This document shows, in pieces, positions 1-64,000 of a stretch of 64,000 nucleotides of DNA. Origin of the DNA: Actinosynnema sp. ALI-1.44. Its GTDB lineage: Bacteria; Actinomycetota; Actinomycetes; Mycobacteriales; Pseudonocardiaceae. Under the pieces are notes generated by a model. That model saw only the letters and a program-made list of their open reading frames with translations. It did no database searches and was not told where the DNA came from. The stretch lies in the NCBI RefSeq assembly GCF_001984155.1, contig NZ_MTQO01000054.1:310001-374000 (forward strand). Reading direction: 5' to 3'. A program made the translations under genes and the position numbers. Within the stretch, counting starts at the first letter, position 1. Each line of letters starts with the position of its first letter.

Positions 1-98
1 AGGCCGACCCGGCGCGCCCACGCGCGGGAGTGCGACCTGGCTTCGGTCACGTTGGCGTTCCGCCGGGGCGGGTACGGCGGCAACAGGTCAAGCGTTAC
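1..98 (-). CDS. N-terminal fragment of a probable class I terpene synthase (partial)
   Basis: A minus-strand reading frame runs off the left edge of the window. It translates to a run containing PYPPRRNANV followed by EARSHSRAWARRVGL. This resembles the N-terminal signature of bacterial terpene cyclases, an aromatic/Pro-rich stretch followed by N-x(n)-EAR-x-H-x-x-W-A-x-x-x-G. Only about 30 residues are visible and the catalytic metal-binding motifs are outside the window. No ATG or GTG start with a ribosome site is clear. A TTG at position 83 is one possibility, and the 5' end may have been disturbed by the nearby cassette insertion. The family call rests on pattern memory of a short segment. 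Confidence 0.4.
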
Positions 99-152
99 AC
101 GAGGCAGCGTGGCACCGAGCCGGAAGCCGGTCCATTCATCGAACGCGTGAAC

Positions 153-248
153 TACTCGGCCAGGTACCGGAGCACGGCGAGCACCCGCCGGTGGTCGGTT
201 TCCGACGGTGGCAGGCCGAGCTTGGCGAAGATGCTGCTGATGTGCTTC
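153..248. repeat. 96-bp direct repeat, copy 1: orphan copy of the response-regulator 3' end
   Basis: Positions 153-248 match 1595-1690 at a constant offset of 1442 bp, with one mismatch (GGCC against CGCC near the left end). Copy 2 is the last 32 or so codons of the response-regulator gene. Copy 1 is a detached duplicate of the same C-terminal codons, ending in TAG where copy 2 ends in TAA. The sequences diverge abruptly on both sides. Together the copies bracket the HEPN gene, as attachment-site or target duplications do when an element inserts into the 3' end of a gene. Confidence 0.95.
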
Positions 249-312
249 CCGCTCTCGTGTGCCGGGTTCCGGATCGACGGACCTGGAATGTGGGCCGGTC
301 AGGAGATGGCTC

Positions 313-332
313 ATTCACCGATTGGAGTGAAT
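313..332. promoter_or_regulatory. Inverted repeat upstream of the HEPN gene
   Basis: ATTCAC and GTGAAT are arranged as a 6-bp inverted repeat with an 8-bp spacer, about 160 bp upstream of the HEPN gene and inside the putative cassette. It could be an operator. The rest of 249-493 shows no convincing gene. No regulator is encoded in the cassette, so the role is only a suggestion. Confidence 0.3.
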
Positions 333-493
333 CACTTCGCTGCTCAGGCCGAAGTGGCATGTGTCGTCGGCGAGGTGCGGAGTGAGATCTCGCTGGTGAG
401 CACCCGTTATCCGCTCCAGACAAGAATGGAGCCCCAGGCGCGTGCGGGCAGAGGCGACACTGGGGCGTTCGCTCTCAACGATAGCATCCCCGC

Positions 494-1582
494 ATGTCGG
501 ATGGCGAGATCGATGTGTCCGCAGTGTGGAGCACGCTCTCCGAACCGCGGATGACGCCGTACCTCCAGTCCGCGGAGAATGACCGAGAAACGGCGCTTGA
601 ACTCTACGTGTGGAGTGCCCGTGTCGCGGCGGCGGCCTTCGAGGTTGTCGGTCACCTTGAAGTCCTGCTGCGCAATGCGCTCGACCGCTGTCTCCGCAGT
701 CATTTTCGGGAGGAGCAATGCGGGATACCCTGGTTCTTGCTTCCCACACCTGGTGGCGAACATGTTGCTGATGCCGTGGCGGTGGTGCGTGAGCGACTTC
801 GGCCACTTGGGCAGGAGTCCCGTCACCAGATCGTCGCTGGGCTGAGTTTCGGGTTCTGGGCAGGACTGATCGGCCCCAAGTACGAGGACTTGTGGCGGGA
901 ATGTATCCATCGAGCCTTCCCGAACTCGTCGGGCAAGCGCAAGCAGATAGCAATCGCCGTGGAGCGTGTGCGTAGGTTTCGAAACCGGCTCGCTCACCAC
1001 GATTCCACGATCAATGTGGACATACCGTTCGAGTATCGCCAGGCGATCGAGCTCGCCTCGTGCATCGATGCGGACGCGGCGAAGTGGCTTGAGCGTTGCG
1101 GCAATGTGATGGCTGTGTACGCGCAGCGGCCGATCAAGGCCTGTGACACCGTTGTGGTGCCTGCCAAGCAGGCATGGCAGGTCTACCAGGATTGCTGTGC
1201 CTATCTGTGCCAGCCCGGACGGGCTTTCCGGCCGGTCGAACGCATCGCCTTCTACCTGGACCGGGAGATCAAGCCGGAGGTTCCTGCTGTGGCGCACCGG
1301 CGTGACAACGTCGAATGGTCGCGGGACGCAGCCTCTCGTCTGAGGGACTCGACGGACCGAAACGACCGGAAGATCGCCAAGGTGATCGACTCGACGATCG
1401 ACAGTTGGACGGGCGGCCGCTATCAAGTCTTCCTGCTGACCGCTCCCGGGCACCCGGACCATCGACGGCTGAAGGTGCCACTACCGCACAATGGCACAGG
1501 TCGTGGCTCAGCCTTCGTGCAGAAACAACGATACGTCTCACTTCACTCGCTCGAAACAGCATCGACCACAGCCGATGTCTGA
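494..1582 (+). CDS. Abi-like HEPN-domain protein, probable ribonuclease toxin
   Basis: The 362-residue protein is predicted to be soluble, with no signal peptide or membrane segment. Residues 25-175 are helical and contain the HEPN signature R-x4-H as R163-N-R-L-A-H168. They also contain an early LEVLLRNALD helix typical of Abi_2/Abi-like families. HEPN proteins are metal-independent RNases that often act in abortive infection. The C-terminal half (about 180-362) is unassigned and becomes basic and low in structure near the end. The gene stands alone between the two copies of a 96-bp repeat and has no antitoxin beside it, so it may be self-controlled or triggered. Function as a phage-defence RNase is inferred from the family, not shown. 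Confidence 0.7.
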   Translation: MSDGEIDVSAVWSTLSEPRMTPYLQSAENDRETALELYVWSARVAAAAFEVVGHLEVLLRNALDRCLRSHFREEQCGIPWFLLPTPGGEHVADAVAVVRERLRPLGQESRHQIVAGLSFGFWAGLIGPKYEDLWRECIHRAFPNSSGKRKQIAIAVERVRRFRNRLAHHDSTINVDIPFEYRQAIELASCIDADAAKWLERCGNVMAVYAQRPIKACDTVVVPAKQAWQVYQDCCAYLCQPGRAFRPVERIAFYLDREIKPEVPAVAHRRDNVEWSRDAASRLRDSTDRNDRKIAKVIDSTIDSWTGGRYQVFLLTAPGHPDHRRLKVPLPHNGTGRGSAFVQKQRYVSLHSLETASTTADV

Positions 1583-1593
1583 TACTTGTCGCC

Positions 1594-2238
1594 TTACTCC
1601 GCCAGGTACCGGAGCACGGCGAGCACCCGCCGGTGGTCGGTTTCCGACGGTGGCAGGCCGAGCTTGGCGAAGATGCTGCTGATGTGCTTCTCCACCGAGC
1701 CCTCGCTGATGAACAGCGTCTTGGCGATCGCCGTGTTCGTCCGGCCCTCGGCCATCAGGCCGAGCACTTCGCGTTCCCTGGCGGTGAGCGCGGACAGGTC
1801 CTGTGACCGGCGGCTCGCGCCGAGGACCTGGGTCACCACCTCGGGATCGAGCACGGTCCCGCCCGCCGCGATCTGGTCACACGCGGACATGAAGTCGCGC
1901 ACGTCGGCCACGCGGTCCTTGAGCAGGTACCCGACTCCGCGAGCCCCGCCTGCCAGCAGTTCCGACGCGTACCGCGTCTCGATGTGCTGGGAGAACACGA
2001 GCAGTCCCACCGAGGGGTGCGACTGCCGCACGGCCAAGGCCGCGCGGACACCCTCGTCGGTGAAGGTCGGTGGCATCCGGACGTCGACAACGGCGATGTC
2101 CGGGACGTGTTCGGCGACCACGGCCGTGAGCTCGTCGCCGGTGGTGACGGTCGCCAGCACTTCATGGCCGCGTGTGGTCAGCAGCAGCGACAAGCCGTCC
2201 CGCAGCACGGCGCTGTCCTCCGCGATGACGATCCTCAT
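1594..2238 (-). CDS. NarL/LuxR-family two-component response regulator
   Basis: The 214-aa protein has a receiver domain at residues 1-115, with acidic pair E7/D8, phospho-acceptor D52 in VVDVRMPP, S83 and K107. A GerE/LuxR helix-turn-helix follows at about 148-208 (LTAREREVLGLMAEG ... ISEGSVEKHISSIFAKLGL). The start codon overlaps the stop of the upstream histidine kinase gene by 4 bp, so the two are co-translated as a cognate pair. The last 32 codons are the sequence duplicated at 153-248. The gene is intact despite the insertion next to its stop. Targets are unknown. The pair resembles LiaRS/DesKR-type envelope-stress systems. Confidence 0.93.
   Translation of the reverse strand: MRIVIAEDSAVLRDGLSLLLTTRGHEVLATVTTGDELTAVVAEHVPDIAVVDVRMPPTFTDEGVRAALAVRQSHPSVGLLVFSQHIETRYASELLAGGARGVGYLLKDRVADVRDFMSACDQIAAGGTVLDPEVVTQVLGASRRSQDLSALTAREREVLGLMAEGRTNTAIAKTLFISEGSVEKHISSIFAKLGLPPSETDHRRVLAVLRYLAE
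1595..1690. repeat. 96-bp direct repeat, copy 2: in-place 3' end of the response-regulator gene
   Basis: This is the native copy inside the regulator's coding region, 95 of 96 bases identical to 153-248. The neighbouring HEPN gene ends 12 bp before it. Confidence 0.95.
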
Positions 2239-3440
2239 GCCGGGAATGAGATCACGACCTCGGTCGGGCCACCCCGCGGGCTGGTCACCGTCACCGTTCC
2301 GTCCACTGTGGCTACACGTTCCCGCAGACCGGCCAGCCCCGCGCCCGGTTTCACCGCCGCCCCGCCGATGCCGTTGTCGGACACCACGATCCGTGGTCCC
2401 GGCGCGGTGACGGACACCGACGCGTTGGTGGCGTGCGAGTGCTTGACGACGTTGGTGAGCAGCTCCGCCGTGCAGAAGTAGGCGATCATCTCGATCGCCT
2501 GCGGCGGCCGCTCGTCCAGCGACACCGACAGCGACACCGGGATCGGGCTGCGGGAGGCCAGTGTGGCCAGTGCGGCGTCCAGCCCTTTGTCCAATGCGGC
2601 CGGATGGATGCCCCTGGCCAGGTCACGCACCTCGACGAGGGCTTCCTTGGCGTTGGCGTGCGCGAGGTCGACCAACTTGCGGGTCGTGGTCAGGTCCGGG
2701 TCGCCCTCCAGTTCCTCCTTGACCATGCCCAGGTGCATCGCCAGCGCGACCATGCGCGCCTGGGTGCCGTCATGCAGGTCCCGTTCGATCTGACGCAGCC
2801 GCGCGGCGGCGTCGTCGACGGCGTGTGCCCGCGTTTCCTCCAGGTCACGCACGCGTTGGCTGAGCGTCGTCGCGCTGAGCAGTCCCTTGAGCAACAACCG
2901 GTCGATGAACACGAGGCCGCGCGTCACCCACGGCGCGGCCAACAGCAGCAGCACTCCGACGAGAGCCAGGAGGATGGCGTTGGGCCAGGTGTCGATCTTG
3001 GTGTCGGTGAACGGCATGCCGAGCTTGTCGTCCAACGCGAACCAGTACGTGAGATGCGTGAGCATGAACAGCCCGTACAGCCAGAACGCTCCGCTCAGCA
3101 CGAAGGTGGCCACACCGAGCGGGGCCTTGAGCACGACGTAGAACACCGCTCGCCAGCTCGCCCCGTCGAGGAGCACCGCCGGGATGATGCCGCGCCGTGG
3201 CTTGGGCGGGGCGGGCTTGGTGATGTCCAGCTTCAGCAGGGACCTGGCCATGCTGCGGTAGGTGTTGCCGAGACCGCGCGCGATCAACAAGCCGAGCGCG
3301 GCCAGCGGCAACCCGATGAACGTGATCGACAGCGCCGAGCCGACGACGAGCGGCGCGAGCATGAGCACCAGGCCGACCAGGCACAGGGGCAGGCACGCGA
3401 GTACGTAGAGCACCTCGGCCCCGGTCCTCCTGGTGAACAT
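2235..3440 (-). CDS. Sensor histidine kinase (HisKA_3 type) with N-terminal membrane sensor
   Basis: The 401-residue protein has two N-terminal hydrophobic hairpins (about 10-55 and 95-130) and another membrane pair near 150-180. This is the arrangement of the putative Sensor domain found in actinobacterial kinases. A HisKA_3 dimerisation domain follows, with the phospho-acceptor His at about residue 223 in RDLHDGTQ, and then a HATPase_c domain. The ATPase domain has an N-box (ELLTNVVKHSHA), G1 (SDNGIGGA) and a glycine-rich GAGLAGLRERV. The GTG/ATG-type coupling with the response regulator indicates a cognate pair. The signal is unknown. The membrane-embedded sensor with little extracellular sequence suggests envelope sensing. 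Confidence 0.93.
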   Translation of the reverse strand: MFTRRTGAEVLYVLACLPLCLVGLVLMLAPLVVGSALSITFIGLPLAALGLLIARGLGNTYRSMARSLLKLDITKPAPPKPRRGIIPAVLLDGASWRAVFYVVLKAPLGVATFVLSGAFWLYGLFMLTHLTYWFALDDKLGMPFTDTKIDTWPNAILLALVGVLLLLAAPWVTRGLVFIDRLLLKGLLSATTLSQRVRDLEETRAHAVDDAAARLRQIERDLHDGTQARMVALAMHLGMVKEELEGDPDLTTTRKLVDLAHANAKEALVEVRDLARGIHPAALDKGLDAALATLASRSPIPVSLSVSLDERPPQAIEMIAYFCTAELLTNVVKHSHATNASVSVTAPGPRIVVSDNGIGGAAVKPGAGLAGLRERVATVDGTVTVTSPRGGPTEVVISFPA

Positions 3441-3494
3441 GTCACCAAGCCTGCCGCACGCTGGGGCGACGTACGACCCAGGTAGCCCCCACGG

Positions 3495-4106
3495 CTACTC
3501 GGCGGCCAGCCTGGCCCCGAACCCGACGAGCACCGTGCCCATCACGCCGTCGACGGCGCGCCGCACGCGCGGCCGCCGCAGCAGGTGCCCGATCGCGGAG
3601 AAGCCGACCGAGTACATCGCCATCCACCCGAAGCTCACCACGGCGGTGGTCGCCACCAGAGCGACCGCGAGCAGCGGTGACGAACCCGGCGTGATGAACT
3701 GCGGCAGCAGCGCGGACGTGAACAGCGCGGTCTTCGGGTTGAGGGCGTTGGTCAGCAGCCCTTCCCGGTAGGCGTTGCGGACCGGCCGTCCCGCCCGCGG
3801 TGCGTCCGGGGCCGGTGAGCCCCGGAAAGCCGCGATCAGCGCGCGCGTCCCCAGGTAGCAGAGGTACGCGACGCCGACCCACTTGACGACGGCGAACGCG
3901 ACGACGGAGGAGGCCAGCACCGCGGCGATCCCGGCGACCGACGCCGCGCCCCACGCCAGCTGGCCGGTACTGCACCCCAGAGCTGTCAGCAGCCCGGCCC
4001 GGCGGCCGGACGAGACCGAGTTCTTGATCACCACGGCCGTGTCCGGGCCGGGCACCAGCGCGGCGAGCAACGCCACACCGGCGAACGCGAGCAGTGCACT
4101 CAACAT
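3495..4106 (-). CDS. LysE/RhtB-family amino-acid exporter
   Basis: The 203-aa integral membrane protein has six predicted helices. It carries the family signature near the N-terminus, a GPDTAVVIKNSVSSGRRAGL loop after the first helix. LysE/RhtB proteins export amino acids such as lysine or threonine. The length is normal for the family. The gene is monocistronic, converging on nothing and divergent from rpsO. The substrate cannot be deduced. Confidence 0.9.
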   Translation of the reverse strand: MLSALLAFAGVALLAALVPGPDTAVVIKNSVSSGRRAGLLTALGCSTGQLAWGAASVAGIAAVLASSVVAFAVVKWVGVAYLCYLGTRALIAAFRGSPAPDAPRAGRPVRNAYREGLLTNALNPKTALFTSALLPQFITPGSSPLLAVALVATTAVVSFGWMAMYSVGFSAIGHLLRRPRVRRAVDGVMGTVLVGFGARLAAE

Positions 4107-4218
4107 CGGGTCAGGTTACTGACCTGCGGGAAATATGCACGAGCGTTCGAGTGCCGGGATTCAGTAGAATGGGTCCCAGTGGTGAACTGCCTGATCCGAG
4201 CGTGTGGTGCCCGCTCGG

Positions 4219-4250
4219 TTGCCTGCGTGCGCATCGGTCCTGATACCCTT
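4219..4250 (+). promoter_or_regulatory. Candidate promoter for rpsO-pnp
   Basis: TTGCCT at 4219-4224 is followed after 17 bp by GATACC at 4242-4247, with TACCCT overlapping as an alternative -10. It lies about 100 bp upstream of rpsO in the 243-bp gap after the divergent LysE gene. The spacing fits a housekeeping sigma factor. Confidence 0.4.
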
Positions 4251-4349
4251 CGTAGTTGGGTCCTGCTGTGGTCCGTGGCGGCTGGTACCGACTAACGCCT
4301 CTTCACGAGGCGTCCTCACGGGACAGAGAAGAGAACAAGGAGAACACGC

Positions 4350-4619
4350 GTGGCGCTGACCACCGACCAGAAGAAGACGATCCTCGGCGAGTACGGCTTG
4401 CACGACTCGGACACCGGATCACCCGAGGCGCAGGTCGCGCTGCTGACCAAGCGGATCAGCGACCTGACCCGGCACCTTCAGGAGCACAAGCACGACCACC
4501 ACTCCCGCCGCGGCCTGCTGCTGCTGGTGGGACGCCGCCGCCGGTTGCTCAACTACGTGGCCAAGGTGGACATCCAGCGGTACCGGTCGCTGATCCAGCG
4601 GCTCGGCCTCCGCAGGTGA
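4350..4619 (+). CDS. rpsO: 30S ribosomal protein bS15
   Basis: The 89-aa protein has the normal length and full bS15 sequence, including [16 protein letters not shown], the [15 protein letters not shown] segment and the C-terminal LIQRLGLRR. It is a primary 16S rRNA binder needed early in 30S platform assembly. The start is GTG, with an AAGGAG ribosome site 8 bp upstream. It lies directly before pnp, the order conserved across bacteria, and the S15 and PNPase genes are usually co-transcribed and autoregulated. Confidence 0.98.
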
Positions 4620-4624
4620 GCTCG

Positions 4625-4657
4625 GGAGGGGGAGCGGCTGACGGCCGCTCCCCCTCC
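4625..4657 (+). terminator. 14-bp perfect hairpin between rpsO and pnp
   Basis: A perfect 14-bp inverted repeat (4625-4638 and 4644-4657, loop TGACG) begins just after the rpsO stop. No T-run follows, so it may act as an RNA-processing site or partial terminator rather than a full stop. In E. coli a hairpin in the pnp leader is cut by RNase III for PNPase autoregulation. The same role here is inference. Confidence 0.75.
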
Positions 4658-4837
4658 GCACATTGACAAGAACAAGAAGGGCTTGGCGGACGGGGCAGTA
4701 TCTGCGCCGGTCCTCGGTAGTGGCTTCCGGGTAGCAAAGAGGAACCCGGGGGCTTCGATCGAAGACCGGCCTCGTCCACACCGCGTCGACGGCGGAAGTT
4801 CCGACCGCGGGCCCGTTAGACGAGGAGAAACAACTAC

Positions 4838-7098
4838 ATGACTGACTCCCAGGAAGCTGGGGTCCACGAGACCACTGCCGTGATCGACAACGGCAAGTAC
4901 GGCACGCGCACGGTCCGTTTCGAGACCGGTCGCATCGCCAAGCAGGCAGCGGGCAGCGTCGTGGCCTACCTCGACGAGGAGACCATGCTGCTGTCGGCGA
5001 CCACCGCGTCGAAGCACCCGAAGGAGCACTTCGACTTCTTCCCGCTGACGGTGGACGTCGAGGAGCGGATGTACTCCGTCGGCCGCATCCCCGGCGCGTT
5101 CTTCCGCCGTGAGGGCCGTCCCTCCACCGACGCCATCCTGGCCTGCCGGCTGATCGACCGGCCGCTGCGCCCGTCCTTCGTGGACGGCCTGCGCAACGAG
5201 ATCCAGGTCGTCGTCACGGTGATGAGCCTGGCCCCGCAGGACCTGTACGACGTCGTGGCGATCAACGCCGCGTCCGCGTCCACCCAGCTCGCCGGCCTGC
5301 CGTTCTCCGGCCCGGTCGGTGCCGTGCGCGTGGCGCTCGTCGAGGGCCAGTGGATCGCGTTCCCGACCCACGAGCAGCTCCAGACCGCCGTGTTCGACAT
5401 GGTCGTCGCGGGCCGCAACGTCGGCGACGACGTGGCGATCATGATGGTCGAGGCCGAGGCGACCGAGAACGTCATCGACCTGATCGGTGAGGGCGGCACC
5501 GCGCCGACCGAGCAGATCGTGGCCGAGGGCCTCGAGGCCGCCAAGCCGTTCCTGCGCGCGCTGTGCGACGCCCAGCAGGAGTTGGCCGACCGGGCTGCCA
5601 AGGCCACCGGCGAGTTCCCGGTGTTCCCGGCCTACCAGCCGGACGCGTACGAGGCCGTCGAGGCGGCCGCGTCGGTCAAGCTGGCCGAGGCGCTGTCCAT
5701 CGCGGGCAAGCAGGACCGTGAGGCCGCGATCGACGAGGTCAAGGCCGGTGTGCTCGAGTCCGTCGGCGAGCGCGAGGAGTTCGAAGGCCGCGAGAAGGAG
5801 CTCGGCGCGGCGTTCCGTTCGCTGAACAAGAAGCTGGTCCGCCAGCGGATCCTGCGGGACAAGGTCCGCATCGACGGCCGTGGCCTGACCGACATCCGCC
5901 AGCTGTCCGCCGAGGTCGCCGTGATCCCGCGGGCGCACGGTTCGGCGCTGTTCGAGCGCGGCGAGACCCAGATCCTGGGTGTCACCACGCTGAACATGCT
6001 GCGGATGGAGCAGCAGATCGACTCGCTGTCGCCGGAGACGCACAAGCGTTACCTGCACCACTACAACTTCCCGCCGTACTCGACCGGTGAGACCGGCCGC
6101 GTCGGCTCGCCCAAGCGCCGCGAGATCGGCCACGGCGCGCTCGCCGAGCGTGCCCTGGTTCCGGTGCTGCCCAAGCGGGACGAGTTCCCGTACGCGCTGC
6201 GTCAGGTGTCGGAGGCGTTGGGCTCCAACGGTTCCACCTCGATGGGCTCGGTCTGTGCGTCCACCCTGTCGCTGCTCAACGCCGGTGTGCCGCTGAAGGC
6301 CCCGGTCGCGGGTATCGCGATGGGCCTGGTGTCCGACGAGGTCGACGGCAAGACCGAGTACGTGGCGCTGACCGACATCCTCGGTGCCGAGGACGCGTTC
6401 GGTGACATGGACTTCAAGGTCGCCGGCACCAAGGACTTCGTGACCGCGCTGCAGCTGGACACGAAGCTCGACGGCATCCCGTCCGAGGTCCTGGCCGCCG
6501 CGCTGAAGCAGGCGTACGACGCCCGGCTGACCATCCTCGAGGTGATCGCCGAGGCGATCGACAAGCCGGACGAGATGAGCGCCTACGCGCCGCGCGTGAC
6601 CAGCGTGAAGATCCCGGTCGACAAGATCGGCGAGGTGATCGGGCCGAAGGGCAAGATGATCAACTCGATCACCGAGGAGACCGGCGCCGACATCTCGATC
6701 GAGGACGACGGCACGATCTACGTCGGTGCGGCGGACGGCCCGTCCGCGGAGGCGGCGATCTCCAAGATCAACGCCATCGCCAACCCGCAGCTGCCGAAGG
6801 TCGGCGAGCGCTTCCTCGGCACGGTCGTCAAGACCGCGGCGTTCGGCGCGTTCGTCTCCCTGCTGCCGGGCAAGGACGGCTTGGTGCACATCTCCAAGCT
6901 GGGCAACGGCAAGCGCATCGGCAAGGTCGAGGACGTCGTGAAGGTCGGCGACAAGCTCCGCGTGGAGATCGCCGACATCGACTCGCGCGGCAAGATCAGC
7001 CTGGTGCTGGTGAAGGAAGAGGACGCCGAGAAGAAGGCCGACGAGGCCACCACGGCGGCGACGGACGAGAAGGCATCGGCAGAGGAGCCCGCGACCAC

Positions 7099-7102
<4 letters not shown>
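4838..7102 (+). CDS. pnp: Polynucleotide phosphorylase (3'-5' RNA degradation)
   Basis: The 754-aa protein has two RNase PH-like domains (about 20-240 and 340-560), a KH domain near 584-640 with the GPKGK loop, and an S1 domain near 656-725. The second RNase PH domain contains [23 protein letters not shown]. It degrades RNA phosphorolytically and can also add 3' tails. In actinomycetes it works with RNase J and RNase E, and rnj is encoded at 34919 in this window. The ATG is preceded by AGGAG. The stop overlaps the GTG of pepR by 4 bp. A long reverse-strand open frame over this gene is a codon-bias shadow. Confidence 0.98.
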
Positions 7103-9646
<2,544 letters not shown>

Positions 9647-9663
9647 CGCGTACAGGAGGAGCA

Positions 9664-10506
9664 GTGTCACTCCACACCACCAACACCTCCATCCGAACGC
9701 TCGACGGGCTGTACCTTGACGGCACATTGGTTGTGCCCGAAGCCAAGTCTGGCCGGGGTGTTGTGTTCGTCCATGGCGGCGGCGTCACCAGGGAAGAAGG
9801 TGGCTTCTTCACACGTCTCGCCGATGGCCTTGGTACCGCGGGAGTGTCGACGCTTCGATACGACCTTCGTGGCCACGGAGAAAGCGAAGGTCTGCAACAA
9901 GAAGCGACGCTGGCTGCGCACCTCAACGACATCCGCGTCGCCATTGCGCGCCTGCGCGAATCCACCGGTGTCGAAGCGGTCAGCCTGCTGGGGGCCAGTT
10001 TTGGTGGTGGACTCTGCGCTTACTACGCCGCCAAGAGGCCAGAAGAACTGACCAGACTGGTTCTACTGAACCCGCAGCTGAACTACAAAGACCGCTACAT
10101 AGACCAGAAGCCGCACTGGGCAAACGACCACCTGAACGACGATGCCGCCCTGCGACTCAAGGAGACGGGCTACCTCAGCCACTCGCCGACCGTGAAGCAC
10201 GGGCGGGCCGTGTTGAACGAGGCCTTCTGGATCAGGCCGAACCTCGTACTCGGCGAGATCGAAGCACCGACACTGATCGTTCACGGCACCGCCGACACGT
10301 TCGTGTCGATCGACGCGTCGCGTGCGGCTGCGCGACAACTTCGGATCGAGCATGAACTGGTGGAGATCGAGGGCGCGCAGCACGGGTTCGCGGTGCATGA
10401 CGATCCGCAGTACCTGAACCCGCAGAGCCAGGAATGGCAGGCGTTCGTCATCCAGACAGTGACCGGGTGGATCCTGCCGAGCCAGGCGGACAACACATCC
10501 TCCTGA
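9664..10506 (+). CDS. Alpha/beta hydrolase
   Basis: The 280-aa protein has the oxyanion HGGG-like segment (VHGGGVTREEGG) and a nucleophile elbow GASFGGG. It also has an Asp in HGTADTFVS and a His in GAQHGFAVHD, which is a complete Ser-Asp-His triad. The GTG start has AGGAGG 5 bp upstream. It lies 17 bp after the preceding gene, so it may be the last gene of the pnp operon. No signal peptide was seen. The substrate is unknown; the family includes esterases and acyl-transfer enzymes. Confidence 0.88.
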   Translation: MSLHTTNTSIRTLDGLYLDGTLVVPEAKSGRGVVFVHGGGVTREEGGFFTRLADGLGTAGVSTLRYDLRGHGESEGLQQEATLAAHLNDIRVAIARLRESTGVEAVSLLGASFGGGLCAYYAAKRPEELTRLVLLNPQLNYKDRYIDQKPHWANDHLNDDAALRLKETGYLSHSPTVKHGRAVLNEAFWIRPNLVLGEIEAPTLIVHGTADTFVSIDASRAAARQLRIEHELVEIEGAQHGFAVHDDPQYLNPQSQEWQAFVIQTVTGWILPSQADNTSS

Positions 10507-10548
10507 GCGTTAGTCTGGGTACCGGACTCCGCGTGGATGGGGTGTGCA

Positions 10549-11778
10549 ATGAACTTCGATATCGACCCAGTCCTACCAGTCGGAACACGGATCAAGCACT
10601 TCCGTGAACGTGCCGGAATGTCCAGGCCGGTCCTGGCAGGTCTTGTGGGGAAGACCGCCGAATGGTTGAAAGCAGTGGAGAACGGGCGGTTGCGGGCTCC
10701 CCGCCTGGACCTGCTGCTTCGGATTGCTCAGGCACTTGAGCTCGAAGATCTCGCTGTCCTCACCGGTGACGGTGTCGCTGTTCCAGTCCGTGTCTTCGCA
10801 GGGCAACGACATGCCGCGCTGTCGGCTGTGCAATCGGCGCTGACCGACTACCGGGTCACCCCGGTGGTTACGCGTTCTCCTAGTACTGAGCACCTCGCGA
10901 TGCGCCTGCAGCAGGCATGGGCTGTGCGGCATGCGAGTCCTGACCACCGCACTCAATTGGGCGCATTGCTTCCCGATCTCATTCGCGACGCACAGACCGC
11001 GGCCCGCGCGACCAGTGCTGACAGTGCGCGTCAAGCCCGGCGTGTCTTGGCTGGTGTCTATCGATTGGCCGACTTCTACGTCGCGTATCAGCCTGCGCCT
11101 GAGCTGGTCTGGATGGTGGCGGACCGTGCGATGGCTGAAGCCCGATTGGCTGACGATCCTTACGCGCATGCGGCTGGTGCCTGGGCCATGGTGCAGGCGC
11201 TTCGCGACGCTGGCCGGTGGGAAGAGGCTGTGCAGTTGGCTACGGATGCTATCCGGCAACTCGTACCTTTCCTCGGCACTTCTCCCGATGACTGGCGTGG
11301 GATCTCAGGCGCACTGGAAGCTGAGATCGCCTACGTGCACGCACGTCGCGGTCGAAGCGGTGCGGCATGGGAGCACTGGGAGCGCGCCAACGCCGTGGCA
11401 CTGCGCCTTGGTCCGGAATACCGTCATGTCCAGACCTCCTTCTCCCAGGCTGTGATGAGTGCGCACATGACGACCATCGGTGTCGAGTTGCGTCGCCCTG
11501 GCGAAGCGTTGCGGGCGGCGGAGTCCTTCGATGCTGATTCGATCACCTCGTTGCCTCGGCGCAGCCGACACCTGATCGAGGTTGCCCGTGGACATCATCA
11601 GCGTGATGAAAGGGCATCGGTGTTCGCGATGCTTTCTTCAGCTGAGCGAGTCGCCGACGAAACGATCAAGTACAACGGTCATGCTCGTGACATGTTGCTC
11701 GACTTGAACGCACGACCGCCATCGGGAATGCGTGAGGATGTCCGGAGTCTGTGCAGGCGTGTCGGTGTTGCTGCTTAA
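10549..11778 (+). CDS. XRE-family regulator with C-terminal TPR-like region
   Basis: This protein of about 409 residues has an N-terminal Cro/C1-type helix-turn-helix (residues 10-65, RERAGMSRPVLAGLVGKTAEWLKAVENGR). An alpha-helical, Ala-rich region follows that looks like the TPR domain of actinobacterial XRE/ARPP-type regulators. An upstream in-frame ATG at 10537 exists, but the start at 10549 has the better-spaced G-rich ribosome site. Such regulators commonly control small adjacent genes, here the pair at 11865-12433. The ligand, if any, is unknown. Confidence 0.85.
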   Translation: MNFDIDPVLPVGTRIKHFRERAGMSRPVLAGLVGKTAEWLKAVENGRLRAPRLDLLLRIAQALELEDLAVLTGDGVAVPVRVFAGQRHAALSAVQSALTDYRVTPVVTRSPSTEHLAMRLQQAWAVRHASPDHRTQLGALLPDLIRDAQTAARATSADSARQARRVLAGVYRLADFYVAYQPAPELVWMVADRAMAEARLADDPYAHAAGAWAMVQALRDAGRWEEAVQLATDAIRQLVPFLGTSPDDWRGISGALEAEIAYVHARRGRSGAAWEHWERANAVALRLGPEYRHVQTSFSQAVMSAHMTTIGVELRRPGEALRAAESFDADSITSLPRRSRHLIEVARGHHQRDERASVFAMLSSAERVADETIKYNGHARDMLLDLNARPPSGMREDVRSLCRRVGVAA

Positions 11779-11791
11779 CTCGGTCGAGTGA

Positions 11792-11828
11792 GGGTACAAA
11801 GTGTACCCCGTGGTCCGCAGTAGCGGAC
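11792..11828. promoter_or_regulatory. Two adjacent palindromes upstream of the small XRE operon
   Basis: GGGTACA-AAG-TGTACCC (11792-11808) is a perfect 7-bp inverted repeat. GTCCGC-AGTA-GCGGAC (11813-11828) is a perfect 6-bp one, 4 bp further on. They lie in the 86-bp gap between the XRE-TPR gene and the next small gene. They are good candidates for operators of one of the flanking helix-turn-helix proteins. The second could also form a transcript hairpin. Confidence 0.55.
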
Positions 11829-11864
11829 ATAGCGTCTCCGTGAGTCACGAACGACTTCAGGGAG

Positions 11865-12185
11865 ATGAAGATCTTGACCGACAACGACCGGTCCTCCGGT
11901 AAGCCACACTGTCGCCCGAGCGGCAGAGCGTTCGAGGCCCTGATCGCCGAGATGGTGGCGGATCAGGCGCCGCGGGTGTTCGCGGTGGTGTTGGAGTTCG
12001 GTGAGCAGACGGATGCGCAGATAGTGGCGTGGGGGATGACGCTCGATGACGGCGCGTACATGACGACAGTGGATGGTCGGAATCAGTTCCTGTTGGCCGA
12101 GCCGGAGAACGCACTCAACTACATACCCGCTCGGTCGAACATCACGCCGCACCTCGTGTGGGCCACTCCTGGAGTTGACGAGTGA
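11865..12185 (+). CDS. Small hypothetical protein paired with an XRE regulator
   Basis: The 106-aa acidic soluble protein contains [26 protein letters not shown]. No recognised catalytic motif is present. It overlaps the following XRE gene by 4 bp. Pairs of a short protein of this size and a small helix-turn-helix protein are widespread in actinomycetes. The start is ambiguous. The ATG at 11865 is almost touching AGGGAG, whereas a TTG at 11874 has normal spacing. Confidence 0.65.
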
Positions 12186-12433
12186 CGGTGATGGCCAGAT
12201 CGACTCTGCGGCTTCCGTTCAGCGGGAACCGGTTGCGTGAGTGGCGGGAGCGAGCCGGGCTGACTCAGCGGGAGCTCGCCGAGGCCTGTGGTCTCTCGCG
12301 GTACCAGATTTCTCGCTGGGAGACCGGAGATGCCAGACCTGAACCAGGATCGCTCAGACCGCTGGTGCAAGGGTTGTCCGACGCGTTGGGCGAACCCCTC
12401 GACTTGGCCGATCTGCTCGAGTGCACCGGCTGA
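12182..12433 (+). CDS. Small XRE-family DNA-binding protein
   Basis: The 83-aa protein consists almost only of a Cro/C1-type helix-turn-helix (residues 15-72: [32 protein letters not shown]). The start is GTG within an overlap with the upstream small gene, so the two are co-translated. It is likely an autoregulator or the DNA-binding half of the pair. The palindromes at 11792-11828 are candidate sites. Confidence 0.85.
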
Positions 12434-12446
12434 TTCTGTCGCCAGA

Positions 12447-12478
12447 CGCCGACGGTGCCGAAAAGTGCACCGTCGGCG
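12447..12478. terminator. Bidirectional hairpin between convergent genes
   Basis: A perfect 12-bp stem (CGCCGACGGTGC at 12447-12458 and its complement at 12467-12478) has an 8-nt loop. It sits between the stop of the XRE gene and the stop of the opposing membrane-protein gene. The position fits termination of both transcripts. Confidence 0.75.
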
Positions 12479-12484
12479 CGTTCG

Positions 12485-13669
12485 TCACACAGCCGCAGTC
12501 CGGCGCGGTCCCGGCACGACGGTGACGATTACCTTGTGCACCAGCCACTCCAGAGGTCCACGCTGAAGCCACCGGCGCCACAGGACTGAAACCACGAGCG
12601 TCACGGCGACCACCGCGAGGAAGTACACGGCGGAATAGGCATGAGGATTCCCGACCGCCTTCAGGTAGACGATATGCCCCGCGTACCACGTCATCGCCAT
12701 GCCGCCTGCGGCGGCGAGCGGCCACAGCACGCGCTGCCAGTTCCGCCGATCAGTCAGCATCAGAAGACCGCCGAGCAGCAGCAGTGCGACGCCGACCATG
12801 AACGTGATACCCACGGCGCTTGTCGCATAGAGCGAACGCTCTCCCGGCATTGCGAACAACGCCTGCCACGGCATCGTCGGCGGTTCGGCCTTGTCGATGG
12901 CGGCCGAGAAACCCAACGGGTACAGCGCGAGCCACGCCACGACGCACGCGCCGACCGCGACACAGGCGCCGACGATCAGCATACGCAGCCGTACCGCTTG
13001 GCTGCGCAGGTCGAGCCTGCCGATCGCCAGACCGGCCAGCACCAGCGGGACCCCGTAGACGGTCTGGAAACCGCCGCCGGTGAACACCAGGCTGAACAGG
13101 TAGTCGCCCCACTGACCGGGATGGGTCAGCACCGCGAGCCCGTTGGGGGTCTCGGCCCGCATCCAGTCGGTGTGCGTGGTGAACACCCAGATCGGGTACA
13201 GCGTCACCAGCGGCACGGTCGCGGCCGAAAGTGCGAACAAGGTCCGCGGGCGCAACCGTGTGAAGGGTATGAGGAACAGCAGCAGCACGGCGTAGTACGC
13301 GATCACCGACGGGCCGAACTCGTCGATGCAGAGACTGATCAGGAAAAGTGCCACCGCCCGTACCGCGACGCGCAGGAGCGCGGTGGTCATCCGCCGACCT
13401 GTGTACGGCTTCGAGCCGCCTGTCATCAGGGCGATGGAAACACCGGCGAGCAGCACGAACAAGGTCATCGCGCGCGACGACGTCTCGGTGCTCAGCCAGT
13501 GCAGGAAGCCCGGTGACTCCGCCGGTGGCCCCGCGTGCAGCCAGCCGGTCATCGGGAAGTGCATGACGAACACGCCGATGATGGCGATCGCGCGGACCGC
13601 GTCCACGCCGAGCAAGCGGTTCTTCGGCACCTCGTGGGCATCCACAGTGGACGTAACAGGTGAGGTCAT
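12485..13669 (-). CDS. Multi-spanning membrane protein, acyltransferase/DUF418-like
   Basis: The protein of about 394 residues has ten or so predicted helices. It carries the N-terminal LLGVDAVRAIAIIGVFVMHF segment typical of the heparan-alpha-glucosaminide acetyltransferase-like/DUF418 and related acyltransferase superfamily. Such proteins transfer acyl groups across or at the membrane, often to envelope sugars. The acceptor here is unknown. The start at 13669 (MTSPVTS...) is preferred over an upstream in-frame codon because the extra sequence is not membrane-like. Confidence 0.75.
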   Translation of the reverse strand: MTSPVTSTVDAHEVPKNRLLGVDAVRAIAIIGVFVMHFPMTGWLHAGPPAESPGFLHWLSTETSSRAMTLFVLLAGVSIALMTGGSKPYTGRRMTTALLRVAVRAVALFLISLCIDEFGPSVIAYYAVLLLFLIPFTRLRPRTLFALSAATVPLVTLYPIWVFTTHTDWMRAETPNGLAVLTHPGQWGDYLFSLVFTGGGFQTVYGVPLVLAGLAIGRLDLRSQAVRLRMLIVGACVAVGACVVAWLALYPLGFSAAIDKAEPPTMPWQALFAMPGERSLYATSAVGITFMVGVALLLLGGLLMLTDRRNWQRVLWPLAAAGGMAMTWYAGHIVYLKAVGNPHAYSAVYFLAVVAVTLVVSVLWRRWLQRGPLEWLVHKVIVTVVPGPRRTAAV

Positions 13670-13802
13670 GGTCGCAAGGCTGTCGAGCCCGTGTCCGACG
13701 GCGGTGTAAGTCGTGTCCCGGTTCTGTCGCAACGCCCACCAGGCACCGGGTGCCGAGGTCTTGAACGATTTCCGGGCCGGGGCTAGGTTCACCCTGTGGG
13801 AG

Positions 13803-13818
13803 ATTGAAACGTCTCAAT
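13803..13818. promoter_or_regulatory. Imperfect palindrome, LacI-type operator candidate for the sugar ABC operon
   Basis: ATTGAAACGTCTCAAT is symmetric at 14 of 16 positions around a central ACGT. It resembles LacI/GalR-family operators of the TGAAACGTTTCA type. It lies 11 bp upstream of the binding-protein start and abuts its ribosome site, a position suited to repression. No LacI-family gene is present in the window. Confidence 0.5.
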
Positions 13819-13829
13819 GGGGAGCGGCC

Positions 13830-14822
13830 ATGCGCGCTGTCATCGCTATACTACTGAGCGTCAGTCTTGTTGTCACCGGTTGTAGCAAGAAGGATCAGCC
13901 CGCCGCCGGTGACCAGGCACGTGTCAAGGTCGCGTTCGTGCCCAAGCTCCAGGGGATCCCGTACTTCGAGGCGATGAACACCGGCGGTCGGAAGGCCGCG
14001 AAGGACCTCGGCATCGACTGGATCTACAAGGGCGGCACCACCGCCGACCCCGGCGCGCAGACCGAGATCCTCAAGTCCCTCATCCAGCAGAAAGTCGACG
14101 TCCTCGTCGTCGCGCCCAACGACCCGGACTCCGTCGTCCCCGTTCTCGCCGACGCCGCGAGCAAGGGCATCAAGGTCCTCACGTCCGACACCGACGCCCC
14201 CAACTCCGTGCGGGAGATGTTCGTCAACCAGGCCACCGCCGACGGGATCGGCACCGCCGTCGTCGACTCGCTGATGGCCGCGATGAACCAGCGGGGCAAG
14301 TTCGCCATCGTCTCCTGCGGCCAGACCGCCGCGAACCTCAACTCGTGGATCGACGTCCAGAAGCGCCACGCCGCCGCGAAGTACCCGAACGCCACCCTGG
14401 TCGACACCGTCTACGCCGGAGAGGACGAGGCCAAGGCCGTTTCCATGGCCAAGGACCTGATGAACGCCCACCCCGACCTGACCGGTCTGATCGGCCAGTG
14501 CACCGCGTCCGCTCCCGGCGTCGCCAAGGCGGTCAGGGAGGCGGGCAAGATCGGCAAGGTCTTCACGGTCGGTGTCGGCACGCCCAACTCGATGAAGCCC
14601 TACCTCCAGGACGGCTCGTCCTCGGCCGCGGTGCTGTGGGACGTCGAGCAACTCGGTTACCTCACCGCCTGGGCCGGTCTCAAGGTCAAGAAGGGCGAGC
14701 AGCCGCAGGCCACCAACAACGTGTCGGCCAAGCTCCCGGCCGTCAAGTACGAGGGCAAGATGTTGCTGTTGGGTGACCCGTTGAAGCTCAGCAAGGACAA
14801 CGTCGGTGACTACGACTACTGA
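13830..14822 (+). CDS. Sugar ABC transporter substrate-binding lipoprotein
   Basis: The 330-aa protein has a lipoprotein signal (LVVTGC, Cys18). A periplasmic-binding-protein-4 fold follows (KVAFVPKLQGIPYFEAMNTGG ... APNDPDSVVPVLADAASKGIKVLTSDTD). The sequence is closest in style to the rhamnose/autoinducer-2/ribose group (RhaS, LsrB, RbsB). It captures the sugar outside the membrane and delivers it to the permeases encoded downstream. The ATG at 13830 has GGGGAG upstream. It overlaps the ATPase gene by 17 bp. Substrate identity is inferred only to the level of a simple sugar or AI-2. Confidence 0.9.
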   Translation: MRAVIAILLSVSLVVTGCSKKDQPAAGDQARVKVAFVPKLQGIPYFEAMNTGGRKAAKDLGIDWIYKGGTTADPGAQTEILKSLIQQKVDVLVVAPNDPDSVVPVLADAASKGIKVLTSDTDAPNSVREMFVNQATADGIGTAVVDSLMAAMNQRGKFAIVSCGQTAANLNSWIDVQKRHAAAKYPNATLVDTVYAGEDEAKAVSMAKDLMNAHPDLTGLIGQCTASAPGVAKAVREAGKIGKVFTVGVGTPNSMKPYLQDGSSSAAVLWDVEQLGYLTAWAGLKVKKGEQPQATNNVSAKLPAVKYEGKMLLLGDPLKLSKDNVGDYDY

Positions 14823-16245
14823 CGCCCTGCTCAGCCTTACCGGCATCCGCAAGCACTACGGCGGCGTCTACGCGTTGCAGGGCGTGGACTTCGAGGTGCG
14901 GGCCGGTGAGGTGCACGGGCTGGTCGGCGCGAACGGCGCGGGCAAGTCCACGCTCATCAAGATCATCTCCGGGGCGGAGAAACCGGACGACGGCAGCGCC
15001 CACCTCAACGGCACGCAGCTGACCGAAGGGGACACGGTCGCGGCGCTGAAAGCCGGGATCGCCACCGTCTACCAGGATCCGCAGTTGTTCGGCGAGCTCA
15101 CCGTCGCCGAGAACGTCTTCGTCGGCCGCGAACTGCGCAAGCGCGGCCGGGTCGACTGGCCGGAGCAGAACCGCCGAGCGAAGGAACTGCTGGTGAGCCT
15201 GGGGTTGGACCAGAAGCTCGCCGAGCAGCGGATCGCTGACCTGTCGGTCGCCGAACAACAGCTTGTTTCGGTGGCCAAGGCGCTCGCGCACGAGGCCAGG
15301 GTGCTGATCCTCGACGAGCCGTCGGCCATCCTGACCGACCGCGAGATCGACACGCTCTTCCACGCCATCCGGTCGCTCAAGGACAGGGGCGTCGGCGTCG
15401 TGTACGTCAGCCACCGGCTTGACGAGCTGGCCCAGATCACCGACAGGGTAACGGTTCTGCGTGACGGCAACGTGGTCGCGAGCCAGGACACGAAAGACCT
15501 GACTGTCCGCGGGATCGCCGAGCTCATGGTCGGGCACGCGCTCGACGAGACTGCCGCCGAACGCGCCCGTCCGACCGGCGAGCCCGTGCTCGTGGTCGCC
15601 GATCTCCAGCGCCGCAACAGGTTCACCGGAATCAGCTTCGAGGTCCGGTTTGGCGAGATCGTGTCGCTGTTCGGGCTCGTGGGGTCGGGTACGGGGTCGA
15701 TCGCCCGTGCCGTCGACGGCATCGAACCGGCCGACTCCGGACAGGTCCGGAAAGGACAGACGGCGATGCTGCCGGGCGACCGGTCGCGCCAAGGCGTCTT
15801 CGCGACGAAGAGCGTCGGGTTCAACATCTCGATCGCGTCGCTGAAAGGCCTGTGGTTCAAGCGGAAGCGGGAACGCGGCACGGCCGAGGACTTCATCAGG
15901 CGGATGCGCATCAAGACACCGGGCCCGTCCGCCCTTGTCGCGACGCTGTCCGGCGGCAACCAGCAGAAGGTCGTGCTGGCACGGCAGCTGGTCGACCGTC
16001 CCGAGGTGCTGATCCTCGAGGAACCGACGCAGGGCGTCGACGTCGGCGCCAAGGAGGAGATCCACGGCCTGGTCGAGGACATCGTCGGGCAGGGCACCGC
16101 CGTTCTCCTGGTGTCTTCGGATCTCTCGGAGGTGATGCGGTTGGCCGACCGGATCCTGGTCGTCCGAGGGGGTCGGATCACCGCGAGGTTCGACAAGGGC
16201 GCGGCGCGAGCCGACGTGCTCGCGGCCGCGGCGGGTGACGAGTGA
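14806..16245 (+). CDS. Sugar ABC transporter ATPase with two nucleotide-binding domains
   Basis: The 479-aa RbsA/XylG-type protein has two ABC domains. The first has Walker A GANGAGKST, signature LSVAEQQLVSVAKAL and Walker B VLILDEPSA. The second is degenerate at its P-loop (GLVGSGTGS) but keeps the signature LSGGNQQKVVLARQL and VLILEEPTQ. This is typical of the family. Coupling overlaps to the binding protein and the first permease show one operon. Confidence 0.95.
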   Translation: MTTTTDALLSLTGIRKHYGGVYALQGVDFEVRAGEVHGLVGANGAGKSTLIKIISGAEKPDDGSAHLNGTQLTEGDTVAALKAGIATVYQDPQLFGELTVAENVFVGRELRKRGRVDWPEQNRRAKELLVSLGLDQKLAEQRIADLSVAEQQLVSVAKALAHEARVLILDEPSAILTDREIDTLFHAIRSLKDRGVGVVYVSHRLDELAQITDRVTVLRDGNVVASQDTKDLTVRGIAELMVGHALDETAAERARPTGEPVLVVADLQRRNRFTGISFEVRFGEIVSLFGLVGSGTGSIARAVDGIEPADSGQVRKGQTAMLPGDRSRQGVFATKSVGFNISIASLKGLWFKRKRERGTAEDFIRRMRIKTPGPSALVATLSGGNQQKVVLARQLVDRPEVLILEEPTQGVDVGAKEEIHGLVEDIVGQGTAVLLVSSDLSEVMRLADRILVVRGGRITARFDKGAARADVLAAAAGDE

Positions 16246-17357
16246 GCAAGACCGAGGGCCAGGAAGTCGTCCTGATCGCCGTGCTCGTGGTGTTGTGGCT
16301 GGCGCTCGGGTTCGGCACGGACACGTTCTTCGCCGCGTCGAACCTGCAGAACATTCTCGCCACGGTCGCGCCCGTGACGATCATCGGCATCGGCATGACC
16401 GCGGTGATCGTCACCGGCGGTATCGACGTCTCGGTGGGCAGTGCGCTCGCGGTCGTCCTGGTCGTGGTCGCGAAGATGGTGCGGGACAGCGGTTTGACGC
16501 TCGTCCCGGCGGTCATCGCCGGGCTTGTCACCGGAGGTGTGCTCGGTGCGCTCAACGGTGCCCTGGTCGCCTACGGCCGGGTGCACGCGATCATCATCAC
16601 CTTCGGCACGCTGAACATCTTCCGGTTCGTGGCGTTGCAGATCTTCGACGGCAAGGAAGTCGCAGGCGTCCCGGGCACACTGGAGTTCCTCGGCGGCGGC
16701 ACCGAGGGCCGCAGCTTCGGCATCCCGCATTCCTGGCTGCTGGCCGTGCTGCTGGCCGCCGGGATGTGGTTCTACATGCGACACGCGCCGACCGGTCGGC
16801 ACCTGTACGCGATCGGTGGCAACGCCCCTGCGGCGTGGCTGGCCGGAATCCGCGTGAACAGACGCTTGGTCGGCGTCTACGCGGTCACCGGGATCCTGGT
16901 CGGGCTGGCGGCCTGCTGTGTCATCGGTGGTGGCGGCCTGGTCGCCCAGAGCGCCGGGACAGGCCTGGAGTTGCAGGTGATCGCGGCGGTGGTGATCGGC
17001 GGTACGAGCATTCTCGGCGGCAGGGGATCCGTGCTCGGGACGGTCCTCGGCGCGTTGCTCGTCGGCACGGTCACCAGCGCGGTGACGTTGCTCGGCTGGC
17101 ACAGTGAGCTGACCGCGTTGTTCATCGGCGTGTTCATCCTGCTGGCGGTCGGCGCGGACTTGGGCCGTGTCTCGAGGCCCCCTTCCGCGATAGCCGGGCC
17201 GGATGCGGTCCCTGACGCCACCGCCGAAACGCCCAAAGACAACCAGTATTCGCGGCATTCCGGCGGCGACGCCAGGAACCGCCCCGATCCCGACTCTCAT
17301 CGAACGGGGACTCCGAGACACGGCCAAATGCGTGAACGAAGGAGGCGGCGGGAGTGA
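16242..17357 (+). CDS. Sugar ABC transporter permease, first subunit
   Basis: This is a BPD_transp_2 (RbsC-type) permease with eight to ten membrane helices and the family motif VTGGIDVSVGSALA. Its last 60 or so residues (after about 308) form an unusual hydrophilic, Arg/Pro-rich tail. The tail runs to a stop only at the start of the next gene, where GTGA overlaps. The family normally ends soon after the last helix. The tail may be a read-on extension with little selection, or a real cytoplasmic linker. Confidence 0.92.
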   Translation: MSKTEGQEVVLIAVLVVLWLALGFGTDTFFAASNLQNILATVAPVTIIGIGMTAVIVTGGIDVSVGSALAVVLVVVAKMVRDSGLTLVPAVIAGLVTGGVLGALNGALVAYGRVHAIIITFGTLNIFRFVALQIFDGKEVAGVPGTLEFLGGGTEGRSFGIPHSWLLAVLLAAGMWFYMRHAPTGRHLYAIGGNAPAAWLAGIRVNRRLVGVYAVTGILVGLAACCVIGGGGLVAQSAGTGLELQVIAAVVIGGTSILGGRGSVLGTVLGALLVGTVTSAVTLLGWHSELTALFIGVFILLAVGADLGRVSRPPSAIAGPDAVPDATAETPKDNQYSRHSGGDARNRPDPDSHRTGTPRHGQMRERRRRRE

Positions 17358-18343
17358 AACGGCTGGTCACCGACCGCGTCCTGCTTCTGGTCGCGTTGCT
17401 CGTGGTTCTCGTGGTGTGGATGAGCGTACTGGGGTCCAACGGGTACCTGGTCGCGCCGTACGACGTGGACTACCTGCTGTCCTCTTTGGAATCCGTTGTC
17501 CCGCTGTGCCTGCTCGGGGTGGCCGAGCTGCTGGTGATCGTGTCCGGCCGCGGCGGGATCGACCTGTCGGTCGGTGCGATGGTCAGCCTGGTCGGCATGG
17601 CGTTCGGGTTCATGGTGGGGGTGTGGCACTGGCCGGTCTGGGCCGCGATCGTCGGCGCGCTGCTCGCCGGTGCGGTTCTCGGTGCCGTGAACGGGTTCCT
17701 GGTCGCCTGGCTCGGTGTTCCCGCGCTCATCGCGACGTTGGCGACGTACTACGCGTTCAGCTCGCTGGCCCTGGTGAGCAACGACAACGCGCCGATCTCG
17801 ACCCAGCCGGTCCAGGACCTGCACTCGCTCACGAGCACTGTCGGCCAGGTTCCGTCGCAGGTGTTCACGTTCCTGCTGCCGTGTGCCGCCCTGGCCTGGT
17901 TGTTGGCGAATCGCACGAACTACGGCCGCAGGCTGTACGCGGTCGGCACGAACGAGGCCGCGGCCAGATTCGCCGGGCTGCACGTCGTCGGCATCAGATT
18001 CCGTGCCTACGTACTTTCCGGGATGCTCTCCGCCGTGGTCGCGGTGATCACCGTGGCGCAGTTCGCGTCCGCACGGCCGGACGCCGGAACTGTGGGCAAC
18101 GGCATGGCATTGCCCGCGATCACGATCGCGATCCTCGGCGGCACGGCGATCACCGGCGGGATCGGCCGGATCGGTGGCGTGGTCGTCGCCTCGCTGTTCG
18201 TGGTCTGGTTGAACGCCGGAATCCTGCTGGCCTTCGAGGATTCACGCGGCAGCCAGTACCAACTCCTCGCGCTGGGTGTGGTTCTGGTGTTCTCCGCGCT
18301 TCTCAACCGGCTGACACTACGGACCGATCACTCCCTCAAATGA
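17354..18343 (+). CDS. Sugar ABC transporter permease, second subunit
   Basis: The 329-aa RbsC-type permease carries the motif SGRGGIDLSVGAMVSL and eight or more helices. Two unequal permeases plus one double ATPase and one binding protein match the RhaPQ/LsrCD layout rather than the single-permease ribose layout. The GTG start overlaps the previous stop. The 3' end overlaps the convergent vapC gene by 8 bp. Confidence 0.93.
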   Translation: MKRLVTDRVLLLVALLVVLVVWMSVLGSNGYLVAPYDVDYLLSSLESVVPLCLLGVAELLVIVSGRGGIDLSVGAMVSLVGMAFGFMVGVWHWPVWAAIVGALLAGAVLGAVNGFLVAWLGVPALIATLATYYAFSSLALVSNDNAPISTQPVQDLHSLTSTVGQVPSQVFTFLLPCAALAWLLANRTNYGRRLYAVGTNEAAARFAGLHVVGIRFRAYVLSGMLSAVVAVITVAQFASARPDAGTVGNGMALPAITIAILGGTAITGGIGRIGGVVVASLFVVWLNAGILLAFEDSRGSQYQLLALGVVLVFSALLNRLTLRTDHSLK

Positions 18344-18734
18344 GTTCGACCGCGCAGGGCAGGCTGGCAGACTTCGTCAGCTTTTCGTCGCTGGTCAAGA
18401 GCGGAACGTCCAGTGCGGTTGCCAGCGCGACGTAGAGACCGTCATAGAACGTGACGCTGTGACGGAGGTCCCAGGTGAGGCCCGACAAGCGGCCAGTGTG
18501 GGGATAGCGGTGATCGATCAAATGCGGCAAAGCGCCGAGCGCTGTGCGAGCTTCCTCGTCGGAGACCGCGCCGATCCGTTCCAACCGGCGCAACACGCGG
18601 CCGACTTCCGCGTCGAGCAGATGTGGTGCGTGGCAAGTGGCTTCGACGATACGTTTGCGGACCGACTGTGCGTCCTCCGTCGTCCCGGTGAGTGCCAGCA
18701 CCGCCACCGAGGCGTCGATGACCAGATCAGGCAC
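18336..18734 (-). CDS. vapC: PIN-domain toxin, VapC type
   Basis: The 132-aa PIN protein has the four acidic active-site residues D7 (VIDASV), E43 (DAEVGRVLRR), D98 (YDGLYVALA) and D116 (TSDEKL). VapC toxins are Mg-dependent RNases that cleave tRNA or rRNA. The start overlaps the antitoxin gene stop by 8 bp, the usual vapBC order. The toxin appears intact. The target RNA is unknown. Confidence 0.93.
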   Translation of the reverse strand: MPDLVIDASVAVLALTGTTEDAQSVRKRIVEATCHAPHLLDAEVGRVLRRLERIGAVSDEEARTALGALPHLIDHRYPHTGRLSGLTWDLRHSVTFYDGLYVALATALDVPLLTSDEKLTKSASLPCAVELI

Positions 18735-18966
18735 CCCGCAGTTCCCGCAGTTCAGCCATGATCGATTCGCGGGTCGGGCCGCCGGTCGTACGCTTCGCCA
18801 ACGTCGATTCGATCACCGTCATGATCTCTTCCTTGGTTCGCTGATTCGCCAACTCGATGACCTGCTCGCGCATGTACGCCTGAATCGACTGCCCGGCCGC
18901 GCGAGCTCGCTTGCGGATCGTCTCGTACACGTCTTCCGGGATGTCCCTGATCTGCACTGTCGCCAT
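18727..18966 (-). CDS. vapB: Ribbon-helix-helix antitoxin, VapB/FitA type
   Basis: The 79-aa protein has an N-terminal RHH motif (VQIRDIPEDVYETIRKRARAAGQSIQAYMRE). Its C-terminal tail would bind the toxin. It is expected to neutralise VapC and repress its own promoter. A tandem repeat of TAGCGCTG starts 11 bp upstream of its ATG. Confidence 0.92.
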   Translation of the reverse strand: MATVQIRDIPEDVYETIRKRARAAGQSIQAYMREQVIELANQRTKEEIMTVIESTLAKRTTGGPTRESIMAELRELRGA

Positions 18967-18976
18967 AGCGTCACTT

Positions 18977-18992
18977 TAGCGCTGTAGCGCTG
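18977..18992. promoter_or_regulatory. Tandem TAGCGCTG repeat, candidate VapB operator
   Basis: TAGCGCTG occurs twice without a gap at 18977-18992, and each copy contains the palindrome AGCGCT. It lies just upstream of the vapB start, where RHH antitoxins bind to autoregulate. The site is inferred from position and symmetry. Confidence 0.5.
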
Positions 18993-19158
18993 CGGTCACT
19001 ACTCCATTCGTCCTCACGGGCTGGGCTGTACAGACGGGGTGTCCGAACGGGCTGAGGCGAGGTACCGTGACTTTCGTCAGAACATTTCAAACTCCCGTCT
19101 GTTCGCGCGAAAGTCCCACCCTGCTAACGATCGTGCGATGAGGGCCAGACAGGAGCGC

Positions 19159-19185
19159 CGCGAGCTCGGGCCACCCGAGCTCGCG
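19159..19185 (+). promoter_or_regulatory. Strong hairpin in the 299-bp leader before the cysteine-rich gene
   Basis: The gap between vapB and the cysteine-rich gene (18967-19265) holds a perfect 12-bp stem (19159-19170 and 19174-19185) with a 3-nt loop CCA. A pyrimidine-rich stretch containing CCCTTTT follows. It lies 80 bp upstream of the next start and could be an attenuator or terminator. An open frame at 19039-19263 over this region looks non-coding. Nothing else is recognised in the gap. Confidence 0.5.
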
Positions 19186-19265
19186 ATGCGTCTTGCCCTT
19201 TTCCATTTGAGGAACGAACGAAACCTGCGCGTTCTGGGGAGCCTCGAAGGGAGCGAGACTTAAGA

Positions 19266-19697
19266 ATGGCATCACCACCTGCGGAAGTGATGGCCCCGGC
19301 GACGTCGGAAGCCTCGTGGTTCTGTTGTGGACCGGCGTTCGGCCCGTGTTCGTCGGCCGGCGGCGGCGCCTGCGGCACCTGCAAGTCCGCGAGCCTGCAC
19401 TGTGCTTGGCCGAACACTTCGGACGCCTGCTACGACATCACCCGTCCCGACAAATGTGGCGACGATTTGTTGCGTCGTACGTGTGGTCACCAGTTCTTCG
19501 TTAAACACCTGTGTGGCACAACGGAAATCGCTGTCACGGTGCGGGACTGCGGACCGCAGACGGACCTGTGGTGCGGTGAGAAACGCTGTTGCAGCGGCAA
19601 GTGCGCGACCAACCGGTTGATCGACTTCACCCCGGCCGCGTTCACCCGGCTCGGCAGTCTGTCCGCCGGGATCATCCCCGTCACGATCCGGAGCTGA
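19266..19697 (+). CDS. Cysteine-rich double-psi beta-barrel-like protein
   Basis: The 143-aa protein contains 15 cysteines in residues 19-120, many in pairs or CxxC-like spacing (WFCCG, ACGTC, KRCCSGKC). The C-terminal half (VTVRDCGP ... NRLIDFTPAAFTRLGSLSAGIIPVTIR) matches the conserved core of RlpA/expansin/barwin double-psi barrels, including the RDCGP and DF/LT.AAF elements. The family binds or cuts peptidoglycan or plant cell-wall polysaccharide. No classical signal peptide is visible, although many disulphides would need an exported location. AAGGGAG lies upstream of the ATG. It is followed closely by a Tat-exported protein and a MauE-like protein. Confidence 0.7.
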   Translation: MASPPAEVMAPATSEASWFCCGPAFGPCSSAGGGACGTCKSASLHCAWPNTSDACYDITRPDKCGDDLLRRTCGHQFFVKHLCGTTEIAVTVRDCGPQTDLWCGEKRCCSGKCATNRLIDFTPAAFTRLGSLSAGIIPVTIRS

Positions 19698-19711
19698 GAG
19701 GGGTGTCCACC

Positions 19712-20320
19712 ATGGAATCACTGGGCCGCAGAAAATTCCTTACCAGTGCCGTCCTCGGCAGCGCGACAGCTGTCGTCGGCGCGACCGCGCTGGGCTCCCT
19801 CGCGCCGGAAACGGCGTTCGCCCAGGAAGACAACTGGATGCTGGAGCCGGACGCCATCGACCCGGACTTCGCCGAGGGCCGGATCACCGGGATCAAGGGC
19901 ACCATGCTGATGGTCACCGGGTCGGACCGCACCTTCCACCGCATCCTGCTCACGAGCGGGACCAGCGTCTGGAAACTGCGCAACACCACGTTCGACGAAG
20001 CCGAAGTGGGCGACGGCCTGTACGCGCGCGGCGCGCGGATGCCGGACGGCGTCCTGGCGGCGGACGCGGTCTGGCTCAACATCGTCAACCTCCAGACGCA
20101 CATCGTCGCGATCAACCGTGACGTGCTGCACCTCGACCACCACGGCCACCGGATCGTCGGGCACGTCGTGACCGGCACGACAGCGGCGGTGTACAACGGC
20201 ACCCCGGCGATCAGCGACCTGTCCCTGTTGCAGGTCGGCAAACACGCGCAGGTCATCGGCGCGTGGCGGCCGGACACCAATGAGGTCGACATCGCGACCG
20301 TCTACGCTGCGGCGGCGTGA
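19712..20320 (+). CDS. Tat-exported protein with DUF5666-like beta repeats
   Basis: The 202-aa protein begins with a twin-arginine signal (GRRKFLTS at residues 5-12, hydrophobic stretch, cleavage likely after ETAFA). The mature part has two similar all-beta units (GRITGIKGTMLMVTG ... and THIVAINRDVLHLDHHG ...), as in DUF5666-type barrels. The function is unknown. The ATG at 19712 has AGAGGGG upstream. It lies 14 bp after the cysteine-rich gene and overlaps the MauE-like gene by 4 bp. Confidence 0.75.
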   Translation: MESLGRRKFLTSAVLGSATAVVGATALGSLAPETAFAQEDNWMLEPDAIDPDFAEGRITGIKGTMLMVTGSDRTFHRILLTSGTSVWKLRNTTFDEAEVGDGLYARGARMPDGVLAADAVWLNIVNLQTHIVAINRDVLHLDHHGHRIVGHVVTGTTAAVYNGTPAISDLSLLQVGKHAQVIGAWRPDTNEVDIATVYAAAA

Positions 20321-21021
20321 TGGACGTTCTGGTCGCAGCCGTGCTGCTCTGGGCCGCCGTTTTCAAGCTGCGCGGCGGTGCGCAACGCTCGGCGCTCGCG
20401 AAGATCGTGGGCAAACACCGTGTGACAACAGTGTTCCGGATCATCGGCGGCGTGGAGGTCGCCCTGGCGGCCGGATTGCTGCTGGCGGGCCCGGTAGGCG
20501 CATGGGCGGCGTTCGCCTGGTTCCTCGGCCTGTTCGGGTATCTGCTGTGGGCGCGGGTCGCCGAGCCCGAGTCGTCCTGCGGTTGCTTGGCCGACAAGTA
20601 CGCGCCGGTCGGCGTGCGCGCGTTGGCCAGAGCCGCGGTGCTCGCGGCGATGGCCGTCACTGCCGAGCTCGTGCCGTGGTTCGCCGCCGTCCCCGGCGCG
20701 GTGGTGATCGTGCTGTTGTCGGCGGAGCTGGACGGCTACTGGCTGGTTCCGTTGCGGCGGTTGAAGGTTCGGCTGCAACACCCGCTCGGCAGTACCGAGT
20801 TCCACATCCCGGTGGCCTCGACTGTCCAGCAGTTGCACAAGAGCCAGGTGTACCAGTCGGCCTATCCGCTGTTGCGCTCGGACGTGCTGGACACATGGGA
20901 CGAAGGCGAGTGGCGGATTCTCACGTACTCCGCCGAACGGGACGGAGAACGGGCGACGGCTGTGTTCGCGGTTCCCCGTGAACGCTACGAGCCGGACTCG
21001 ATCCGCTTCGCCCTGACCTGA
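20317..21021 (+). CDS. MauE/DoxX-like membrane protein with CxC motif
   Basis: The 234-aa protein has four N-terminal membrane helices (residues about 1-140) and a soluble C-terminal domain. A Cys pair in PESSCGCLADKY follows helix three, as in MauE-family proteins. In methylotrophs MauE is needed to mature the disulphide-rich light chain of methylamine dehydrogenase. The cotranscribed 15-Cys protein suggests an analogous disulphide-forming role here, which is inference. No methylamine dehydrogenase subunits are nearby. Confidence 0.75.
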   Translation: MMDVLVAAVLLWAAVFKLRGGAQRSALAKIVGKHRVTTVFRIIGGVEVALAAGLLLAGPVGAWAAFAWFLGLFGYLLWARVAEPESSCGCLADKYAPVGVRALARAAVLAAMAVTAELVPWFAAVPGAVVIVLLSAELDGYWLVPLRRLKVRLQHPLGSTEFHIPVASTVQQLHKSQVYQSAYPLLRSDVLDTWDEGEWRILTYSAERDGERATAVFAVPRERYEPDSIRFALT

Positions 21022-21024
21022 AAA

Positions 21025-21072
21025 CCCTCGTGAGTGTCTGGCCGGTTCCAACCGGCCAGACACTCACGAGGG
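21025..21072. terminator. 23-bp perfect hairpin, bidirectional terminator
   Basis: A 23-bp perfect inverted repeat (21025-21047 and 21050-21072) has a 2-nt spacer. AAAA stands on the left and TCTTA on the right. It sits between the stops of the convergent MauE-like and DUF1996 genes. It is among the strongest structured elements in the window. Confidence 0.9.
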
Positions 21073-21080
21073 GTCTTACG

Positions 21081-22544
21081 TCATTCGCTGCACCGCTTGC
21101 CCGAGTTGATGCAGTTGACCAGGCGGAACATGATGCACTCGGACATCACGTTGGCGAAGTCGTTGTGGTCGGACGCCGGGTTGTTCTTCTCCTGGGCGAA
21201 GGAGTCGAGGGTGAACTGGCGCTTGAGCTGGACATCCCTGGGGATGTTGTAGGTCAGGCTGATCCGCAGCTCGGGAACGGGGACGAACCCGCGCTTGCAG
21301 GTGCCGTTGGCCTCGCGGTGGACGATGTGGTCGCGGTGGTTGGCCGAGTCGATGTTCTTGCCGTCCCAGCAGCTGGGGAAGTCGTGGATCCGCATGATCT
21401 GCGAGCCCTGCGGGCAGATCGGGTACTTGTCGAGCAGCACCTTGTTCTCGAAGCCCGTGCAGGTCCAGACCTTGCGGGCGTTCTTCGGGCCGTTGGTGGA
21501 GGCCTTCGCGTCACCGGTCAGGATGCGCATGAACTTCGGCATGGCCTTGACCTTGGAGTTCGGGTTGCCCCGGAAGCTCAGCTCGGCCTTGACCGGGCGC
21601 TGGATCGTGCCCTTGTTGATGCCGATCTCGAGGTTCTGGTCGCCCGGCTTGTGCTGGTGCGTCCGGTCGGTGCCCTCGGTGTTGACCTCGTTGTTGCGGT
21701 CGCCGTTGTCGGTGACGCCGTCGTTGTTCGGCTGCTTGACGCCGCACTGGGCGAGCTGGCCGAGGTCCTTGCCCTGACCTTGCTGGCCAACCGCCTGCTT
21801 GATCTTCTCCAGCGACTGCTTGCGCTGCTCGGACAGCGGCGCGACCACTTCCTGGTCGGCGTTCTTCGCGCCGTCCAGCTTCTTCTCGGCCTCGTCGCGC
21901 TGGGCGTCGAGGTTCTTGAGCTCCTGCTCGATCACCGGGGCGGCCGCATCGGGGACGTCCTCGGGCAGTTCGCTGGCGACGTCCTTGCAGTCCACGCGGG
22001 GTTCGCGCTTCTCGACGGCGGCGTCCTGCTGGTCCTGCTGGTAGCGCTGCCAGTTGCCGTCGGATGCCCGTGTGCCGTTTTCCTGCGCCTGCCTGTCGTT
22101 GGTGTTGATGCGCACGACGGGCCAGAAATACGCGGACTTGTCGCCGTTCTTGCAGGTGGTTCCGCTCTTGGCGAGGCTCTTGTTGTTCGAGTCGGCGTTC
22201 GCGCTCAGGTTGCCGACGTAGTCGTGCAGGTGCTCGGCACCCATTTTGATACCGGGCTGTGCGATGAAGTTGTCGGCGTTGAAGTGGCCGTTCTCGTTTT
22301 TCCCGCAGTTGACGGTGAACGTGCCCTTCGACGCGTTGCGCTGGTTGCGCACCTGCTGGACGTTGGGCCGGACCGTGGTGATGTCCACGTACTGCGACCT
22401 GTTGGCCCCCGCCGCGCTGGCGTCGGGGTCGTTACCGGTAGTCGTGAGCACGACTATGCCGCCGACCGCTAGCGCGAGCCCTAATGCTCCGGTGGCGAAT
22501 TTCGTTCGGCGGGAGATGCGGTGCCGCCCAGTGCTGCGGGCCAT
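21081..22544 (-). CDS. Secreted DUF1996-domain protein
   Basis: The 487-aa protein has an N-terminal signal or anchor (residues 18-36). A DUF1996 domain follows, recognised by FTVNCGKNENGHFNADNFIAQPG and AEHLHDYVGN. A charged, coiled-coil-like insert (about 185-260, many K/E/Q) is followed by the rest of the domain (RGNPNSKVKAMPKFMRIL ... FPSCWDGKNIDSANHRDHI). The conserved His/Asp pattern suggests metal or polysaccharide binding, but family function is not established. The protein is probably extracellular or surface-anchored. It is monocistronic. Confidence 0.85.
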   Translation of the reverse strand: MARSTGRHRISRRTKFATGALGLALAVGGIVVLTTTGNDPDASAAGANRSQYVDITTVRPNVQQVRNQRNASKGTFTVNCGKNENGHFNADNFIAQPGIKMGAEHLHDYVGNLSANADSNNKSLAKSGTTCKNGDKSAYFWPVVRINTNDRQAQENGTRASDGNWQRYQQDQQDAAVEKREPRVDCKDVASELPEDVPDAAAPVIEQELKNLDAQRDEAEKKLDGAKNADQEVVAPLSEQRKQSLEKIKQAVGQQGQGKDLGQLAQCGVKQPNNDGVTDNGDRNNEVNTEGTDRTHQHKPGDQNLEIGINKGTIQRPVKAELSFRGNPNSKVKAMPKFMRILTGDAKASTNGPKNARKVWTCTGFENKVLLDKYPICPQGSQIMRIHDFPSCWDGKNIDSANHRDHIVHREANGTCKRGFVPVPELRISLTYNIPRDVQLKRQFTLDSFAQEKNNPASDHNDFANVMSECIMFRLVNCINSGKRCSE

Positions 22545-22741
22545 CGACTACTCACCTCGTTGTTTCATTGAAGAAAAGACTTGTTCGCCCGAATGTGGCC
22601 GCGTTCCAGCGCCGGAGCAGCTCGGGGGACTGCTACGAAATGGCCTGCGTGATCGGTGTCGGGCGAAAATTCGGGTCGGGGATTTTCCGTGTTCAGTGGG
22701 GGATACGGGTGCGTTGGGCGGAGCCGTTCAACCGTACTCGG

Positions 22742-22761
22742 TTCGTTATCGTTTCGTTATC
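22742..22761. repeat. Tandem TTCGTTATC repeat, 11 bp apart
   Basis: TTCGTTATC occurs at 22742-22750 and 22753-22761, just past the DMT transporter stop and about 200 bp upstream of the DUF1996 start. The core GTTATC is the same hexamer found four times around the MocR/DMT start codons at 23621-23692. It may be an additional binding site of that regulator. Confidence 0.5.
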
Positions 22762-22770
22762 CGAAAACCC

Positions 22771-23661
22771 TCAAGATCGGCTGCGTTGGGTCCAGACGAC
22801 GCAGGTCAGCACGGCGACGGCAGCCGCGACGGTCGTCCAGCCGACGGGTTCGTGCAACAGCAGCGCCGACCACGCCAGGGTGAGGATCGGCTGCGCGAGC
22901 TGGACCTGACCGACCTTCGCGACCCCGCCGCGTGCCAGCCCGGCGTACCACGCGAAGAACCCGAGGAACATCGAGATCACTGTCACGTACCCGAACCCGA
23001 ACCAGGACGAGCCGTCGGCCCCGTTGAAGTCCGCGGTCAGCAGCGCGACCGGGATCGTCACCGGCATCGACACCACAAGCGCCCAGCACACGGTCCTCGC
23101 GCCGCCGAGGTCGCGAGCCAGGGCGCCGCCCTCGGCGTAACCCAGGCCGCACAGCACGATGGCGATCAGCAGGAACAAGTCGGCCAGTTCCAAACCGCCC
23201 GACACGGCACCTGTCGTGGCGACGAACACCAGCACGGCGACGAACCCGATACCGCTGGCCAGCCAGAACCGTCGTCCGGGCCGTTCACCGGCGCGCACGA
23301 CGGCCCACACCGCAGTCGCCATCGGCAGTCCGGCGACCACCACGGCGCCGTGTGCGGCTGTCTGCGTGGTCAGCGCCAACGAGGTGAACAAGGGGAAGCC
23401 CACCACGATGCCGAGCGCGACGATCACCAGGCGCACGACCTGGTGTCGGGTCGGCCGTGGGGCGCGTACGAAAGCGAGGTAGGCGATCGCGAGCAGCGCG
23501 GCGACGGCGGCGCGGCCGAACGCGACGAACCACGGGTCGAGACCGGCGACGGCCAGGCGGGTGGCCGGTAGCGAGAAGCTGAACCCGAGGACGCCGAGTG
23601 CCCCCAGGGCGAGGCCGGGTGTTATCCGAGACGGCGCGATAACGTTACTCTCTACCTTCAT
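22771..23661 (-). CDS. EamA/DMT-superfamily transporter
   Basis: The 296-aa protein has ten predicted helices forming two EamA repeats. DMT transporters export amino acids or other metabolites. It is divergent from a MocR regulator, and the two start codons overlap in the sequence TCATGA. MocR-DMT pairs are common, with the regulator controlling the exporter. The substrate is unknown. Confidence 0.9.
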   Translation of the reverse strand: MKVESNVIAPSRITPGLALGALGVLGFSFSLPATRLAVAGLDPWFVAFGRAAVAALLAIAYLAFVRAPRPTRHQVVRLVIVALGIVVGFPLFTSLALTTQTAAHGAVVVAGLPMATAVWAVVRAGERPGRRFWLASGIGFVAVLVFVATTGAVSGGLELADLFLLIAIVLCGLGYAEGGALARDLGGARTVCWALVVSMPVTIPVALLTADFNGADGSSWFGFGYVTVISMFLGFFAWYAGLARGGVAKVGQVQLAQPILTLAWSALLLHEPVGWTTVAAAVAVLTCVVWTQRSRS

Positions 23662-23692
23662 GAATGAGGATAACGCAGCCGTCCGCGTTATC
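23621..23692. promoter_or_regulatory. Four GTTATC/GATAAC half-sites around overlapping divergent starts
   Basis: GTTATC 23621-23626, GATAAC 23638-23643, GATAAC 23669-23674 and GTTATC 23687-23692 flank the shared start region in near-mirror order. The spacers are 11, 25 and 12 bp. MocR regulators bind paired short sites between divergent genes. Here the sites fall inside both coding regions because there is no intergenic gap. Confidence 0.6.
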
Positions 23693-25084
23693 GACGACCT
23701 TCGGTCGTTCGTCCGCGCGGGTCAGCCTGGCGATCGTCTGCCGTCGGTGCGTGCGCTGATGGCCCGGCACCGGGCGTCCCCGGTCACCGTGCAGCAGGCG
23801 ATCCGCAAGGTGGCCGGCGAAGGACTGGTGGAGGTCCGCCCCGGGCGCGGAAGTTTCGTCGCCCCGCGGCCCGCTCCGGCTCGGTCGCCGGACCTCTCCT
23901 GGCAGTCGGTCGCGCTCAGCCCGGCCAGGCCCGGCGACGACCTCGTGGCCAGCCTCATCGCGGTGCCGCGACCGGAGGTGCTGCAACTGTCCAGCGGCTA
24001 CCTCGACCCGGCGCTGCAACCCGTCGAAGCGCTCGGCGCCGCACTGAGCCGCGCCGCACGGCGAACCGCCACGTGGGGCCGTGTGCCGCTGGAAGGCCGT
24101 GAGGAACTGCGGGCCTGGTTCGCGCGAGAGGCGGGCGGCGAGTTCCGCGCGGGCGACATGCTGGTCTGTCCCGGCGCGCAGGCGGCGTTGTCGGCGGTGT
24201 TCCGTGGCCTGACCGAACCGGGCGACACCGTGCTCCTCGAAGCGCCCACGTACCTCGGTGCCATCGCGGTCGCACGAGACGCGGGGCTCAAGGTCGTGCC
24301 CGTACCCACGGACGCCGACGGCGTACGGCCCGACCTGCTCGCCACGGCGTTCGACCGCACAGGCGCACGGTTGTTCTACTGCCAACCCCTGCACGCGAAC
24401 CCGCACGGCGCCGTGTTGTCCAAGGAACGACGGCCCGAGGTGTTCTCCATCGTGCACGCGGCGGGCGCGTTCCTCATCGAGGACGACTGGGCCCGCGGGT
24501 TCACCATCGACGGTGACGTCCCGCCAACACTGGCGTCCGAGGACGTCGACGGGCATGTCGTCTACGTCCGGTCGCTGACCAAGGTGGCCGCTCCCGGCCT
24601 GCGGGTGGCCGCGATCGGCGCACGGGGGCAGGCCGGGATCCGGCTGCGCACAGCGCGTTCACTCGACGACTTCTATGTTTCGGGACCACTGCAGGAAGCC
24701 ACTGTCGACTTTGTCACGTCTCCCGTGTGGCGCAGGCATTTGCGCACGTTGCAGGGCGCGTTGCGGTCCCGTCGCGACGCTTTGCTGAGCGCGGTGCACT
24801 CACACCTGCCGGATTTCCACGTGAGTACGCCGAGTGGCGGACTGCACGCCTGGGCGCGGCTGCCGGAAGGCATCGACGATATGGTGCTGACCAACGCGGC
24901 CGAGGCGCATGACGTTGTCGTTTTCCCCGGCAGGCCTTGGTTCGCGGCCGAGCCACCCGGCTCCTACGTGCGGCTGACGTTCGGTGGCGCGCCGGAACAC
25001 GCGCTGGCCGAAGGGATTCAGCGACTCGCCGAGGTCACAGCAGCCATCCGGAGAGCAACGCGGGTGACATCGCCAGCAGGGTGA
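23660..25084 (+). CDS. MocR-type (GntR-aminotransferase fusion) transcriptional regulator
   Basis: The protein of about 474 residues has an N-terminal GntR winged helix (DRLPSVRALMARHRASPVTVQQAIRKVAGEGLVEVRPGRGSFV). A fold-type I aminotransferase domain follows. The expected PLP-lysine is in VRSLTKVAAPGLRVA, and VIEDDWARGF supplies the pyridine-binding Asp region. MocR proteins use PLP or an amino-compound adduct as effector. The most upstream good start is ATG 23660, which overlaps the divergent transporter start. An extended frame beginning further upstream is not supported. The 3' end overlaps the convergent membrane-protein gene by 50 bp. Confidence 0.92.
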   Translation: MNEDNAAVRVIDDLRSFVRAGQPGDRLPSVRALMARHRASPVTVQQAIRKVAGEGLVEVRPGRGSFVAPRPAPARSPDLSWQSVALSPARPGDDLVASLIAVPRPEVLQLSSGYLDPALQPVEALGAALSRAARRTATWGRVPLEGREELRAWFAREAGGEFRAGDMLVCPGAQAALSAVFRGLTEPGDTVLLEAPTYLGAIAVARDAGLKVVPVPTDADGVRPDLLATAFDRTGARLFYCQPLHANPHGAVLSKERRPEVFSIVHAAGAFLIEDDWARGFTIDGDVPPTLASEDVDGHVVYVRSLTKVAAPGLRVAAIGARGQAGIRLRTARSLDDFYVSGPLQEATVDFVTSPVWRRHLRTLQGALRSRRDALLSAVHSHLPDFHVSTPSGGLHAWARLPEGIDDMVLTNAAEAHDVVVFPGRPWFAAEPPGSYVRLTFGGAPEHALAEGIQRLAEVTAAIRRATRVTSPAG

Positions 25085-25544
25085 ACCGCAGGCAGCGGCC
25101 CGCGAACCCGGCCGCGATGAACGTGCTCATCGGCATTTTCGCCAGCCCGGCGAGCACTGTCGTCGCCATGTACGGCGGCAGGCCGACGACCGCGCTGACC
25201 CCGTACGTGCCGGTCATCCAATGTGGATGCTTGTGGCACTTCTCGGTCAGCCGGTCCAGCCAGCCGCGTATCCGTTTTGTCCGTTGTTGCCATCGGAGGC
25301 GCCGATCGGTGAGCGGCTTGTCCTTGCGGTGCATGAACGACGGCAACCGCAGCGACCCGCGCGCGGCCAAGTAGTACAACAGCTTGCCGAGCACCTGGGC
25401 GCCCGCGACCACCGCGCCGAGAGCGAGACACGGGATCTCCGGCTCGCGCGCGATCAGCGCGAGGACGAAAACCTCCGTGCTGACCAGGGGGATCAGCGCA
25501 GAGCTGAACGCGACACCAGCCGCGATCAGCAGGCTTGCGAGCAA
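25035..25544 (-). CDS. Small DedA/YqaA-like (VTT) membrane protein
   Basis: The 169-aa protein has about four helices. The pattern is that of short SNARE-associated/VTT proteins of the YqaA type, with an E in STEVFVLALI, G-rich re-entrant segments and a central cytoplasmic loop rich in Arg/Lys. The family is linked to lipid scrambling or membrane homeostasis. Its stop lies 50 bp inside the MocR gene end. Confidence 0.7.
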   Translation of the reverse strand: MLASLLIAAGVAFSSALIPLVSTEVFVLALIAREPEIPCLALGAVVAGAQVLGKLLYYLAARGSLRLPSFMHRKDKPLTDRRLRWQQRTKRIRGWLDRLTEKCHKHPHWMTGTYGVSAVVGLPPYMATTVLAGLAKMPMSTFIAAGFAGRCLRFTLLAMSPALLSGWLL

Positions 25545-25639
25545 ATTCCCGGCCCCTTGCGTCAGAACCCCCGGTCAACGCCAGGGTAGCTCAGCCGGAT
25601 GTGCGCGAACCTCGTTCCCGAGGAGGATCCGAGCCCGCC

Positions 25640-26197
25640 TCAGGCCAGCGTCATGTCCAGGTCACCGGTCAGCCGGACCTCCCGGAGCGGTCGTCCGCCC
25701 GCGTCAAGGGTGCGGACCATACCGTCTCGCTGCCAGCCGGCCCGCTCGTAGAACGCGACGGAAACATCGTCGTGCTCCGGCACCCAGACGACACCGCGCG
25801 ACTTGCCCGCGGCCCGCAGTCCGGCGGCGGCCGTCGCGAGCAGTCGTCCGCCGTGCCCGCGCCTGCCCCAACGCGGCTCCACCAGCAGCGTCGCGATCAG
25901 GCCAACGGCCGCGGCGTCCTTGGGCAGCGAGCCGTCCGCGTCCGCGATCTCGGTGTCCGGCGCGGGCCCAGCGGCGCAGAAACCGACCGTCCACGTGCCT
26001 TCGGTGGCGACGTGGACCGTGGCGTCGCCCTGCTTGACGGTCGCCTGCCACACCTCGGCGATCTCGTCCTGGTCCAGCCCGGCGAGTACTTCCTCGGGCA
26101 ACAGGGAGGCGTACACGGCACGCCAGGTCTCCACCTGGATGCGGGCGATCTGGTCGACGTCGTCCGGTTCAGCGGTGTGCACCGCGGCCTCAGCCAT
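25640..26197 (-). CDS. GNAT-family N-acetyltransferase
   Basis: The protein of about 185 residues has the GNAT fold. The acetyl-CoA pyrophosphate loop is in VEPRWGRRGHGGRLLATAA, preceded by VGLIATLLV, and a C-terminal YERAGWQRDG follows. The substrate is unknown. The ATG at 26197 is preferred over an upstream TTG at 26206. Confidence 0.88.
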   Translation of the reverse strand: MAEAAVHTAEPDDVDQIARIQVETWRAVYASLLPEEVLAGLDQDEIAEVWQATVKQGDATVHVATEGTWTVGFCAAGPAPDTEIADADGSLPKDAAAVGLIATLLVEPRWGRRGHGGRLLATAAAGLRAAGKSRGVVWVPEHDDVSVAFYERAGWQRDGMVRTLDAGGRPLREVRLTGDLDMTLA

Positions 26198-26255
26198 GGT
26201 GCCCAAACCTAGTCAACGCAAAATTGTCGTAGGGCAGTGGCACTATGCGCTCACT

Positions 26256-27467
26256 ATGTTGACGATGACCGAGGCCGCGGCCAGGCGTACGGCGCTGGCC
26301 GCTCAGGGGTTCACCGATCCGCGCCCGACGACGACGCCGTCCCGCAGACATCTGCTGCGTGTGCTCTCCCGCGTGCAGTTGATCCAACTGGACTCGGTCA
26401 ACGTCGCGGTCCGTGCGCACTACATGCCCCTGTTCAGCAGGCTGGGCGCGTACCCCATGGATCTGGTCGACGACGCGGCCTGGTCCCACTCGGCCCGCAA
26501 GCCGCGCCTGCTCGTGGAGAAATGGGCGCACGAGGCCAGCCTGATCCCGGTGGAGGACTGGCCGCTGCTGCACCTGGGCAAACGCCCGGGCTGGTGGCGG
26601 CACTACGAGCAGGTCGTGAACCGGTCGCCGGGCCTGGTGCAGGAGGTTCTGGCGGCGGTGAAGGAACTCGGCCCGATCGGTGCGGGAGCACTGGAGCGGG
26701 AGATCCTCGGCGACGGGGCGAAGCGCCAGAAGGGCACCTGGTGGGACCGCTCGGACGTGAAGCACATCTGCGAGTACCTCTTCGGTCTCGGCGAACTCAC
26801 CACGGGAACCCGGCGGAGCTTCGAGCGCCGCTACGACCTGACCGAGCGAGTGGTGCCCCCGGAGGTGCTCAACCGCCAGGTCCCGCCGGACGAGGCGGCG
26901 CGAGAACTGGTCGAACGCTCGGCGCGGGCACTGGGAGTGGCGACCGAGCCGGAGCTGCGGGACTACTACCGCCTGGCCCCGGACGCGAACAGGGCGGCGG
27001 TCGCCTCCCTCGTGGCGGACGGCGTTCTGGAACCGGTGCACGTGGAGGGCTGGAGCCGCAAGGCCTACCGGCACGTCGACGCGAAAACCCCGCGCCAGGT
27101 GCGGGGAAGGGCGCTGCTGTGCCCCTTCGACCCGCTGATCTGGGAACGGGACCGAACGGAACGGATCTTCGGCTTCAGGTACCGGATCGAGATCTACGTC
27201 CCTGAGCCGAAACGCGAGTACGGCTACTACGTCTTCCCGTTCCTGCTCGACGGGGAACTGGTCGCCCGCGTCGACCTGAAGGCGGACCGGACGGCGGGAG
27301 TCCTGCGCGTACAGGGAGCATTCACCGAATCCGGTGTGGACAAGGCGCGAGTCTTACCCGAACTGGCGGGAGAGTTGCGGTTGATGGCCGAGTGGCTCGG
27401 GCTGTCCGGTGTGGCCGTCGGGCGACGCGGGGACGTCGCGGGCCCGTTGGCCAAGCTGGTGAAGTAG
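26256..27467 (+). CDS. AlkZ/YcaQ-like winged-helix DNA glycosylase
   Basis: The 403-aa protein belongs to the HTH_42/winged-helix DNA-binding family. It carries the Q-x-D catalytic motif QLD at residues 44-46 in LIQLDSVNVAVRAHYMPLFSRLG. This places it in the YcaQ-like (YQL) branch rather than the QxQ AlkZ branch tied to antibiotic clusters. YcaQ and AlkZ remove alkylated bases and unhook interstrand cross-links. No biosynthetic cluster for a DNA-alkylating product is visible here. The family call is firm; the exact lesion is unknown. Confidence 0.85.
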   Translation: MLTMTEAAARRTALAAQGFTDPRPTTTPSRRHLLRVLSRVQLIQLDSVNVAVRAHYMPLFSRLGAYPMDLVDDAAWSHSARKPRLLVEKWAHEASLIPVEDWPLLHLGKRPGWWRHYEQVVNRSPGLVQEVLAAVKELGPIGAGALEREILGDGAKRQKGTWWDRSDVKHICEYLFGLGELTTGTRRSFERRYDLTERVVPPEVLNRQVPPDEAARELVERSARALGVATEPELRDYYRLAPDANRAAVASLVADGVLEPVHVEGWSRKAYRHVDAKTPRQVRGRALLCPFDPLIWERDRTERIFGFRYRIEIYVPEPKREYGYYVFPFLLDGELVARVDLKADRTAGVLRVQGAFTESGVDKARVLPELAGELRLMAEWLGLSGVAVGRRGDVAGPLAKLVK

Positions 27468-27493
27468 CCCGAACGGGGGGATGCGGGAGGGGC

Positions 27494-27524
27494 AGGGCTT
27501 TCGTTGTGCCACAACGAAAGCCCT
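27494..27524. terminator. 15-bp inverted repeat between convergent genes
   Basis: A 15-bp inverted repeat (27494-27508 and 27510-27524) has a single-base spacer. It lies between the stop of the glycosylase gene and the stop of the opposing DUF4097 gene. It likely terminates both transcripts. Confidence 0.8.
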
Positions 27525-27559
27525 CTCGCCCCCTCGGTCTTGTCCGCCACCGGCTGGTG

Positions 27560-28429
27560 TCAGCCGTCGAAAGCAGCGCTGACAACGGCGCTGCCCGAAC
27601 GAGTCCGCCCCCGAACCCGAAGCGAAACGTCCCCCTCGGCAGGAGGAGAGTTCCGCAACTCCACCTCGCTGCGCGCCTGACCGGTGTCGGAAACGAGATC
27701 GACTTCGGCCCGAGTCCCCTGGCGAACTCCCACCCGGATCTCCCCCGACCCGGTGTTGAGCTCGATCTTCCCCGTGGCGGCATCGGCGACGGTCAGATCA
27801 CCGGAACCAGTGCGAGCGGTGACGTCGGTGGACACAGCACCGAGCCACACATCCCCGGACCCGGTGATCAAGGCGGCCGAAGTCCCGCCGACCGAGGAAA
27901 CCTCGACATCCCCGCTGCTGGTCCGCGCCTGCAGACCACCCAGCATCGGACCCAACCGGACAGCGCCAGCGCCGGTGATCACGGTCGCGGCCCCGTCGGC
28001 ACGATCCACCTTCACCTCGCCCGACCCGGTCCGGATCGACAACCGCCCGGCGGCCCCGGTGACCAGCACGTCCCCGGACCCGCTGCGCACGTCGACATTC
28101 GACCCGGACGGCGCCCGCACGGTCACCCCCAGCGGCACGTTGCGCATCCAGTCCGGCGTCCGCACGACGACCCGGTTGTCGGACTGCTCGACGTGCGTCT
28201 GCTCGATCGCCCGGTCACCGGAGATCTGGTTGCCCGACGAGAACAGGTTCACCAGTTGGGCGAGGCCTTCGGCCCACGGGGCGGCGGCGTCCGGGCGGTG
28301 GCGGACGCGCACGCTCACCCCGGGCTCGTCGGTCAGCAACAGGTCGACCGCACCGGAGGTGATGACCACCTCGATGTCCTGCGGTCCTTCGGCTTCGAAG
28401 TTCTGCTCGCGCACTCGGTCGTCGGTCAT
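27560..28429 (-). CDS. DUF4097-family beta-repeat protein
   Basis: The 289-aa protein consists of repeated 20-24-residue beta units with the recurring core (R)TGSGDV/GSGEV (for example VRSGSGDVLVTG, IRTGSGEVKV, ALITGSGDVWL). This forms a right-handed beta-helix-like solenoid typical of DUF4097/DUF2807. No signal peptide is present, unlike many homologues. It is translationally coupled (4-bp overlap) to the upstream RHH gene and shares its operator array. The function is unknown, and such proteins often accompany sensory or repressor genes. Confidence 0.85.
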   Translation of the reverse strand: MTDDRVREQNFEAEGPQDIEVVITSGAVDLLLTDEPGVSVRVRHRPDAAAPWAEGLAQLVNLFSSGNQISGDRAIEQTHVEQSDNRVVVRTPDWMRNVPLGVTVRAPSGSNVDVRSGSGDVLVTGAAGRLSIRTGSGEVKVDRADGAATVITGAGAVRLGPMLGGLQARTSSGDVEVSSVGGTSAALITGSGDVWLGAVSTDVTARTGSGDLTVADAATGKIELNTGSGEIRVGVRQGTRAEVDLVSDTGQARSEVELRNSPPAEGDVSLRVRGRTRSGSAVVSAAFDG

Positions 28430-28959
28430 GGCCCCTCGGTCCATCCGTGCACGCGGGACGAGCCGTTGCCCTCGTCGTCCTGCTGGTGCTGGTGGTGTTG
28501 GTGGTGGTGTCCGGCCCACTTGCGGCGCAGGGCGCCCTGGACGGCCTGCGACACGAACGTGTTCAGCGACACCCCTTGTGACGCTGCTGCCTGCTCGGCC
28601 TGGCTCTTGATCTGCTCGAACATCCGCAGTGTCATCCGGCTGATGTTCTCCGCGCTGTTCTCGCCGCCGGGTGGCGGCGGTGGCGGCGGCTGCTCGGGTT
28701 CCGGCTGGGCCTTCGCCCTCGTCGGAGTGACGACGACCTGGGCGTCCCGGCCCGCCAGTTTCACTTCGACCACGTGGTCGTCCAGTGCCGCGGTGATCTC
28801 CGCGGCCACGTCGGACAGCGCGTTCATGAACGCGAGGCGGAGCGCGGGTTCGAGTGCGGCGGACAACACGGCCGCCGCCCGCCGGGTCTGCTCGTCCCCG
28901 GCTGAGGCGGTGGTGGCGAGGTCCTCCCGCAGTGAGTCGATGTACGGCGTGAGATCCAT
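28426..28959 (-). CDS. HicB-like ribbon-helix-helix protein with Pro-rich linker and His-rich tail
   Basis: The 177-aa protein has an N-terminal helical domain (1-80), a proline run (about 85-97) and an RHH segment (ISRMTLRMFEQIKSQAEQAAASQGVSLNTFVSQAVQGAL, about 105-145). It ends in a His/Gln-rich tail (GHHHQHHQHQQ). The RHH is of the HicB/Arc type and implies DNA binding. The first TGACGTCA of a five-site array overlaps its start codon, so it is very likely autoregulated. The His-rich tail might bind metal. There is no HicA toxin; its partner is the DUF4097 protein. Confidence 0.8.
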   Translation of the reverse strand: MDLTPYIDSLREDLATTASAGDEQTRRAAAVLSAALEPALRLAFMNALSDVAAEITAALDDHVVEVKLAGRDAQVVVTPTRAKAQPEPEQPPPPPPPGGENSAENISRMTLRMFEQIKSQAEQAAASQGVSLNTFVSQAVQGALRRKWAGHHHQHHQHQQDDEGNGSSRVHGWTEGP

Positions 28960-29022
28960 GACGTCACTATGACATCACTTGTGACGTCATAGCAAGGCGA
29001 AGTGACGTCACTGATGACATCA
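28959..29022. promoter_or_regulatory. Array of five TGACRTCA palindromes between the RHH operon and thyX
   Basis: TGACGTCA is found at 28959-28966, 28982-28989 and 29003-29010. TGACATCA is found at 28970-28977 and 29015-29022. Successive starts are 11, 12, 21 and 12 bp apart, so the sites fall on one helical face. This is the arrangement used by cooperative RHH repressors. The array fills the 89-bp gap and reaches 26 bp from the thyX start, so both divergent promoters are probably covered. Confidence 0.85.
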
Positions 29023-29048
29023 CGGGTTCGGCGGTTAGGCTCGGCGAC

Positions 29049-29801
29049 ATGACCGCGACCGTCGGGCCCAAGGTCCAGTTGATCGCCAGAACCGAGTTCC
29101 TGCCACCGGCTGACGTGCCCTGGTCGACCGACAGCGACGGCGGGCAGGCGCTCGCCGAGTTCGCGGGCCGGGCCTGCTACCAGTCGTGGAAGAAGCCGAA
29201 CCCGGCGACCGCGACCAACGCCGGTTACCTGCGCCACATCCTCGAGGTCGGGCACCTCTCGGTCCTCGAGCACGGCTCGGTGAGCTTCTACATCTCCGGC
29301 ATCTCCCGGTCGCTGACCCACGAGCTGATCCGGCACCGGCACTTCTCGTACTCCCAGCTCTCCCAGCGGTACGTGCCGGAGCACGAGGCCGCCGTGGTCG
29401 AGCCGGACGTGATCGCCGCCGACCCCGAGCTGCACGCCAAGTTCGCCGCGGCCGCGGACGCCGCGGTCGAGGCCTACAACGAGCTGCTCGCCGGTCTGGA
29501 GGAGAAGTTCGCCGACGAGCCGAACGCGACGCTGCGCCGCAAGCAGGCCCGTCAGGCCGCGCGCGCCGTCCTGCCGAACGCCACCGAGACCCGGATCGTG
29601 GTCACCGGGAACTACCGCGCCTGGCGGCACTTCATCGCCATGCGCGCCAGTGAGGCCGCCGACGTCGAGATCCGCGCTCTGGCCGTGGAATGCCTGCGGC
29701 AGCTGCAGAAAGTCGCGGAGAACGTGTTCAGCGACTTCGCCGTCACCGCACTGCCGGACGGCACCGAGGTCGCCAGCAGCCCATTGGTCACCGAAGGATG
29801 A
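29049..29801 (+). CDS. thyX: FAD-dependent thymidylate synthase
   Basis: The 250-aa protein carries the ThyX motif RHR-x7-S as [11 protein letters not shown] (R95-H96-R97). It makes dTMP from dUMP using FAD, NADPH and methylenetetrahydrofolate. thyX upstream of dapA is a known actinobacterial order; here several genes intervene. It is coupled by a 4-bp overlap to the ACT-domain gene. Confidence 0.97.
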
Positions 29802-30181
29802 AGCGGCTGACGATCGACGTGCGTCCCGGCGAGTACGCCCTCGCCAAACTGCCGTCGGGATCCCCGCTGCCGTCCCTGCCCGCATCGGATGGTCTGGTGT
29901 CCATCACGAGCACGTCCGACGAGGTGTCCGTGGTCTCGCTGGCCGCGATCGCACCGGCAGGCGCCAAAGTGGACGACGGCTGGCGGCTGCTGACCGTACG
30001 CGGCCCGCTGGAGTTCACCCTCACCGGCATCATGGCGTCGTTGGCCGGATCGCTGGCCGCGGCGGGTGTTCCGCTCTACGCGATGTCCACCTACGACACC
30101 GACCACATCCTGGTCAAGGACGTGGACCTGGACCGCGCGGTGAACGCGCTGCGCGAAGCCGGCCACGAAGTGCACGCCTGA
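29798..30181 (+). CDS. ACT-domain protein
   Basis: The 127-aa protein belongs to the ACT_7/CASTOR-like group. It has two ACT-type beta-alpha-beta units, the second clear in [35 protein letters not shown] domains bind amino acids. Its ATG sits in the thyX stop, so the two are co-translated, though no functional link is known. A role in amino-acid sensing is inference. Confidence 0.85.
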
Positions 30182-30232
30182 CTGCCCTTTCGGGATCGTG
30201 GTTCGGCGTTGTGCGGCCGTAGCGTGTCCGGC

Positions 30233-31705
30233 GTGCAACGAGGTGACCATCTGGGGGCCGGTCGCTACCGCGTGCTCGACGAGCTCGGGCGCGGCGGTAT
30301 GGGCGTCGTGTGGCTGGCTGAGGATTTGACGATCGGCCGTCGCGTGGCGGTCAAGGAACTGCATCTGCCGCAGGGCATCGCGCCGCAGGAACGGCAGGTG
30401 TTCGAGGAACGCGTGCTGCGCGAAGCGCGGACGGCGGGGCGCTTGAACGACCCCGGAATCGTCACCGTGCACGACATCCTCCGCGAGCACGGCTCGATGT
30501 TCATCGTGATGGAGCTGATCGAGGCGCCGAACCTGGCCGAGGTCGTCGAACGGCACGGCCCGCTCCCGCCCGAGCAGGTCCTCAGGATCGCCGAGCAGGT
30601 CCTCTCCGCGCTGGAGACGGCGCACGCGGCCGGGATCGTGCACCGGGATGTCAAGCCCAGCAACGTGATGGTCGCGTCGAACGGCCGGGTGAAGCTGACC
30701 GACTTCGGCATCGCGCAGTCCTTGGACGACTCGAAGCTCACCCAGAGCGGCACGCTGATCGGCTCGCCGACGTACATCTCGCCGGAGCGCCTGCTCGGCC
30801 GGGACGCGTCGCCCGCGTCGGACCTCTGGGCGCTGGGTGCCACGTTGTTCTTCGCCTCGGAGGGGTTCGGCGCGTACGACCGGCCGAGCACGCCCGCGTC
30901 GATTCAGGCGATCATGAACGAGCGGGTGGAGGTCCGCAGGGCGCACGGGCCACTGGCCAACCTGATCATGGGCCTGCTGGATCCGGACCCGGACACACGG
31001 CTGACCGGCGGCCAGGTCAGGTACCTGATCGAGCAGGTGCGCCAGAAGCCGCTCGCGCCTCAGCCCATGGCCGGACCGGCCGTGACGAAGCCCTTGCCGC
31101 GCAAGAGCCGTGGGCTGGTGTTCGCGGTGGTCGCCATCGTGCTGGCCTCCGCTGTCGCGGGCGTGCTCGCGCTCACCGGCGTGTTCGATGGCAAGTCCGC
31201 GAACGAGTCCGCCGCGTCGACGAGCGGTCCGGCGGCCCCGGGACCGGCCGTCGGGGACGAACCGTCGGAAGCGAGCGCTGAGAAGAAGCCGGACACCCAG
31301 TCCGCCGACAAGCCGGCGACTGGTCAGAAGACCCAGACCTACGGCAGCGACGGCGACGTCAAGAACCTCGACGTGGTCTCGTATGGCGAGAAAGGCTCGT
31401 GTTACAACGGTCTTGATCTCAACGAGACGCATTTCGACTGCACCACGGAGCACCACACCGAGATCTTCAAGCAGGTCGAGCTGAACTACGAGTCCGGCGA
31501 GTGGCCCGGCCCCGAAAAGCTGGTCACGATGGGCGAGCAGGGCTGCACCGAGGCGTTCGGGGAACTGGCGGCCAAGGACGGGTTGAAGTTCTGGACGCTG
31601 GTGCCGACCAAGACCACGTGGGAGGACAGCAAACGCCGCAAGGCGTTGTGCGTCGTGGCCAAAGCCGACGGTGGCAAACTGACCGGATCGGTTGCCGGTA
31701 ACTGA
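30233..31705 (+). CDS. Membrane Ser/Thr protein kinase, copy 1
   Basis: The protein of about 490 residues has a cytoplasmic kinase domain (10-270). It has the Gly loop GRGGMGVV, VAVKEL lysine, HRDVKPSN (D139) and DFG (TDFGIAQS), so it is catalytically complete. A helix at 293-318 is followed by a disordered linker rich in S/A/P/K. The C-terminal extracytoplasmic domain (about 375-490) has Cys residues and a CTTEHHTEIF motif, like septum-formation-type domains. There are no PASTA repeats. The GTG at 30233 is chosen by alignment with the second kinase. It is tandem with a close paralogue. Confidence 0.92.
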   Translation: MQRGDHLGAGRYRVLDELGRGGMGVVWLAEDLTIGRRVAVKELHLPQGIAPQERQVFEERVLREARTAGRLNDPGIVTVHDILREHGSMFIVMELIEAPNLAEVVERHGPLPPEQVLRIAEQVLSALETAHAAGIVHRDVKPSNVMVASNGRVKLTDFGIAQSLDDSKLTQSGTLIGSPTYISPERLLGRDASPASDLWALGATLFFASEGFGAYDRPSTPASIQAIMNERVEVRRAHGPLANLIMGLLDPDPDTRLTGGQVRYLIEQVRQKPLAPQPMAGPAVTKPLPRKSRGLVFAVVAIVLASAVAGVLALTGVFDGKSANESAASTSGPAAPGPAVGDEPSEASAEKKPDTQSADKPATGQKTQTYGSDGDVKNLDVVSYGEKGSCYNGLDLNETHFDCTTEHHTEIFKQVELNYESGEWPGPEKLVTMGEQGCTEAFGELAAKDGLKFWTLVPTKTTWEDSKRRKALCVVAKADGGKLTGSVAGN

Positions 31706-31776
31706 ACGGCGTTGCCCTTTCGGGCAACCTCGGGGAACCGCTCGGGCCCTGGCGGCGGGGGAGTTAGAGTTCCGGC

Positions 31777-33237
31777 GTGTCCCAGGAGTACGCACAGCAG
31801 CAACGCATCGTCAGCGGCCGCTACGTGATCGTGCGGGAGATCGGCCGCGGTGGGATGGGCGTGGTCTGGCTGGCCGAGGACCGCACGCTCGGCCGCAAGG
31901 TGGCGATCAAGGAACTGCACCTGCCGGAGGGCATCGACCCGCAGGAACGCCACATCTTCGAGGAACGGGTGCTGCGCGAGGCGCGGACCGCGGGCAGGCT
32001 CAACGACCCCGCGATCGTCACCGTCTACGACGTCGTCCAGGAACACGGCAACACGTTCATCGTGATGGAGCTGATCGAGGCCCCCACGCTGACCGACATC
32101 GTGCGCAGGCAGGGCGCGTTGAACGAGGCGTACACCGCGCAGATCGCCGTGCAGCTGGTGTCCGCTTTGGAGACCGCGCACCGCGCCGGGATCGTGCACC
32201 GGGATGTCAAGCCCAGCAACGTGATGATCGACTCCAACGGCCGGGTGAAGCTGACCGACTTCGGCATCGCGCAGTCCACCGACGACCCGCGGCTGACCAC
32301 CAGCGGCACGCTGATCGGCTCGCCGACGTACATGTCGCCCGAGCGCCTGCAGGGCCACGAGGCCGTGCCCGCGTCGGATCTGTGGGCGCTGGGTGCCACG
32401 TTGTTCTTCGCGGTCGAGGGCTACGGCGCGTACGACCGGCAGACCACGGCCGCGTCGATCCAGGCGATCATGAACGAGGTCGCGTTCCTGACCCGCTGCC
32501 GCGGCCCGCTGGCCTCGTTGATCATGGGGCTGTTGAACTCGAACCCGGACGGGCGGCCGACCGCGCCGCAGGTCCGCGCCCTGCTGGGGCAGGCGACGCA
32601 GGTGGCGATGAACACCGGCCCGACCGCGCCGGTGTGGTCGGCGCAACCGCCGTCGACCGGCGCCCAGCAGCCCAAGAGCCGCCGTCCGCAGGTGATCGCG
32701 CTGGTCGCGGTGCTCGCCGTGGTGATGCTCACCGCGGGCTGGTTCGGCCGCGGCCTGTTCACGTCGACCGCGGCCGCCGGTGACAACGGCAAGCTCCAGC
32801 CGACGCTGACCTACGGGCTCGGCGGCAACATCCCAGTCTTCGACGTGTACTTCAGTTCGGGCAAGTCCTGCCTCAACGCGGTGCCCGCGGACAAGACGCA
32901 GTACGACGGGGTCGTCGACTGCGACAAGGAGAGCCACCGCGCCGAGGTCTTCATGGAGTACAAGACCGGCATGAAGACAGCGGACAAGGACAAGGGCAAA
33001 CCCGGCACTACTTATCCCGCGGACGGCGCGTTGCAGCGTTTCGCCGAAAGTTCGTGCGCCATGTTCTACGCGTCCGACGAAGTGGTCAAAGGCGACAAGG
33101 CGATGAATGTCGTTGCGCTTGTTCCCTCACAGGACGCTTGGGCAGGCAAGTCGCCGCAGCGCTCGATCTACTGCCTCGCGTGGCCGCAGGACGGCTCCGC
33201 CATGACCGGCTCGATCGTCCCGGATGAGAATTCCTGA
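31777..33237 (+). CDS. Membrane Ser/Thr protein kinase, copy 2
   Basis: The 486-aa paralogue of the preceding kinase has the same layout: kinase 18-275 (HRD D143), membrane helix near 306-328 and a Cys-containing external domain. The external domain has VDCDKESHRAEVF, matching the first copy's CTTEHHTEIF position. The kinase halves are highly similar, with identical segments such as IVHRDVKPSNVM and LTDFGIAQS. The external domains differ, as expected for a duplication that diverged in ligand recognition. Confidence 0.92.
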   Translation: MSQEYAQQQRIVSGRYVIVREIGRGGMGVVWLAEDRTLGRKVAIKELHLPEGIDPQERHIFEERVLREARTAGRLNDPAIVTVYDVVQEHGNTFIVMELIEAPTLTDIVRRQGALNEAYTAQIAVQLVSALETAHRAGIVHRDVKPSNVMIDSNGRVKLTDFGIAQSTDDPRLTTSGTLIGSPTYMSPERLQGHEAVPASDLWALGATLFFAVEGYGAYDRQTTAASIQAIMNEVAFLTRCRGPLASLIMGLLNSNPDGRPTAPQVRALLGQATQVAMNTGPTAPVWSAQPPSTGAQQPKSRRPQVIALVAVLAVVMLTAGWFGRGLFTSTAAAGDNGKLQPTLTYGLGGNIPVFDVYFSSGKSCLNAVPADKTQYDGVVDCDKESHRAEVFMEYKTGMKTADKDKGKPGTTYPADGALQRFAESSCAMFYASDEVVKGDKAMNVVALVPSQDAWAGKSPQRSIYCLAWPQDGSAMTGSIVPDENS

Positions 33238-33250
33238 GTACCGTGTCGGT

Positions 33251-33877
33251 ATGGGTCTCGCGAGCGACGAACGTGAACGGCTGAGCATCCTGTTCGAAGA
33301 GGTCGGCCCCGATGCGCCGACCCTCTGCGAAGGCTGGCAGACCAGGGACCTGGCCGCGCACCTGGTGCTGCGCGACCGCCGCCCGGACGCGGCCGGGGGC
33401 ATCGCCGTGCCCGCGCTCGCCGCCCGCACCCGGCGCGTCCAGGACGAGTTCGCCGCGAAACCGTGGGACGACCTGGTCGACCTGGTGCGCACGGGCCCGC
33501 CGCGCTGGTCGCCGTTCAGCCTCGGAGCGCTCAACGACCTGATCAACGGCGCCGAGTACTTCATCCACCACGAGGACGTCCGCCGTGCCGTCCCGGGCTG
33601 GGAGCCGCGCCCGTCGGATCCGTCGCGTGACGAACTGCTGTGGCGCACGCTCCGGTACGCGGGACGCCGCGCGTACCGCCACAGCGTGGTCGGTGTGCTG
33701 CTGCGACGGCCGGACGGCGAGACCATCGTGGGGCATCGCGGCCCGAACGCGGTGACGATTTCGGGCGCCCCGGGAGAGCTGTTGCTGCACGCGTTCGGAC
33801 GTGACGAATGCCGTGTCGAATTCTCCGGCGACGAGGTCGCTGTGGCGGAGATCCGGGGCACGAAACGAAGCTTTTAA
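33251..33877 (+). CDS. TIGR03085-type maleylpyruvate isomerase-like metal-binding protein
   Basis: The 208-aa protein has a DinB/MDMPI-like helical bundle with LCEGWQTRDLAAHLVLRDRRPD. The His pair AEYFIHHEDVRRA in mid-protein is typical of the mycothiol-dependent maleylpyruvate isomerase superfamily and its TIGR03085 branch. A metal-dependent, mycothiol-linked role is inferred. The start at 33251 is preferred over an upstream ATG that overlaps the kinase gene. Confidence 0.82.
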   Translation: MGLASDERERLSILFEEVGPDAPTLCEGWQTRDLAAHLVLRDRRPDAAGGIAVPALAARTRRVQDEFAAKPWDDLVDLVRTGPPRWSPFSLGALNDLINGAEYFIHHEDVRRAVPGWEPRPSDPSRDELLWRTLRYAGRRAYRHSVVGVLLRRPDGETIVGHRGPNAVTISGAPGELLLHAFGRDECRVEFSGDEVAVAEIRGTKRSF

Positions 33878-33962
33878 AGCAGGGACGGCCAGTCGCCGTC
33901 GAATTTCCGCCAAAGGGATGCTGAGGCATATCCCCGCAGGTGAAGCGGGTATCTTCAGCGAC

Positions 33963-34922
33963 ATGACCAGATGTCCTTCCGCTGCTCCCGGTCGTCCGTT
34001 CGGCCGTGTTCTGACCGCGATGGTCACCCCGTTCGACGCGAGTGGCGCGCTTGATCTGGCCAAGGCCCAGGAGCTCGCCACCCACCTGGTCGCCCTCGGC
34101 AACGACGGGCTCGTGCTCAACGGCACCACCGGCGAAGCGCCGACCACGACCGACGACGAGAAGGTCGAACTGGTCCGTGCCGTCGCCGACGCCGTCGGCG
34201 ACCGCGCCACCCTCGTCAGCGGTGGCAGCACGTACGACACAGCGCACAGCGTGAAGCTCTCGAAGAAGCTCGAGGCCGCGGGAGCGCACGGCCTGCTCGC
34301 GGTGACCCCGTACTACTCGCGGCCGTCCCAGGCGGGCCTGATCGCGCACTTCACCGCGATCGCCGACGCCACGGACCTGCCGGTGATGCTCTACGACATC
34401 CCGCCGCGCGCGGTCACCCCGATCGAGACCGCGACCCTGTTCCGCCTGGCCGAGCACTCGCGGATCGTCGCGGTGAAGGACGCCAAGGGCGACCTGAACG
34501 CCGGGTGCGACGTGATGGCCAACACCGGCCTGGCCTACTACTCGGGCGACGACGTGCTGAACCTGCCGTGGCTGTCGGTCGGCGCCGTCGGGTTCGCCAG
34601 CGTGATCGGGCACGTGGTGGCCGATCGCCTGCGGCTGATGCTGGACGCGTACGAGTCCGGCGACGTCAAGGGCGCGCTGGCGCACAACCGCGGCCTGGTC
34701 GCCGTGAACCGCGCCATGGGCCGTACCGGCCCCGGCCTTGGCCTGGCGTTCGTCAAGACGGCGCTGCGGCTGCGTGGCCTCGACGTGGGTGACCCGAGGC
34801 TGCCGATCATGCCCGCGACCGACGAGCAGACCGCCGCGATCGCCGCCGATCTGGCTGTTTCCGGCGTGTCGCTCGGACTGCCTGACGCCGTGCGATCGTC
34901 ATCTGAGACGGTTAGTAGGTGA
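33963..34922 (+). CDS. dapA: 4-hydroxy-tetrahydrodipicolinate synthase
   Basis: The 319-aa TIM-barrel aldolase has the GTTGE motif (T55, T56), Y144 in LYDIP and the Schiff-base lysine K172 in VAVKDAKGD. It condenses pyruvate with aspartate semialdehyde, the step before DapB (gene at 8469). An upstream in-frame extension is not supported. The stop overlaps the GTG of rnj by 4 bp, an order conserved in actinomycetes. Confidence 0.97.
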   Translation: MTRCPSAAPGRPFGRVLTAMVTPFDASGALDLAKAQELATHLVALGNDGLVLNGTTGEAPTTTDDEKVELVRAVADAVGDRATLVSGGSTYDTAHSVKLSKKLEAAGAHGLLAVTPYYSRPSQAGLIAHFTAIADATDLPVMLYDIPPRAVTPIETATLFRLAEHSRIVAVKDAKGDLNAGCDVMANTGLAYYSGDDVLNLPWLSVGAVGFASVIGHVVADRLRLMLDAYESGDVKGALAHNRGLVAVNRAMGRTGPGLGLAFVKTALRLRGLDVGDPRLPIMPATDEQTAAIAADLAVSGVSLGLPDAVRSSSETVSR

Positions 34923-36601
34923 TCGATACCTCGCAGAACCTCCCGCCGCGGCTGGCCGAGGGCGGGCTCCGCGTGGTCGCTCTCGGCGGAATCGGCGAGG
35001 TCGGCCGCAACATGACGGTCTTCGAGTACGACGGCAGGCTGCTGATCGTCGACTGCGGCGTGCTGTTCCCCGAGGACCAGCAGCCCGGCGTCGACCTGAT
35101 CCTGCCGGACTTCCGTGCGATCGAGGACCGCCTGGACGACGTCGACGGGATCGTGCTGACGCACGGCCACGAGGACCACATCGGAGCGGTCCCGTTCCTG
35201 CTCAGACTGCGCGCGGACCTCCCGGTGATCGGCTCGAGGTTCACCCTCGCGCTGCTGGCCGCCAAGTGCAAGGAACACCGCCAGGACCCGGTGCTCGTGG
35301 AGGTGACCGAGCGCGAGCGGCGCAGCGCCGGCCCGTTCGACCTGGAGTTCTTCGCGGTCAACCACTCCATTCCGGACGCGTTGGCCGTGGCGATCCGCAC
35401 ACCGGCGGGCCTCGTGCTGCACACCGGCGACATCAAGCTCGACCAGCTGCCGCTGGACGGCAGGCTGACCGACCTCGGCGGGTTCTCGCAGCTCGGCGAC
35501 GAAGGCGTCGACCTGTTCCTGGTGGACTCGACGAACGCCGAGGTCCCCGGGTTCGTGACGCCGGAGCGCGAGATCGGCCCGGTGATCGACAACGTCATCG
35601 CGCGGGCCACCCAGCGGGTGATCGTGGCGTGTTTCGCCAGCCACGTGCATCGCGTGCAGCAGGTGCTGGACGTCGCGGTGAAGCACGGCAGGCGGGTGGC
35701 GTTCGTCGGCCGTTCGATGGTCCGCAACATGGGCATCGCCGGTGAGCTGGGCCTGCTGACCATGCCGGAGAACCTGCTGATCGACCTGCACGAGGCGATG
35801 GAGCTGCCGGAGAACGAGGTGTTGTTCGTCTCGACCGGCAGCCAGGGCGAGCCGTTGTCGGCGCTGTCCAGGATGGCCCGTGGCGAGCACAGGCAGATCT
35901 CGATCCGTCCGGGTGACACGGTCGTGCTGGCGAGTTCACTGATCCCCGGCAACGAGACCGCCGTGTTCGGCGTGGTCAACGGCCTCGCCCGGCTCGGTGC
36001 GCACGTCGTGCACCAGGGCAACGCGAAGGTGCACGTGTCCGGGCACGCGTCGGCGGGCGAGTTGTTGTACCTGTACAACGCAGTCCGGCCGTCCAACGTG
36101 ATGCCGGTGCACGGCGAATGGCGGCACCTGCGGGCCAACGCCGCGCTGGCCATCGCCACGGGCGTCGCTGAGAGCCAGGTGGTGCTGGCCGAGGACGGTG
36201 TGGTGGTCGACCTGGTCGACGGCATCGCCCGGATCGTCGGCCGCGTCGAGGTCGGGCACGTCTACGTCGACGGGTTGTCCGTCGGTGATGTGGGCGAGTC
36301 GACTTTGTCCGACCGCCTCGTCCTGGGCGAGGGCGGTTTCATCTCGATCACCGTCGCGGTGGAGGGGGGCACCGGCCGTGCCGTGACGCCGCCGAGCATC
36401 TCCGGCCGCGGTTTCTCCGACGACCCCAAGGCGTTGGACGAGGTCGTCGCCCTGGTGGAGATGGAGTTGTCGCGCACGGAAGCCGAAGGCATCACCGACA
36501 CGCACCGCATCGCGCAGATCGTCCGCCGGGTCGTGGGCCGCTGGGTCGCGGAGAAGTACCGCAGGCGCCCGATGATCGTGCCGACTGTCATTCCAGTGTG
36601 A
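34919..36601 (+). CDS. rnj: Ribonuclease J
   Basis: The 560-aa metallo-beta-lactamase/beta-CASP nuclease has the metal motif H82-G-H84-E-D86-H87-I-G, later His/Asp ligands (NHSIPDAL, HTGDIKLD) and a C-terminal RNase J domain. It has 5'-3' exonuclease and endonuclease activity in mRNA and rRNA processing and can work with PNPase. The GTG start is coupled to dapA. Confidence 0.97.
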   Translation: MIDTSQNLPPRLAEGGLRVVALGGIGEVGRNMTVFEYDGRLLIVDCGVLFPEDQQPGVDLILPDFRAIEDRLDDVDGIVLTHGHEDHIGAVPFLLRLRADLPVIGSRFTLALLAAKCKEHRQDPVLVEVTERERRSAGPFDLEFFAVNHSIPDALAVAIRTPAGLVLHTGDIKLDQLPLDGRLTDLGGFSQLGDEGVDLFLVDSTNAEVPGFVTPEREIGPVIDNVIARATQRVIVACFASHVHRVQQVLDVAVKHGRRVAFVGRSMVRNMGIAGELGLLTMPENLLIDLHEAMELPENEVLFVSTGSQGEPLSALSRMARGEHRQISIRPGDTVVLASSLIPGNETAVFGVVNGLARLGAHVVHQGNAKVHVSGHASAGELLYLYNAVRPSNVMPVHGEWRHLRANAALAIATGVAESQVVLAEDGVVVDLVDGIARIVGRVEVGHVYVDGLSVGDVGESTLSDRLVLGEGGFISITVAVEGGTGRAVTPPSISGRGFSDDPKALDEVVALVEMELSRTEAEGITDTHRIAQIVRRVVGRWVAEKYRRRPMIVPTVIPV

Positions 36602-36606
36602 ACGGA

Positions 36607-36641
36607 CGCGGGCCTCCTTCCCGGCTGGAAGGAGGCCCGCG
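36607..36641 (+). terminator. 15-bp hairpin after rnj
   Basis: A perfect 15-bp stem (36607-36621 and 36627-36641, loop CGGCT) begins 6 bp after the rnj stop. It likely ends the dapA-rnj transcript. No long T-run follows. Confidence 0.8.
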
Positions 36642-36795
36642 CGCTCCAACCCCGGACCGCGATCGGGTAGATCGCGCCACCCGCGTCGCCCTTGCAGATA
36701 CCTGGCTGGTCCGCGCCCACGGTGAAGTCTGGGTGGCTGCTGCCTCTTCGGCCGCCTTCTGCCCCACTTCCTTGGCCAGCCGCGTCATACGCGAC

Positions 36796-36823
36796 AGGGC
36801 CCGACCGCGTGCGGCCGGGCCCT
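36796..36823 (-). terminator. Hairpin after the EamA gene
   Basis: AGGGCCCG (36796-36803) and CGGGCCCT (36816-36823) form an 8-bp stem 15 bp beyond the stop of the minus-strand transporter. With the rnj hairpin it separates the convergent units. The 237-bp gap (36602-36838) holds nothing else recognisable. Confidence 0.6.
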
Positions 36824-36838
36824 ACCCCCAGTGTGTTT

Positions 36839-37834
36839 TCACGTTTTCGTCGGTGTGGACAAGCTTCCCGCCACGATCGCGGTGCCGTCATCAGGCCTCG
36901 GGTGGAGTTCCTGTCCTGCCGAGGGTTGAGACGCACGCTGGACCACGAAGGCTCCCGCCAACAGCGTGATACCGCCCATGATCTGGATCACAGTGAGCTC
37001 CTCGTCGAGCACCGCCCACGCGACAGCGGTGGCGATCACCGGCTCGGCCAGCGACAACACACTGACCACAGTGGACGGCAAGTGTCGCAGTGCGCTCATC
37101 CCGACCGAGTAGGCGATCGCGGTCGACAGGACGGCGACCGCGACCAGGAGCGTCCACACGGGACCAAGCGGCGTCGGCTTGACCAGGATGTCGCGCGGCA
37201 GCGTCCACGGTGGCGCGATGACGAACAGGATCACCGCGCCGACGAACAAGCCGTAGGTCGCCATCGTCAGCGGGTGCATCGTCGTCAGGCCGTGCTCACC
37301 GACGAGGAAGTAGCAAGCGGCACAGATCGCGGACGCGACACCGGCGAGCACACCGATCGTGTCCAGCCGCAAGCCGTCCCACACCTGCGCGACCATCGCG
37401 AGCCCGAACACGGCGACGGCGGTGCCCGCCCACGCCTTCGCGGGCAGGACAGTCTTGCGGACGAACCGGATCCACAGGGCGACCAGCAGCGGAGAGGTGA
37501 ACTCCAGCAGCATGGCGATGCCGACGGGCAGCCGGGAAACCCCGGCGAAGTACATGGTCTGCGCCCCGGCGACCCCGAACAGGCCGAAGCCGAGGATCAC
37601 CCGCCAGTCCCGCCTGCCGACCCGGAGGAAGCGGGGGCTGAAGACGGCGACACCGACGCCGAGGAGAACCGCGGCCAGCCCGATCCGCACGCTGACCACC
37701 TGCTGCGGCGTCAGCCCGGCCGCCATGGCCGGTTTCGCCAGCGGCCCTGACGTGGCGAAGAACGCCGACGCGGCCAGGACGAGAGCGGTTCCCCGTGCGC
37801 GAGTGGTAACCAGTGTCTTCGTTTTGGTGGTCAC
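36839..37834 (-). CDS. EamA/DMT-family transporter (RhtA-like)
   Basis: The 331-aa protein has ten helices in two EamA repeats (ASAFFATSGPLAKPAM ... GLFGVAGAQTMYFAGVSRLPVGIAMLLEFTSPL), the style of RhtA/YdeD metabolite exporters. The GTG start is supported by frame and length. It is monocistronic. The substrate is unknown. Confidence 0.88.
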   Translation of the reverse strand: MTTKTKTLVTTRARGTALVLAASAFFATSGPLAKPAMAAGLTPQQVVSVRIGLAAVLLGVGVAVFSPRFLRVGRRDWRVILGFGLFGVAGAQTMYFAGVSRLPVGIAMLLEFTSPLLVALWIRFVRKTVLPAKAWAGTAVAVFGLAMVAQVWDGLRLDTIGVLAGVASAICAACYFLVGEHGLTTMHPLTMATYGLFVGAVILFVIAPPWTLPRDILVKPTPLGPVWTLLVAVAVLSTAIAYSVGMSALRHLPSTVVSVLSLAEPVIATAVAWAVLDEELTVIQIMGGITLLAGAFVVQRASQPSAGQELHPRPDDGTAIVAGSLSTPTKT

Positions 37835-37943
37835 TCATGCCAGTCTGCGATTCCCGACGGCCTCCACGCGCCCGATTTCCCAGCATGCAGGAAGCGGCGG
37901 GATCACCGCCCCGCCATCAGCCGGTTGAATCGATCACGCCGAA

Positions 37944-38780
37944 CTACGGGCGCCATGGCGAGACGGTGTCCGTCGGCCGGGTCGGATCGTGGAACGCGGG
38001 CATATCCGGTTCGTCCGGGCGCAGTTCCACCAGGTTGTCGGTGATCGCCTGCATGATCCTTCTGTGGGCGCGGACCGCGTCGCCTGGTTTGTCCGACGAA
38101 AGGTCGGCGAGGTCGATCGGGTCGCCGAAGTGCACTTTGAATGTCGGGCGCCTCGTCATCGCGCGCAGGAACGAGCCCAGCACGGGTTTGATGTCCGACC
38201 AGCCCCGCACGGTCTCCGTTCCCCAGACCGCCGCCTCGTGCGCACCCCACTGCGAGATCGGGATCACTTTGGCGTTCGCCGCCAGTGCGATCCTGGCCAC
38301 GCCCGTCTTCCCGCGTTCCGGCCACATGCCGCGCTCGTGGGTGATCCTGCCTTCCGGGTAGACCAGCAGCGGCGCGTCCGCCGCCTTGATCGCTTCGACG
38401 GCCTTGGCGAAGGACTCCAGCACCGTCGACTGGCCGCGCTCCACGCGCAGCGCTCCCGCGTGCCGCAGGCCCCAGCCGACGACCGGCGTGTCCAGCAGGC
38501 CCGCGGCGAGCATGAACTTGGGCGCGATGCCGATCTGGTAGCAGGCTTTGAGCACCACGAACGGGTCGAACACGCCGATGTGGTTCGGCGCGAACACCAG
38601 TGGCTCGTTTCGCAGCTCCTGCGGCACGGTGCCGGTCACCCGGAGGTTGCCGGCCAATGCGACAAACCCCCGGTTGGTCTCCAACATCCCCCGCCACACG
38701 GGCGAAATGGATGAACCCGGCGTCGTGCGGCGTGTCGGCTCGTCTCCATCCCGGTACAGCGCAACCATGGACCGGAGCAT
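37944..38780 (-). CDS. Lysophospholipid/glycerol-3-phosphate acyltransferase (PlsC family)
   Basis: The 278-aa protein carries the acyltransferase block NHIGVFDPFV (H-x4-D catalytic motif) and the block PEGRITHERG, characteristic of PlsC/LPLAT enzymes. It acylates glycerolipid intermediates at the membrane in phospholipid synthesis. ATGs at 38780 and 38768 are both possible and neither has a clear ribosome site. Confidence 0.87.
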   Translation of the reverse strand: MLRSMVALYRDGDEPTRRTTPGSSISPVWRGMLETNRGFVALAGNLRVTGTVPQELRNEPLVFAPNHIGVFDPFVVLKACYQIGIAPKFMLAAGLLDTPVVGWGLRHAGALRVERGQSTVLESFAKAVEAIKAADAPLLVYPEGRITHERGMWPERGKTGVARIALAANAKVIPISQWGAHEAAVWGTETVRGWSDIKPVLGSFLRAMTRRPTFKVHFGDPIDLADLSSDKPGDAVRAHRRIMQAITDNLVELRPDEPDMPAFHDPTRPTDTVSPWRP

Positions 38781-38867
38781 GGCATGCCCGGGTCATGACC
38801 TTGCGACCTGGGCTGGCCTGTTACAGCCGGGACCACAGAGACGGGTGAAGCGACTACCGTGGGGCGC

Positions 38868-41300
38868 ATGGCGACGAGCCGGTCGACAACCGCCAAAAAG
38901 GGAACCACCGCACGCAAGAAACCCGCTGCGGCGGCGAGGAAACCTGCCCCGGCGCGGCCTGCCCCGCGCAAGTCCAACGCGACCGCGGGCAAGACCGCGG
39001 GCAAAGCCGTCAAGGGCACGTGGAACCTGCTGGCGAAAGGCGCCGGTGGGCTGGCTCGCACCCTCGGCAAGACCAAGGACCTCGACCCCGCGCACCGGCG
39101 TGACGGGCTGGCGTTCGGCTACATCGCGCTCGCTGTGATCATCGCGGCCGCTGTCTGGTGGCGCGCTGCCGGTCCGATCGGCCGCAACGTCGAGATCGGC
39201 GTCCGCTCGGTGATCGGCGCTGGTGCCGTGGCGTTCCCGCTCGCCCTGATCGTCATCGGGATCACGCTGATGCGGTCGGACCCCAAACCGGAGGCGCGGT
39301 CGCGGCTGGTCATCGGCTCGTTGCTGATGACGTTCGCGCTGCTCGGCATGTTGCACCTGCTCAACGGCGGCGAGACGAACGCCGAGCAGATGTTCGGCGG
39401 CGGCTTCCTCGGCTACCTCTCCGGTGGTCTGCTCGCCAAGGGCGTCTCGGCGTGGGTCGCGTTGCCGCTGCTGATCCTGGCCCTGGCGTACGGCGTCCTG
39501 CTGTTCACCGGCACGCCCATCAAGCAGATCCCGAACCGGCTGCGTGAGCTCGGCCGTGACCCGGACGACATCGCCGACGAGCAGCAGCAGGAAGCGGAGC
39601 CCGTCGAGCCCGCCGAGGTCAAGCTCCGCCGCCCGTCCCGGCGCCGCCAGGCGTCCATGGCGGAACCCGCGGCCGAGGAGACGCCGCCCCCGCCGCCCCC
39701 GCAGGTCGAGGAGCAGCCCCCGCAGCGGCCCAAGCCGCCGCGTGAGCCGAAGGCGAAGAAACAGCCGGTCCAGGAGAAGCTGCCGATGGCCACGGCACGC
39801 GTGGTGGAGGGCGACTACCAGCTGCCGCCGCCGACGCTGCTGACCGAGGGCGACGTGCCCAAGAGCCGCAGCCGGGCCAACGACATGATCATCGAGGCGA
39901 TCACCGGCGTTCTCGACCAGTTCAACGTGGACGCCCAGGTCACCGGCTTCACCAGGGGCCCGACAGTGACCCGCTACGAGGTCGAGCTCGGCCCCGGTGT
40001 GAAGGTCGAGAAGATCACCGCGTTGACCAAGAACATCGCCTACGCGGTGGCCACCGACAACATCCTGCTGCTCGCGCCGATCCCGGGGAAGTCGGCGGTG
40101 GGCATCGAGGTGCCCAACAACGACCGCGAGATGGTCCGCCTCGGTGACGTGTTGCGCTCGCCGACCGCTGTCAACGACGCGCACCCGATGGTCGTCGGCC
40201 TCGGCAAGGACATCGAAGGCAACATGGTCACCACGAACCTGGCCAAGATGCCGCACCTGCTGTGCGCGGGGTCGACCGGTTCCGGCAAGTCCAGCTTCGT
40301 CAACTCACTGCTGGTGTCCCTGCTGGCCAGGGCGACGCCGGACGAGGTGCGGATGGTCCTCGTCGACCCGAAGATGGTCGAGCTGACGCCCTACGAGGGC
40401 ATCCCGCACCTGATCACCCCGATCATCACGCAGCCGAAGAAGGCAGCGGCGGCGCTGGCGTGGCTGGTCGAGGAGATGGAGCAGCGCTACCAGGACATGC
40501 AGGTCAACCGGGTGCGGCACATCGACGACTTCAACAAGAAGGTGAAGTCCGGCGAGATCACCGCGCCGCCGGGCAGCGAACGCGAATACCGGCCGTACCC
40601 GTACATCCTGGCGATCGTCGACGAGCTCGCGGACCTGATGATGACCGCGCCGCGGGACGTGGAGGACGCGATCGTCCGGATCACCCAGAAGGCCCGCGCC
40701 GCCGGTATCCACCTGGTACTGGCGACACAGCGGCCATCGGTGGACGTGGTGACGGGTCTGATCAAGACGAACGTGCCGTCGCGGCTGGCGTTCGCCACGT
40801 CCTCGCTGATCGACTCGCGCGTGATCCTGGACCAGCCGGGCGCGGAGAAGCTGATCGGCATGGGTGACGCGCTCTACCTGCCGATGGGCGCGTCGAAACC
40901 GATCCGCGTGCAGGGCGCGTACGTCAGCGACGAGGAGATCGCGGCGGTCGTCGCGTTCAGCAAGGACCAGGCGCAGCCGGAGTACACCGAAGGTGTGACG
41001 ACCGCGGGCGGCGGGCAGAAGAAGGAGATCGACTCCGACATCGGCGACGACCTCGACGTGCTGCTCCAGGCGACCGAGCTGATCGTGACGTCCCAGTTCG
41101 GCTCGACGTCGATGCTCCAGCGCAAACTGCGCGTCGGGTTCGCCAAGGCGGGCCGGTTGATGGACCTGTTGGAGAGCCGTGGCGTCGTCGGCCCGTCGGA
41201 AGGCTCGAAGGCACGGGAGGTCCTGGTCAAACCGGAGGAACTGGAGTCGGTGCTGTTCTCGATCCGCGGCGGCGGGGCAGAACCGGAAAGTGAGGAGTAG
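38868..41300 (+). CDS. ftsK: FtsK/SpoIIIE-family DNA translocase
   Basis: The protein of about 810 residues starts with a Lys/Ala-rich basic segment. Four membrane helices follow (about 85-225), then a Pro-rich linker. The motor domain has Walker [10 protein letters not shown] (about 468-476) and Walker B-type [13 protein letters not shown]. The C-terminal winged-helix gamma domain ([43 protein letters not shown]) recognises KOPS-like polar sequences. It pumps chromosomal DNA at septation or sporulation. A GTG at 38859 is an alternative start. Confidence 0.96.
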
Positions 41301-41343
41301 CCTCACCACGTGGGTGATCAGCACTGGTGAGGGAGCTCAACGC

Positions 41344-42078
41344 ATGATGGTCGATGTGCCCACAAAGGACGGAACGGCCGATTCATACCTGGTTGTCCCC
41401 GAAGGTGGCCCGCATCAGGGAGTGTTGCTGTTCGAGGACGCGTTCGGCCTGCGGCCGAGGCTCTTCGAGATGGCGGATCGGATAGCGGAGCGGGGATACG
41501 CGGTGCTGGCGCCGAACATCCTCTACCGCGGCGGAAGGTGTCCGCAGTTCGACATGGCGGACATGGCGGACCCGGACAAGCGCAGTGCGCTGTTCGGCAA
41601 GATCATGCCGATGGTCCAGCAGTTGACACCCGAGCGGATCGCGGCGGACACGGAGTCCTATCTGGACTTCTTCACGGCGCGGGACGGCGTGTCCGCGGAG
41701 CCGGTGGTTGTGGTCGGCTACTGCATGGGCGGAACGAACGCCCTGCGCGCGATCGAGGCGCACCCGTCCCGGATCAAAGCCGTGGCGACGTTCCACGCGG
41801 GTCGCTTGGCAACGGACAAGCCCGACAGTCCACATCTGAGCGTCGGAAACATCACGGGCGAGGCGTTCTTCGCCCACGCCGACCAGGACCACTCCATGAC
41901 GGCGGAGAACATCAAGACCCTGGAAGCCGCGCTGGACAACGCCGGTGTGCGGTACCGCTCTGAGGTGTACGAGGGCGCACCGCACGGCTTCACGATGTCG
42001 GACACGGCGATGTACCACGAAGAAGGCGAGAAGCGGCACTGGGAGGACCTGTTCGCTCTGCTGGACCGGACTCGCTGA
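41344..42078 (+). CDS. Dienelactone hydrolase family protein
   Basis: The 244-aa alpha/beta hydrolase has the Cys nucleophile elbow GYCMGG (C127). E31 and a C-terminal HGFTMSD His complete the Cys-Asp-His set of dienelactone hydrolases. The substrate may be a lactone or ester. It is a stand-alone gene 43 bp after ftsK. Confidence 0.9.
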   Translation: MMVDVPTKDGTADSYLVVPEGGPHQGVLLFEDAFGLRPRLFEMADRIAERGYAVLAPNILYRGGRCPQFDMADMADPDKRSALFGKIMPMVQQLTPERIAADTESYLDFFTARDGVSAEPVVVVGYCMGGTNALRAIEAHPSRIKAVATFHAGRLATDKPDSPHLSVGNITGEAFFAHADQDHSMTAENIKTLEAALDNAGVRYRSEVYEGAPHGFTMSDTAMYHEEGEKRHWEDLFALLDRTR

Positions 42079-43538
42079 CTAGCGGAGGATCTTCACGGTC
42101 ACATTCGGCCCGAGCGGCGGAAGCTGCTCCGCTTGGGCGGGACTCGTCCAGATCGTGAGCGGTGTCGGGAGACCGGCCAGCGGGCGGAAATCCACTGGCA
42201 CCTCACTCAGGAACCTGAGTTCCCGCAACGCGGGCATCGCCCGCAGGGCGGTCAGCTCGGTGACCGAGCAGTGCACCAGGTGGAGGCGGGAAATCGGGGA
42301 ACCCGCCAGTGGGCTGAGGTCCCGCACGGACGGGCAGTGGACCATGCGCAAGCTGTCCAACTGGCCCAGGACCGGGTCGAGGTGCGCGGCGGTCAGGTAG
42401 GAGAGCTGTCCGAGGTCAAGGGTCGTGAGCGAGTTCAACTCCGGTAGGCGCGGCATCCGGAAACAGCCGTGGATACCGAGTTCCCGCAGGCGCTTGGCCG
42501 CCGTCAGGGCGGCCAGGCTTTCGATCTTGCCGCAGTCGATCAGGTGCAGCAGCTCTATCGACACCAGGTCGCGCAGGAACTCCGCTTTCCTCGTTCCCCA
42601 CAGCAGCGCGCACAGCAAAGGGCTCGACGCCAGCGTCCTGAGGTGCCGACGACTTTCCAGGTTCCTGGCCAGCGCGGTCTCGTAGTCGTCGAGATCCGCG
42701 GGGTGGTCGGTCTGCCGGATCGCCGAGTGCCAGCGCCTGCAGAACTCCGTCACGTCCGACGGCGTCATCGGCTCGAGTACGAGCGATCGGAAGCCACGCA
42801 GCCAGTCGGCGTCCGCCGCGCCGGGGCGGGACGTCACGACGATGTGTGTCTGAGGGTAGGCGGTGAGCAGGTCGGTCAGCCACTTGCTGACTTTCGGCCG
42901 CCGCTCGGCCCGCAGTTCGTCGACGCCGTCAACCAGCAGCAGAGCCCTGCCCGAGTCGAAGACGCGGTTCGCCCAGCCGTCCGGCGCCTGCCCAGCGATG
43001 GGCCTCGCGTTGGTGGCGAGCATGTCCTGGGGTTGCGGCAACGCTCCGTCGGGATAGCTACGCAGCCGGACCAGAAAGGGGGTTCTGCTGCGGGCAAGTG
43101 CTTGATCACGTTGACCAAACACGCACATGTCTCATCCAAAACGCGGTTGTACAACGCCTGGGCGGACTCGTTGAGGTCACGTACAGGCTGCCGCACCGCA
43201 CCAGCGAGCCGCACCCTGTCCAGATCCACGCCGAACAGCAGATCGTCGGACAGCCCGGCCAACGAGGAGACCACGGCGTCGAGCGCGGCGGTCTTCTCGT
43301 TGTCAGGCAGATCGGGGAACTCGCCGGTCAACGGCGTGATCCGCTGCGCGACCTGGTCGCCGATGTCCTCCAGTTGACGTGCCAGCTTGCGGCGGGCGAA
43401 CTGGTCGGTCACCCCCGTTGCCAGCAGGTCGGGCAACGACGAAGTGCGTTCGAGGGATTTTGTGCGGTGCCCGAGCCAGGCCCGGGTGGCGTGGGTGGCT
43501 ACTTGACGGCCGACAGCCAGCGCGAGGGACTCGAGCAC
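42079..43538 (-). pseudogene. Decayed NACHT-LRR type NTPase gene with deletion and frameshift
   Basis: Two minus-strand frames encode parts of one protein. The upstream frame (43538 to about 43090) gives an N-terminal helical domain (MLESLALAVGRQVATHATRAWLG ... VIKHLP). The downstream frame (about 43115 to 42079) resumes at RTPFLVRLRSYPDG with NACHT Walker B LLLVDGVDEL, VVTSRP sensor and a SPLLCALL helix. It then passes straight into leucine-rich repeats (LRELGIHGC ... LTTLDLGQLSYL). The P-loop (Walker A) expected between the two parts is missing and the frame changes there. The winged-helix region after CALL also looks deleted. An intact relative would be a bacterial NACHT/STAND sensor, a class that includes antiphage proteins. 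Confidence 0.8.
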
Positions 43539-43551
43539 CCGACAACACTAC

Positions 43552-43989
43552 TCAGGTGCCCCACTTGCGCACGGCGGCGTAGTACACGTTCGCCGTTCCC
43601 TTGCAGGCGAGGTTGCCGCCGCAGATGGAGTACATGTCGTCCTTGAACTTGTTGTCCACGCGCAGCTTCTTGTCCGCGTTCCAGCGGCCTTGGCGCTTGT
43701 TGTTGCGGTAGCCGAAGTCGTGGCGGTGGCATGCCGGTTTGAAGTCGAAGCCGAAGGGCTTGTCCGGCGACCACGAGCAGGCGTCCGATGACCAGTCCAA
43801 CTGGTCGGCGTACGGGCGGTTGTTGCGGATCGAGCTGAACTGCGGCAACGACTTCGAGAACGAGTAGTCGTCGGTCACCGTGGCCAGCTGGGCCGGGGTG
43901 AGGGCCGCGTGGGCCGTTCCGGTGCCGAGCACGATCGCGGTGAGGGCGCTGGCCGAGAGAACTGAGGCGCGCTTGAGCAGGTTGGGCAC
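43552..43989 (-). CDS. Secreted prokaryotic phospholipase A2
   Basis: The 145-aa protein has a signal peptide (cleavage after TAHA, residue 28). The mature domain carries the PLA2 motif CHRHDFGYRN, with catalytic H90-D91, and paired cysteines (DACSW, SICGGNLACKG). Actinomycete enzymes of this size are Ca-dependent and extracellular. The GTG at 43989 has AAGGGAG 6 bp upstream and is preferred to a longer frame. Confidence 0.92.
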   Translation of the reverse strand: MPNLLKRASVLSASALTAIVLGTGTAHAALTPAQLATVTDDYSFSKSLPQFSSIRNNRPYADQLDWSSDACSWSPDKPFGFDFKPACHRHDFGYRNNKRQGRWNADKKLRVDNKFKDDMYSICGGNLACKGTANVYYAAVRKWGT

Positions 43990-44073
43990 GTCTGACTCCC
44001 TTGTGGACTTACCGATCGGTATCACTGTGCTGACCGGCAGGCCCCAGCGCTACCCCTATTCTCGGCCCGGGGT

Positions 44074-44868
44074 TCAGGGTTCCCCGTCATGACGCACGCT
44101 GTTCACGAACGTGCGGACGACCAATGCGAACCGCTCCGGGTCGTCGTCGTGCAGCCAGTGGCCGCTGCCCGGGAACTCCGCGAGTTCGGTGTTCGGCCGT
44201 TCGAGCATCTGCCGGGCGTGCGCCGCGGGGAGTAGGGGGCTCTCCGAGCCGTGCAGCACCAAGGCGGGGCACGACGACCCCAGCCAGTCGCTCCACCAGT
44301 TGCCGACGTTGCCGTGCTGGACGGCCATCATGTCGTCGTAGTCGTAGAGCGTGCGCCAGCCTTGCGGCGTCTGCACGAGGCTCGCGTTGAAGTACGGCGG
44401 CGACGGGAACGCGGCGAAGAACTCCTCGAACTCCTCCCTCGTCCGGGTGAACTTCGGCCAGCCGCTGATGTCCAGCACCGGCTGCTCGACCACCGGCGGG
44501 CCGGTGACCGCCCCGATGTCCTGGATGACCAGGGCACGCACGAGCTCGGGGCGGCGGGCGGCCAGCTGGTACGCGTTCACGCCGCCCAGCGAGTGCCCGT
44601 AGACGATCGCGGGCCCGAACCGGTCGAGGAAGGCCGCCGCGTCCTGGACGAACGCGTCCCGGTCGAACGGCCCGCCGTGCTCCGACATGCCGTGTCCGCG
44701 CTGGTCGAGGGCCAGCAGGCGGTATCCGGGCCCGAGGATCTCCGCCAGCGGCTCGTGGATCGACGCCCGGCCGAACACGCCGTGCAGGGCGAGCACGGGA
44801 ACGCCGTCGCCCACGTCGAGGTACCAGAACCGTCGGCCACGCATGATCATTTCCGGCATTCGGCCCAT
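44074..44868 (-). CDS. Alpha/beta hydrolase
   Basis: The 264-aa protein has a nucleophile elbow GHSLGG, catalytic Asp near LVLHGSESPLL and His in SGHWLHDDDP. It starts 14 bp from the divergent AraC gene. Alternative starts at 44859 or 44850 would leave more room for promoters. AraC regulators often control the adjacent divergent enzyme gene, so this may be its target. Confidence 0.88.
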   Translation of the reverse strand: MGRMPEMIMRGRRFWYLDVGDGVPVLALHGVFGRASIHEPLAEILGPGYRLLALDQRGHGMSEHGGPFDRDAFVQDAAAFLDRFGPAIVYGHSLGGVNAYQLAARRPELVRALVIQDIGAVTGPPVVEQPVLDISGWPKFTRTREEFEEFFAAFPSPPYFNASLVQTPQGWRTLYDYDDMMAVQHGNVGNWWSDWLGSSCPALVLHGSESPLLPAAHARQMLERPNTELAEFPGSGHWLHDDDPERFALVVRTFVNSVRHDGEP

Positions 44869-44882
44869 GGTAGACAGACACC

Positions 44883-45701
44883 ATGCGGGTTTTCCGCTCT
44901 TTTTCGCCCGACGGCTGGTGGGAGATGGTCGACGCCCAGCCGGCCGCGCCGCTGCGCGGGGTCGTGCGCAGGTACATCGGCTACCGGGAGAACTCGCTCG
45001 TCCCCGTGCGCCGCCGGGAGATCCCGACCGGTGACGTGGCGCTGATCATGAGCTTCGGCCCCCGGATCGAGGTGGTCGGCGGCAGCGACCACGGCAGCTT
45101 CGTCGCCGCGGTCGAGGACACGTGGACCGACACCGAGTACGTCGGCGAGCAGTACGGCTTCGAGATCATGATCAGCCCGCTCGGCGCGAGCCGCCTGCTC
45201 GGCCTGCCGCTGGACGAGCTCAACGGGATCGTGGTCGAACTGACCGACGTGCTCGGGCTCAAGGCCAGGCTGCTGATCGAGCAGTTGGCCGGACTGCCGG
45301 ACTGGCCGTCGCGGTTCGCGCTGGTCGACGACGTCCTGCCGCGCTGGCTGGCCGAGGGACGCCCACCGCTGCCGCTGGTGGAGTACGCCTGGCGGCGGAT
45401 CGCCGAGACCCGCGGCCGGGTTCCGATCGGCACGCTGGTCGACGAGCTCGGCTGCAGCCGCCGCTACCTGCTGTCCCAGTTCCGCACGCACGTCGGCGTC
45501 CCACCGAAGTCGCTGGCCAGGGTGTTGCGCTGCCGTCACGCCATGGGGCTGTTGGCCGCGGGTGACCTGTCGATCGCGGCCGTCGCGCAGGAGTGCGGCT
45601 ACTACGACCACTCGCATCTGGACCGGGACTTCAAGCTGATCACGGGGGTGGTCCCGGCGCGGATCCCATTTTTCCTAGCGGACACCCCCGTACCGGCTTA
45701 G
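44883..45701 (+). CDS. AraC-family transcriptional regulator
   Basis: The 272-aa protein has an N-terminal cupin-like sensing region (VRRREIPTGDVALIMSFGP, DUF6597-like). The C-terminal double helix-turn-helix (about 175-262: VDELGCSRRYLLSQFRTHVGVPPKSLARVLRCRHAM ... IAAVAQECGYYDHSHLDRDFKLITG) is typical of the family. It is divergent from the hydrolase and followed after 9 bp by a VOC protein, so both are possible targets. Confidence 0.92.
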   Translation: MRVFRSFSPDGWWEMVDAQPAAPLRGVVRRYIGYRENSLVPVRRREIPTGDVALIMSFGPRIEVVGGSDHGSFVAAVEDTWTDTEYVGEQYGFEIMISPLGASRLLGLPLDELNGIVVELTDVLGLKARLLIEQLAGLPDWPSRFALVDDVLPRWLAEGRPPLPLVEYAWRRIAETRGRVPIGTLVDELGCSRRYLLSQFRTHVGVPPKSLARVLRCRHAMGLLAAGDLSIAAVAQECGYYDHSHLDRDFKLITGVVPARIPFFLADTPVPA

Positions 45702-45710
45702 CGTCCAGTC

Positions 45711-46088
45711 ATGTTCTACCCGACACTCCGTTACCGCGACGCCGTGCAGGCGGTCGACTGGCTGGTCGAGGCCTTCGGATTCGAGAAGGCCTCGGTGGAC
45801 CTCACCCCCGGCGGCAGGATCGCCCACGCCGAACTGCGCTACGGCGACGGCATCGTGATGGTCAGCGAGGCGCCGGACAGCTTCGCCGACACCCCGCACG
45901 ACGACTTCGAACACGTCCAGTGCACCGTCTACACGGCAGTGTCCGATGTGGATGCGCATCACGAGAGGGCCGTGGCGGCGGGCGCCGAGATCACCCACCC
46001 GCTGACCGACCAGCCCTACGGCTCACGCGACTACTCCGCGCGGGACCCGGAAGGCAACCACTGGCATTTCGGCACGTACAAGCCCTAA
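45711..46088 (+). CDS. VOC/glyoxalase-family protein
   Basis: The 125-aa protein has the vicinal-oxygen-chelate fold (LRYRDAVQAVDWLVEAFGFE ... RDYSARDPEGNHWHFGTY). The His/Glu metal-type C-terminal signature DPEGNHW is present. Such proteins include glyoxalases, dioxygenases and antibiotic-binding proteins. It lies 9 bp after the AraC gene, so it is co-transcribed. Confidence 0.9.
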   Translation: MFYPTLRYRDAVQAVDWLVEAFGFEKASVDLTPGGRIAHAELRYGDGIVMVSEAPDSFADTPHDDFEHVQCTVYTAVSDVDAHHERAVAAGAEITHPLTDQPYGSRDYSARDPEGNHWHFGTYKP

Positions 46089-47227
46089 CGCCATTTGACC
46101 TCGGGGTGCTCGTCGGACTCGTCGTTGCCGTTGTTCGGCGGACTGTCGGGGATGCGCTGGGCGTGGGTGGAGTTCCACGGACCGGTCGGTTCCACGGGAT
46201 CCTGCCGGTGCCGTGGCCCGCCGTCGACGCGGTGGTTCAGGCCTTCTCCGCCCGGGAGATACGCGTCCGTCAGGCCTTCGTGCCGGTTGACGGTACCGCC
46301 GAGCGCCCCGCCGACCGCGCCGGTCGAACTGCCCGCGATCGCGCTGCCGAGCAGTTCGCTGCCGCGCTTGCCGTTGACGAAGTCGTTCGACACGTTGCCC
46401 ATCGCCCCTGCGGTTGCGCCCTGCGCGGCGCCCCTGGCTGCGGCGCTGCCGAAGTTCGACGAGTTCGTGCCCATCGTGTTGGCCACCGCACGGGAGAAGA
46501 CCCGCGACTCCTGCTTGACGATCTCCTCACCAGCTTCGTTGGTGAGCCTGGTGATGGGGCGGTTGGCCGCCCGGATACTGGCGGCGGTCGCCCCGCCACC
46601 GACGAGTCCGCCCGCGGCACCGGCGATCGCACCCGCCTGGATGGCTTTGCCGGTCTTGCCCGCGTCCCATTCGTCGCGGTTGCCCGCCGCCGCCTGGTAG
46701 GTCTGGATGCCGACGTCCACACCGAGGTTGATGGCCACGTTGATGGCGATCTGCTTGAGCAGTTCGGTCAGCAGCCGCATGACCACGACCCGGGTCGCCG
46801 TCATCGCGATCGGGATGCCTGCCGTGCTCGACCCCAGTGTGGCTATCGCGGAGGCGACCAAAGCGGCGATCTGCGCTGCCAGGATGACCAACGCGGCGAT
46901 GATGCTGAGCTTGGTGTACTCGATGCTGGTCGCGCTCTTGCGGCACGCGTCGGCGATCTCGCGGCAGAGGGCCGCCAGTTTCGGGTAGTCCGCCCGGGTG
47001 ATCCCATCCCAGTGCTGCCGGAACTTCTCGCCGCCTTCGGACTTCATGCCGGGCAGCGCGGCTTTCGCTGCCGCGTCACCGTCCTTGGCCACTTCCTCGA
47101 CGGCTTCGGCTGCCTGCTCCCACAGGTCGCCCAGGCGCCGCATCGCGGTCTCGTCGCCTTCCGGCCACGACGTGCCGACGACCTTGTCCGCCAGCCACTT
47201 GACCTCGCCGGGAATCTCGATGCCCAT
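46085..47227 (-). CDS. WXG100-type protein with CpnT-like N-terminus and long Ala/Gly-rich tail
   Basis: The 380-aa protein starts with a WXG100_2/CpnT-like helical segment (GEVKWLADKVVGTSWPEGDETAMRRLGDLWEQAAEAVEEV). A strongly hydrophobic segment follows (about 110-160, IIAALVILAAQIAALVASA). A long Ala/Gly/Ser-rich region comes next (AGAIAGAAGGLVGGGATAA ... GAVGGALGGTVN), with a short polar end. No toxin domain is recognisable at the C-terminus and no immunity gene follows. It is a likely type VII secretion substrate or a polymorphic-toxin trunk that has lost its tip. Confidence 0.75.
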   Translation of the reverse strand: MGIEIPGEVKWLADKVVGTSWPEGDETAMRRLGDLWEQAAEAVEEVAKDGDAAAKAALPGMKSEGGEKFRQHWDGITRADYPKLAALCREIADACRKSATSIEYTKLSIIAALVILAAQIAALVASAIATLGSSTAGIPIAMTATRVVVMRLLTELLKQIAINVAINLGVDVGIQTYQAAAGNRDEWDAGKTGKAIQAGAIAGAAGGLVGGGATAASIRAANRPITRLTNEAGEEIVKQESRVFSRAVANTMGTNSSNFGSAAARGAAQGATAGAMGNVSNDFVNGKRGSELLGSAIAGSSTGAVGGALGGTVNRHEGLTDAYLPGGEGLNHRVDGGPRHRQDPVEPTGPWNSTHAQRIPDSPPNNGNDESDEHPEVKWR

Positions 47228-47532
47228 CAGTCGCCGTACTTCCGTGTGGTCTGGTTCTCCCGCTCTTCCCACTTCCGTGCGGCGATCTCCAGCGCCTCAC
47301 CGGTTTCCCTGGTCGACGTGCTGACCGCGGTGAACCCCTTGCGGGCCTCCTCGACGGCGGGCAGGTAGCCCTTGGCGAACGCCTTCCCGATGTCGTCGTT
47401 GCCCCACGGCGCTCCTTCGCCTTGGCCACCGGTGAAGAGCGTGGTCATGGCCGCCGTCAGGTCGTCACCCGCGGCCCTGAACTTCGGCACGGCCGCGCGC
47501 AGCACGTCGGGCTGGATCTCGGCGCTGGTCAC
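47227..47532 (-). CDS. Small WXG100/ESAT-6-like protein
   Basis: The 101-aa all-alpha protein has a WGN turn (GAPWGNDDIGKAF) and the size of ESX/WXG100 substrates (MTSAEIQPDVLRAAVPKFRAAGDDLTAAMTTLF). Its stop and the next start overlap (TGATG). It is expected to pair with the larger CpnT-like protein for type VII export. Confidence 0.75.
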   Translation of the reverse strand: MTSAEIQPDVLRAAVPKFRAAGDDLTAAMTTLFTGGQGEGAPWGNDDIGKAFAKGYLPAVEEARKGFTAVSTSTRETGEALEIAARKWEERENQTTRKYGD

Positions 47533-48047
47533 CGGTACCCCTTCCGCATGATCGAGCCCAGCGGTTCGTCATCCGGTTCCTCGGCGTGGGATCGCCGTTG
47601 GGGGCGTGGTGGCACCGGTGGTGCCGCTGGTCCGCTGCCCGGCTCGGGAAGCGGTGGTGGCGCGGTGTTCAGTGCGGTCAACGAAGGCGCGTCGGGGAAG
47701 AGATCCGTCAGGTCCGGCAGGTTCTGCCGGAGCGGGGCCATGGCGGCGTCCGACTTCGCGCGGGCGTCCGCCGCGGCGGCCTGGATCGTCCGCACCACAA
47801 GCTGTCCCAGCTGGTCAGGTGTGTTGCGGATCAACGCCCAGGACGTGAACCGGACATCGGTGACGACACCGCTCGCGTTCACGGCCACCGCGACCCCGCC
47901 GTCCGGTGTGCGCGCCTCACCGGTCGCGTTCGCCGCCTGCTCCTGCGCCGCCTTCAGTTCCCTCGTCTGCTTGCGCAGACCCACCAGCATGTCCTCGACT
48001 TGGTCGCGTAGGGCGGCGTTGCGCGCGTCCATCTGTCCCTGATCCAC
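47529..48047 (-). CDS. YbaB/EbfC-family protein
   Basis: The 172-aa protein has a YbaB-like core (residues 1-110: GQMDARNAALRDQVEDMLVGLRKQTRELKAAQEQAANATGEA ... GVVTDVRFTS). A Pro/Ser-rich tail follows. YbaB-like genes commonly precede WXG100 pairs in actinomycetes and may be chaperone- or DNA-binding-related. The GTG start has GGGAGGGA upstream. Confidence 0.8.
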   Translation of the reverse strand: MDQGQMDARNAALRDQVEDMLVGLRKQTRELKAAQEQAANATGEARTPDGGVAVAVNASGVVTDVRFTSWALIRNTPDQLGQLVVRTIQAAAADARAKSDAAMAPLRQNLPDLTDLFPDAPSLTALNTAPPPLPEPGSGPAAPPVPPRPQRRSHAEEPDDEPLGSIMRKGYR

Positions 48048-48184
48048 CGCGTTCCCTCCCTGATCGGTTGGAAACGCAGGCTAGTGCGGCTCGCGCAGGG
48101 CGGTGCCGGTCGAACAACCCACATCCGGTGGGGAACTAACCGGGGCAACGGGTCGCGGTGGGACTACGGCGCCGTCATCGCTGC

Positions 48185-48814
48185 TCAGATGTCCACATTG
48201 CCCTGGAGCCACATGCGGATCGCAGCGCTGCGGTCGTCCTGGCCGCTGGCGATCAGGACGGGGACGTCGATGAGCTTCAACAGGTCCGTCGACTGCGACA
48301 TGCCCGTCAACACGACACCGTCGACGTCACGATATGCGGCCGCTGCCAGGACGACGATGCCGGAACCTGTCGAGTCACCGGTGAGAACGACCCTGCCGAA
48401 CGGGTTCCCGCCCACCGAACCGGACCTCAGCCGTGCGACAACCTGGTGCACAACGGTTGCCGCCGTGCTCACGGTAAGCGGCTGCGAGCTGTCGCCTGGG
48501 CGCAGGTCATCGATCGCGAACGTGGCGTAGCCAGCAGCAGCCATATCGCGCTGGTAGGAGTAGTTGCCGCCGTCGGGCGTGTCCCAGTAGGCCCGGTTAC
48601 CGCCGTGGACAAGCAGCTGCACAGTTCTGGGCGTGTTGTTGGCAGGTAGACAAAGTTGTCCGCGAACGATCCGCGGCAGCAGGACAGGCGTGACTGGCAC
48701 ATCCGCGGTCGTGCAGCGCCCGAAAGCAGTGGTGGATGCGGTGGCCCCGAAGGCGCTACCGGAAAGTGCGAGAACGGAGATCAATACGCCGACAAGGCTT
48801 CGTCTCGGTCGCAC
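48185..48814 (-). CDS. Exported alpha/beta hydrolase-like protein, C-terminally short
   Basis: The protein of about 209 residues has an export signal (RPRRSLVGVLISVLALSGSAFGATA). The hydrolase fold has LVHGGNRAYWD (oxyanion), nucleophile elbow GDSTGSG and acid ASGQDDRS. It stops only about 20 residues later, before the catalytic His that should follow, and no other frame continues the fold. It is either truncated or an inactive form. A longer frame extending upstream lacks coding character. Confidence 0.6.
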   Translation of the reverse strand: MRPRRSLVGVLISVLALSGSAFGATASTTAFGRCTTADVPVTPVLLPRIVRGQLCLPANNTPRTVQLLVHGGNRAYWDTPDGGNYSYQRDMAAAGYATFAIDDLRPGDSSQPLTVSTAATVVHQVVARLRSGSVGGNPFGRVVLTGDSTGSGIVVLAAAAYRDVDGVVLTGMSQSTDLLKLIDVPVLIASGQDDRSAAIRMWLQGNVDI

Positions 48815-48905
48815 GGAGGTGTCATCTCCCGATGTGGATGGAAGTGAAGCGGCGATGCTACCGCGCCGTGGGTTCGTGATCTCGCACCGCGAATGCTGAG
48901 CAGCG

Positions 48906-49823
48906 CTAAGGTTTGTGCATGTGGCCCATGAGCTTGGCGATCCTGACCTGGTGCGAAGGGTGCGTCGCAAGCAGCGCCCGTCGGCCACGCGGGCTGGGGC
49001 CGACCTGGTTCCGCATCCACATCCGCAGGACGTCGACCAAGTCCTGGCCGTAGCCGAGGCGCGCCGCGACTCGGTCCGCCCGCGTTTCCGCGAGCCGACT
49101 GGACCACGCCAGCAGCAACGAGGTCACGGGTAGCAGCAGTAGCCACGGGTTCAGGCTGATCAGGGCGATCAGCAGGAACAGGCCACACAACCCGACCGCC
49201 AGTTCGGCGAACGCGAATCCGAGACGCCCGAGGAACCGGCCCACCGCGTCGAGCACACGCAGGACCAGAGCGGCCAGTCGGACCGACAACCGTGCCGGCA
49301 CCGAGTAGTACCAACCCAGATGGGCCATCCAGGCGTGGCCGGAGAGGTGGTGCCCCAGTTCGTGCGCGAGGATGGCCTCGAGTTGCGGCGGCGGCAGCCG
49401 GAGGGCCGACCGGGTCACCGCGACGATGTGCCCGCCCGCCGCGAGGGCGTTGACGCCGTCGGACTCCTCGATCCAGAGCGTGTAGCGGTCATGGGGCACG
49501 CCGGCGACCCGGCAGACTGACGTCCACGGCCGCAGCAGATGCCCCAATTCGCTCTCGTTCGGCCGCCGCACCCGGAACTTCATCCTGGCGAACACCTTCT
49601 CGGCCGCGGGGAGGAAGATCAACGCACTGGCCAGCAGCCACACGACCGCGATCAGCCACGGCGACCGCGGCATCAGGAAACTGCCGAGCAGACCCATCAC
49701 CATCAGGCTGGACAGCAACTCCGGCAGGAGCAGCACGAAGTCGACAGCAGTCGACGCGTCGACTCGTCGGCTCATCCCGCCACCTCCCGGCGACCGGACG
49801 GGCGGGTTCGGGTCGGAAGTCAT
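48906..49823 (-). CDS. Membrane M48-family zinc metallopeptidase
   Basis: The 305-aa protein has N-terminal membrane helices (about 27-72) and the zinc motif HELGH (H154-E155-x2-H158). More helices follow (about 175-240), and then SRLAETRADRVAARLGYG with the third-ligand Glu. This is the HtpX/Oma1-like topology. It is the last gene of a minus-strand unit and is coupled by 4 bp to a winged-helix gene, itself coupled to a helicase gene. A protease in this context could be an effector or a regulator of membrane proteins; this is inference. Confidence 0.85.
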   Translation of the reverse strand: MTSDPNPPVRSPGGGGMSRRVDASTAVDFVLLLPELLSSLMVMGLLGSFLMPRSPWLIAVVWLLASALIFLPAAEKVFARMKFRVRRPNESELGHLLRPWTSVCRVAGVPHDRYTLWIEESDGVNALAAGGHIVAVTRSALRLPPPQLEAILAHELGHHLSGHAWMAHLGWYYSVPARLSVRLAALVLRVLDAVGRFLGRLGFAFAELAVGLCGLFLLIALISLNPWLLLLPVTSLLLAWSSRLAETRADRVAARLGYGQDLVDVLRMWMRNQVGPSPRGRRALLATHPSHQVRIAKLMGHMHKP

Positions 49824-51043
49824 TCGTCCTCCGCGATCTTCGCCAGCTCGCTGGCCATCCCGGTCTTGCCTGCCGCGGCCGCCATGCGCTGGAGCTCGGG
49901 CAGGCCGACCGAAGCAAGACCGAGTTGGGTGGCGACGCGGGCGAGGTGTGCCCGCACATCCGGTGACGTCCTGCTCCGACGAGCTGTCAGGTAGGCGTCG
50001 ACTCGTTCCAGCAACGCTCTTTCCCTGACGCCGCGCGCCTCGCACGACACGTGGAGAATGTCCTGGTCAAGGACGGCGTAGGACGCCACTTTGCTCAGCC
50101 CCACAGTCCCTGACGGCGCGAACGCGTTCTCCGGCAGGACCACCCGCCAGGTTCCCTGTGCGGTCCGGACAGGGCGGCAGTGCGCCATGCTGTGCCGTTC
50201 GAGCCACCGCGTGATCCGTTTCTTCTGGTCCTCGGGGTCCGCCGCGTGGTACTCGGCGTCCAGCGACGCGGTGATCTCCGGCGAACGGCCCACCAGCTCG
50301 GTGAGATCGGAATCGGCCGTGTCGGCGGCCTGGCTGTAGACCAGGTAGGTCAGGCGTCCCGCGTCCGTCGCCCGCACCACGTACACCGGCAGGTAGACGA
50401 GCTCCTCGCCGAGCGACTCCGGGTTCTCGATGCGGGCCGGGAGGTTGTAGTCGTCCCGTTTCGGGTTGGCCGCGAGCTCCGCCAACGCCTCCTTGCGGAA
50501 TCCGTGCGTGCTGTGCAGCAAGTGGAACGACGGGCCTGCGTTGCCCTTCGCCGAGTTCACTTCCTCCAGTGGCAGCAGGGTCACCGTGGTGGGGTCGTAG
50601 TACTTGCGGCTCAACGGCCAGGAACGGTAGGCGTCGAAGTACATCTTGCGGCGGTCCTGCACCGTCACGAGATAGCAGACGTCGTCCCGCAGGGACGCGC
50701 GGCCGAGGTCGGTCAGCTCGATGGTGTCCCCGCGGAACGTGACGTGCCCGATCGTCGCCAGTACCCGGATCGCCCGGTCGACCAGGGGCCGTTCCAACGA
50801 GAGGAAGCGACTCAGGTCCGCGACGGTGGACACCTGCGCCTCGGCGATCGCGCGTTCCAGGAACTGGTCGATCACCTCGTACGGCCTGCCGTCGGTCGTT
50901 GTCGCTCTGACCTCGACACACCAGACGGGCAGCATGATCGCGAAGATCCGGGTCGGCACGAAGCCGTGCGCGTGGGCGACGTCCTCCAGCACCCGCTGTT
51001 CGGAATACGGAATCAGGCGTTTCCGCCTGGCCACGGAAGTCAT
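49820..51043 (-). CDS. Winged-helix protein of unknown function, helicase-linked
   Basis: The 407-aa soluble protein has two predicted winged-helix units near 60-120 (VADLSRFLSLERPLVDRAIRVLATIGHVTFRGDTIELTDLGRASL). An uncharacterised mixed region and a helical C-terminus follow. No catalytic motif was identified. Both ends overlap neighbours by 4 bp (helicase upstream, M48 peptidase downstream), so the three are made together. The first part resembles DNA- or protein-binding adaptor proteins. The exact role is unknown. Confidence 0.7.
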   Translation of the reverse strand: MTSVARRKRLIPYSEQRVLEDVAHAHGFVPTRIFAIMLPVWCVEVRATTTDGRPYEVIDQFLERAIAEAQVSTVADLSRFLSLERPLVDRAIRVLATIGHVTFRGDTIELTDLGRASLRDDVCYLVTVQDRRKMYFDAYRSWPLSRKYYDPTTVTLLPLEEVNSAKGNAGPSFHLLHSTHGFRKEALAELAANPKRDDYNLPARIENPESLGEELVYLPVYVVRATDAGRLTYLVYSQAADTADSDLTELVGRSPEITASLDAEYHAADPEDQKKRITRWLERHSMAHCRPVRTAQGTWRVVLPENAFAPSGTVGLSKVASYAVLDQDILHVSCEARGVRERALLERVDAYLTARRSRTSPDVRAHLARVATQLGLASVGLPELQRMAAAAGKTGMASELAKIAEDE

Positions 51044-53943
51044 GGGTTCATCCCCCGCTTGGTCAATGTGGACATCAGATCCCGGTATCTCCGCACATCA
51101 CCGTGTTCCCGGATGTGGTCGCGCAGGGCCGTGATCAGCTCGCGGAAGTCGCTGTCGGTCGCTCGCAGCAACATGCCCATGTCACCGACCAGGACCAACT
51201 GGCTCTTCGTCCGGGTGAACGCGACGTTCGCCCTGCGCAGCTCATCGAGGAATCCCACTTTGTTGCCGCGGTTGCTCCGGGTGAATCCGTAGAGGATCAC
51301 GTCCCGCTCCCCGCCCTGGAAGGAGTCCACCGTCCCGACATTGGCCTCGATGACGTCGCCGTCCACGGACAGGGCACGCAGGCTGTCCTTGATCAGGGTG
51401 ACCTGAGCGGTGTACGGCACGATCAACGCCCATTCCGCGCCGCGCCGGTCGTAGTCCGCAGCGAGACGAGACAGCAGCCGGGCCTCGGCGGGATTCTCGA
51501 TGCCGCCGTTGCCCGCGTGGGACTTCCGCTCGGATCGTTCCTGGCTGGGCAGGTGCGTCGTGTCGACGAACGCCAGTGGGCTGGTGAACAGCGGGTCGTC
51601 GTGTGTCCGCCGCACCATCGTCCTGAGTTCGCCGTCGTAGAAGGCGTCGGAGATGAACCGCGCGATCACCTCGGGCATCCGCCGCTGTTGGTTGAGCTGC
51701 TTGACGTGGCTGTCCGGCAGGAACTCGAGCAGCATCTCCAGTGCGCTCTTCGTCAGCAGGTCCCGCACGGGTGCGCCGAAGGAACCCGCCTGGACCTTGA
51801 GCTCCCTGTCCACGAAGGGCGGCAGCTGGCGGTGATCTCCCACCAGGACAGCGCGTTTCGCCCGGACAAGCGGAACCAGGACGTCCGTCACCCCGATCTG
51901 ACCCGCCTCGTCGACGATCGCGATGTCGAAGTCGACTCCGGCGATCTCCTGGCGGGAGGCCGCGCCGATGCACGTCGCGCCGATCACGTCGGCGTACCGG
52001 ATCAGTTCCGGATACAGCTGTTGGACGGATTCGCTGACCGTGTCGTGCCAGTCCCGCAGGAGTTTCTCCCGGGTGGTGAGCAGCGGAATCCTGTCATCCA
52101 GCCACGTTCGCAGCCGCGGCAGGTCTTCCGTCTCGGGGACGGTGTCCATGGTTGCCATGGTCGTTCTGCAGTTGCCTGCGGCCGTGACCGCCGCTGACCG
52201 GTTCTCGGCGACTCGCCGCTGGATGGTTTCCATGACGTGCAGCGCGTTTTGAACCTCCGGAACGTGAACGGTCGCTTGGTGGAGAGCCGCCTCAGCGTCG
52301 CGGCGGTGCCTGCGCGCGGCGGCCAGGCGGGGTTCGGTCCGGGCGATCTCAGCCTGACAGGACAGGATGCGCTTGTCGCGCGACCGGGTCACTGCGCGGA
52401 ACAACGGGCCCAGCACCGGCAACGACGCACGAGTCGCGGACCGCGCTCTGCGTCGGCCGAGGCGCTGCAAGCGTCCGTGTCGGCGGTCCTGGTCATGTTC
52501 GTACTTCCGAACTGTCGTGTCCGCTTCGTCCACAGCGGACTGCGCGGAACCACCGAACGCCCGCCGCAGCCGGGTGAGCTCGCCGTGGGCGGCCTGCTGC
52601 TCCACCTCGGCAGCGGACAGCGCGTCGAGCCGACGGCCGAGTTCGTCGGCCCAGCGGGTCGCCAGATCCAGGTTCTGGTACTTCCGCAGCGCCGCACGGG
52701 TGCTGGACGTGATCTCCTTGCGCAGGTCCACTGCCTGCCGCTCGAGCAGGAACGGCTTTCCCTCCGGCCCGATCTTGCCCTCGTTGCCGATTCGGACGAC
52801 CGTGACCTCTCGCGGCAACTTGGCGAGCACGTTGTCGACCGCGCGGTTGGTGTGCGACGCGATCAGGATCGGGCCCCGGCCGTGGGCGAGCGCGTACGAC
52901 CGCGCGATCTCGCTGATCGTCCGGGTCTTGCCGGTGCCAGGCGGGCCGAGGACCACCATCATGTCCTGGACGCCCAGCGCCCGTTGGAACGCGACCTGCT
53001 GGTCTTCGTCCAGCTTCTCGGCAGGCAGATCGTCTGCCGGTTCGATCGGGCGCACCTTGTGGTCCACCAGGGTGGCCAGCAGCGACTGGTTGCGTGCCTC
53101 ACGGTTGCGGATGGCCGCGATGGCCTCGCGTTGCTTGTCGTACACGATGTTGCTGGACGTCTGTTCGAGTTGTCCTTGCTGCTCCAGGTGGTCCCAGTCG
53201 ACTGGCTCGTCGAAGCGGACGGTCACCTGCTTGTCGTGAACTCGCGTGACTTGACCGCGTTGCTCAGGCTTGCCGCGCAGTTGGACGAAGACACCGCGGT
53301 CCGGCACCGCAGCGCCGACGACCTCGAAGACGTAGATCGGCGACGAGCTGTGCCGTCGCTCACTCGCCGACGTCACCAAGCGGTACGGATAAGTCGGCGC
53401 CGAGATCCGTTGCTGCTCCTGGATCCGCTGCGTCGCGTCGACCAGACCACCGAGCGTGTCGAGGTACGCCGTGTGGTGAGCGCTCAGCGCCGGAGCGGCA
53501 CGTTGGTCGCCTTGCCCCACTTTCAACCTGTCCCAGTGGGTCCGCAGTTCCGGCCACCTGCTCTGGCTCTTCGGCGGGATCTCGCGGATTTCGCGCACCA
53601 CGTGCCATCCGGCCTTGACCAGGAGACACCCACGGGCGAGCCGATCGTGGTCGGACAACCGCAACGGCGACACGTGTCCGATCAGGTATCCGTCGCCGCG
53701 GTTGGTCACGTAGCCCCAGACGACGTACGACCCCAGGTGCAGGCCGATGCTCCAGTCCCTCTGCCGGGACTGGGGTTCTCGGAGGACCACCGGCACACCG
53801 TCCGGGCGCGCGGTCAGGTCGTGCATGATCTGGCCGGTTCCGCCAGGGAGCCCCGGGTTTCCCCGTGCCAGGCGGTTCAGTTGCAGTTCGAGCTTGCCCG
53901 ACGATGCCAGCACGATCCAGCCGGGCAGGTGCACTGTGTACAT
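51040..53943 (-). CDS. SF1 UPF1/DNA2-type helicase (AAA_11/AAA_12) with coiled-coil insert
   Basis: The 967-aa protein has a unique N-terminal region (1-290). Motif I is GPPGTGKT at 333-340, followed by SHTNRAVDN (Ia). A long insert rich in charged helices (about 400-640) precedes motif II VDEAGQ (D678-E679), GDHRQLPP (III), QQRRM (IV), VDSFQGGERD (V) and RRANVAFTRTKSQLVLVGD (VI). All SF1B UPF1-like motifs are intact, so it should be an active 5'-3' nucleic-acid helicase. It follows the SEFIR-pseudokinase gene by 14 bp and is coupled to the winged-helix gene. It is a likely nucleic-acid-processing arm of the conflict system. Confidence 0.9.
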   Translation of the reverse strand: MYTVHLPGWIVLASSGKLELQLNRLARGNPGLPGGTGQIMHDLTARPDGVPVVLREPQSRQRDWSIGLHLGSYVVWGYVTNRGDGYLIGHVSPLRLSDHDRLARGCLLVKAGWHVVREIREIPPKSQSRWPELRTHWDRLKVGQGDQRAAPALSAHHTAYLDTLGGLVDATQRIQEQQRISAPTYPYRLVTSASERRHSSSPIYVFEVVGAAVPDRGVFVQLRGKPEQRGQVTRVHDKQVTVRFDEPVDWDHLEQQGQLEQTSSNIVYDKQREAIAAIRNREARNQSLLATLVDHKVRPIEPADDLPAEKLDEDQQVAFQRALGVQDMMVVLGPPGTGKTRTISEIARSYALAHGRGPILIASHTNRAVDNVLAKLPREVTVVRIGNEGKIGPEGKPFLLERQAVDLRKEITSSTRAALRKYQNLDLATRWADELGRRLDALSAAEVEQQAAHGELTRLRRAFGGSAQSAVDEADTTVRKYEHDQDRRHGRLQRLGRRRARSATRASLPVLGPLFRAVTRSRDKRILSCQAEIARTEPRLAAARRHRRDAEAALHQATVHVPEVQNALHVMETIQRRVAENRSAAVTAAGNCRTTMATMDTVPETEDLPRLRTWLDDRIPLLTTREKLLRDWHDTVSESVQQLYPELIRYADVIGATCIGAASRQEIAGVDFDIAIVDEAGQIGVTDVLVPLVRAKRAVLVGDHRQLPPFVDRELKVQAGSFGAPVRDLLTKSALEMLLEFLPDSHVKQLNQQRRMPEVIARFISDAFYDGELRTMVRRTHDDPLFTSPLAFVDTTHLPSQERSERKSHAGNGGIENPAEARLLSRLAADYDRRGAEWALIVPYTAQVTLIKDSLRALSVDGDVIEANVGTVDSFQGGERDVILYGFTRSNRGNKVGFLDELRRANVAFTRTKSQLVLVGDMGMLLRATDSDFRELITALRDHIREHGDVRRYRDLMSTLTKRGMNP

Positions 53944-53957
53944 CGATGACGTCTCTT

Positions 53958-55397
53958 TCAGCTAACCGGGTCGGAAACCGACAGTGCGTGGGCCAGGTGG
54001 GCCATCCGCGGCCGTTGCCGGGGATCGTCGGCCAACGCCGCGTCCACCGCCTCGCACAGGACACGTGCGGCCGTCGGCGCCGCGCTGCTCAACGGCAGCC
54101 TGAGTTGTTGTCTCTCTGGGACACGACCGGCCAGCAGGTGGTACGTCACCGCCGCCATCTGGTACACATCTGTCCACGGCCCGGCGCGCCCGCTCGTTCG
54201 CCGCCGTTGCTCCGGCGCCTGGTAGTCCCCTTCCGCCTCACCCGGCTGGTACCCCGTGGCGGCCAGCCCCAGGTCCCGCAGCACGACGAGACCGTTGCCC
54301 GCCACAAGGATCGTCTGTGGCGTCAGAGATCGGTGTGCGACACGACTGTCGTGCAGCCGCACCAGCGACCGGCACAGCGACGCCATTCCCTTCAGCAGCC
54401 ACGAAGCCTGGCCGGGATCCAGGGGGCCGCCGACGGTGTCCGGCAGGTACTTGGCCAGCGGTTCGGCCGATCCACCGTTGCCCCAAGTGGTGATCGCCGT
54501 GATCAGGCGGCCGTTCTCGACCAGCGCCACCGGTCGGGGGACACCTGTCGCTCGGGTGTCGGCCGCGAGCCTGTGTTCTGACCGCAGCGCTTCCACGGCT
54601 GCCTTCGAGACCTCGGAGTGCGCTCGGACTTCCAGCTGGCGCATCCACACGTGGTCGTTCACGCCGAGCCGCAACGCGCTGGCCTGACGCGTCACCACGG
54701 ACGGATCGCTCGCGGGCACCTCCTCGAAATGAGCCGAGTGCACCAGGTACTGATCGGAGCCGACGAGGACGTTCGCGCCCGGCGCGAGTACCGCTCCCTC
54801 CGCGACAGTGGGAATGGCCTTGGTCACGACGACCCGCTGCTGCACCGTTCGGCTCGTCGGCCGGAAGACGCCGACCGGCGGCACCGGATACCGGGACTGC
54901 CCGGTGAGGGGCACCAGCAGTGCCTCGGCGCCTTCGACCGTGAACTCCGAGACGACGTACCTGGTCGTCGAGTAGGCGTTGAGGAAGGTGGGGATGTCGT
55001 CGATGGACATGCCGGGCAACACGACCGGCAGCACACGGCGAGTCCACTCGGCCAGGTCGCGCGTGAGCTCGTTGCGGATCATCGCCGCCTCGAACTGGGC
55101 ACCTCTGCCCTCATCCGGCGCGGCGTCGCCGTCCGCTCGCCGCCGGTACTCGGGAGACGCGATCACCAGCACGAAGTCGGCGGTCTTCAACGCCTTCATG
55201 GCCCACAGCGACCAGTCGATGCGGCCCCTGTCGCTCCACAGGTCCAGCGTGATGTGCACGCCGACCTCCTCCTGCAGGAACGACGCGAACCTGTGCACCA
55301 TGTCCTTGTGTTCCTCGGACTCGTGCGAGTACGTGACAAAGACCCGCGGCGCGCGAGCAGGCTCGCTGTCGAGCACATCGGAGCCGTTCACCAACAT
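53958..55397 (-). CDS. SEFIR-pseudokinase fusion protein
   Basis: The protein of about 479 residues has an N-terminal SEFIR domain (residues 18-170: RVFVTYSHESEEHKDMVHRF ... ADFVLVIASPEYRRR). The C-terminal kinase-like domain (about 255-479) has the catalytic HRD replaced by HRS (H355-R356-S357) and the metal-binding Asn replaced by Thr (SLTPQT). DFG is replaced by DLG. The usual VAVK lysine is not evident. It is thus probably a pseudokinase. SEFIR domains interact homotypically, so it can contact the other SEFIR proteins encoded at 61803 and 63684. It heads the unit with the helicase. Confidence 0.85.
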   Translation of the reverse strand: MLVNGSDVLDSEPARAPRVFVTYSHESEEHKDMVHRFASFLQEEVGVHITLDLWSDRGRIDWSLWAMKALKTADFVLVIASPEYRRRADGDAAPDEGRGAQFEAAMIRNELTRDLAEWTRRVLPVVLPGMSIDDIPTFLNAYSTTRYVVSEFTVEGAEALLVPLTGQSRYPVPPVGVFRPTSRTVQQRVVVTKAIPTVAEGAVLAPGANVLVGSDQYLVHSAHFEEVPASDPSVVTRQASALRLGVNDHVWMRQLEVRAHSEVSKAAVEALRSEHRLAADTRATGVPRPVALVENGRLITAITTWGNGGSAEPLAKYLPDTVGGPLDPGQASWLLKGMASLCRSLVRLHDSRVAHRSLTPQTILVAGNGLVVLRDLGLAATGYQPGEAEGDYQAPEQRRRTSGRAGPWTDVYQMAAVTYHLLAGRVPERQQLRLPLSSAAPTAARVLCEAVDAALADDPRQRPRMAHLAHALSVSDPVS

Positions 55398-55505
55398 CAC
55401 CTGTTCCTTTCCTCAGTGGTCTCGTCATCGCAGCGTCCGGCGACGGCGGATGCGGGACACCGAGGCGAAGAGCCGCGCTGCGCGGCGGAGAAATCTCGCA
55501 GAACC

Positions 55506-55534
55506 TGACAGGCCGCTGCGGGCGGCGTCTGTCA
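55506..55534. promoter_or_regulatory. Hairpin/inverted repeat in the leader of the SEFIR-pseudokinase unit
   Basis: TGACAGGCCGC and GCGGC-GT-CTGTCA form an 11-bp stem with a 2-base bulge and a 5-nt loop. It lies about 110 bp upstream of the SEFIR-pseudokinase start, within the 278-bp gap before the unit. On the minus strand the outer arm starts with the consensus -35 hexamer TTGACA. It may be an operator or a leader structure. Confidence 0.45.
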
Positions 55535-55606
55535 ACGAATTTACAGAACAGCGAACTGGCAACAGTGGCAACAGAATGACCAAGGTTGCCCCGCGGTTGT
55601 CCACTG

Positions 55607-55639
55607 CGGGCAGGCCGACGCCCGGCGCCGACCTGCCCG
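55607..55639 (-). terminator. Hairpin after the HerA-type gene
   Basis: CGGGCAGG (55607-55614) and CCTGCCCG (55632-55639) form an 8-bp stem enclosing a GC-rich inner stem. It starts about 37 bp past the stop of the HerA-type gene in its direction of transcription. It suggests that the two minus-strand units are separately transcribed. Confidence 0.6.
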
Positions 55640-55675
55640 TCCGGGACGTTCACGCCACCGGAAAGCCCGCCGCCC

Positions 55676-58600
55676 TCAGCCATCCGCGGCACGGGACCGC
55701 TCGATCACCTCGTCCAGACGCAGCGGGCTCGCGGGGTGGTGGGTCAGGCACAACGGGGTGGCGATCCGGCGGAAGCCGAAAGACTCGCCTGCCACGTAGA
55801 ACTGGGCGCGTTCCAGCCGCGAGATGTCGACGACCGCGCTGCCCTTGGCCCGTGCCATGTGGTTGGCGGCCTGGATCTGGGCGGGGCTGTTGAGGCGTCC
55901 GAAGAACTGGGTCATGGCGTTGCCCACGACCTGGTTGTGCAGTCCCTTCGGCGCCTGGGTCGCGAACAGCAGGCCGAGTCCGTACTTGCGGGCCTGGGAG
56001 GCGAGCACGATGGTGCTGCGCGCGCTCGCCGTCAGAGTCCCTGACGCGGCAAGGGTCTGCGCCTCGTCCATGACCAGGAGGCCACCCAGCGGGCGGTCTC
56101 CGGCCGGGTTGCGCTTGATCCAGGCGAAGAGCTCCATCTGGAGCTGGTTGACGAAGTTCCGCCGCTGCTCCTCCGACGGCAGGCCGACGAAACTGATCAC
56201 CGACACCCTGGCGCGTCTGCCCGCTCGCGGTGTCAGCAGTTCGTCCGGGCCCACCGGGTCGCCACCACCGGCGAACAGCGGGTCGTTGACCATGGCCGCC
56301 TTCAACGCCTCGGCCAGGTCGGCGGCGATCCGCCTGCCGTCGTTGAGAGTGGTCACGCCCTCCGGCAGGTCGGCAAGGGTCTCGACGAGTCCGGGCAGAC
56401 TCCGTGATCCCGTGCGGGCGTAGTGGATGACGGCCTGGCGCAGCACCGCCATCCCGATGTTCGCCTTGACGGTGCTCCCCGTCAGACGGGCCTGCGGTGC
56501 GAGGGTGGCCACCGCGACTTCCACAGCGGCGTTGAACTCGTCGTCGTCATCGAGGACCCCGGCGAAGTCGGGCAACGGCCGGAAGGCCAGCGGCCTGCCG
56601 TGCGCCCGGCCAGGAGTCCAGATCACGACATCGGTCCCGGCGAGGTAGCGTTCCGCCAGTTGGGCGTCGTGCGGACCCCATCCCGTTGGCGGCTCGGGCC
56701 AGGCGTCACCGAGGCGGGCGAGGTCGTTGTTCGGGTCGAGCACGATCGAGGACACTCCCCGCAGCGCGCACTCCTCCACGATCCGCCGCAGCAGGACGGT
56801 CTTCCCGGAACCCGAGCCTGCGAACACCGCGACGTGCTGTCGCAACGCCGACAGGTCGACACGCACCGGGTTTCCGGTGTCGGCAACGCCGAGCACGATC
56901 TCCTCGTCGGACGGCGGTGGATGCGTTTCCTCGTCCGGCCGTGCCACGGCGGTGTCCGGCAGCACCGCGGACAACAGCTGGGACCGGCTGGCCGGCCGCC
57001 GGTCGACCAGCCATTCGTGCAGATCGGTGCTTCCCTTGGCGAACATCTTGTGCAGAGCCCAGAACGCGCGGATGTCAGGCTCGGCCAGCTCGAGCCGTCG
57101 CGCGCCGATGGCTTCGAGTGCCTTGAGCTCTTCCTGGGTCTTCGCGCCGCCGGACCACCTCGTGTTGCGGATGAGGATCAGATGCCGGTTGTCGGCTCCC
57201 TGCCGCAGCCCCGCGGCGGAACTCGCCTTGCGCAAGCGGTTGAGCACGGAGAGGTGGTGCGGGGCCGTGATCGACCGGAACGCCCAGTGCTCTTCCAGAT
57301 CGGACGCCTCGTCGATCGTGCGGGTGAGCCACGCGTGCAGCTCGTTGTTGCCGCTGTTGCCGGTCTCCCGCACCCATTCCATGTTGTCGTCGCCCACTTC
57401 GGTGATCCACCCGCGCAGTGCGGCGGACAGCAGTGCGGGCATCACCTCGTCCTCGTTGTCCTTGGTCACCAGCTTCGCCGGGTCCATAGCCGACCGCAGT
57501 TCGTCGAACTCGCTGTCCAGCTCGGCGAACCGGTCCGACTGGGCCGATGGCGCGGGTGCCGGGCGTGGCGACGGTTCGGTCGCCTTCTCCCGGTCGTCGA
57601 ACGTGGTCAGCTCACGGATGTGGCCCGCGCGCAGGCACATGTCGATGTGGGCGCCGATGCGCTTGAGCAGTTCGCGTGGGGTGTACTCCTCCCACGTTCC
57701 CTCGAACGCCGAGGCCGCCACCGGCCACGTCGGGTGCGGCGGCTCGAACCCGATGGCCTGGTAGACCACGCCGACTCGCTTCTCGACCAGTGCGTAGCCG
57801 AGTCTGGCGTCGGTGATCCGCCCCAGCGTCAGCGACTCCCGGAACCGGTCGGGGACCGAGTCGGTTGCCTTGGCCTTGATTCGTGCCCACGTACCGGTCA
57901 GGCACGCGAGCACCGTCACGGTCCGGCGCGTCACCTCACGCAGCCGCATCAGTCCGTCGGCGATCTGCGCGACGAGCAGGTCCTCTTCGCTGCTGTCGTG
58001 GATCTGCTGGGCGTGCAGGGACGACCGCGCGATCAACGTGTCGAGCTGGTCGACGCCCACCACGATGGGGCCGGTCAACGCGAGCAACCTGGTGATGTCG
58101 TGCACCTGGGTGAGCGCGGGCTTGGGACGCGGGCGGATGCCCCACTTGATCCGCTCGCCCGGCTTCGACTCGTCGAATCCGCCGAGGTAGTAGTCACCCA
58201 CGTAACTCGTCGTGGGATCTTCGCTCGCGTACAGCACGAGGGCCCGTGCCGTGTCACCGCATTCCTTCGCGACCTGCCGGTCGAGTGCGCGCAGACCCGT
58301 AACGAACGCCTCGACGTCCGCCACGGTCATCTTGCGCCCGGCGATGATCTTCTCGGCCGCCTTCGGCTCGACGGCACCCTGCTCGCACACCCGCCGCAGG
58401 AACCGGGTCACCTGTGGTTCACCGGTTTCGTCCGGCCGGGACAGCCCGCGGCGCAGCGCCTCGGCTGTGTTCTCCCAGAACGCGTCCCCCGCGGTGAGGT
58501 CGTCGAGGAAGAAGTACCCACCGGCCTGGTGCACGTGCTTGCGGACGAGGCCGAGTAGGTGCGTCTTGCCGATTCCCTTCTGTCCCTGCATCACCAGGCC

Positions 58601-58771
58601 GATGGGGCTGGGTCCGTCACTCGCCGCCGCGTCGCGGATGCCGACGTCGATGGCCGCCGTCACGTCGGTGTGCAGGCCGTCGACGTGGTAGGGGGAGTCC
58701 CGCCACACGTGGTCGGGTGTGTCCGCCCAGTCGAGGCGGAGCGTCGCCAGTGCCGCCAGTTCGTCGATCAT
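55676..58771 (-). CDS. AAA-HerA double ATPase (putative DNA translocase)
   Basis: The 1031-aa protein is a fusion of two P-loop domains. The N-terminal AAA/ORC-like module has Walker A GQKGIGKT (63-70) and VVGVDQLDTL. The C-terminal HerA/FtsK-like module has Walker A GSGSGKT (652-658), VLDPNNDLARL, Walker B LLVMDEAQ (D902-E903) and a sensor-like LLFATQAPKGL. HerA ATPases form hexamers that translocate DNA and usually partner nucleases or effectors such as NurA, SIR2 or DUF4297. No nuclease is adjacent. Coupling (4-bp overlaps) to the small winged-helix and KGGVGR-ATPase genes suggests a complex with them. Confidence 0.88.
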   Translation of the reverse strand: MIDELAALATLRLDWADTPDHVWRDSPYHVDGLHTDVTAAIDVGIRDAAASDGPSPIGLVMQGQKGIGKTHLLGLVRKHVHQAGGYFFLDDLTAGDAFWENTAEALRRGLSRPDETGEPQVTRFLRRVCEQGAVEPKAAEKIIAGRKMTVADVEAFVTGLRALDRQVAKECGDTARALVLYASEDPTTSYVGDYYLGGFDESKPGERIKWGIRPRPKPALTQVHDITRLLALTGPIVVGVDQLDTLIARSSLHAQQIHDSSEEDLLVAQIADGLMRLREVTRRTVTVLACLTGTWARIKAKATDSVPDRFRESLTLGRITDARLGYALVEKRVGVVYQAIGFEPPHPTWPVAASAFEGTWEEYTPRELLKRIGAHIDMCLRAGHIRELTTFDDREKATEPSPRPAPAPSAQSDRFAELDSEFDELRSAMDPAKLVTKDNEDEVMPALLSAALRGWITEVGDDNMEWVRETGNSGNNELHAWLTRTIDEASDLEEHWAFRSITAPHHLSVLNRLRKASSAAGLRQGADNRHLILIRNTRWSGGAKTQEELKALEAIGARRLELAEPDIRAFWALHKMFAKGSTDLHEWLVDRRPASRSQLLSAVLPDTAVARPDEETHPPPSDEEIVLGVADTGNPVRVDLSALRQHVAVFAGSGSGKTVLLRRIVEECALRGVSSIVLDPNNDLARLGDAWPEPPTGWGPHDAQLAERYLAGTDVVIWTPGRAHGRPLAFRPLPDFAGVLDDDDEFNAAVEVAVATLAPQARLTGSTVKANIGMAVLRQAVIHYARTGSRSLPGLVETLADLPEGVTTLNDGRRIAADLAEALKAAMVNDPLFAGGGDPVGPDELLTPRAGRRARVSVISFVGLPSEEQRRNFVNQLQMELFAWIKRNPAGDRPLGGLLVMDEAQTLAASGTLTASARSTIVLASQARKYGLGLLFATQAPKGLHNQVVGNAMTQFFGRLNSPAQIQAANHMARAKGSAVVDISRLERAQFYVAGESFGFRRIATPLCLTHHPASPLRLDEVIERSRAADG

Positions 58772-59400
58772 GACACCTCGATGGAGATCAGGTGGTTCTC
58801 CTCACCACCGATGCGAATCGCTGCGTCGTGGTCGGCCTCGGTCAGCACCTTCCGGTTGGACTCCGGCACCAGATGCGCCCGTCCGGTGCGACTGAGCTCC
58901 TTGAGCACGGCGTCGACGGCGTCGGCGGGCGCGTCGCCCAGCTTCGGCCGCAGGTCGACGAGCCCCACCCAGCTACCGGGAGATCGGGCGAGGCCGTTGT
59001 AAGCGTCCCGGATGCGCTCCTCGATCCCGTCGGGCGTCAGTTCGGCGTTCGCCGTGAAGATCTCGAAGAGGCGCAGGTTGTCCCGCCGCAGGTATTCGTT
59101 GAACCCGCCGAACACGACGTACGCCGCGGAAGCGAGGCTGCTGCGCGGAGAAGGCGGTGGTGGCGTCTTCCTGGACAGCTCGTCGTCGCACCAGGCCCAC
59201 CCCTGGTCGGTCAACTCGTGGACGTAACACCGTCCTTCCTTGTGGCTGGCGACAAGGCGAAGGTCGTTCAGGCCAATGCGGTCTTTGCCGTCGAGCCGGA
59301 AGTTCGCGATGGCCTCCAATTCCGGGTTGGACACCGCGCGTGCCATCCTCATGAGCACGAGCATCGCTGCGGTCTGCTTGTGTCCCAGTCGGTCGCTCAC
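58768..59400 (-). CDS. Small tandem winged-helix adaptor protein
   Basis: The 210-aa soluble protein has two winged-helix-like units (about 8-75: AAMLVLMRMARAVSNPELEAIANFRLDGKDRIGLNDLRLVASHKEGRCYVHELTDQGWAW; and about 110-200). A Pro-rich linker lies between them. It overlaps the HerA-type gene downstream and the KGGVGR ATPase gene upstream by 4 bp each. It probably links the two ATPases. The family is unassigned. Confidence 0.7.
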   Translation of the reverse strand: MSDRLGHKQTAAMLVLMRMARAVSNPELEAIANFRLDGKDRIGLNDLRLVASHKEGRCYVHELTDQGWAWCDDELSRKTPPPPSPRSSLASAAYVVFGGFNEYLRRDNLRLFEIFTANAELTPDGIEERIRDAYNGLARSPGSWVGLVDLRPKLGDAPADAVDAVLKELSRTGRAHLVPESNRKVLTEADHDAAIRIGGEENHLISIEVS

Positions 59401-61025
59401 TCAAGACCCCTCTTCCAGTCGTCGTCTTCCGATGGCGCGGCAAGCGACCGCACGGCGGACTCGATCGCCGCCCGGACGGTCTCGGGCGCCGTCACGCCTT
59501 GGTCGTGCTCGGCCGCGCCGAACCGCGGCTTGATCGCCAGCGCGAGATCCGCCGCGAGTTCCAGCACGCGTTCGGCCTCCTGCGCCCGGATCGCGGAGAG
59601 CAGCGCGTGCACGATCTCGTCGACGAGTTCCCACAACAGCGGGCGCAGCAGCACGCGAGCGGCTCGCCACAGGATCTCCGCCACGTCGGCCTCGTCGGTG
59701 TCGACGGACGGGGCGGCTCCACCGAGTTGGACCGCCAGGCCGCGCGCCACCTCGACAGGCCCTCGCGACGGACCGAACCGCACATATCGCAGGTTGCCGA
59801 CGTACCCCGGCAGTTCGTTGGGCTTCGCGTCCGGGGTGAGCACCGGGATGACCCGCCGGTCCTGGCCGAGTGTCCGGTGCAGGAACAGGTCGACCTCGGC
59901 GCTCTGCCACCGGCTGACTTCACCGTCGACGATCAGGCACAGGTGCCTCGCGTTGTCCTCGGCCTTGTCCAGCAGCGACCGGTCGCCGGAGAGCGACCGG
60001 TCCGCCCGCACGCCGAGCTCGCCGAGCCGAGCGATCAACTGGTCGGCGAGATCCAAAGTGGATCGCCGAGTGCTGACCCGCACGTCGTAGCTGAACTCGT
60101 GGTTGCCCGATCGGGCAGCGGCCACGTACGCGTCGCGGTTCTCCGCCAGCAGATCGGTGCGGTCGAAGTTGTGCGCGACCACGGCGGCGACCGTCTCCAG
60201 CGCGAACCCGATCTGGTCGGCGCCGGGATTGGCCTCGGAGTGGACCGGGAGCTGCTCGCCGAAGCTCCAGTACGAGACGTAGGGGAGGGTCAGGTGCCGG
60301 GAGATCAGCTCGGTCTCGACCGATTGGTTGAGCCAGTTGTGGTACAGCGTTTCCGTCTCCTTGGCGCAGATGTGCCGCCACTTCTCCGACCGGTCGTACT
60401 CCTCGCGGGTGTCGAACCTGGACAGCACAGGCAGGACTGTGAGCTGCGCGCGGTCGTAGGGCATCCGGTCACGGGCCACGTTCGCACGCTTGGCGATGTC
60501 GACAGCGCCTGCGATGCTCTGCTTGTTCGCCGTGAACAGGACGACGAGACGGTCCGGCAGGTGAGCGGTGCAGATGCTGCCGATGTCCGAGATCCCGGTC
60601 CGGCTGTCGAGCAGGACGTAGTCGTAGTCGGTGATCCACCGCTCACGAAGCCGTTCGAGGTACTCGGCGAACCCCATCTCGTAGAGGACCTGCCAGTCGA
60701 TCTCCTGCACCTGCCGGGTGTAGTCGGTTCCTTCCTTACCCGCGGCGAGGAAGGCGAGTTGGCTGCGGCCCGACAACCTGACTGTGTGGTCGATCGGACG
60801 GGCCAGGCCGGAAAGGAAGTCACTCACCAGGTCCACCACTCCGCCCGCGGGTGGCGTGGCCGTCATCGGCCGGAAGTACTCGTGCAGACCGGGTGCTTCG
60901 AGGTCCCAGTCGACGCAGAGCACGCGGTGACCCCAGCGGGCCAGCAGGACGGCGATGTTGGCCAGTGCGAAGCTCCGGCCGACACCGCCCTTGTACGAGT
61001 AGAAGGTGACAACTGTTCCCGGCAT
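59397..61025 (-). CDS. KGGVGR-variant ParA/MinD-like ATPase with TIR-like domain
   Basis: The 542-aa protein starts with a ParA-type deviant Walker A changed to KGGVGRS (residues 12-18). VDWDLEAPGLH and LLDSRTGISDIG follow. A second region at about 307-425 has a TIR-like alternation (YDVRVSTRRS ... RHLCLIVDGEVSRWQSAEVDLFL ... RRVIPVLTPD). The consensus TIR catalytic Glu is not obvious, so this domain may be scaffolding. The C-terminus (430-542) is helical. The same KGGVGR module occurs in FxSxx-COOH systems and other actinobacterial conflict genes. It starts 3 bp after the TIR gene stop. Confidence 0.85.
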   Translation of the reverse strand: MPGTVVTFYSYKGGVGRSFALANIAVLLARWGHRVLCVDWDLEAPGLHEYFRPMTATPPAGGVVDLVSDFLSGLARPIDHTVRLSGRSQLAFLAAGKEGTDYTRQVQEIDWQVLYEMGFAEYLERLRERWITDYDYVLLDSRTGISDIGSICTAHLPDRLVVLFTANKQSIAGAVDIAKRANVARDRMPYDRAQLTVLPVLSRFDTREEYDRSEKWRHICAKETETLYHNWLNQSVETELISRHLTLPYVSYWSFGEQLPVHSEANPGADQIGFALETVAAVVAHNFDRTDLLAENRDAYVAAARSGNHEFSYDVRVSTRRSTLDLADQLIARLGELGVRADRSLSGDRSLLDKAEDNARHLCLIVDGEVSRWQSAEVDLFLHRTLGQDRRVIPVLTPDAKPNELPGYVGNLRYVRFGPSRGPVEVARGLAVQLGGAAPSVDTDEADVAEILWRAARVLLRPLLWELVDEIVHALLSAIRAQEAERVLELAADLALAIKPRFGAAEHDQGVTAPETVRAAIESAVRSLAAPSEDDDWKRGLE

Positions 61026-61028
61026 ACG

Positions 61029-61622
61029 TCAGAACCTCGGCAGGCGTGGTGTTCTGGGCGGGTCAGGAGGTGGCTCGTGCACCGGCCAGTCAGGGCGCCA
61101 TTCGGGCGCCTGGTCGATGAGGTCTTTCAGCTCAACCGCGATCCGTTCGACCTCGCGGTGAAAGCCCAGGTACTCGATCGTGTCCTGGAACTGCGGATAC
61201 GGCAGGTTCCACGTCTTGAGGTCCTGCATGCGACGTTCGTGCGCGTAGGACGGGAAGTTCTCCGAATCGCAGAAGATCACCGGGTAGATCAACCCCTGTG
61301 GCCTGCCCGGTGTCGCCATGGCGGCGATCTCCTCCCGCCGCACCATGGAATGCCACTCGGCCAGGCACCACTCGTTGAGGAAGTACTTGGGCGAACAGAC
61401 CGGCACGAGGATCCGGGTGCGCTGCAAGGCGTTGCGCAGTTCCAAGGGCCAGTTGGCTCCTGTGGGGACGTTCTCGTCGAAGAAGATCTTCGCCTGGTGA
61501 TCGAGCTGGTCGTCCAGCAACTCGGAGAGTCGCGGGTAGAAGTGCGTTCGCACCCATGCGGGCACTGTGGTGCCGTTGCGTTGATAGCTGATGAACACGT
61601 CGTACTCGTACACGCGTGTCAT
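61029..61622 (-). CDS. TIR-domain protein, possible NADase
   Basis: The 197-aa protein has a TIR domain (YDVFISYQRN at 7-16, FFDENVPTGANW, PVCSPKYFLNEWCLAEW). The catalytic-type Glu is E89 in the WCLAE motif. TIR proteins of this type cleave NAD or make signalling nucleotides in plant and bacterial immunity. The C-terminal tail is Pro-rich. It heads the first minus-strand unit. The AGGAG site is only 2 bp from the ATG at 61622, so GTG 61613 is an alternative start. The activity is predicted, not shown. Confidence 0.88.
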   Translation of the reverse strand: MTRVYEYDVFISYQRNGTTVPAWVRTHFYPRLSELLDDQLDHQAKIFFDENVPTGANWPLELRNALQRTRILVPVCSPKYFLNEWCLAEWHSMVRREEIAAMATPGRPQGLIYPVIFCDSENFPSYAHERRMQDLKTWNLPYPQFQDTIEYLGFHREVERIAVELKDLIDQAPEWRPDWPVHEPPPDPPRTPRLPRF

Positions 61623-61633
61623 CGCTCCTTATG

Positions 61634-61687
61634 CCTGTGTCACGGGGTTCGCCAGATCGTAAGTCGGCGTGGCGGAGGTGATACAGG
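61634..61687. promoter_or_regulatory. Divergent control region with CCTGTGTCAC / GTGATACAGG inverted repeat
   Basis: The 180-bp gap between the divergent TIR and SEFIR-NPCBM genes holds CCTGTGTCAC (61634-61643) and GTGATACAGG (61678-61687). They match as an inverted repeat at 9 of 10 positions. The gap also holds GGTCACC at 61719-61725 and GGTGACC at 61769-61775. GGTGACC-type sequence recurs upstream of the Crp gene, so the Crp/Fnr protein may bind here. Assignment is by motif only. Confidence 0.45.
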
Positions 61688-61802
61688 CCCACGACAAGTC
61701 AAAAGGCAGTCAGTTGTTGGTCACCGGGTGCCGGGCGATCGGACGTCTTGAAAGCTGGTCCCCATCCAGGTGACCATAACTCGATCAACACAAGGAGTGT
61801 CG

Positions 61803-62762
61803 ATGTCCGACCGTGCCGCGCCACGGGTCTTCGTCAGCTATGCGAACGATTCACCCGAACACACGGCACAAGTACGGCGGTTCGCCGAGTTCCTGCGGAC
61901 CCAGGTGGGTTTGGACGCGCACCTGGACATCTGGTACCGCGACCGTCGCCGCGACTGGTCGGTCTGGGCCACCGACCACCTGACCAAAGCGGAGTTCGTC
62001 CTCGTCGTCGCGTCACCGCAGTACAAGCTCCAGGCCGAAGGGGAGGCGGCACCGGACGAGAGCGGGAGGGCGGAGCTCGAAGCGGCGATCCTCCGGGACA
62101 ATCTGGCCAAGAACCTCCGCGACGGGACCGAGCGCATCCTGCCGGTGGTCCTGCCGGGGCGATCGGTGCGGGAGATCCCCGCCTTCCTCAACCCCCACTC
62201 CGCGACCAGCTTCCGCGTCGACGAGTTCACCGTCGGGGGGATCTCGGACCTGCTGGCGGCGATCACAGGGCAGGGGCAGTATCCGTTGCCCGAGCTCGGG
62301 CAGTGGCCAGGCGATGCCGGTGCCGACGAGCGCCCGGTGACGACGCTGCTCGCGGGGATGCGCTGGCTGACCAGCAGTCCGGGTCTCCGGCCGGGCAGCG
62401 CGAAGATCAACGGTGTGCGGTACGACAACAGCGTCGTCTCCCGGCACCGGCCGTCCACAGGGGAACCACGGGTTTTCGTCGAGGTGGACCTCGACCGGGC
62501 CTACCGGCGGATGACGTCGGTTGCCGGAGTCCTCGACGACGCGAGCGAGCCGTTCCAGGTCGGGCACTTCGTGATCAGCGTCGACGCCCACGTGCGATGG
62601 CAGCGGAAGGCCGCGCTGGGCAAACCGGTGGCCGTCGACCTGGACATCGCGGGCGCGCGGACGCTGCGCCTGGAGATGCACCGGGGTGCCGCCAGGAGCT
62701 CGGCGGTGCCGACGGCGACAAGACTGTCCGAACTGGCCTGGGGAAACCCATGCCTGTCGTAG
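61803..62762 (+). CDS. SEFIR-NPCBM fusion protein
   Basis: The 319-aa protein has an N-terminal SEFIR domain (residues 8-165: RVFVSYANDSPEHTAQVRRF ... EFVLVVASPQYK). The C-terminal NPCBM-like beta domain (about 195-315) has KINGVRYDNSVVSR, FVISVDAHVRWQ and AGARTLRLEMH. NPCBM modules bind glycans in secreted enzymes. Here there is no signal peptide, so the domain may have been re-used as an intracellular sensor. The ATG at 61803 has AAGGAG 5 bp upstream. It faces the TIR gene across a 180-bp divergent region. Confidence 0.8.
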   Translation: MSDRAAPRVFVSYANDSPEHTAQVRRFAEFLRTQVGLDAHLDIWYRDRRRDWSVWATDHLTKAEFVLVVASPQYKLQAEGEAAPDESGRAELEAAILRDNLAKNLRDGTERILPVVLPGRSVREIPAFLNPHSATSFRVDEFTVGGISDLLAAITGQGQYPLPELGQWPGDAGADERPVTTLLAGMRWLTSSPGLRPGSAKINGVRYDNSVVSRHRPSTGEPRVFVEVDLDRAYRRMTSVAGVLDDASEPFQVGHFVISVDAHVRWQRKAALGKPVAVDLDIAGARTLRLEMHRGAARSSAVPTATRLSELAWGNPCLS

Positions 62763-62875
62763 CAGGTTGGTACGACATTCGTTGTGGTACAGGGAAGTTC
62801 GTTGCCGCTTATCATGCGAGCCGAATTTCGATCTACCACTCGACGGCGGGGAGTGACCTCGTGGCGCAGTACCCG

Positions 62876-62941
62876 CCGGTATCGATACCGGTCGGCCGTC
62901 GCAGCCGGACATACTCCACCGCTGTCACCCGTTCTGGTGAC
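62876..62941. promoter_or_regulatory. Palindromes upstream of the Crp/Fnr gene
   Basis: CCGGTATCGATACCGG (62876-62891) is a perfect 16-bp palindrome. GTCACC-N6-GGTGAC (62924-62941) is a second, with an extra C making GGTGACC. Both lie in the 219-bp gap before the Crp/Fnr start. The second has the geometry of a Crp-family operator and shares its half-site with the region upstream of the SEFIR-NPCBM gene. Autoregulation is likely but unproven. Confidence 0.55.
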
Positions 62942-62981
62942 CACCCCCCTTGATGTCGGAAATGAACAGGAGTCGTTTTCC

Positions 62982-63668
62982 GTGGCCGGGAACAAGTTCA
63001 ACAGCTCGGGCGCAGGATGGCCGCAACTGAGTCCCGCCGGGCAGCGGCGACTCAGCATCGCGGGAACGCACCGCCGGTGGGCGCGCGGTGACGATCTCAT
63101 CCGTGAAGCGGAGCCGGCGTGTGGTGTTCTGCTGATCAAGCGCGGCCGGGTGAAGATAAGCTCCGCCACGCCCTGCGGCAGGCACGTGATCATGGCTATC
63201 CGCGGGCCGGGTGACCTGCTGGGGGAATCCGCCGCGATCGACGGCAGGAGCCGGTCCGCGACTGTCACGGCGCTCACCGACGTGGACGCGATCTCCCTCA
63301 CCGGCAAGGAGTTCACCGAACTGCTGCGGACCGCGCCCGATGTCGTCTTCGAGCTCTTGGTCATGCTGACCGGGCGGCTGCGCGAGTCGACCAAGCGGCG
63401 GCTGGAGTTGAGCGTGTACGATGTGCCCACGCGCACAGCACGATGGTTGCTGGACGCGGCCGCACAGGGCGAACCGATCAACGGCGGCCCTGGCTACGCG
63501 ATCCGGCTGACGCAAACCGAACTGGCGGACGCGGTGGGGGCGTCGCGAGTGTCCGTCGCCAACGCATTGCGCGTGTGGCGCGAGGAAGAAGTCATCGCCA
63601 CGAGTCGCGCTGTGTTCCGTGTACTGAAGCCGGAAGTCCTCCGCGGATGGGCTTACCACGACCATTAA
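62982..63668 (+). CDS. Crp/Fnr-family transcriptional regulator
   Basis: This protein of about 228 residues has a cyclic-nucleotide-binding-type beta-roll (residues 30-135: DDLIREAEPACGVLLIKRGRVKISS ... GPGDLLGESAAIDGRSRSATV). The C-terminal HTH_Crp domain contains LTQTELADAVGASRVSVANALRVWREEEVI. No Fe-S cysteine cluster is visible, so an Fnr-type oxygen sensor is unlikely; a nucleotide or other ligand is possible. The GTG start has CAGGAG 9-10 bp upstream and gives a normal Crp length. It sits between two SEFIR genes and is probably their regulator. Confidence 0.88.
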   Translation: MAGNKFNSSGAGWPQLSPAGQRRLSIAGTHRRWARGDDLIREAEPACGVLLIKRGRVKISSATPCGRHVIMAIRGPGDLLGESAAIDGRSRSATVTALTDVDAISLTGKEFTELLRTAPDVVFELLVMLTGRLRESTKRRLELSVYDVPTRTARWLLDAAAQGEPINGGPGYAIRLTQTELADAVGASRVSVANALRVWREEEVIATSRAVFRVLKPEVLRGWAYHDH

Positions 63669-63683
63669 GGACCAGCGAGAGCC

Positions 63684-64000
63684 ATGTCTCAGCCGACCCG
63701 CGTGTTCGTCACCTACACCCACGATTCCGAGGAACACAAGAACCAGGTGCTCGCACTGGCCGCGTTCCTGCGGAGTCACGGCCTCGATGTCCAACTGGAC
63801 GCGTGGGACAGCTACAAACGCAGGGACTGGTACGAATGGGGTCAACGGCAGATCATGCTCGCCGACTTCATCCTCGTCGTGGTGTCGAAGCAGTACCGGC
63901 GGGTGGGCGACGGTGAGGTCGAGTCGATGGAGAACCGGGGTGCGCAGGCCGAGGTCGCCGCGCTCAGGGAGGTGATGCAGTACGACAGGCCACAGTGGAT
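63684..64000 (+). CDS. SEFIR-domain protein (cut by window edge)
   Basis: The first 105 residues form a SEFIR domain (RVFVTYTHDSEEHKNQVLAL ... ADFILVVVSKQYRRVGDG). It closely resembles the SEFIR half of the protein at 53958-55397. The downstream part is outside the window, so a fused pseudokinase or other effector cannot be seen. It starts 15 bp after the Crp/Fnr gene. It is probably in the same transcript. Confidence 0.88.
   Translation, partial: MSQPTRVFVTYTHDSEEHKNQVLALAAFLRSHGLDVQLDAWDSYKRRDWYEWGQRQIMLADFILVVVSKQYRRVGDGEVESMENRGAQAEVAALREVMQYDRPQW

Follow-up and report, generated by a model that had tools for sequence, protein, structure and literature searches.

The locus at positions 48,906 to 64,000 of the window, the whole stretch of 64,000 nt that was analysed, probably (at about 0.7) holds two modular systems of a defence type that are separable from each other, with one placed inside the other. 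Each most likely consists of a fixed core that handles DNA or RNA and a replaceable killing part. The preliminary description had read these genes as one undescribed unit. We found support for a multi-component conflict-type locus with SEFIR/TIR signalling and a pseudokinase, but not for the single unit: a co-location check of the kind that description had called for, across 80 loci of one type (module A) and 35 of the other (module B) split the set in two. Module B (48,906 to 55,397) encodes a SEFIR-pseudokinase, a UPF1-type helicase and an MkoB-like protein, plus an M48 protease. Module A (55,676 to 61,622, plus a divergent SEFIR-NPCBM gene at 61,803) encodes a TIR protein, a KGGVGR-TIR-CATASP protein, a tandem winged-helix protein and an AAA-HerA protein. 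The features are:

48,906 to 49,823, minus strand: P0001, M48-family membrane zinc protease (305 aa from the ATG at 49,823), optional module B accessory
49,820 to 51,043, minus strand: P0002, MkoB-like protein (PADLOC MkoB, 1.4e-15), module B core
51,040 to 53,943, minus strand: P0003, SF1 helicase of the UPF1/SMUBP2 type (AAA_11/AAA_12; PADLOC MkoA), module B core
53,958 to 55,397, minus strand: P0004, SEFIR-pseudokinase (SEFIR 1.9e-16, Pkinase 2.6e-7), putative module B effector/adaptor
55,676 to 58,771, minus strand: P0005, AAA+ / middle domain / HerA translocase (AAA_16, DUF87, AF2, Foldseek), module A core
58,768 to 59,400, minus strand: P0006, tandem winged-helix protein (AF2 model), module A core
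59,397 to 61,025, minus strand: P0007, KGGVGR variant ATPase with TIR-like and CATASP-like parts (NF047398), module A partner
61,029 to 61,622, minus strand: P0008, TIR protein (TIR_2/TIR), candidate module A effector
61,698 to 61,723, minus strand: three TGAC units with an 11-bp period, upstream of P0008
61,803 to 62,762, plus strand: P0009, SEFIR-NPCBM protein (SEFIR 4.1e-13, NPCBM 5.9e-6), divergent module A partner
62,982 to 63,668, plus strand: P0010, Crp/Fnr-type regulator (cNMP_binding, HTH_Crp_2), beside P0011
63,684 to 64,000, plus strand: P0011, SEFIR protein cut by the window end, displaced divergent module B partner

All genes of the preliminary description are real, eight on the minus strand and, on the plus strand, two SEFIR genes with the Crp gene between them; the minus-strand genes and P0009 have the codon-position GC bias that is typical of this GC-rich genome. 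Its account of tight packing also held. P0008 and P0007 are 3 bp apart, P0007-P0006 and P0006-P0005 overlap by 4 bp, P0004 and P0003 are separated by 14 bp, and P0003 and P0002 overlap by 4 bp, as do P0002 and the M48 gene (ATGA) if the latter starts at 49,823; a longer M48 reading frame reaching 50,045 is unlikely. The full P0011 gene encodes 432 aa (L005:3684-4982) with a PF08357 SEFIR match. Domain assignments were borne out: Pfam cut-offs were exceeded for TIR (P0008), DUF87/HerA, SF1 helicase, SEFIR, M48, NPCBM and Crp, and the NCBIfam cut-off for KGGVGR, while the Pkinase score of P0004 fell slightly below its Pfam cut-off (30.7 versus 31.7), which fits a pseudokinase. As for signs of a genomic island, the window contains no tRNA gene and, at 2-kb resolution, no clear composition step. 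As the preliminary description had supposed, no single named system in the Pfam, PADLOC and NCBIfam libraries scanned equals the full set; nor did the titles and abstract openings listed in searches of the open-access PMC literature yield a named system with either gene set.

Modules A and B stand together only in this genome and, with B reduced to remnants, in the sister genome G001. Neither an MkoB homologue nor a helicase-MkoB pair was detected at the 80 module A loci (up to 10 kb on each side; 15 of the loci are shorter than 20 kb), and module A proteins had no match in the 35 module B loci. Lone weak module B-type matches were seen at two module A loci, to the helicase (37%, L127) and to the kinase part (35%, L139). 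Of the 13 other genomes of the class with an MkoB match, seven have module A too, placed on a different contig or at a distance of megabases, and in G005 the modules are on different contigs. By these co-location counts we rejected one integrated system in which A and B cooperate through cross-wired SEFIR domains. We consider such a system unlikely, although both operons lie on the same strand with a gap of about 275 bp between P0005 and P0004, their SEFIR domains are related (41-49% identical) and the common ancestor of this genome and G001 already carried the two modules together; in G001, A has stayed whole while B has degenerated. Given the shared strand and the short gap, the two operons could still cooperate in this one genome.

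Since P0011 is the SEFIR partner of module B, module A lies nested inside module B. Aligned across 6-428 with the divergent SEFIR genes at module B loci L179-L182, P0011 shows 36-37% identity. Among the loci examined, its C-terminal part matches, outside its own genome, only these four, and the C-terminal part of P0009 has matches in module A loci only, which supports the nesting. In the 28.7 kb examined of G001, all five module A genes are intact and module B is represented by a truncated MkoB gene and P0011 only. A Crp/Fnr homologue (58%) adjoins this P0011 remnant; no regular pairing of the regulator with module A or module B was observed.

The core of module A is the P0006-P0005 pair. Winged-helix and HerA genes are neighbours in 74 of the 78 homologous loci with an intact HerA call (thus leaving aside L119 and L137). 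Among the relatives, 16 of 17 loci have the two genes adjacent, and the remaining one carries a HerA fragment. P0005 matches DUF87 (2.4e-10, Pfam) and, under the Pfam cut-off, AAA_16 (2e-6), and its N-terminal Walker A motif is invariant (50/50 aligned). Its AF2 model (mean pLDDT 86) gave Foldseek matches to HerA-NurA (9.8e-12), SIR2-HerA, DUF4297-HerA and the DndH C-domain (7es4). The predicted order of strands and helices at residues ~440-560, the sole hint of its kind, suggests a putative inactive REase in the middle domain. No family match was obtained for P0006 in the Pfam, PADLOC or NCBIfam profile scans. Its AF2 model (mean pLDDT 92) shows two winged-helix-like units, with PadR regulators as top Foldseek matches (best E 6e-3; none at E<=0.001).

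Around this core the partners vary by clade: TIR and KGGVGR here, and elsewhere DUF559 or DUF4365 nucleases, AbiU, and STAND or trypsin-NACHT-WD40 proteins. Counted beside the core versus elsewhere in the same loci, we found DUF559 20/0, KGGVGR 18/0, TIR 16/2 and AbiU 6/0, a test that is partly circular because the partner families had been defined from adjacent genes; the DUF559-like gene of L177 was judged by eye only. A recognised partner is absent from 17 of 78 loci. On a HerA tree of 77 loci with HerA longer than 900 aa plus the window, TIR with KGGVGR forms a single supported clade of 18 rows. Partners changed seven times among rows with a recognised partner (the minimum for six states is five) and 15 times once 'no recognised partner' is treated as a state. 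Partners thus mostly track HerA clades, and with 7 or 15 changes replacement is occasional rather than free. P0007 matches NF047398 (KGGVGR; 1.1e-46, 159.5 bits against a cut-off of 90) and, both under the Pfam cut-off, TIR_2 and CATASP. The KGGVGR motif is kept in 18/18 aligned members of its family, and the Glu of WC[LMV][AS]E in 16/16 of the P0008 family. Searches of the open-access literature listed no paper on KGGVGR and only unrelated ones for CATASP/CATRA. A pair pattern of TGAC occurs upstream of 10 of 17 TIR operons, versus 11 of 563 control regions. The divergent SEFIR-NPCBM gene is present at 9 of 80 module A loci (8 in a second count, the two differing because the L085 TIR gene is called in two pieces).

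Module A could be a member of the HerA/FtsK capture systems in which TIR replaces the nuclease, an assignment compatible with two systems and to which we give slightly less than an even chance. In the accessible part of PMC10853773 (NAR 2024) this set comprises Orc/CDC6, an inactive REase, HerA, a wHTH protein and an active REase; Orc/CDC6 relatives that are not associated with HerA are reported there to carry fused domains, TIR frequently being one of them. Module A shares the HerA/FtsK ATPase (P0005) and the winged-helix partner (wHTH, from the P0006 model), and has an AAA+ ATPase domain that may be of the Orc/CDC6 family; the match of P0005 to the DndH C-domain also fits, and nuclease effectors (DUF559/DUF4365) occur in its sister loci. 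However, no Pfam nuclease that could be the active REase was found in P0001-P0010, AAA+ and HerA are joined in one polypeptide, the effector is TIR with KGGVGR and a divergent SEFIR-NPCBM gene, and sister clades bear other effectors on the same winged-helix-HerA pair; KGGVGR, AbiU, DUF559 and trypsin-NACHT-WD40 partners are not described in that same part of PMC10853773. According to the accessible part of PMC11291478, SIR2-HerA (Nezha) and DUF4297-HerA likewise couple a HerA translocase to a destructive effector, but module A has an extra AAA+ domain, a tandem winged-helix subunit and a KGGVGR adaptor, and Pfam placed neither SIR2 nor DUF4297 beside P0005, whose adjacent genes are TIR/KGGVGR. 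Among PADLOC candidates, P0007 matches PDC-M28B (1.9e-28) and sister loci match PDC-M02A/B, while P0005 and P0006 match no PDC-M28 or PDC-M02 model. P0008 resembles FxsC of the FxSxx-COOH systems; membership was rejected (63.8 against a 130-bit cut-off, no other Fxs model being matched by the scanned window proteins). The full MADS set is MAD1-8, and membership was likewise rejected, mad6 and mad8 being the sole matches among the scanned window proteins.

Helicase and MkoB genes occur together in 34 of the 35 module B loci, with pseudokinase sequence alongside in all 34; L161-L176 had been picked by an MkoB match and L179-L197 (19 places) by a match to the kinase part, so that each locus was chosen by one component. 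The single exception, L187, has neither helicase nor MkoB. In L176 the MkoB match is split over two frames, and in L162, L164, L184, L194 and L196 the kinase gene is uncalled and its presence comes from tblastn or a genome match. Searched as a single protein, P0002 had matches in 4 of 60 genomes and, in a larger set, in 14 of 388, with its own genome counted; these figures may be lower bounds. A phylum search of 396 genomes with the P0002 family alignment (A5) matched the window alone; we take this as low sensitivity rather than absence, since at most four candidates were scored per genome and a later P0004 search gave many loci. P0003 matches PADLOC MkoA at 4e-110, with SMUBP2/DNA2/UPF1 among the matching PDB sequences.

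The catalytic Asp of HRD is missing from 14/14 aligned members of the P0004 family. The domain fused N-terminally to the pseudokinase varies between SEFIR, TIR, PNP, an LmuA-type nuclease or none (the TIR of L197 and the DUF4145-like domain of L162 being assigned by visual inspection alone). A second, divergent SEFIR gene, defined by its location on the other strand and no more than 4 kb from where the helicase gene starts, accompanies 8 of 8 SEFIR-pseudokinase loci versus 0 of 27 other module B loci. A SEFIR gene on the MkoB side of L190 falls outside this definition. Of 20 aligned SEFIR domains, 18 retain the candidate catalytic Glu. P0001 (PF01435, 7.6e-18) has a HELGHH motif. The preliminary description counted it among the members of one unit, yet M48 was found at only 3 of 35 other module B loci and is an occasional accessory.

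Module B may be no more than a Mokosh type I system whose kinase has a gene of its own, a reading again compatible with two systems and in our view somewhat less likely than not. An MkoA-type helicase stands beside an MkoB-like protein, and P0004 also matches the N-terminus of MkoA (4.3e-13). In contrast to MkoA, where kinase and helicase share one polypeptide, P0004 and P0003 are separate genes, and the kinase-like part is a conserved pseudokinase with varied death effectors fused to it; the SEFIR form has a divergent SEFIR partner as well. P0002 covers only positions 8-247 of the 610 of the MkoB profile and has no Pfam match. Mokosh type I carries a PLD nuclease domain; none was found in P0002 by the Pfam scan. 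P0004 also resembles bSEFIR (PADLOC PDLC03957, 2e-28), and P0004, P0009 and full-length P0011 all contain its PF08357 domain, but here paired SEFIR proteins go with a helicase core and another SEFIR protein with a HerA core. In bSEFIR, infection leads to NAD depletion; the one feature observed here that bears on this is the candidate Glu conserved in 18 of 20 domains.

The Crp/Fnr regulator, the winged-helix protein and the carbohydrate-binding NPCBM domain could suit a regulatory or developmental locus. We judge this improbable: the distribution across the class is patchy (46 of 394 genomes), a plasmid-borne copy adjoins VapBC genes, effectors change, and partners come from abortive-infection and candidate defence families.

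On sequence grounds, the two systems would work as follows. The HerA-type translocase with its N-terminal AAA+ domain and the tandem winged-helix protein would engage DNA and activate exchangeable effectors, in this locus the TIR protein P0008, a probable NADase, via the KGGVGR-TIR-CATASP adaptor, with P0009 as a possible sensor or regulator. In module B, the helicase and MkoB-like protein would form a nucleic-acid-sensing core from which the pseudokinase relays the signal to its fused effector, here SEFIR, which may pair with P0011; M48 would add an optional membrane effector. More speculatively, module B may be an immune class whose core senses aberrant nucleic acid and whose conserved pseudokinase is an adaptor for varied death domains, be it SEFIR, TIR, a nucleoside phosphorylase or an LmuA-type nuclease. 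Where that domain is SEFIR, catalysis might come from the second SEFIR protein, the pseudokinase-bound copy having lost its catalytic Glu in some lineages, and module A might be a parallel plug-in platform on the winged-helix/HerA core that landed inside module B.

G001, which keeps A whole beside a decayed B, amounts to a deletion made by nature and indicates where the locus could be divided in experiments. CBASS and Avs carry different effectors on a fixed core; here the same principle is seen with two other cores, one of HerA/winged-helix and one of helicase/pseudokinase type. If true, a bacterial defence locus in which a pseudokinase serves as the adaptor that bears the effector would, to our knowledge, put the kinase fold to a new use.

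All genes named in the preliminary description were found in the window, with packing and coding signal as expected. We treat them as two modules. Module B (48906-55397) consists of P0004 (SEFIR-pseudokinase), P0003 (helicase), P0002 (MkoB-like) and P0001 (M48), with P0011 as divergent SEFIR partner. Module A (55676-61622) consists of P0008 (TIR), P0007 (KGGVGR-TIR-CATASP), P0006 (tandem winged-helix) and P0005 (AAA-HerA), together with the divergent P0009 (SEFIR-NPCBM). The M48 gene most likely starts at 49823, where ATGA forms a 4-bp overlap with the preceding gene. A NACHT-domain gene with weak leucine-rich-repeat matches (42079-43128, minus strand) lies some 6 kb to the left of module B, and across the window Rfam gave a single match at gathering score, an Actino-pnp RNA (4706-4770, plus strand). 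The SEFIR/TIR-rich island of this 11.7 Mb genome extends past the window, since the adjoining sequence (L005) holds:

L005:5344-6483, minus strand, C-terminal SEFIR protein, just past the window end
L005:6592-8781, minus strand, HTH-NB-ARC-TPR protein, just past the window end
L005:10259-12811, minus strand, TIR-TPR protein, just past the window end

At E<=1e-20, P0005 has matches in 46 of the 394 class genomes searched; by our reading, 16 of 60 relatives (own genome counted) have a full-length or nearly full-length homologue. A P0006 homologue lay directly upstream in 16 of the 17 relatives' loci fetched, the 17th (L052) holding a HerA fragment only. TIR and KGGVGR genes were both present in seven of these 16 loci and a divergent SEFIR-NPCBM gene in three. 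The AlphaFold model of P0006 shows two winged-helix units (mean pLDDT 92); its top Foldseek matches were PadR regulators, none at E<=0.001. P0005 was modelled with AAA+, middle and HerA domains (mean pLDDT 86, pTM 0.59), and its Foldseek matches include HerA-NurA, SIR2-HerA, DUF4297-HerA and DndH-C. Among aligned sequences, the TIR Glu was conserved in 16/16 and the KGGVGR motif in 18/18.

We then turned to the best 80 of at least 333 relatives from a named genome scan, 78 of them analysable; P0006 adjoins P0005 in 74 of the 78. The partners beside this core, counted in the same 78 loci, were TIR+KGGVGR (16, plus one KGGVGR alone), a DUF559 nuclease (20), one or both members of a PDC-M02/DUF4365 pair (7), AbiU/AIPR (6), STAND-like/TPR (6) and trypsin-NACHT-WD40 with Trypco1 (5), with no recognised partner in 17. 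Within these 78 loci, the partner families were absent away from the core except for two TIR matches, a descriptive count because the families were taken from adjoining genes. In L136 and L154 several defence-type sets abut, with pPIWI-RE genes upstream of wH-HerA and AbiU downstream. A large TcdB-midN/RHS-like gene lies downstream of module A in genome G005 (L037:12477-20000, minus strand).

In a HerA tree of 78 rows (77 of these loci plus the window), TIR+KGGVGR formed one clade (support 100) and AbiU another. The tree requires 7 partner changes among rows with a recognised partner (minimum 5 for six states), and 15 if 'none recognised' is counted as a state (shuffled mean 48). Thus, partner sets mostly track HerA clades, and exchanges have occurred on several occasions. 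A SEFIR-NPCBM gene is divergent from the operon in 9 of the best 80 loci, which together fall within a single supported Pseudonocardiaceae subclade. The TIR operon is preceded by repeats in 10 of 17 loci, compared with 11 of 563 control upstream regions:

61698-61723, TG[AT]C units recurring every 11 bp; also in TIR upstream regions of loci L081-L090

The aligned repeat pair is TGAC-TGAC in the window and L085 and TGTC-TGTC in most other loci; mixed pairs also occur in L081 and L084.

Module A copies also occur on plasmids, with matches in 3 of 72,556 records; one of these, 11.9 Mb long and labelled a plasmid, resembles a chromosome. A Tsukamurella plasmid (L178) carries DUF559-wH-DUF87 adjoining VapBC, a stretch flanked by two ribosomal-protein gene blocks. 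An alphaproteobacterial Methylobacterium plasmid holds a wH-HerA pair and a gene judged DUF559-like by eye.

Module B is nearest to Mokosh I. P0003 is a UPF1/SMUBP2-type helicase with MkoA as best match, and P0002 matches MkoB; kinase and helicase, however, are split in module B. Pseudokinase sequence preceded the helicase in all 16 loci found with P0002. P0004 matched 55 of 200 family genomes, many by SEFIR only, and added another 19 loci, of which 18 hold both helicase and MkoB. What precedes the pseudokinase, SEFIR in the window, varied among these 34 loci: LmuA-type nuclease in 12 (10 by HMM, 2 by similarity), SEFIR in 8 (6 by HMM, 2 from P0004 genome matches), TIR in 2 and PNP in 1. In 7 (L188-L193, L195) there was no such domain or just a short stretch, and another 4 (L162, L194, L196, L197) were judged by eye or left unclassed. 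We know of no earlier example of such pseudokinase-effector fusions. The HRD Asp was missing in 14/14 aligned pseudokinases. By eye, several effector-less pseudokinase genes in L188-L195 have a VHGxVxQAGxIxGxVHxH-like stretch near the start. M48 occurred in 3 of 35 module B loci.

A second, divergent SEFIR gene accompanied all 8 SEFIR-pseudokinase loci but none of the 27 other module B loci. The candidate catalytic Glu was present in 18 of 20 SEFIR domains; both exceptions (L183, L185) are pseudokinase-bound, with Glu retained in the separate partner (the L185 gene call starts late). This pattern suggests that the pseudokinase-bound SEFIR is an adaptor and the separate SEFIR the enzyme.

Full-length P0011, completed from L005, shares 36-37% identity across its length with divergent SEFIR proteins of module B type (L179-L182). 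Among the loci compared, its C-terminal part matches only these besides its own genome, and that of P0009 matches module A loci only. Therefore, module A and P0009 sit between the module B operon and its SEFIR partner. The sister genome G001 has all five module A genes (50-75% identity) and a P0011 homologue shortened to 219 aa. In the 28.7 kb read there (L036, L198), the sole module B operon match was to MkoB, in a copy without the first 46 residues; helicase, pseudokinase and M48 gave none. Module A proteins had no match in the 35 module B loci, nor had MkoB and M48 in 80 module A loci (best 80 of at least 333), where the helicase and the kinase part each gave a single weak match (37% in L127 and 35% in L139, respectively); P0004 also flagged a 292-aa gene in L091 (29%). 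MkoB was matched in 13 further genomes of the class; seven of them (G095, G178, G237, G289, G307, G332, G380) also have module A, on other contigs or, in the two single-contig genomes, 3.4-5.7 Mb apart; in G005 the modules again lie on different contigs. The two-way locus check and these seven genomes strengthen the separability of A and B. The HerA-tree change count weakens only the case for frequent partner swapping.

In the parts of the literature consulted, HerA/FtsK capture systems are predicted to combine Orc/CDC6 and wHTH with both inactive and active REases, and related Orc/CDC6 proteins that are not associated with HerA are said to occur often as fusions with TIR, among other domains (PMC10853773). 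Module A is close to these systems in design, but they have an active REase and the window's module A does not. The KGGVGR protein agrees with PMC7159879 (in part), where related conflict systems are reported to contain inactive MinD/ParA-like domains. A word search of the accessible portions of PMC7159879, PMC12839542, PMC11291487, PMC12278908 and PMC10286901 found neither module's gene set described.

Gene content, conservation and motifs are what is directly seen for both modules. The named families, the DUF4297-HerA precedent (PMC11291478, in part) and a review that credits SEFIR with NAD depletion (PMC12926258, in part) point to a likely course of action. In module A, the HerA/winged-helix core would engage invading DNA and signal via the KGGVGR adaptor to TIR, which would destroy NAD. 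Independently, the helicase/MkoB core would sense aberrant nucleic acid, whereupon the pseudokinase would free SEFIR or cluster it with P0011, and the M48 protease may harm the membrane.
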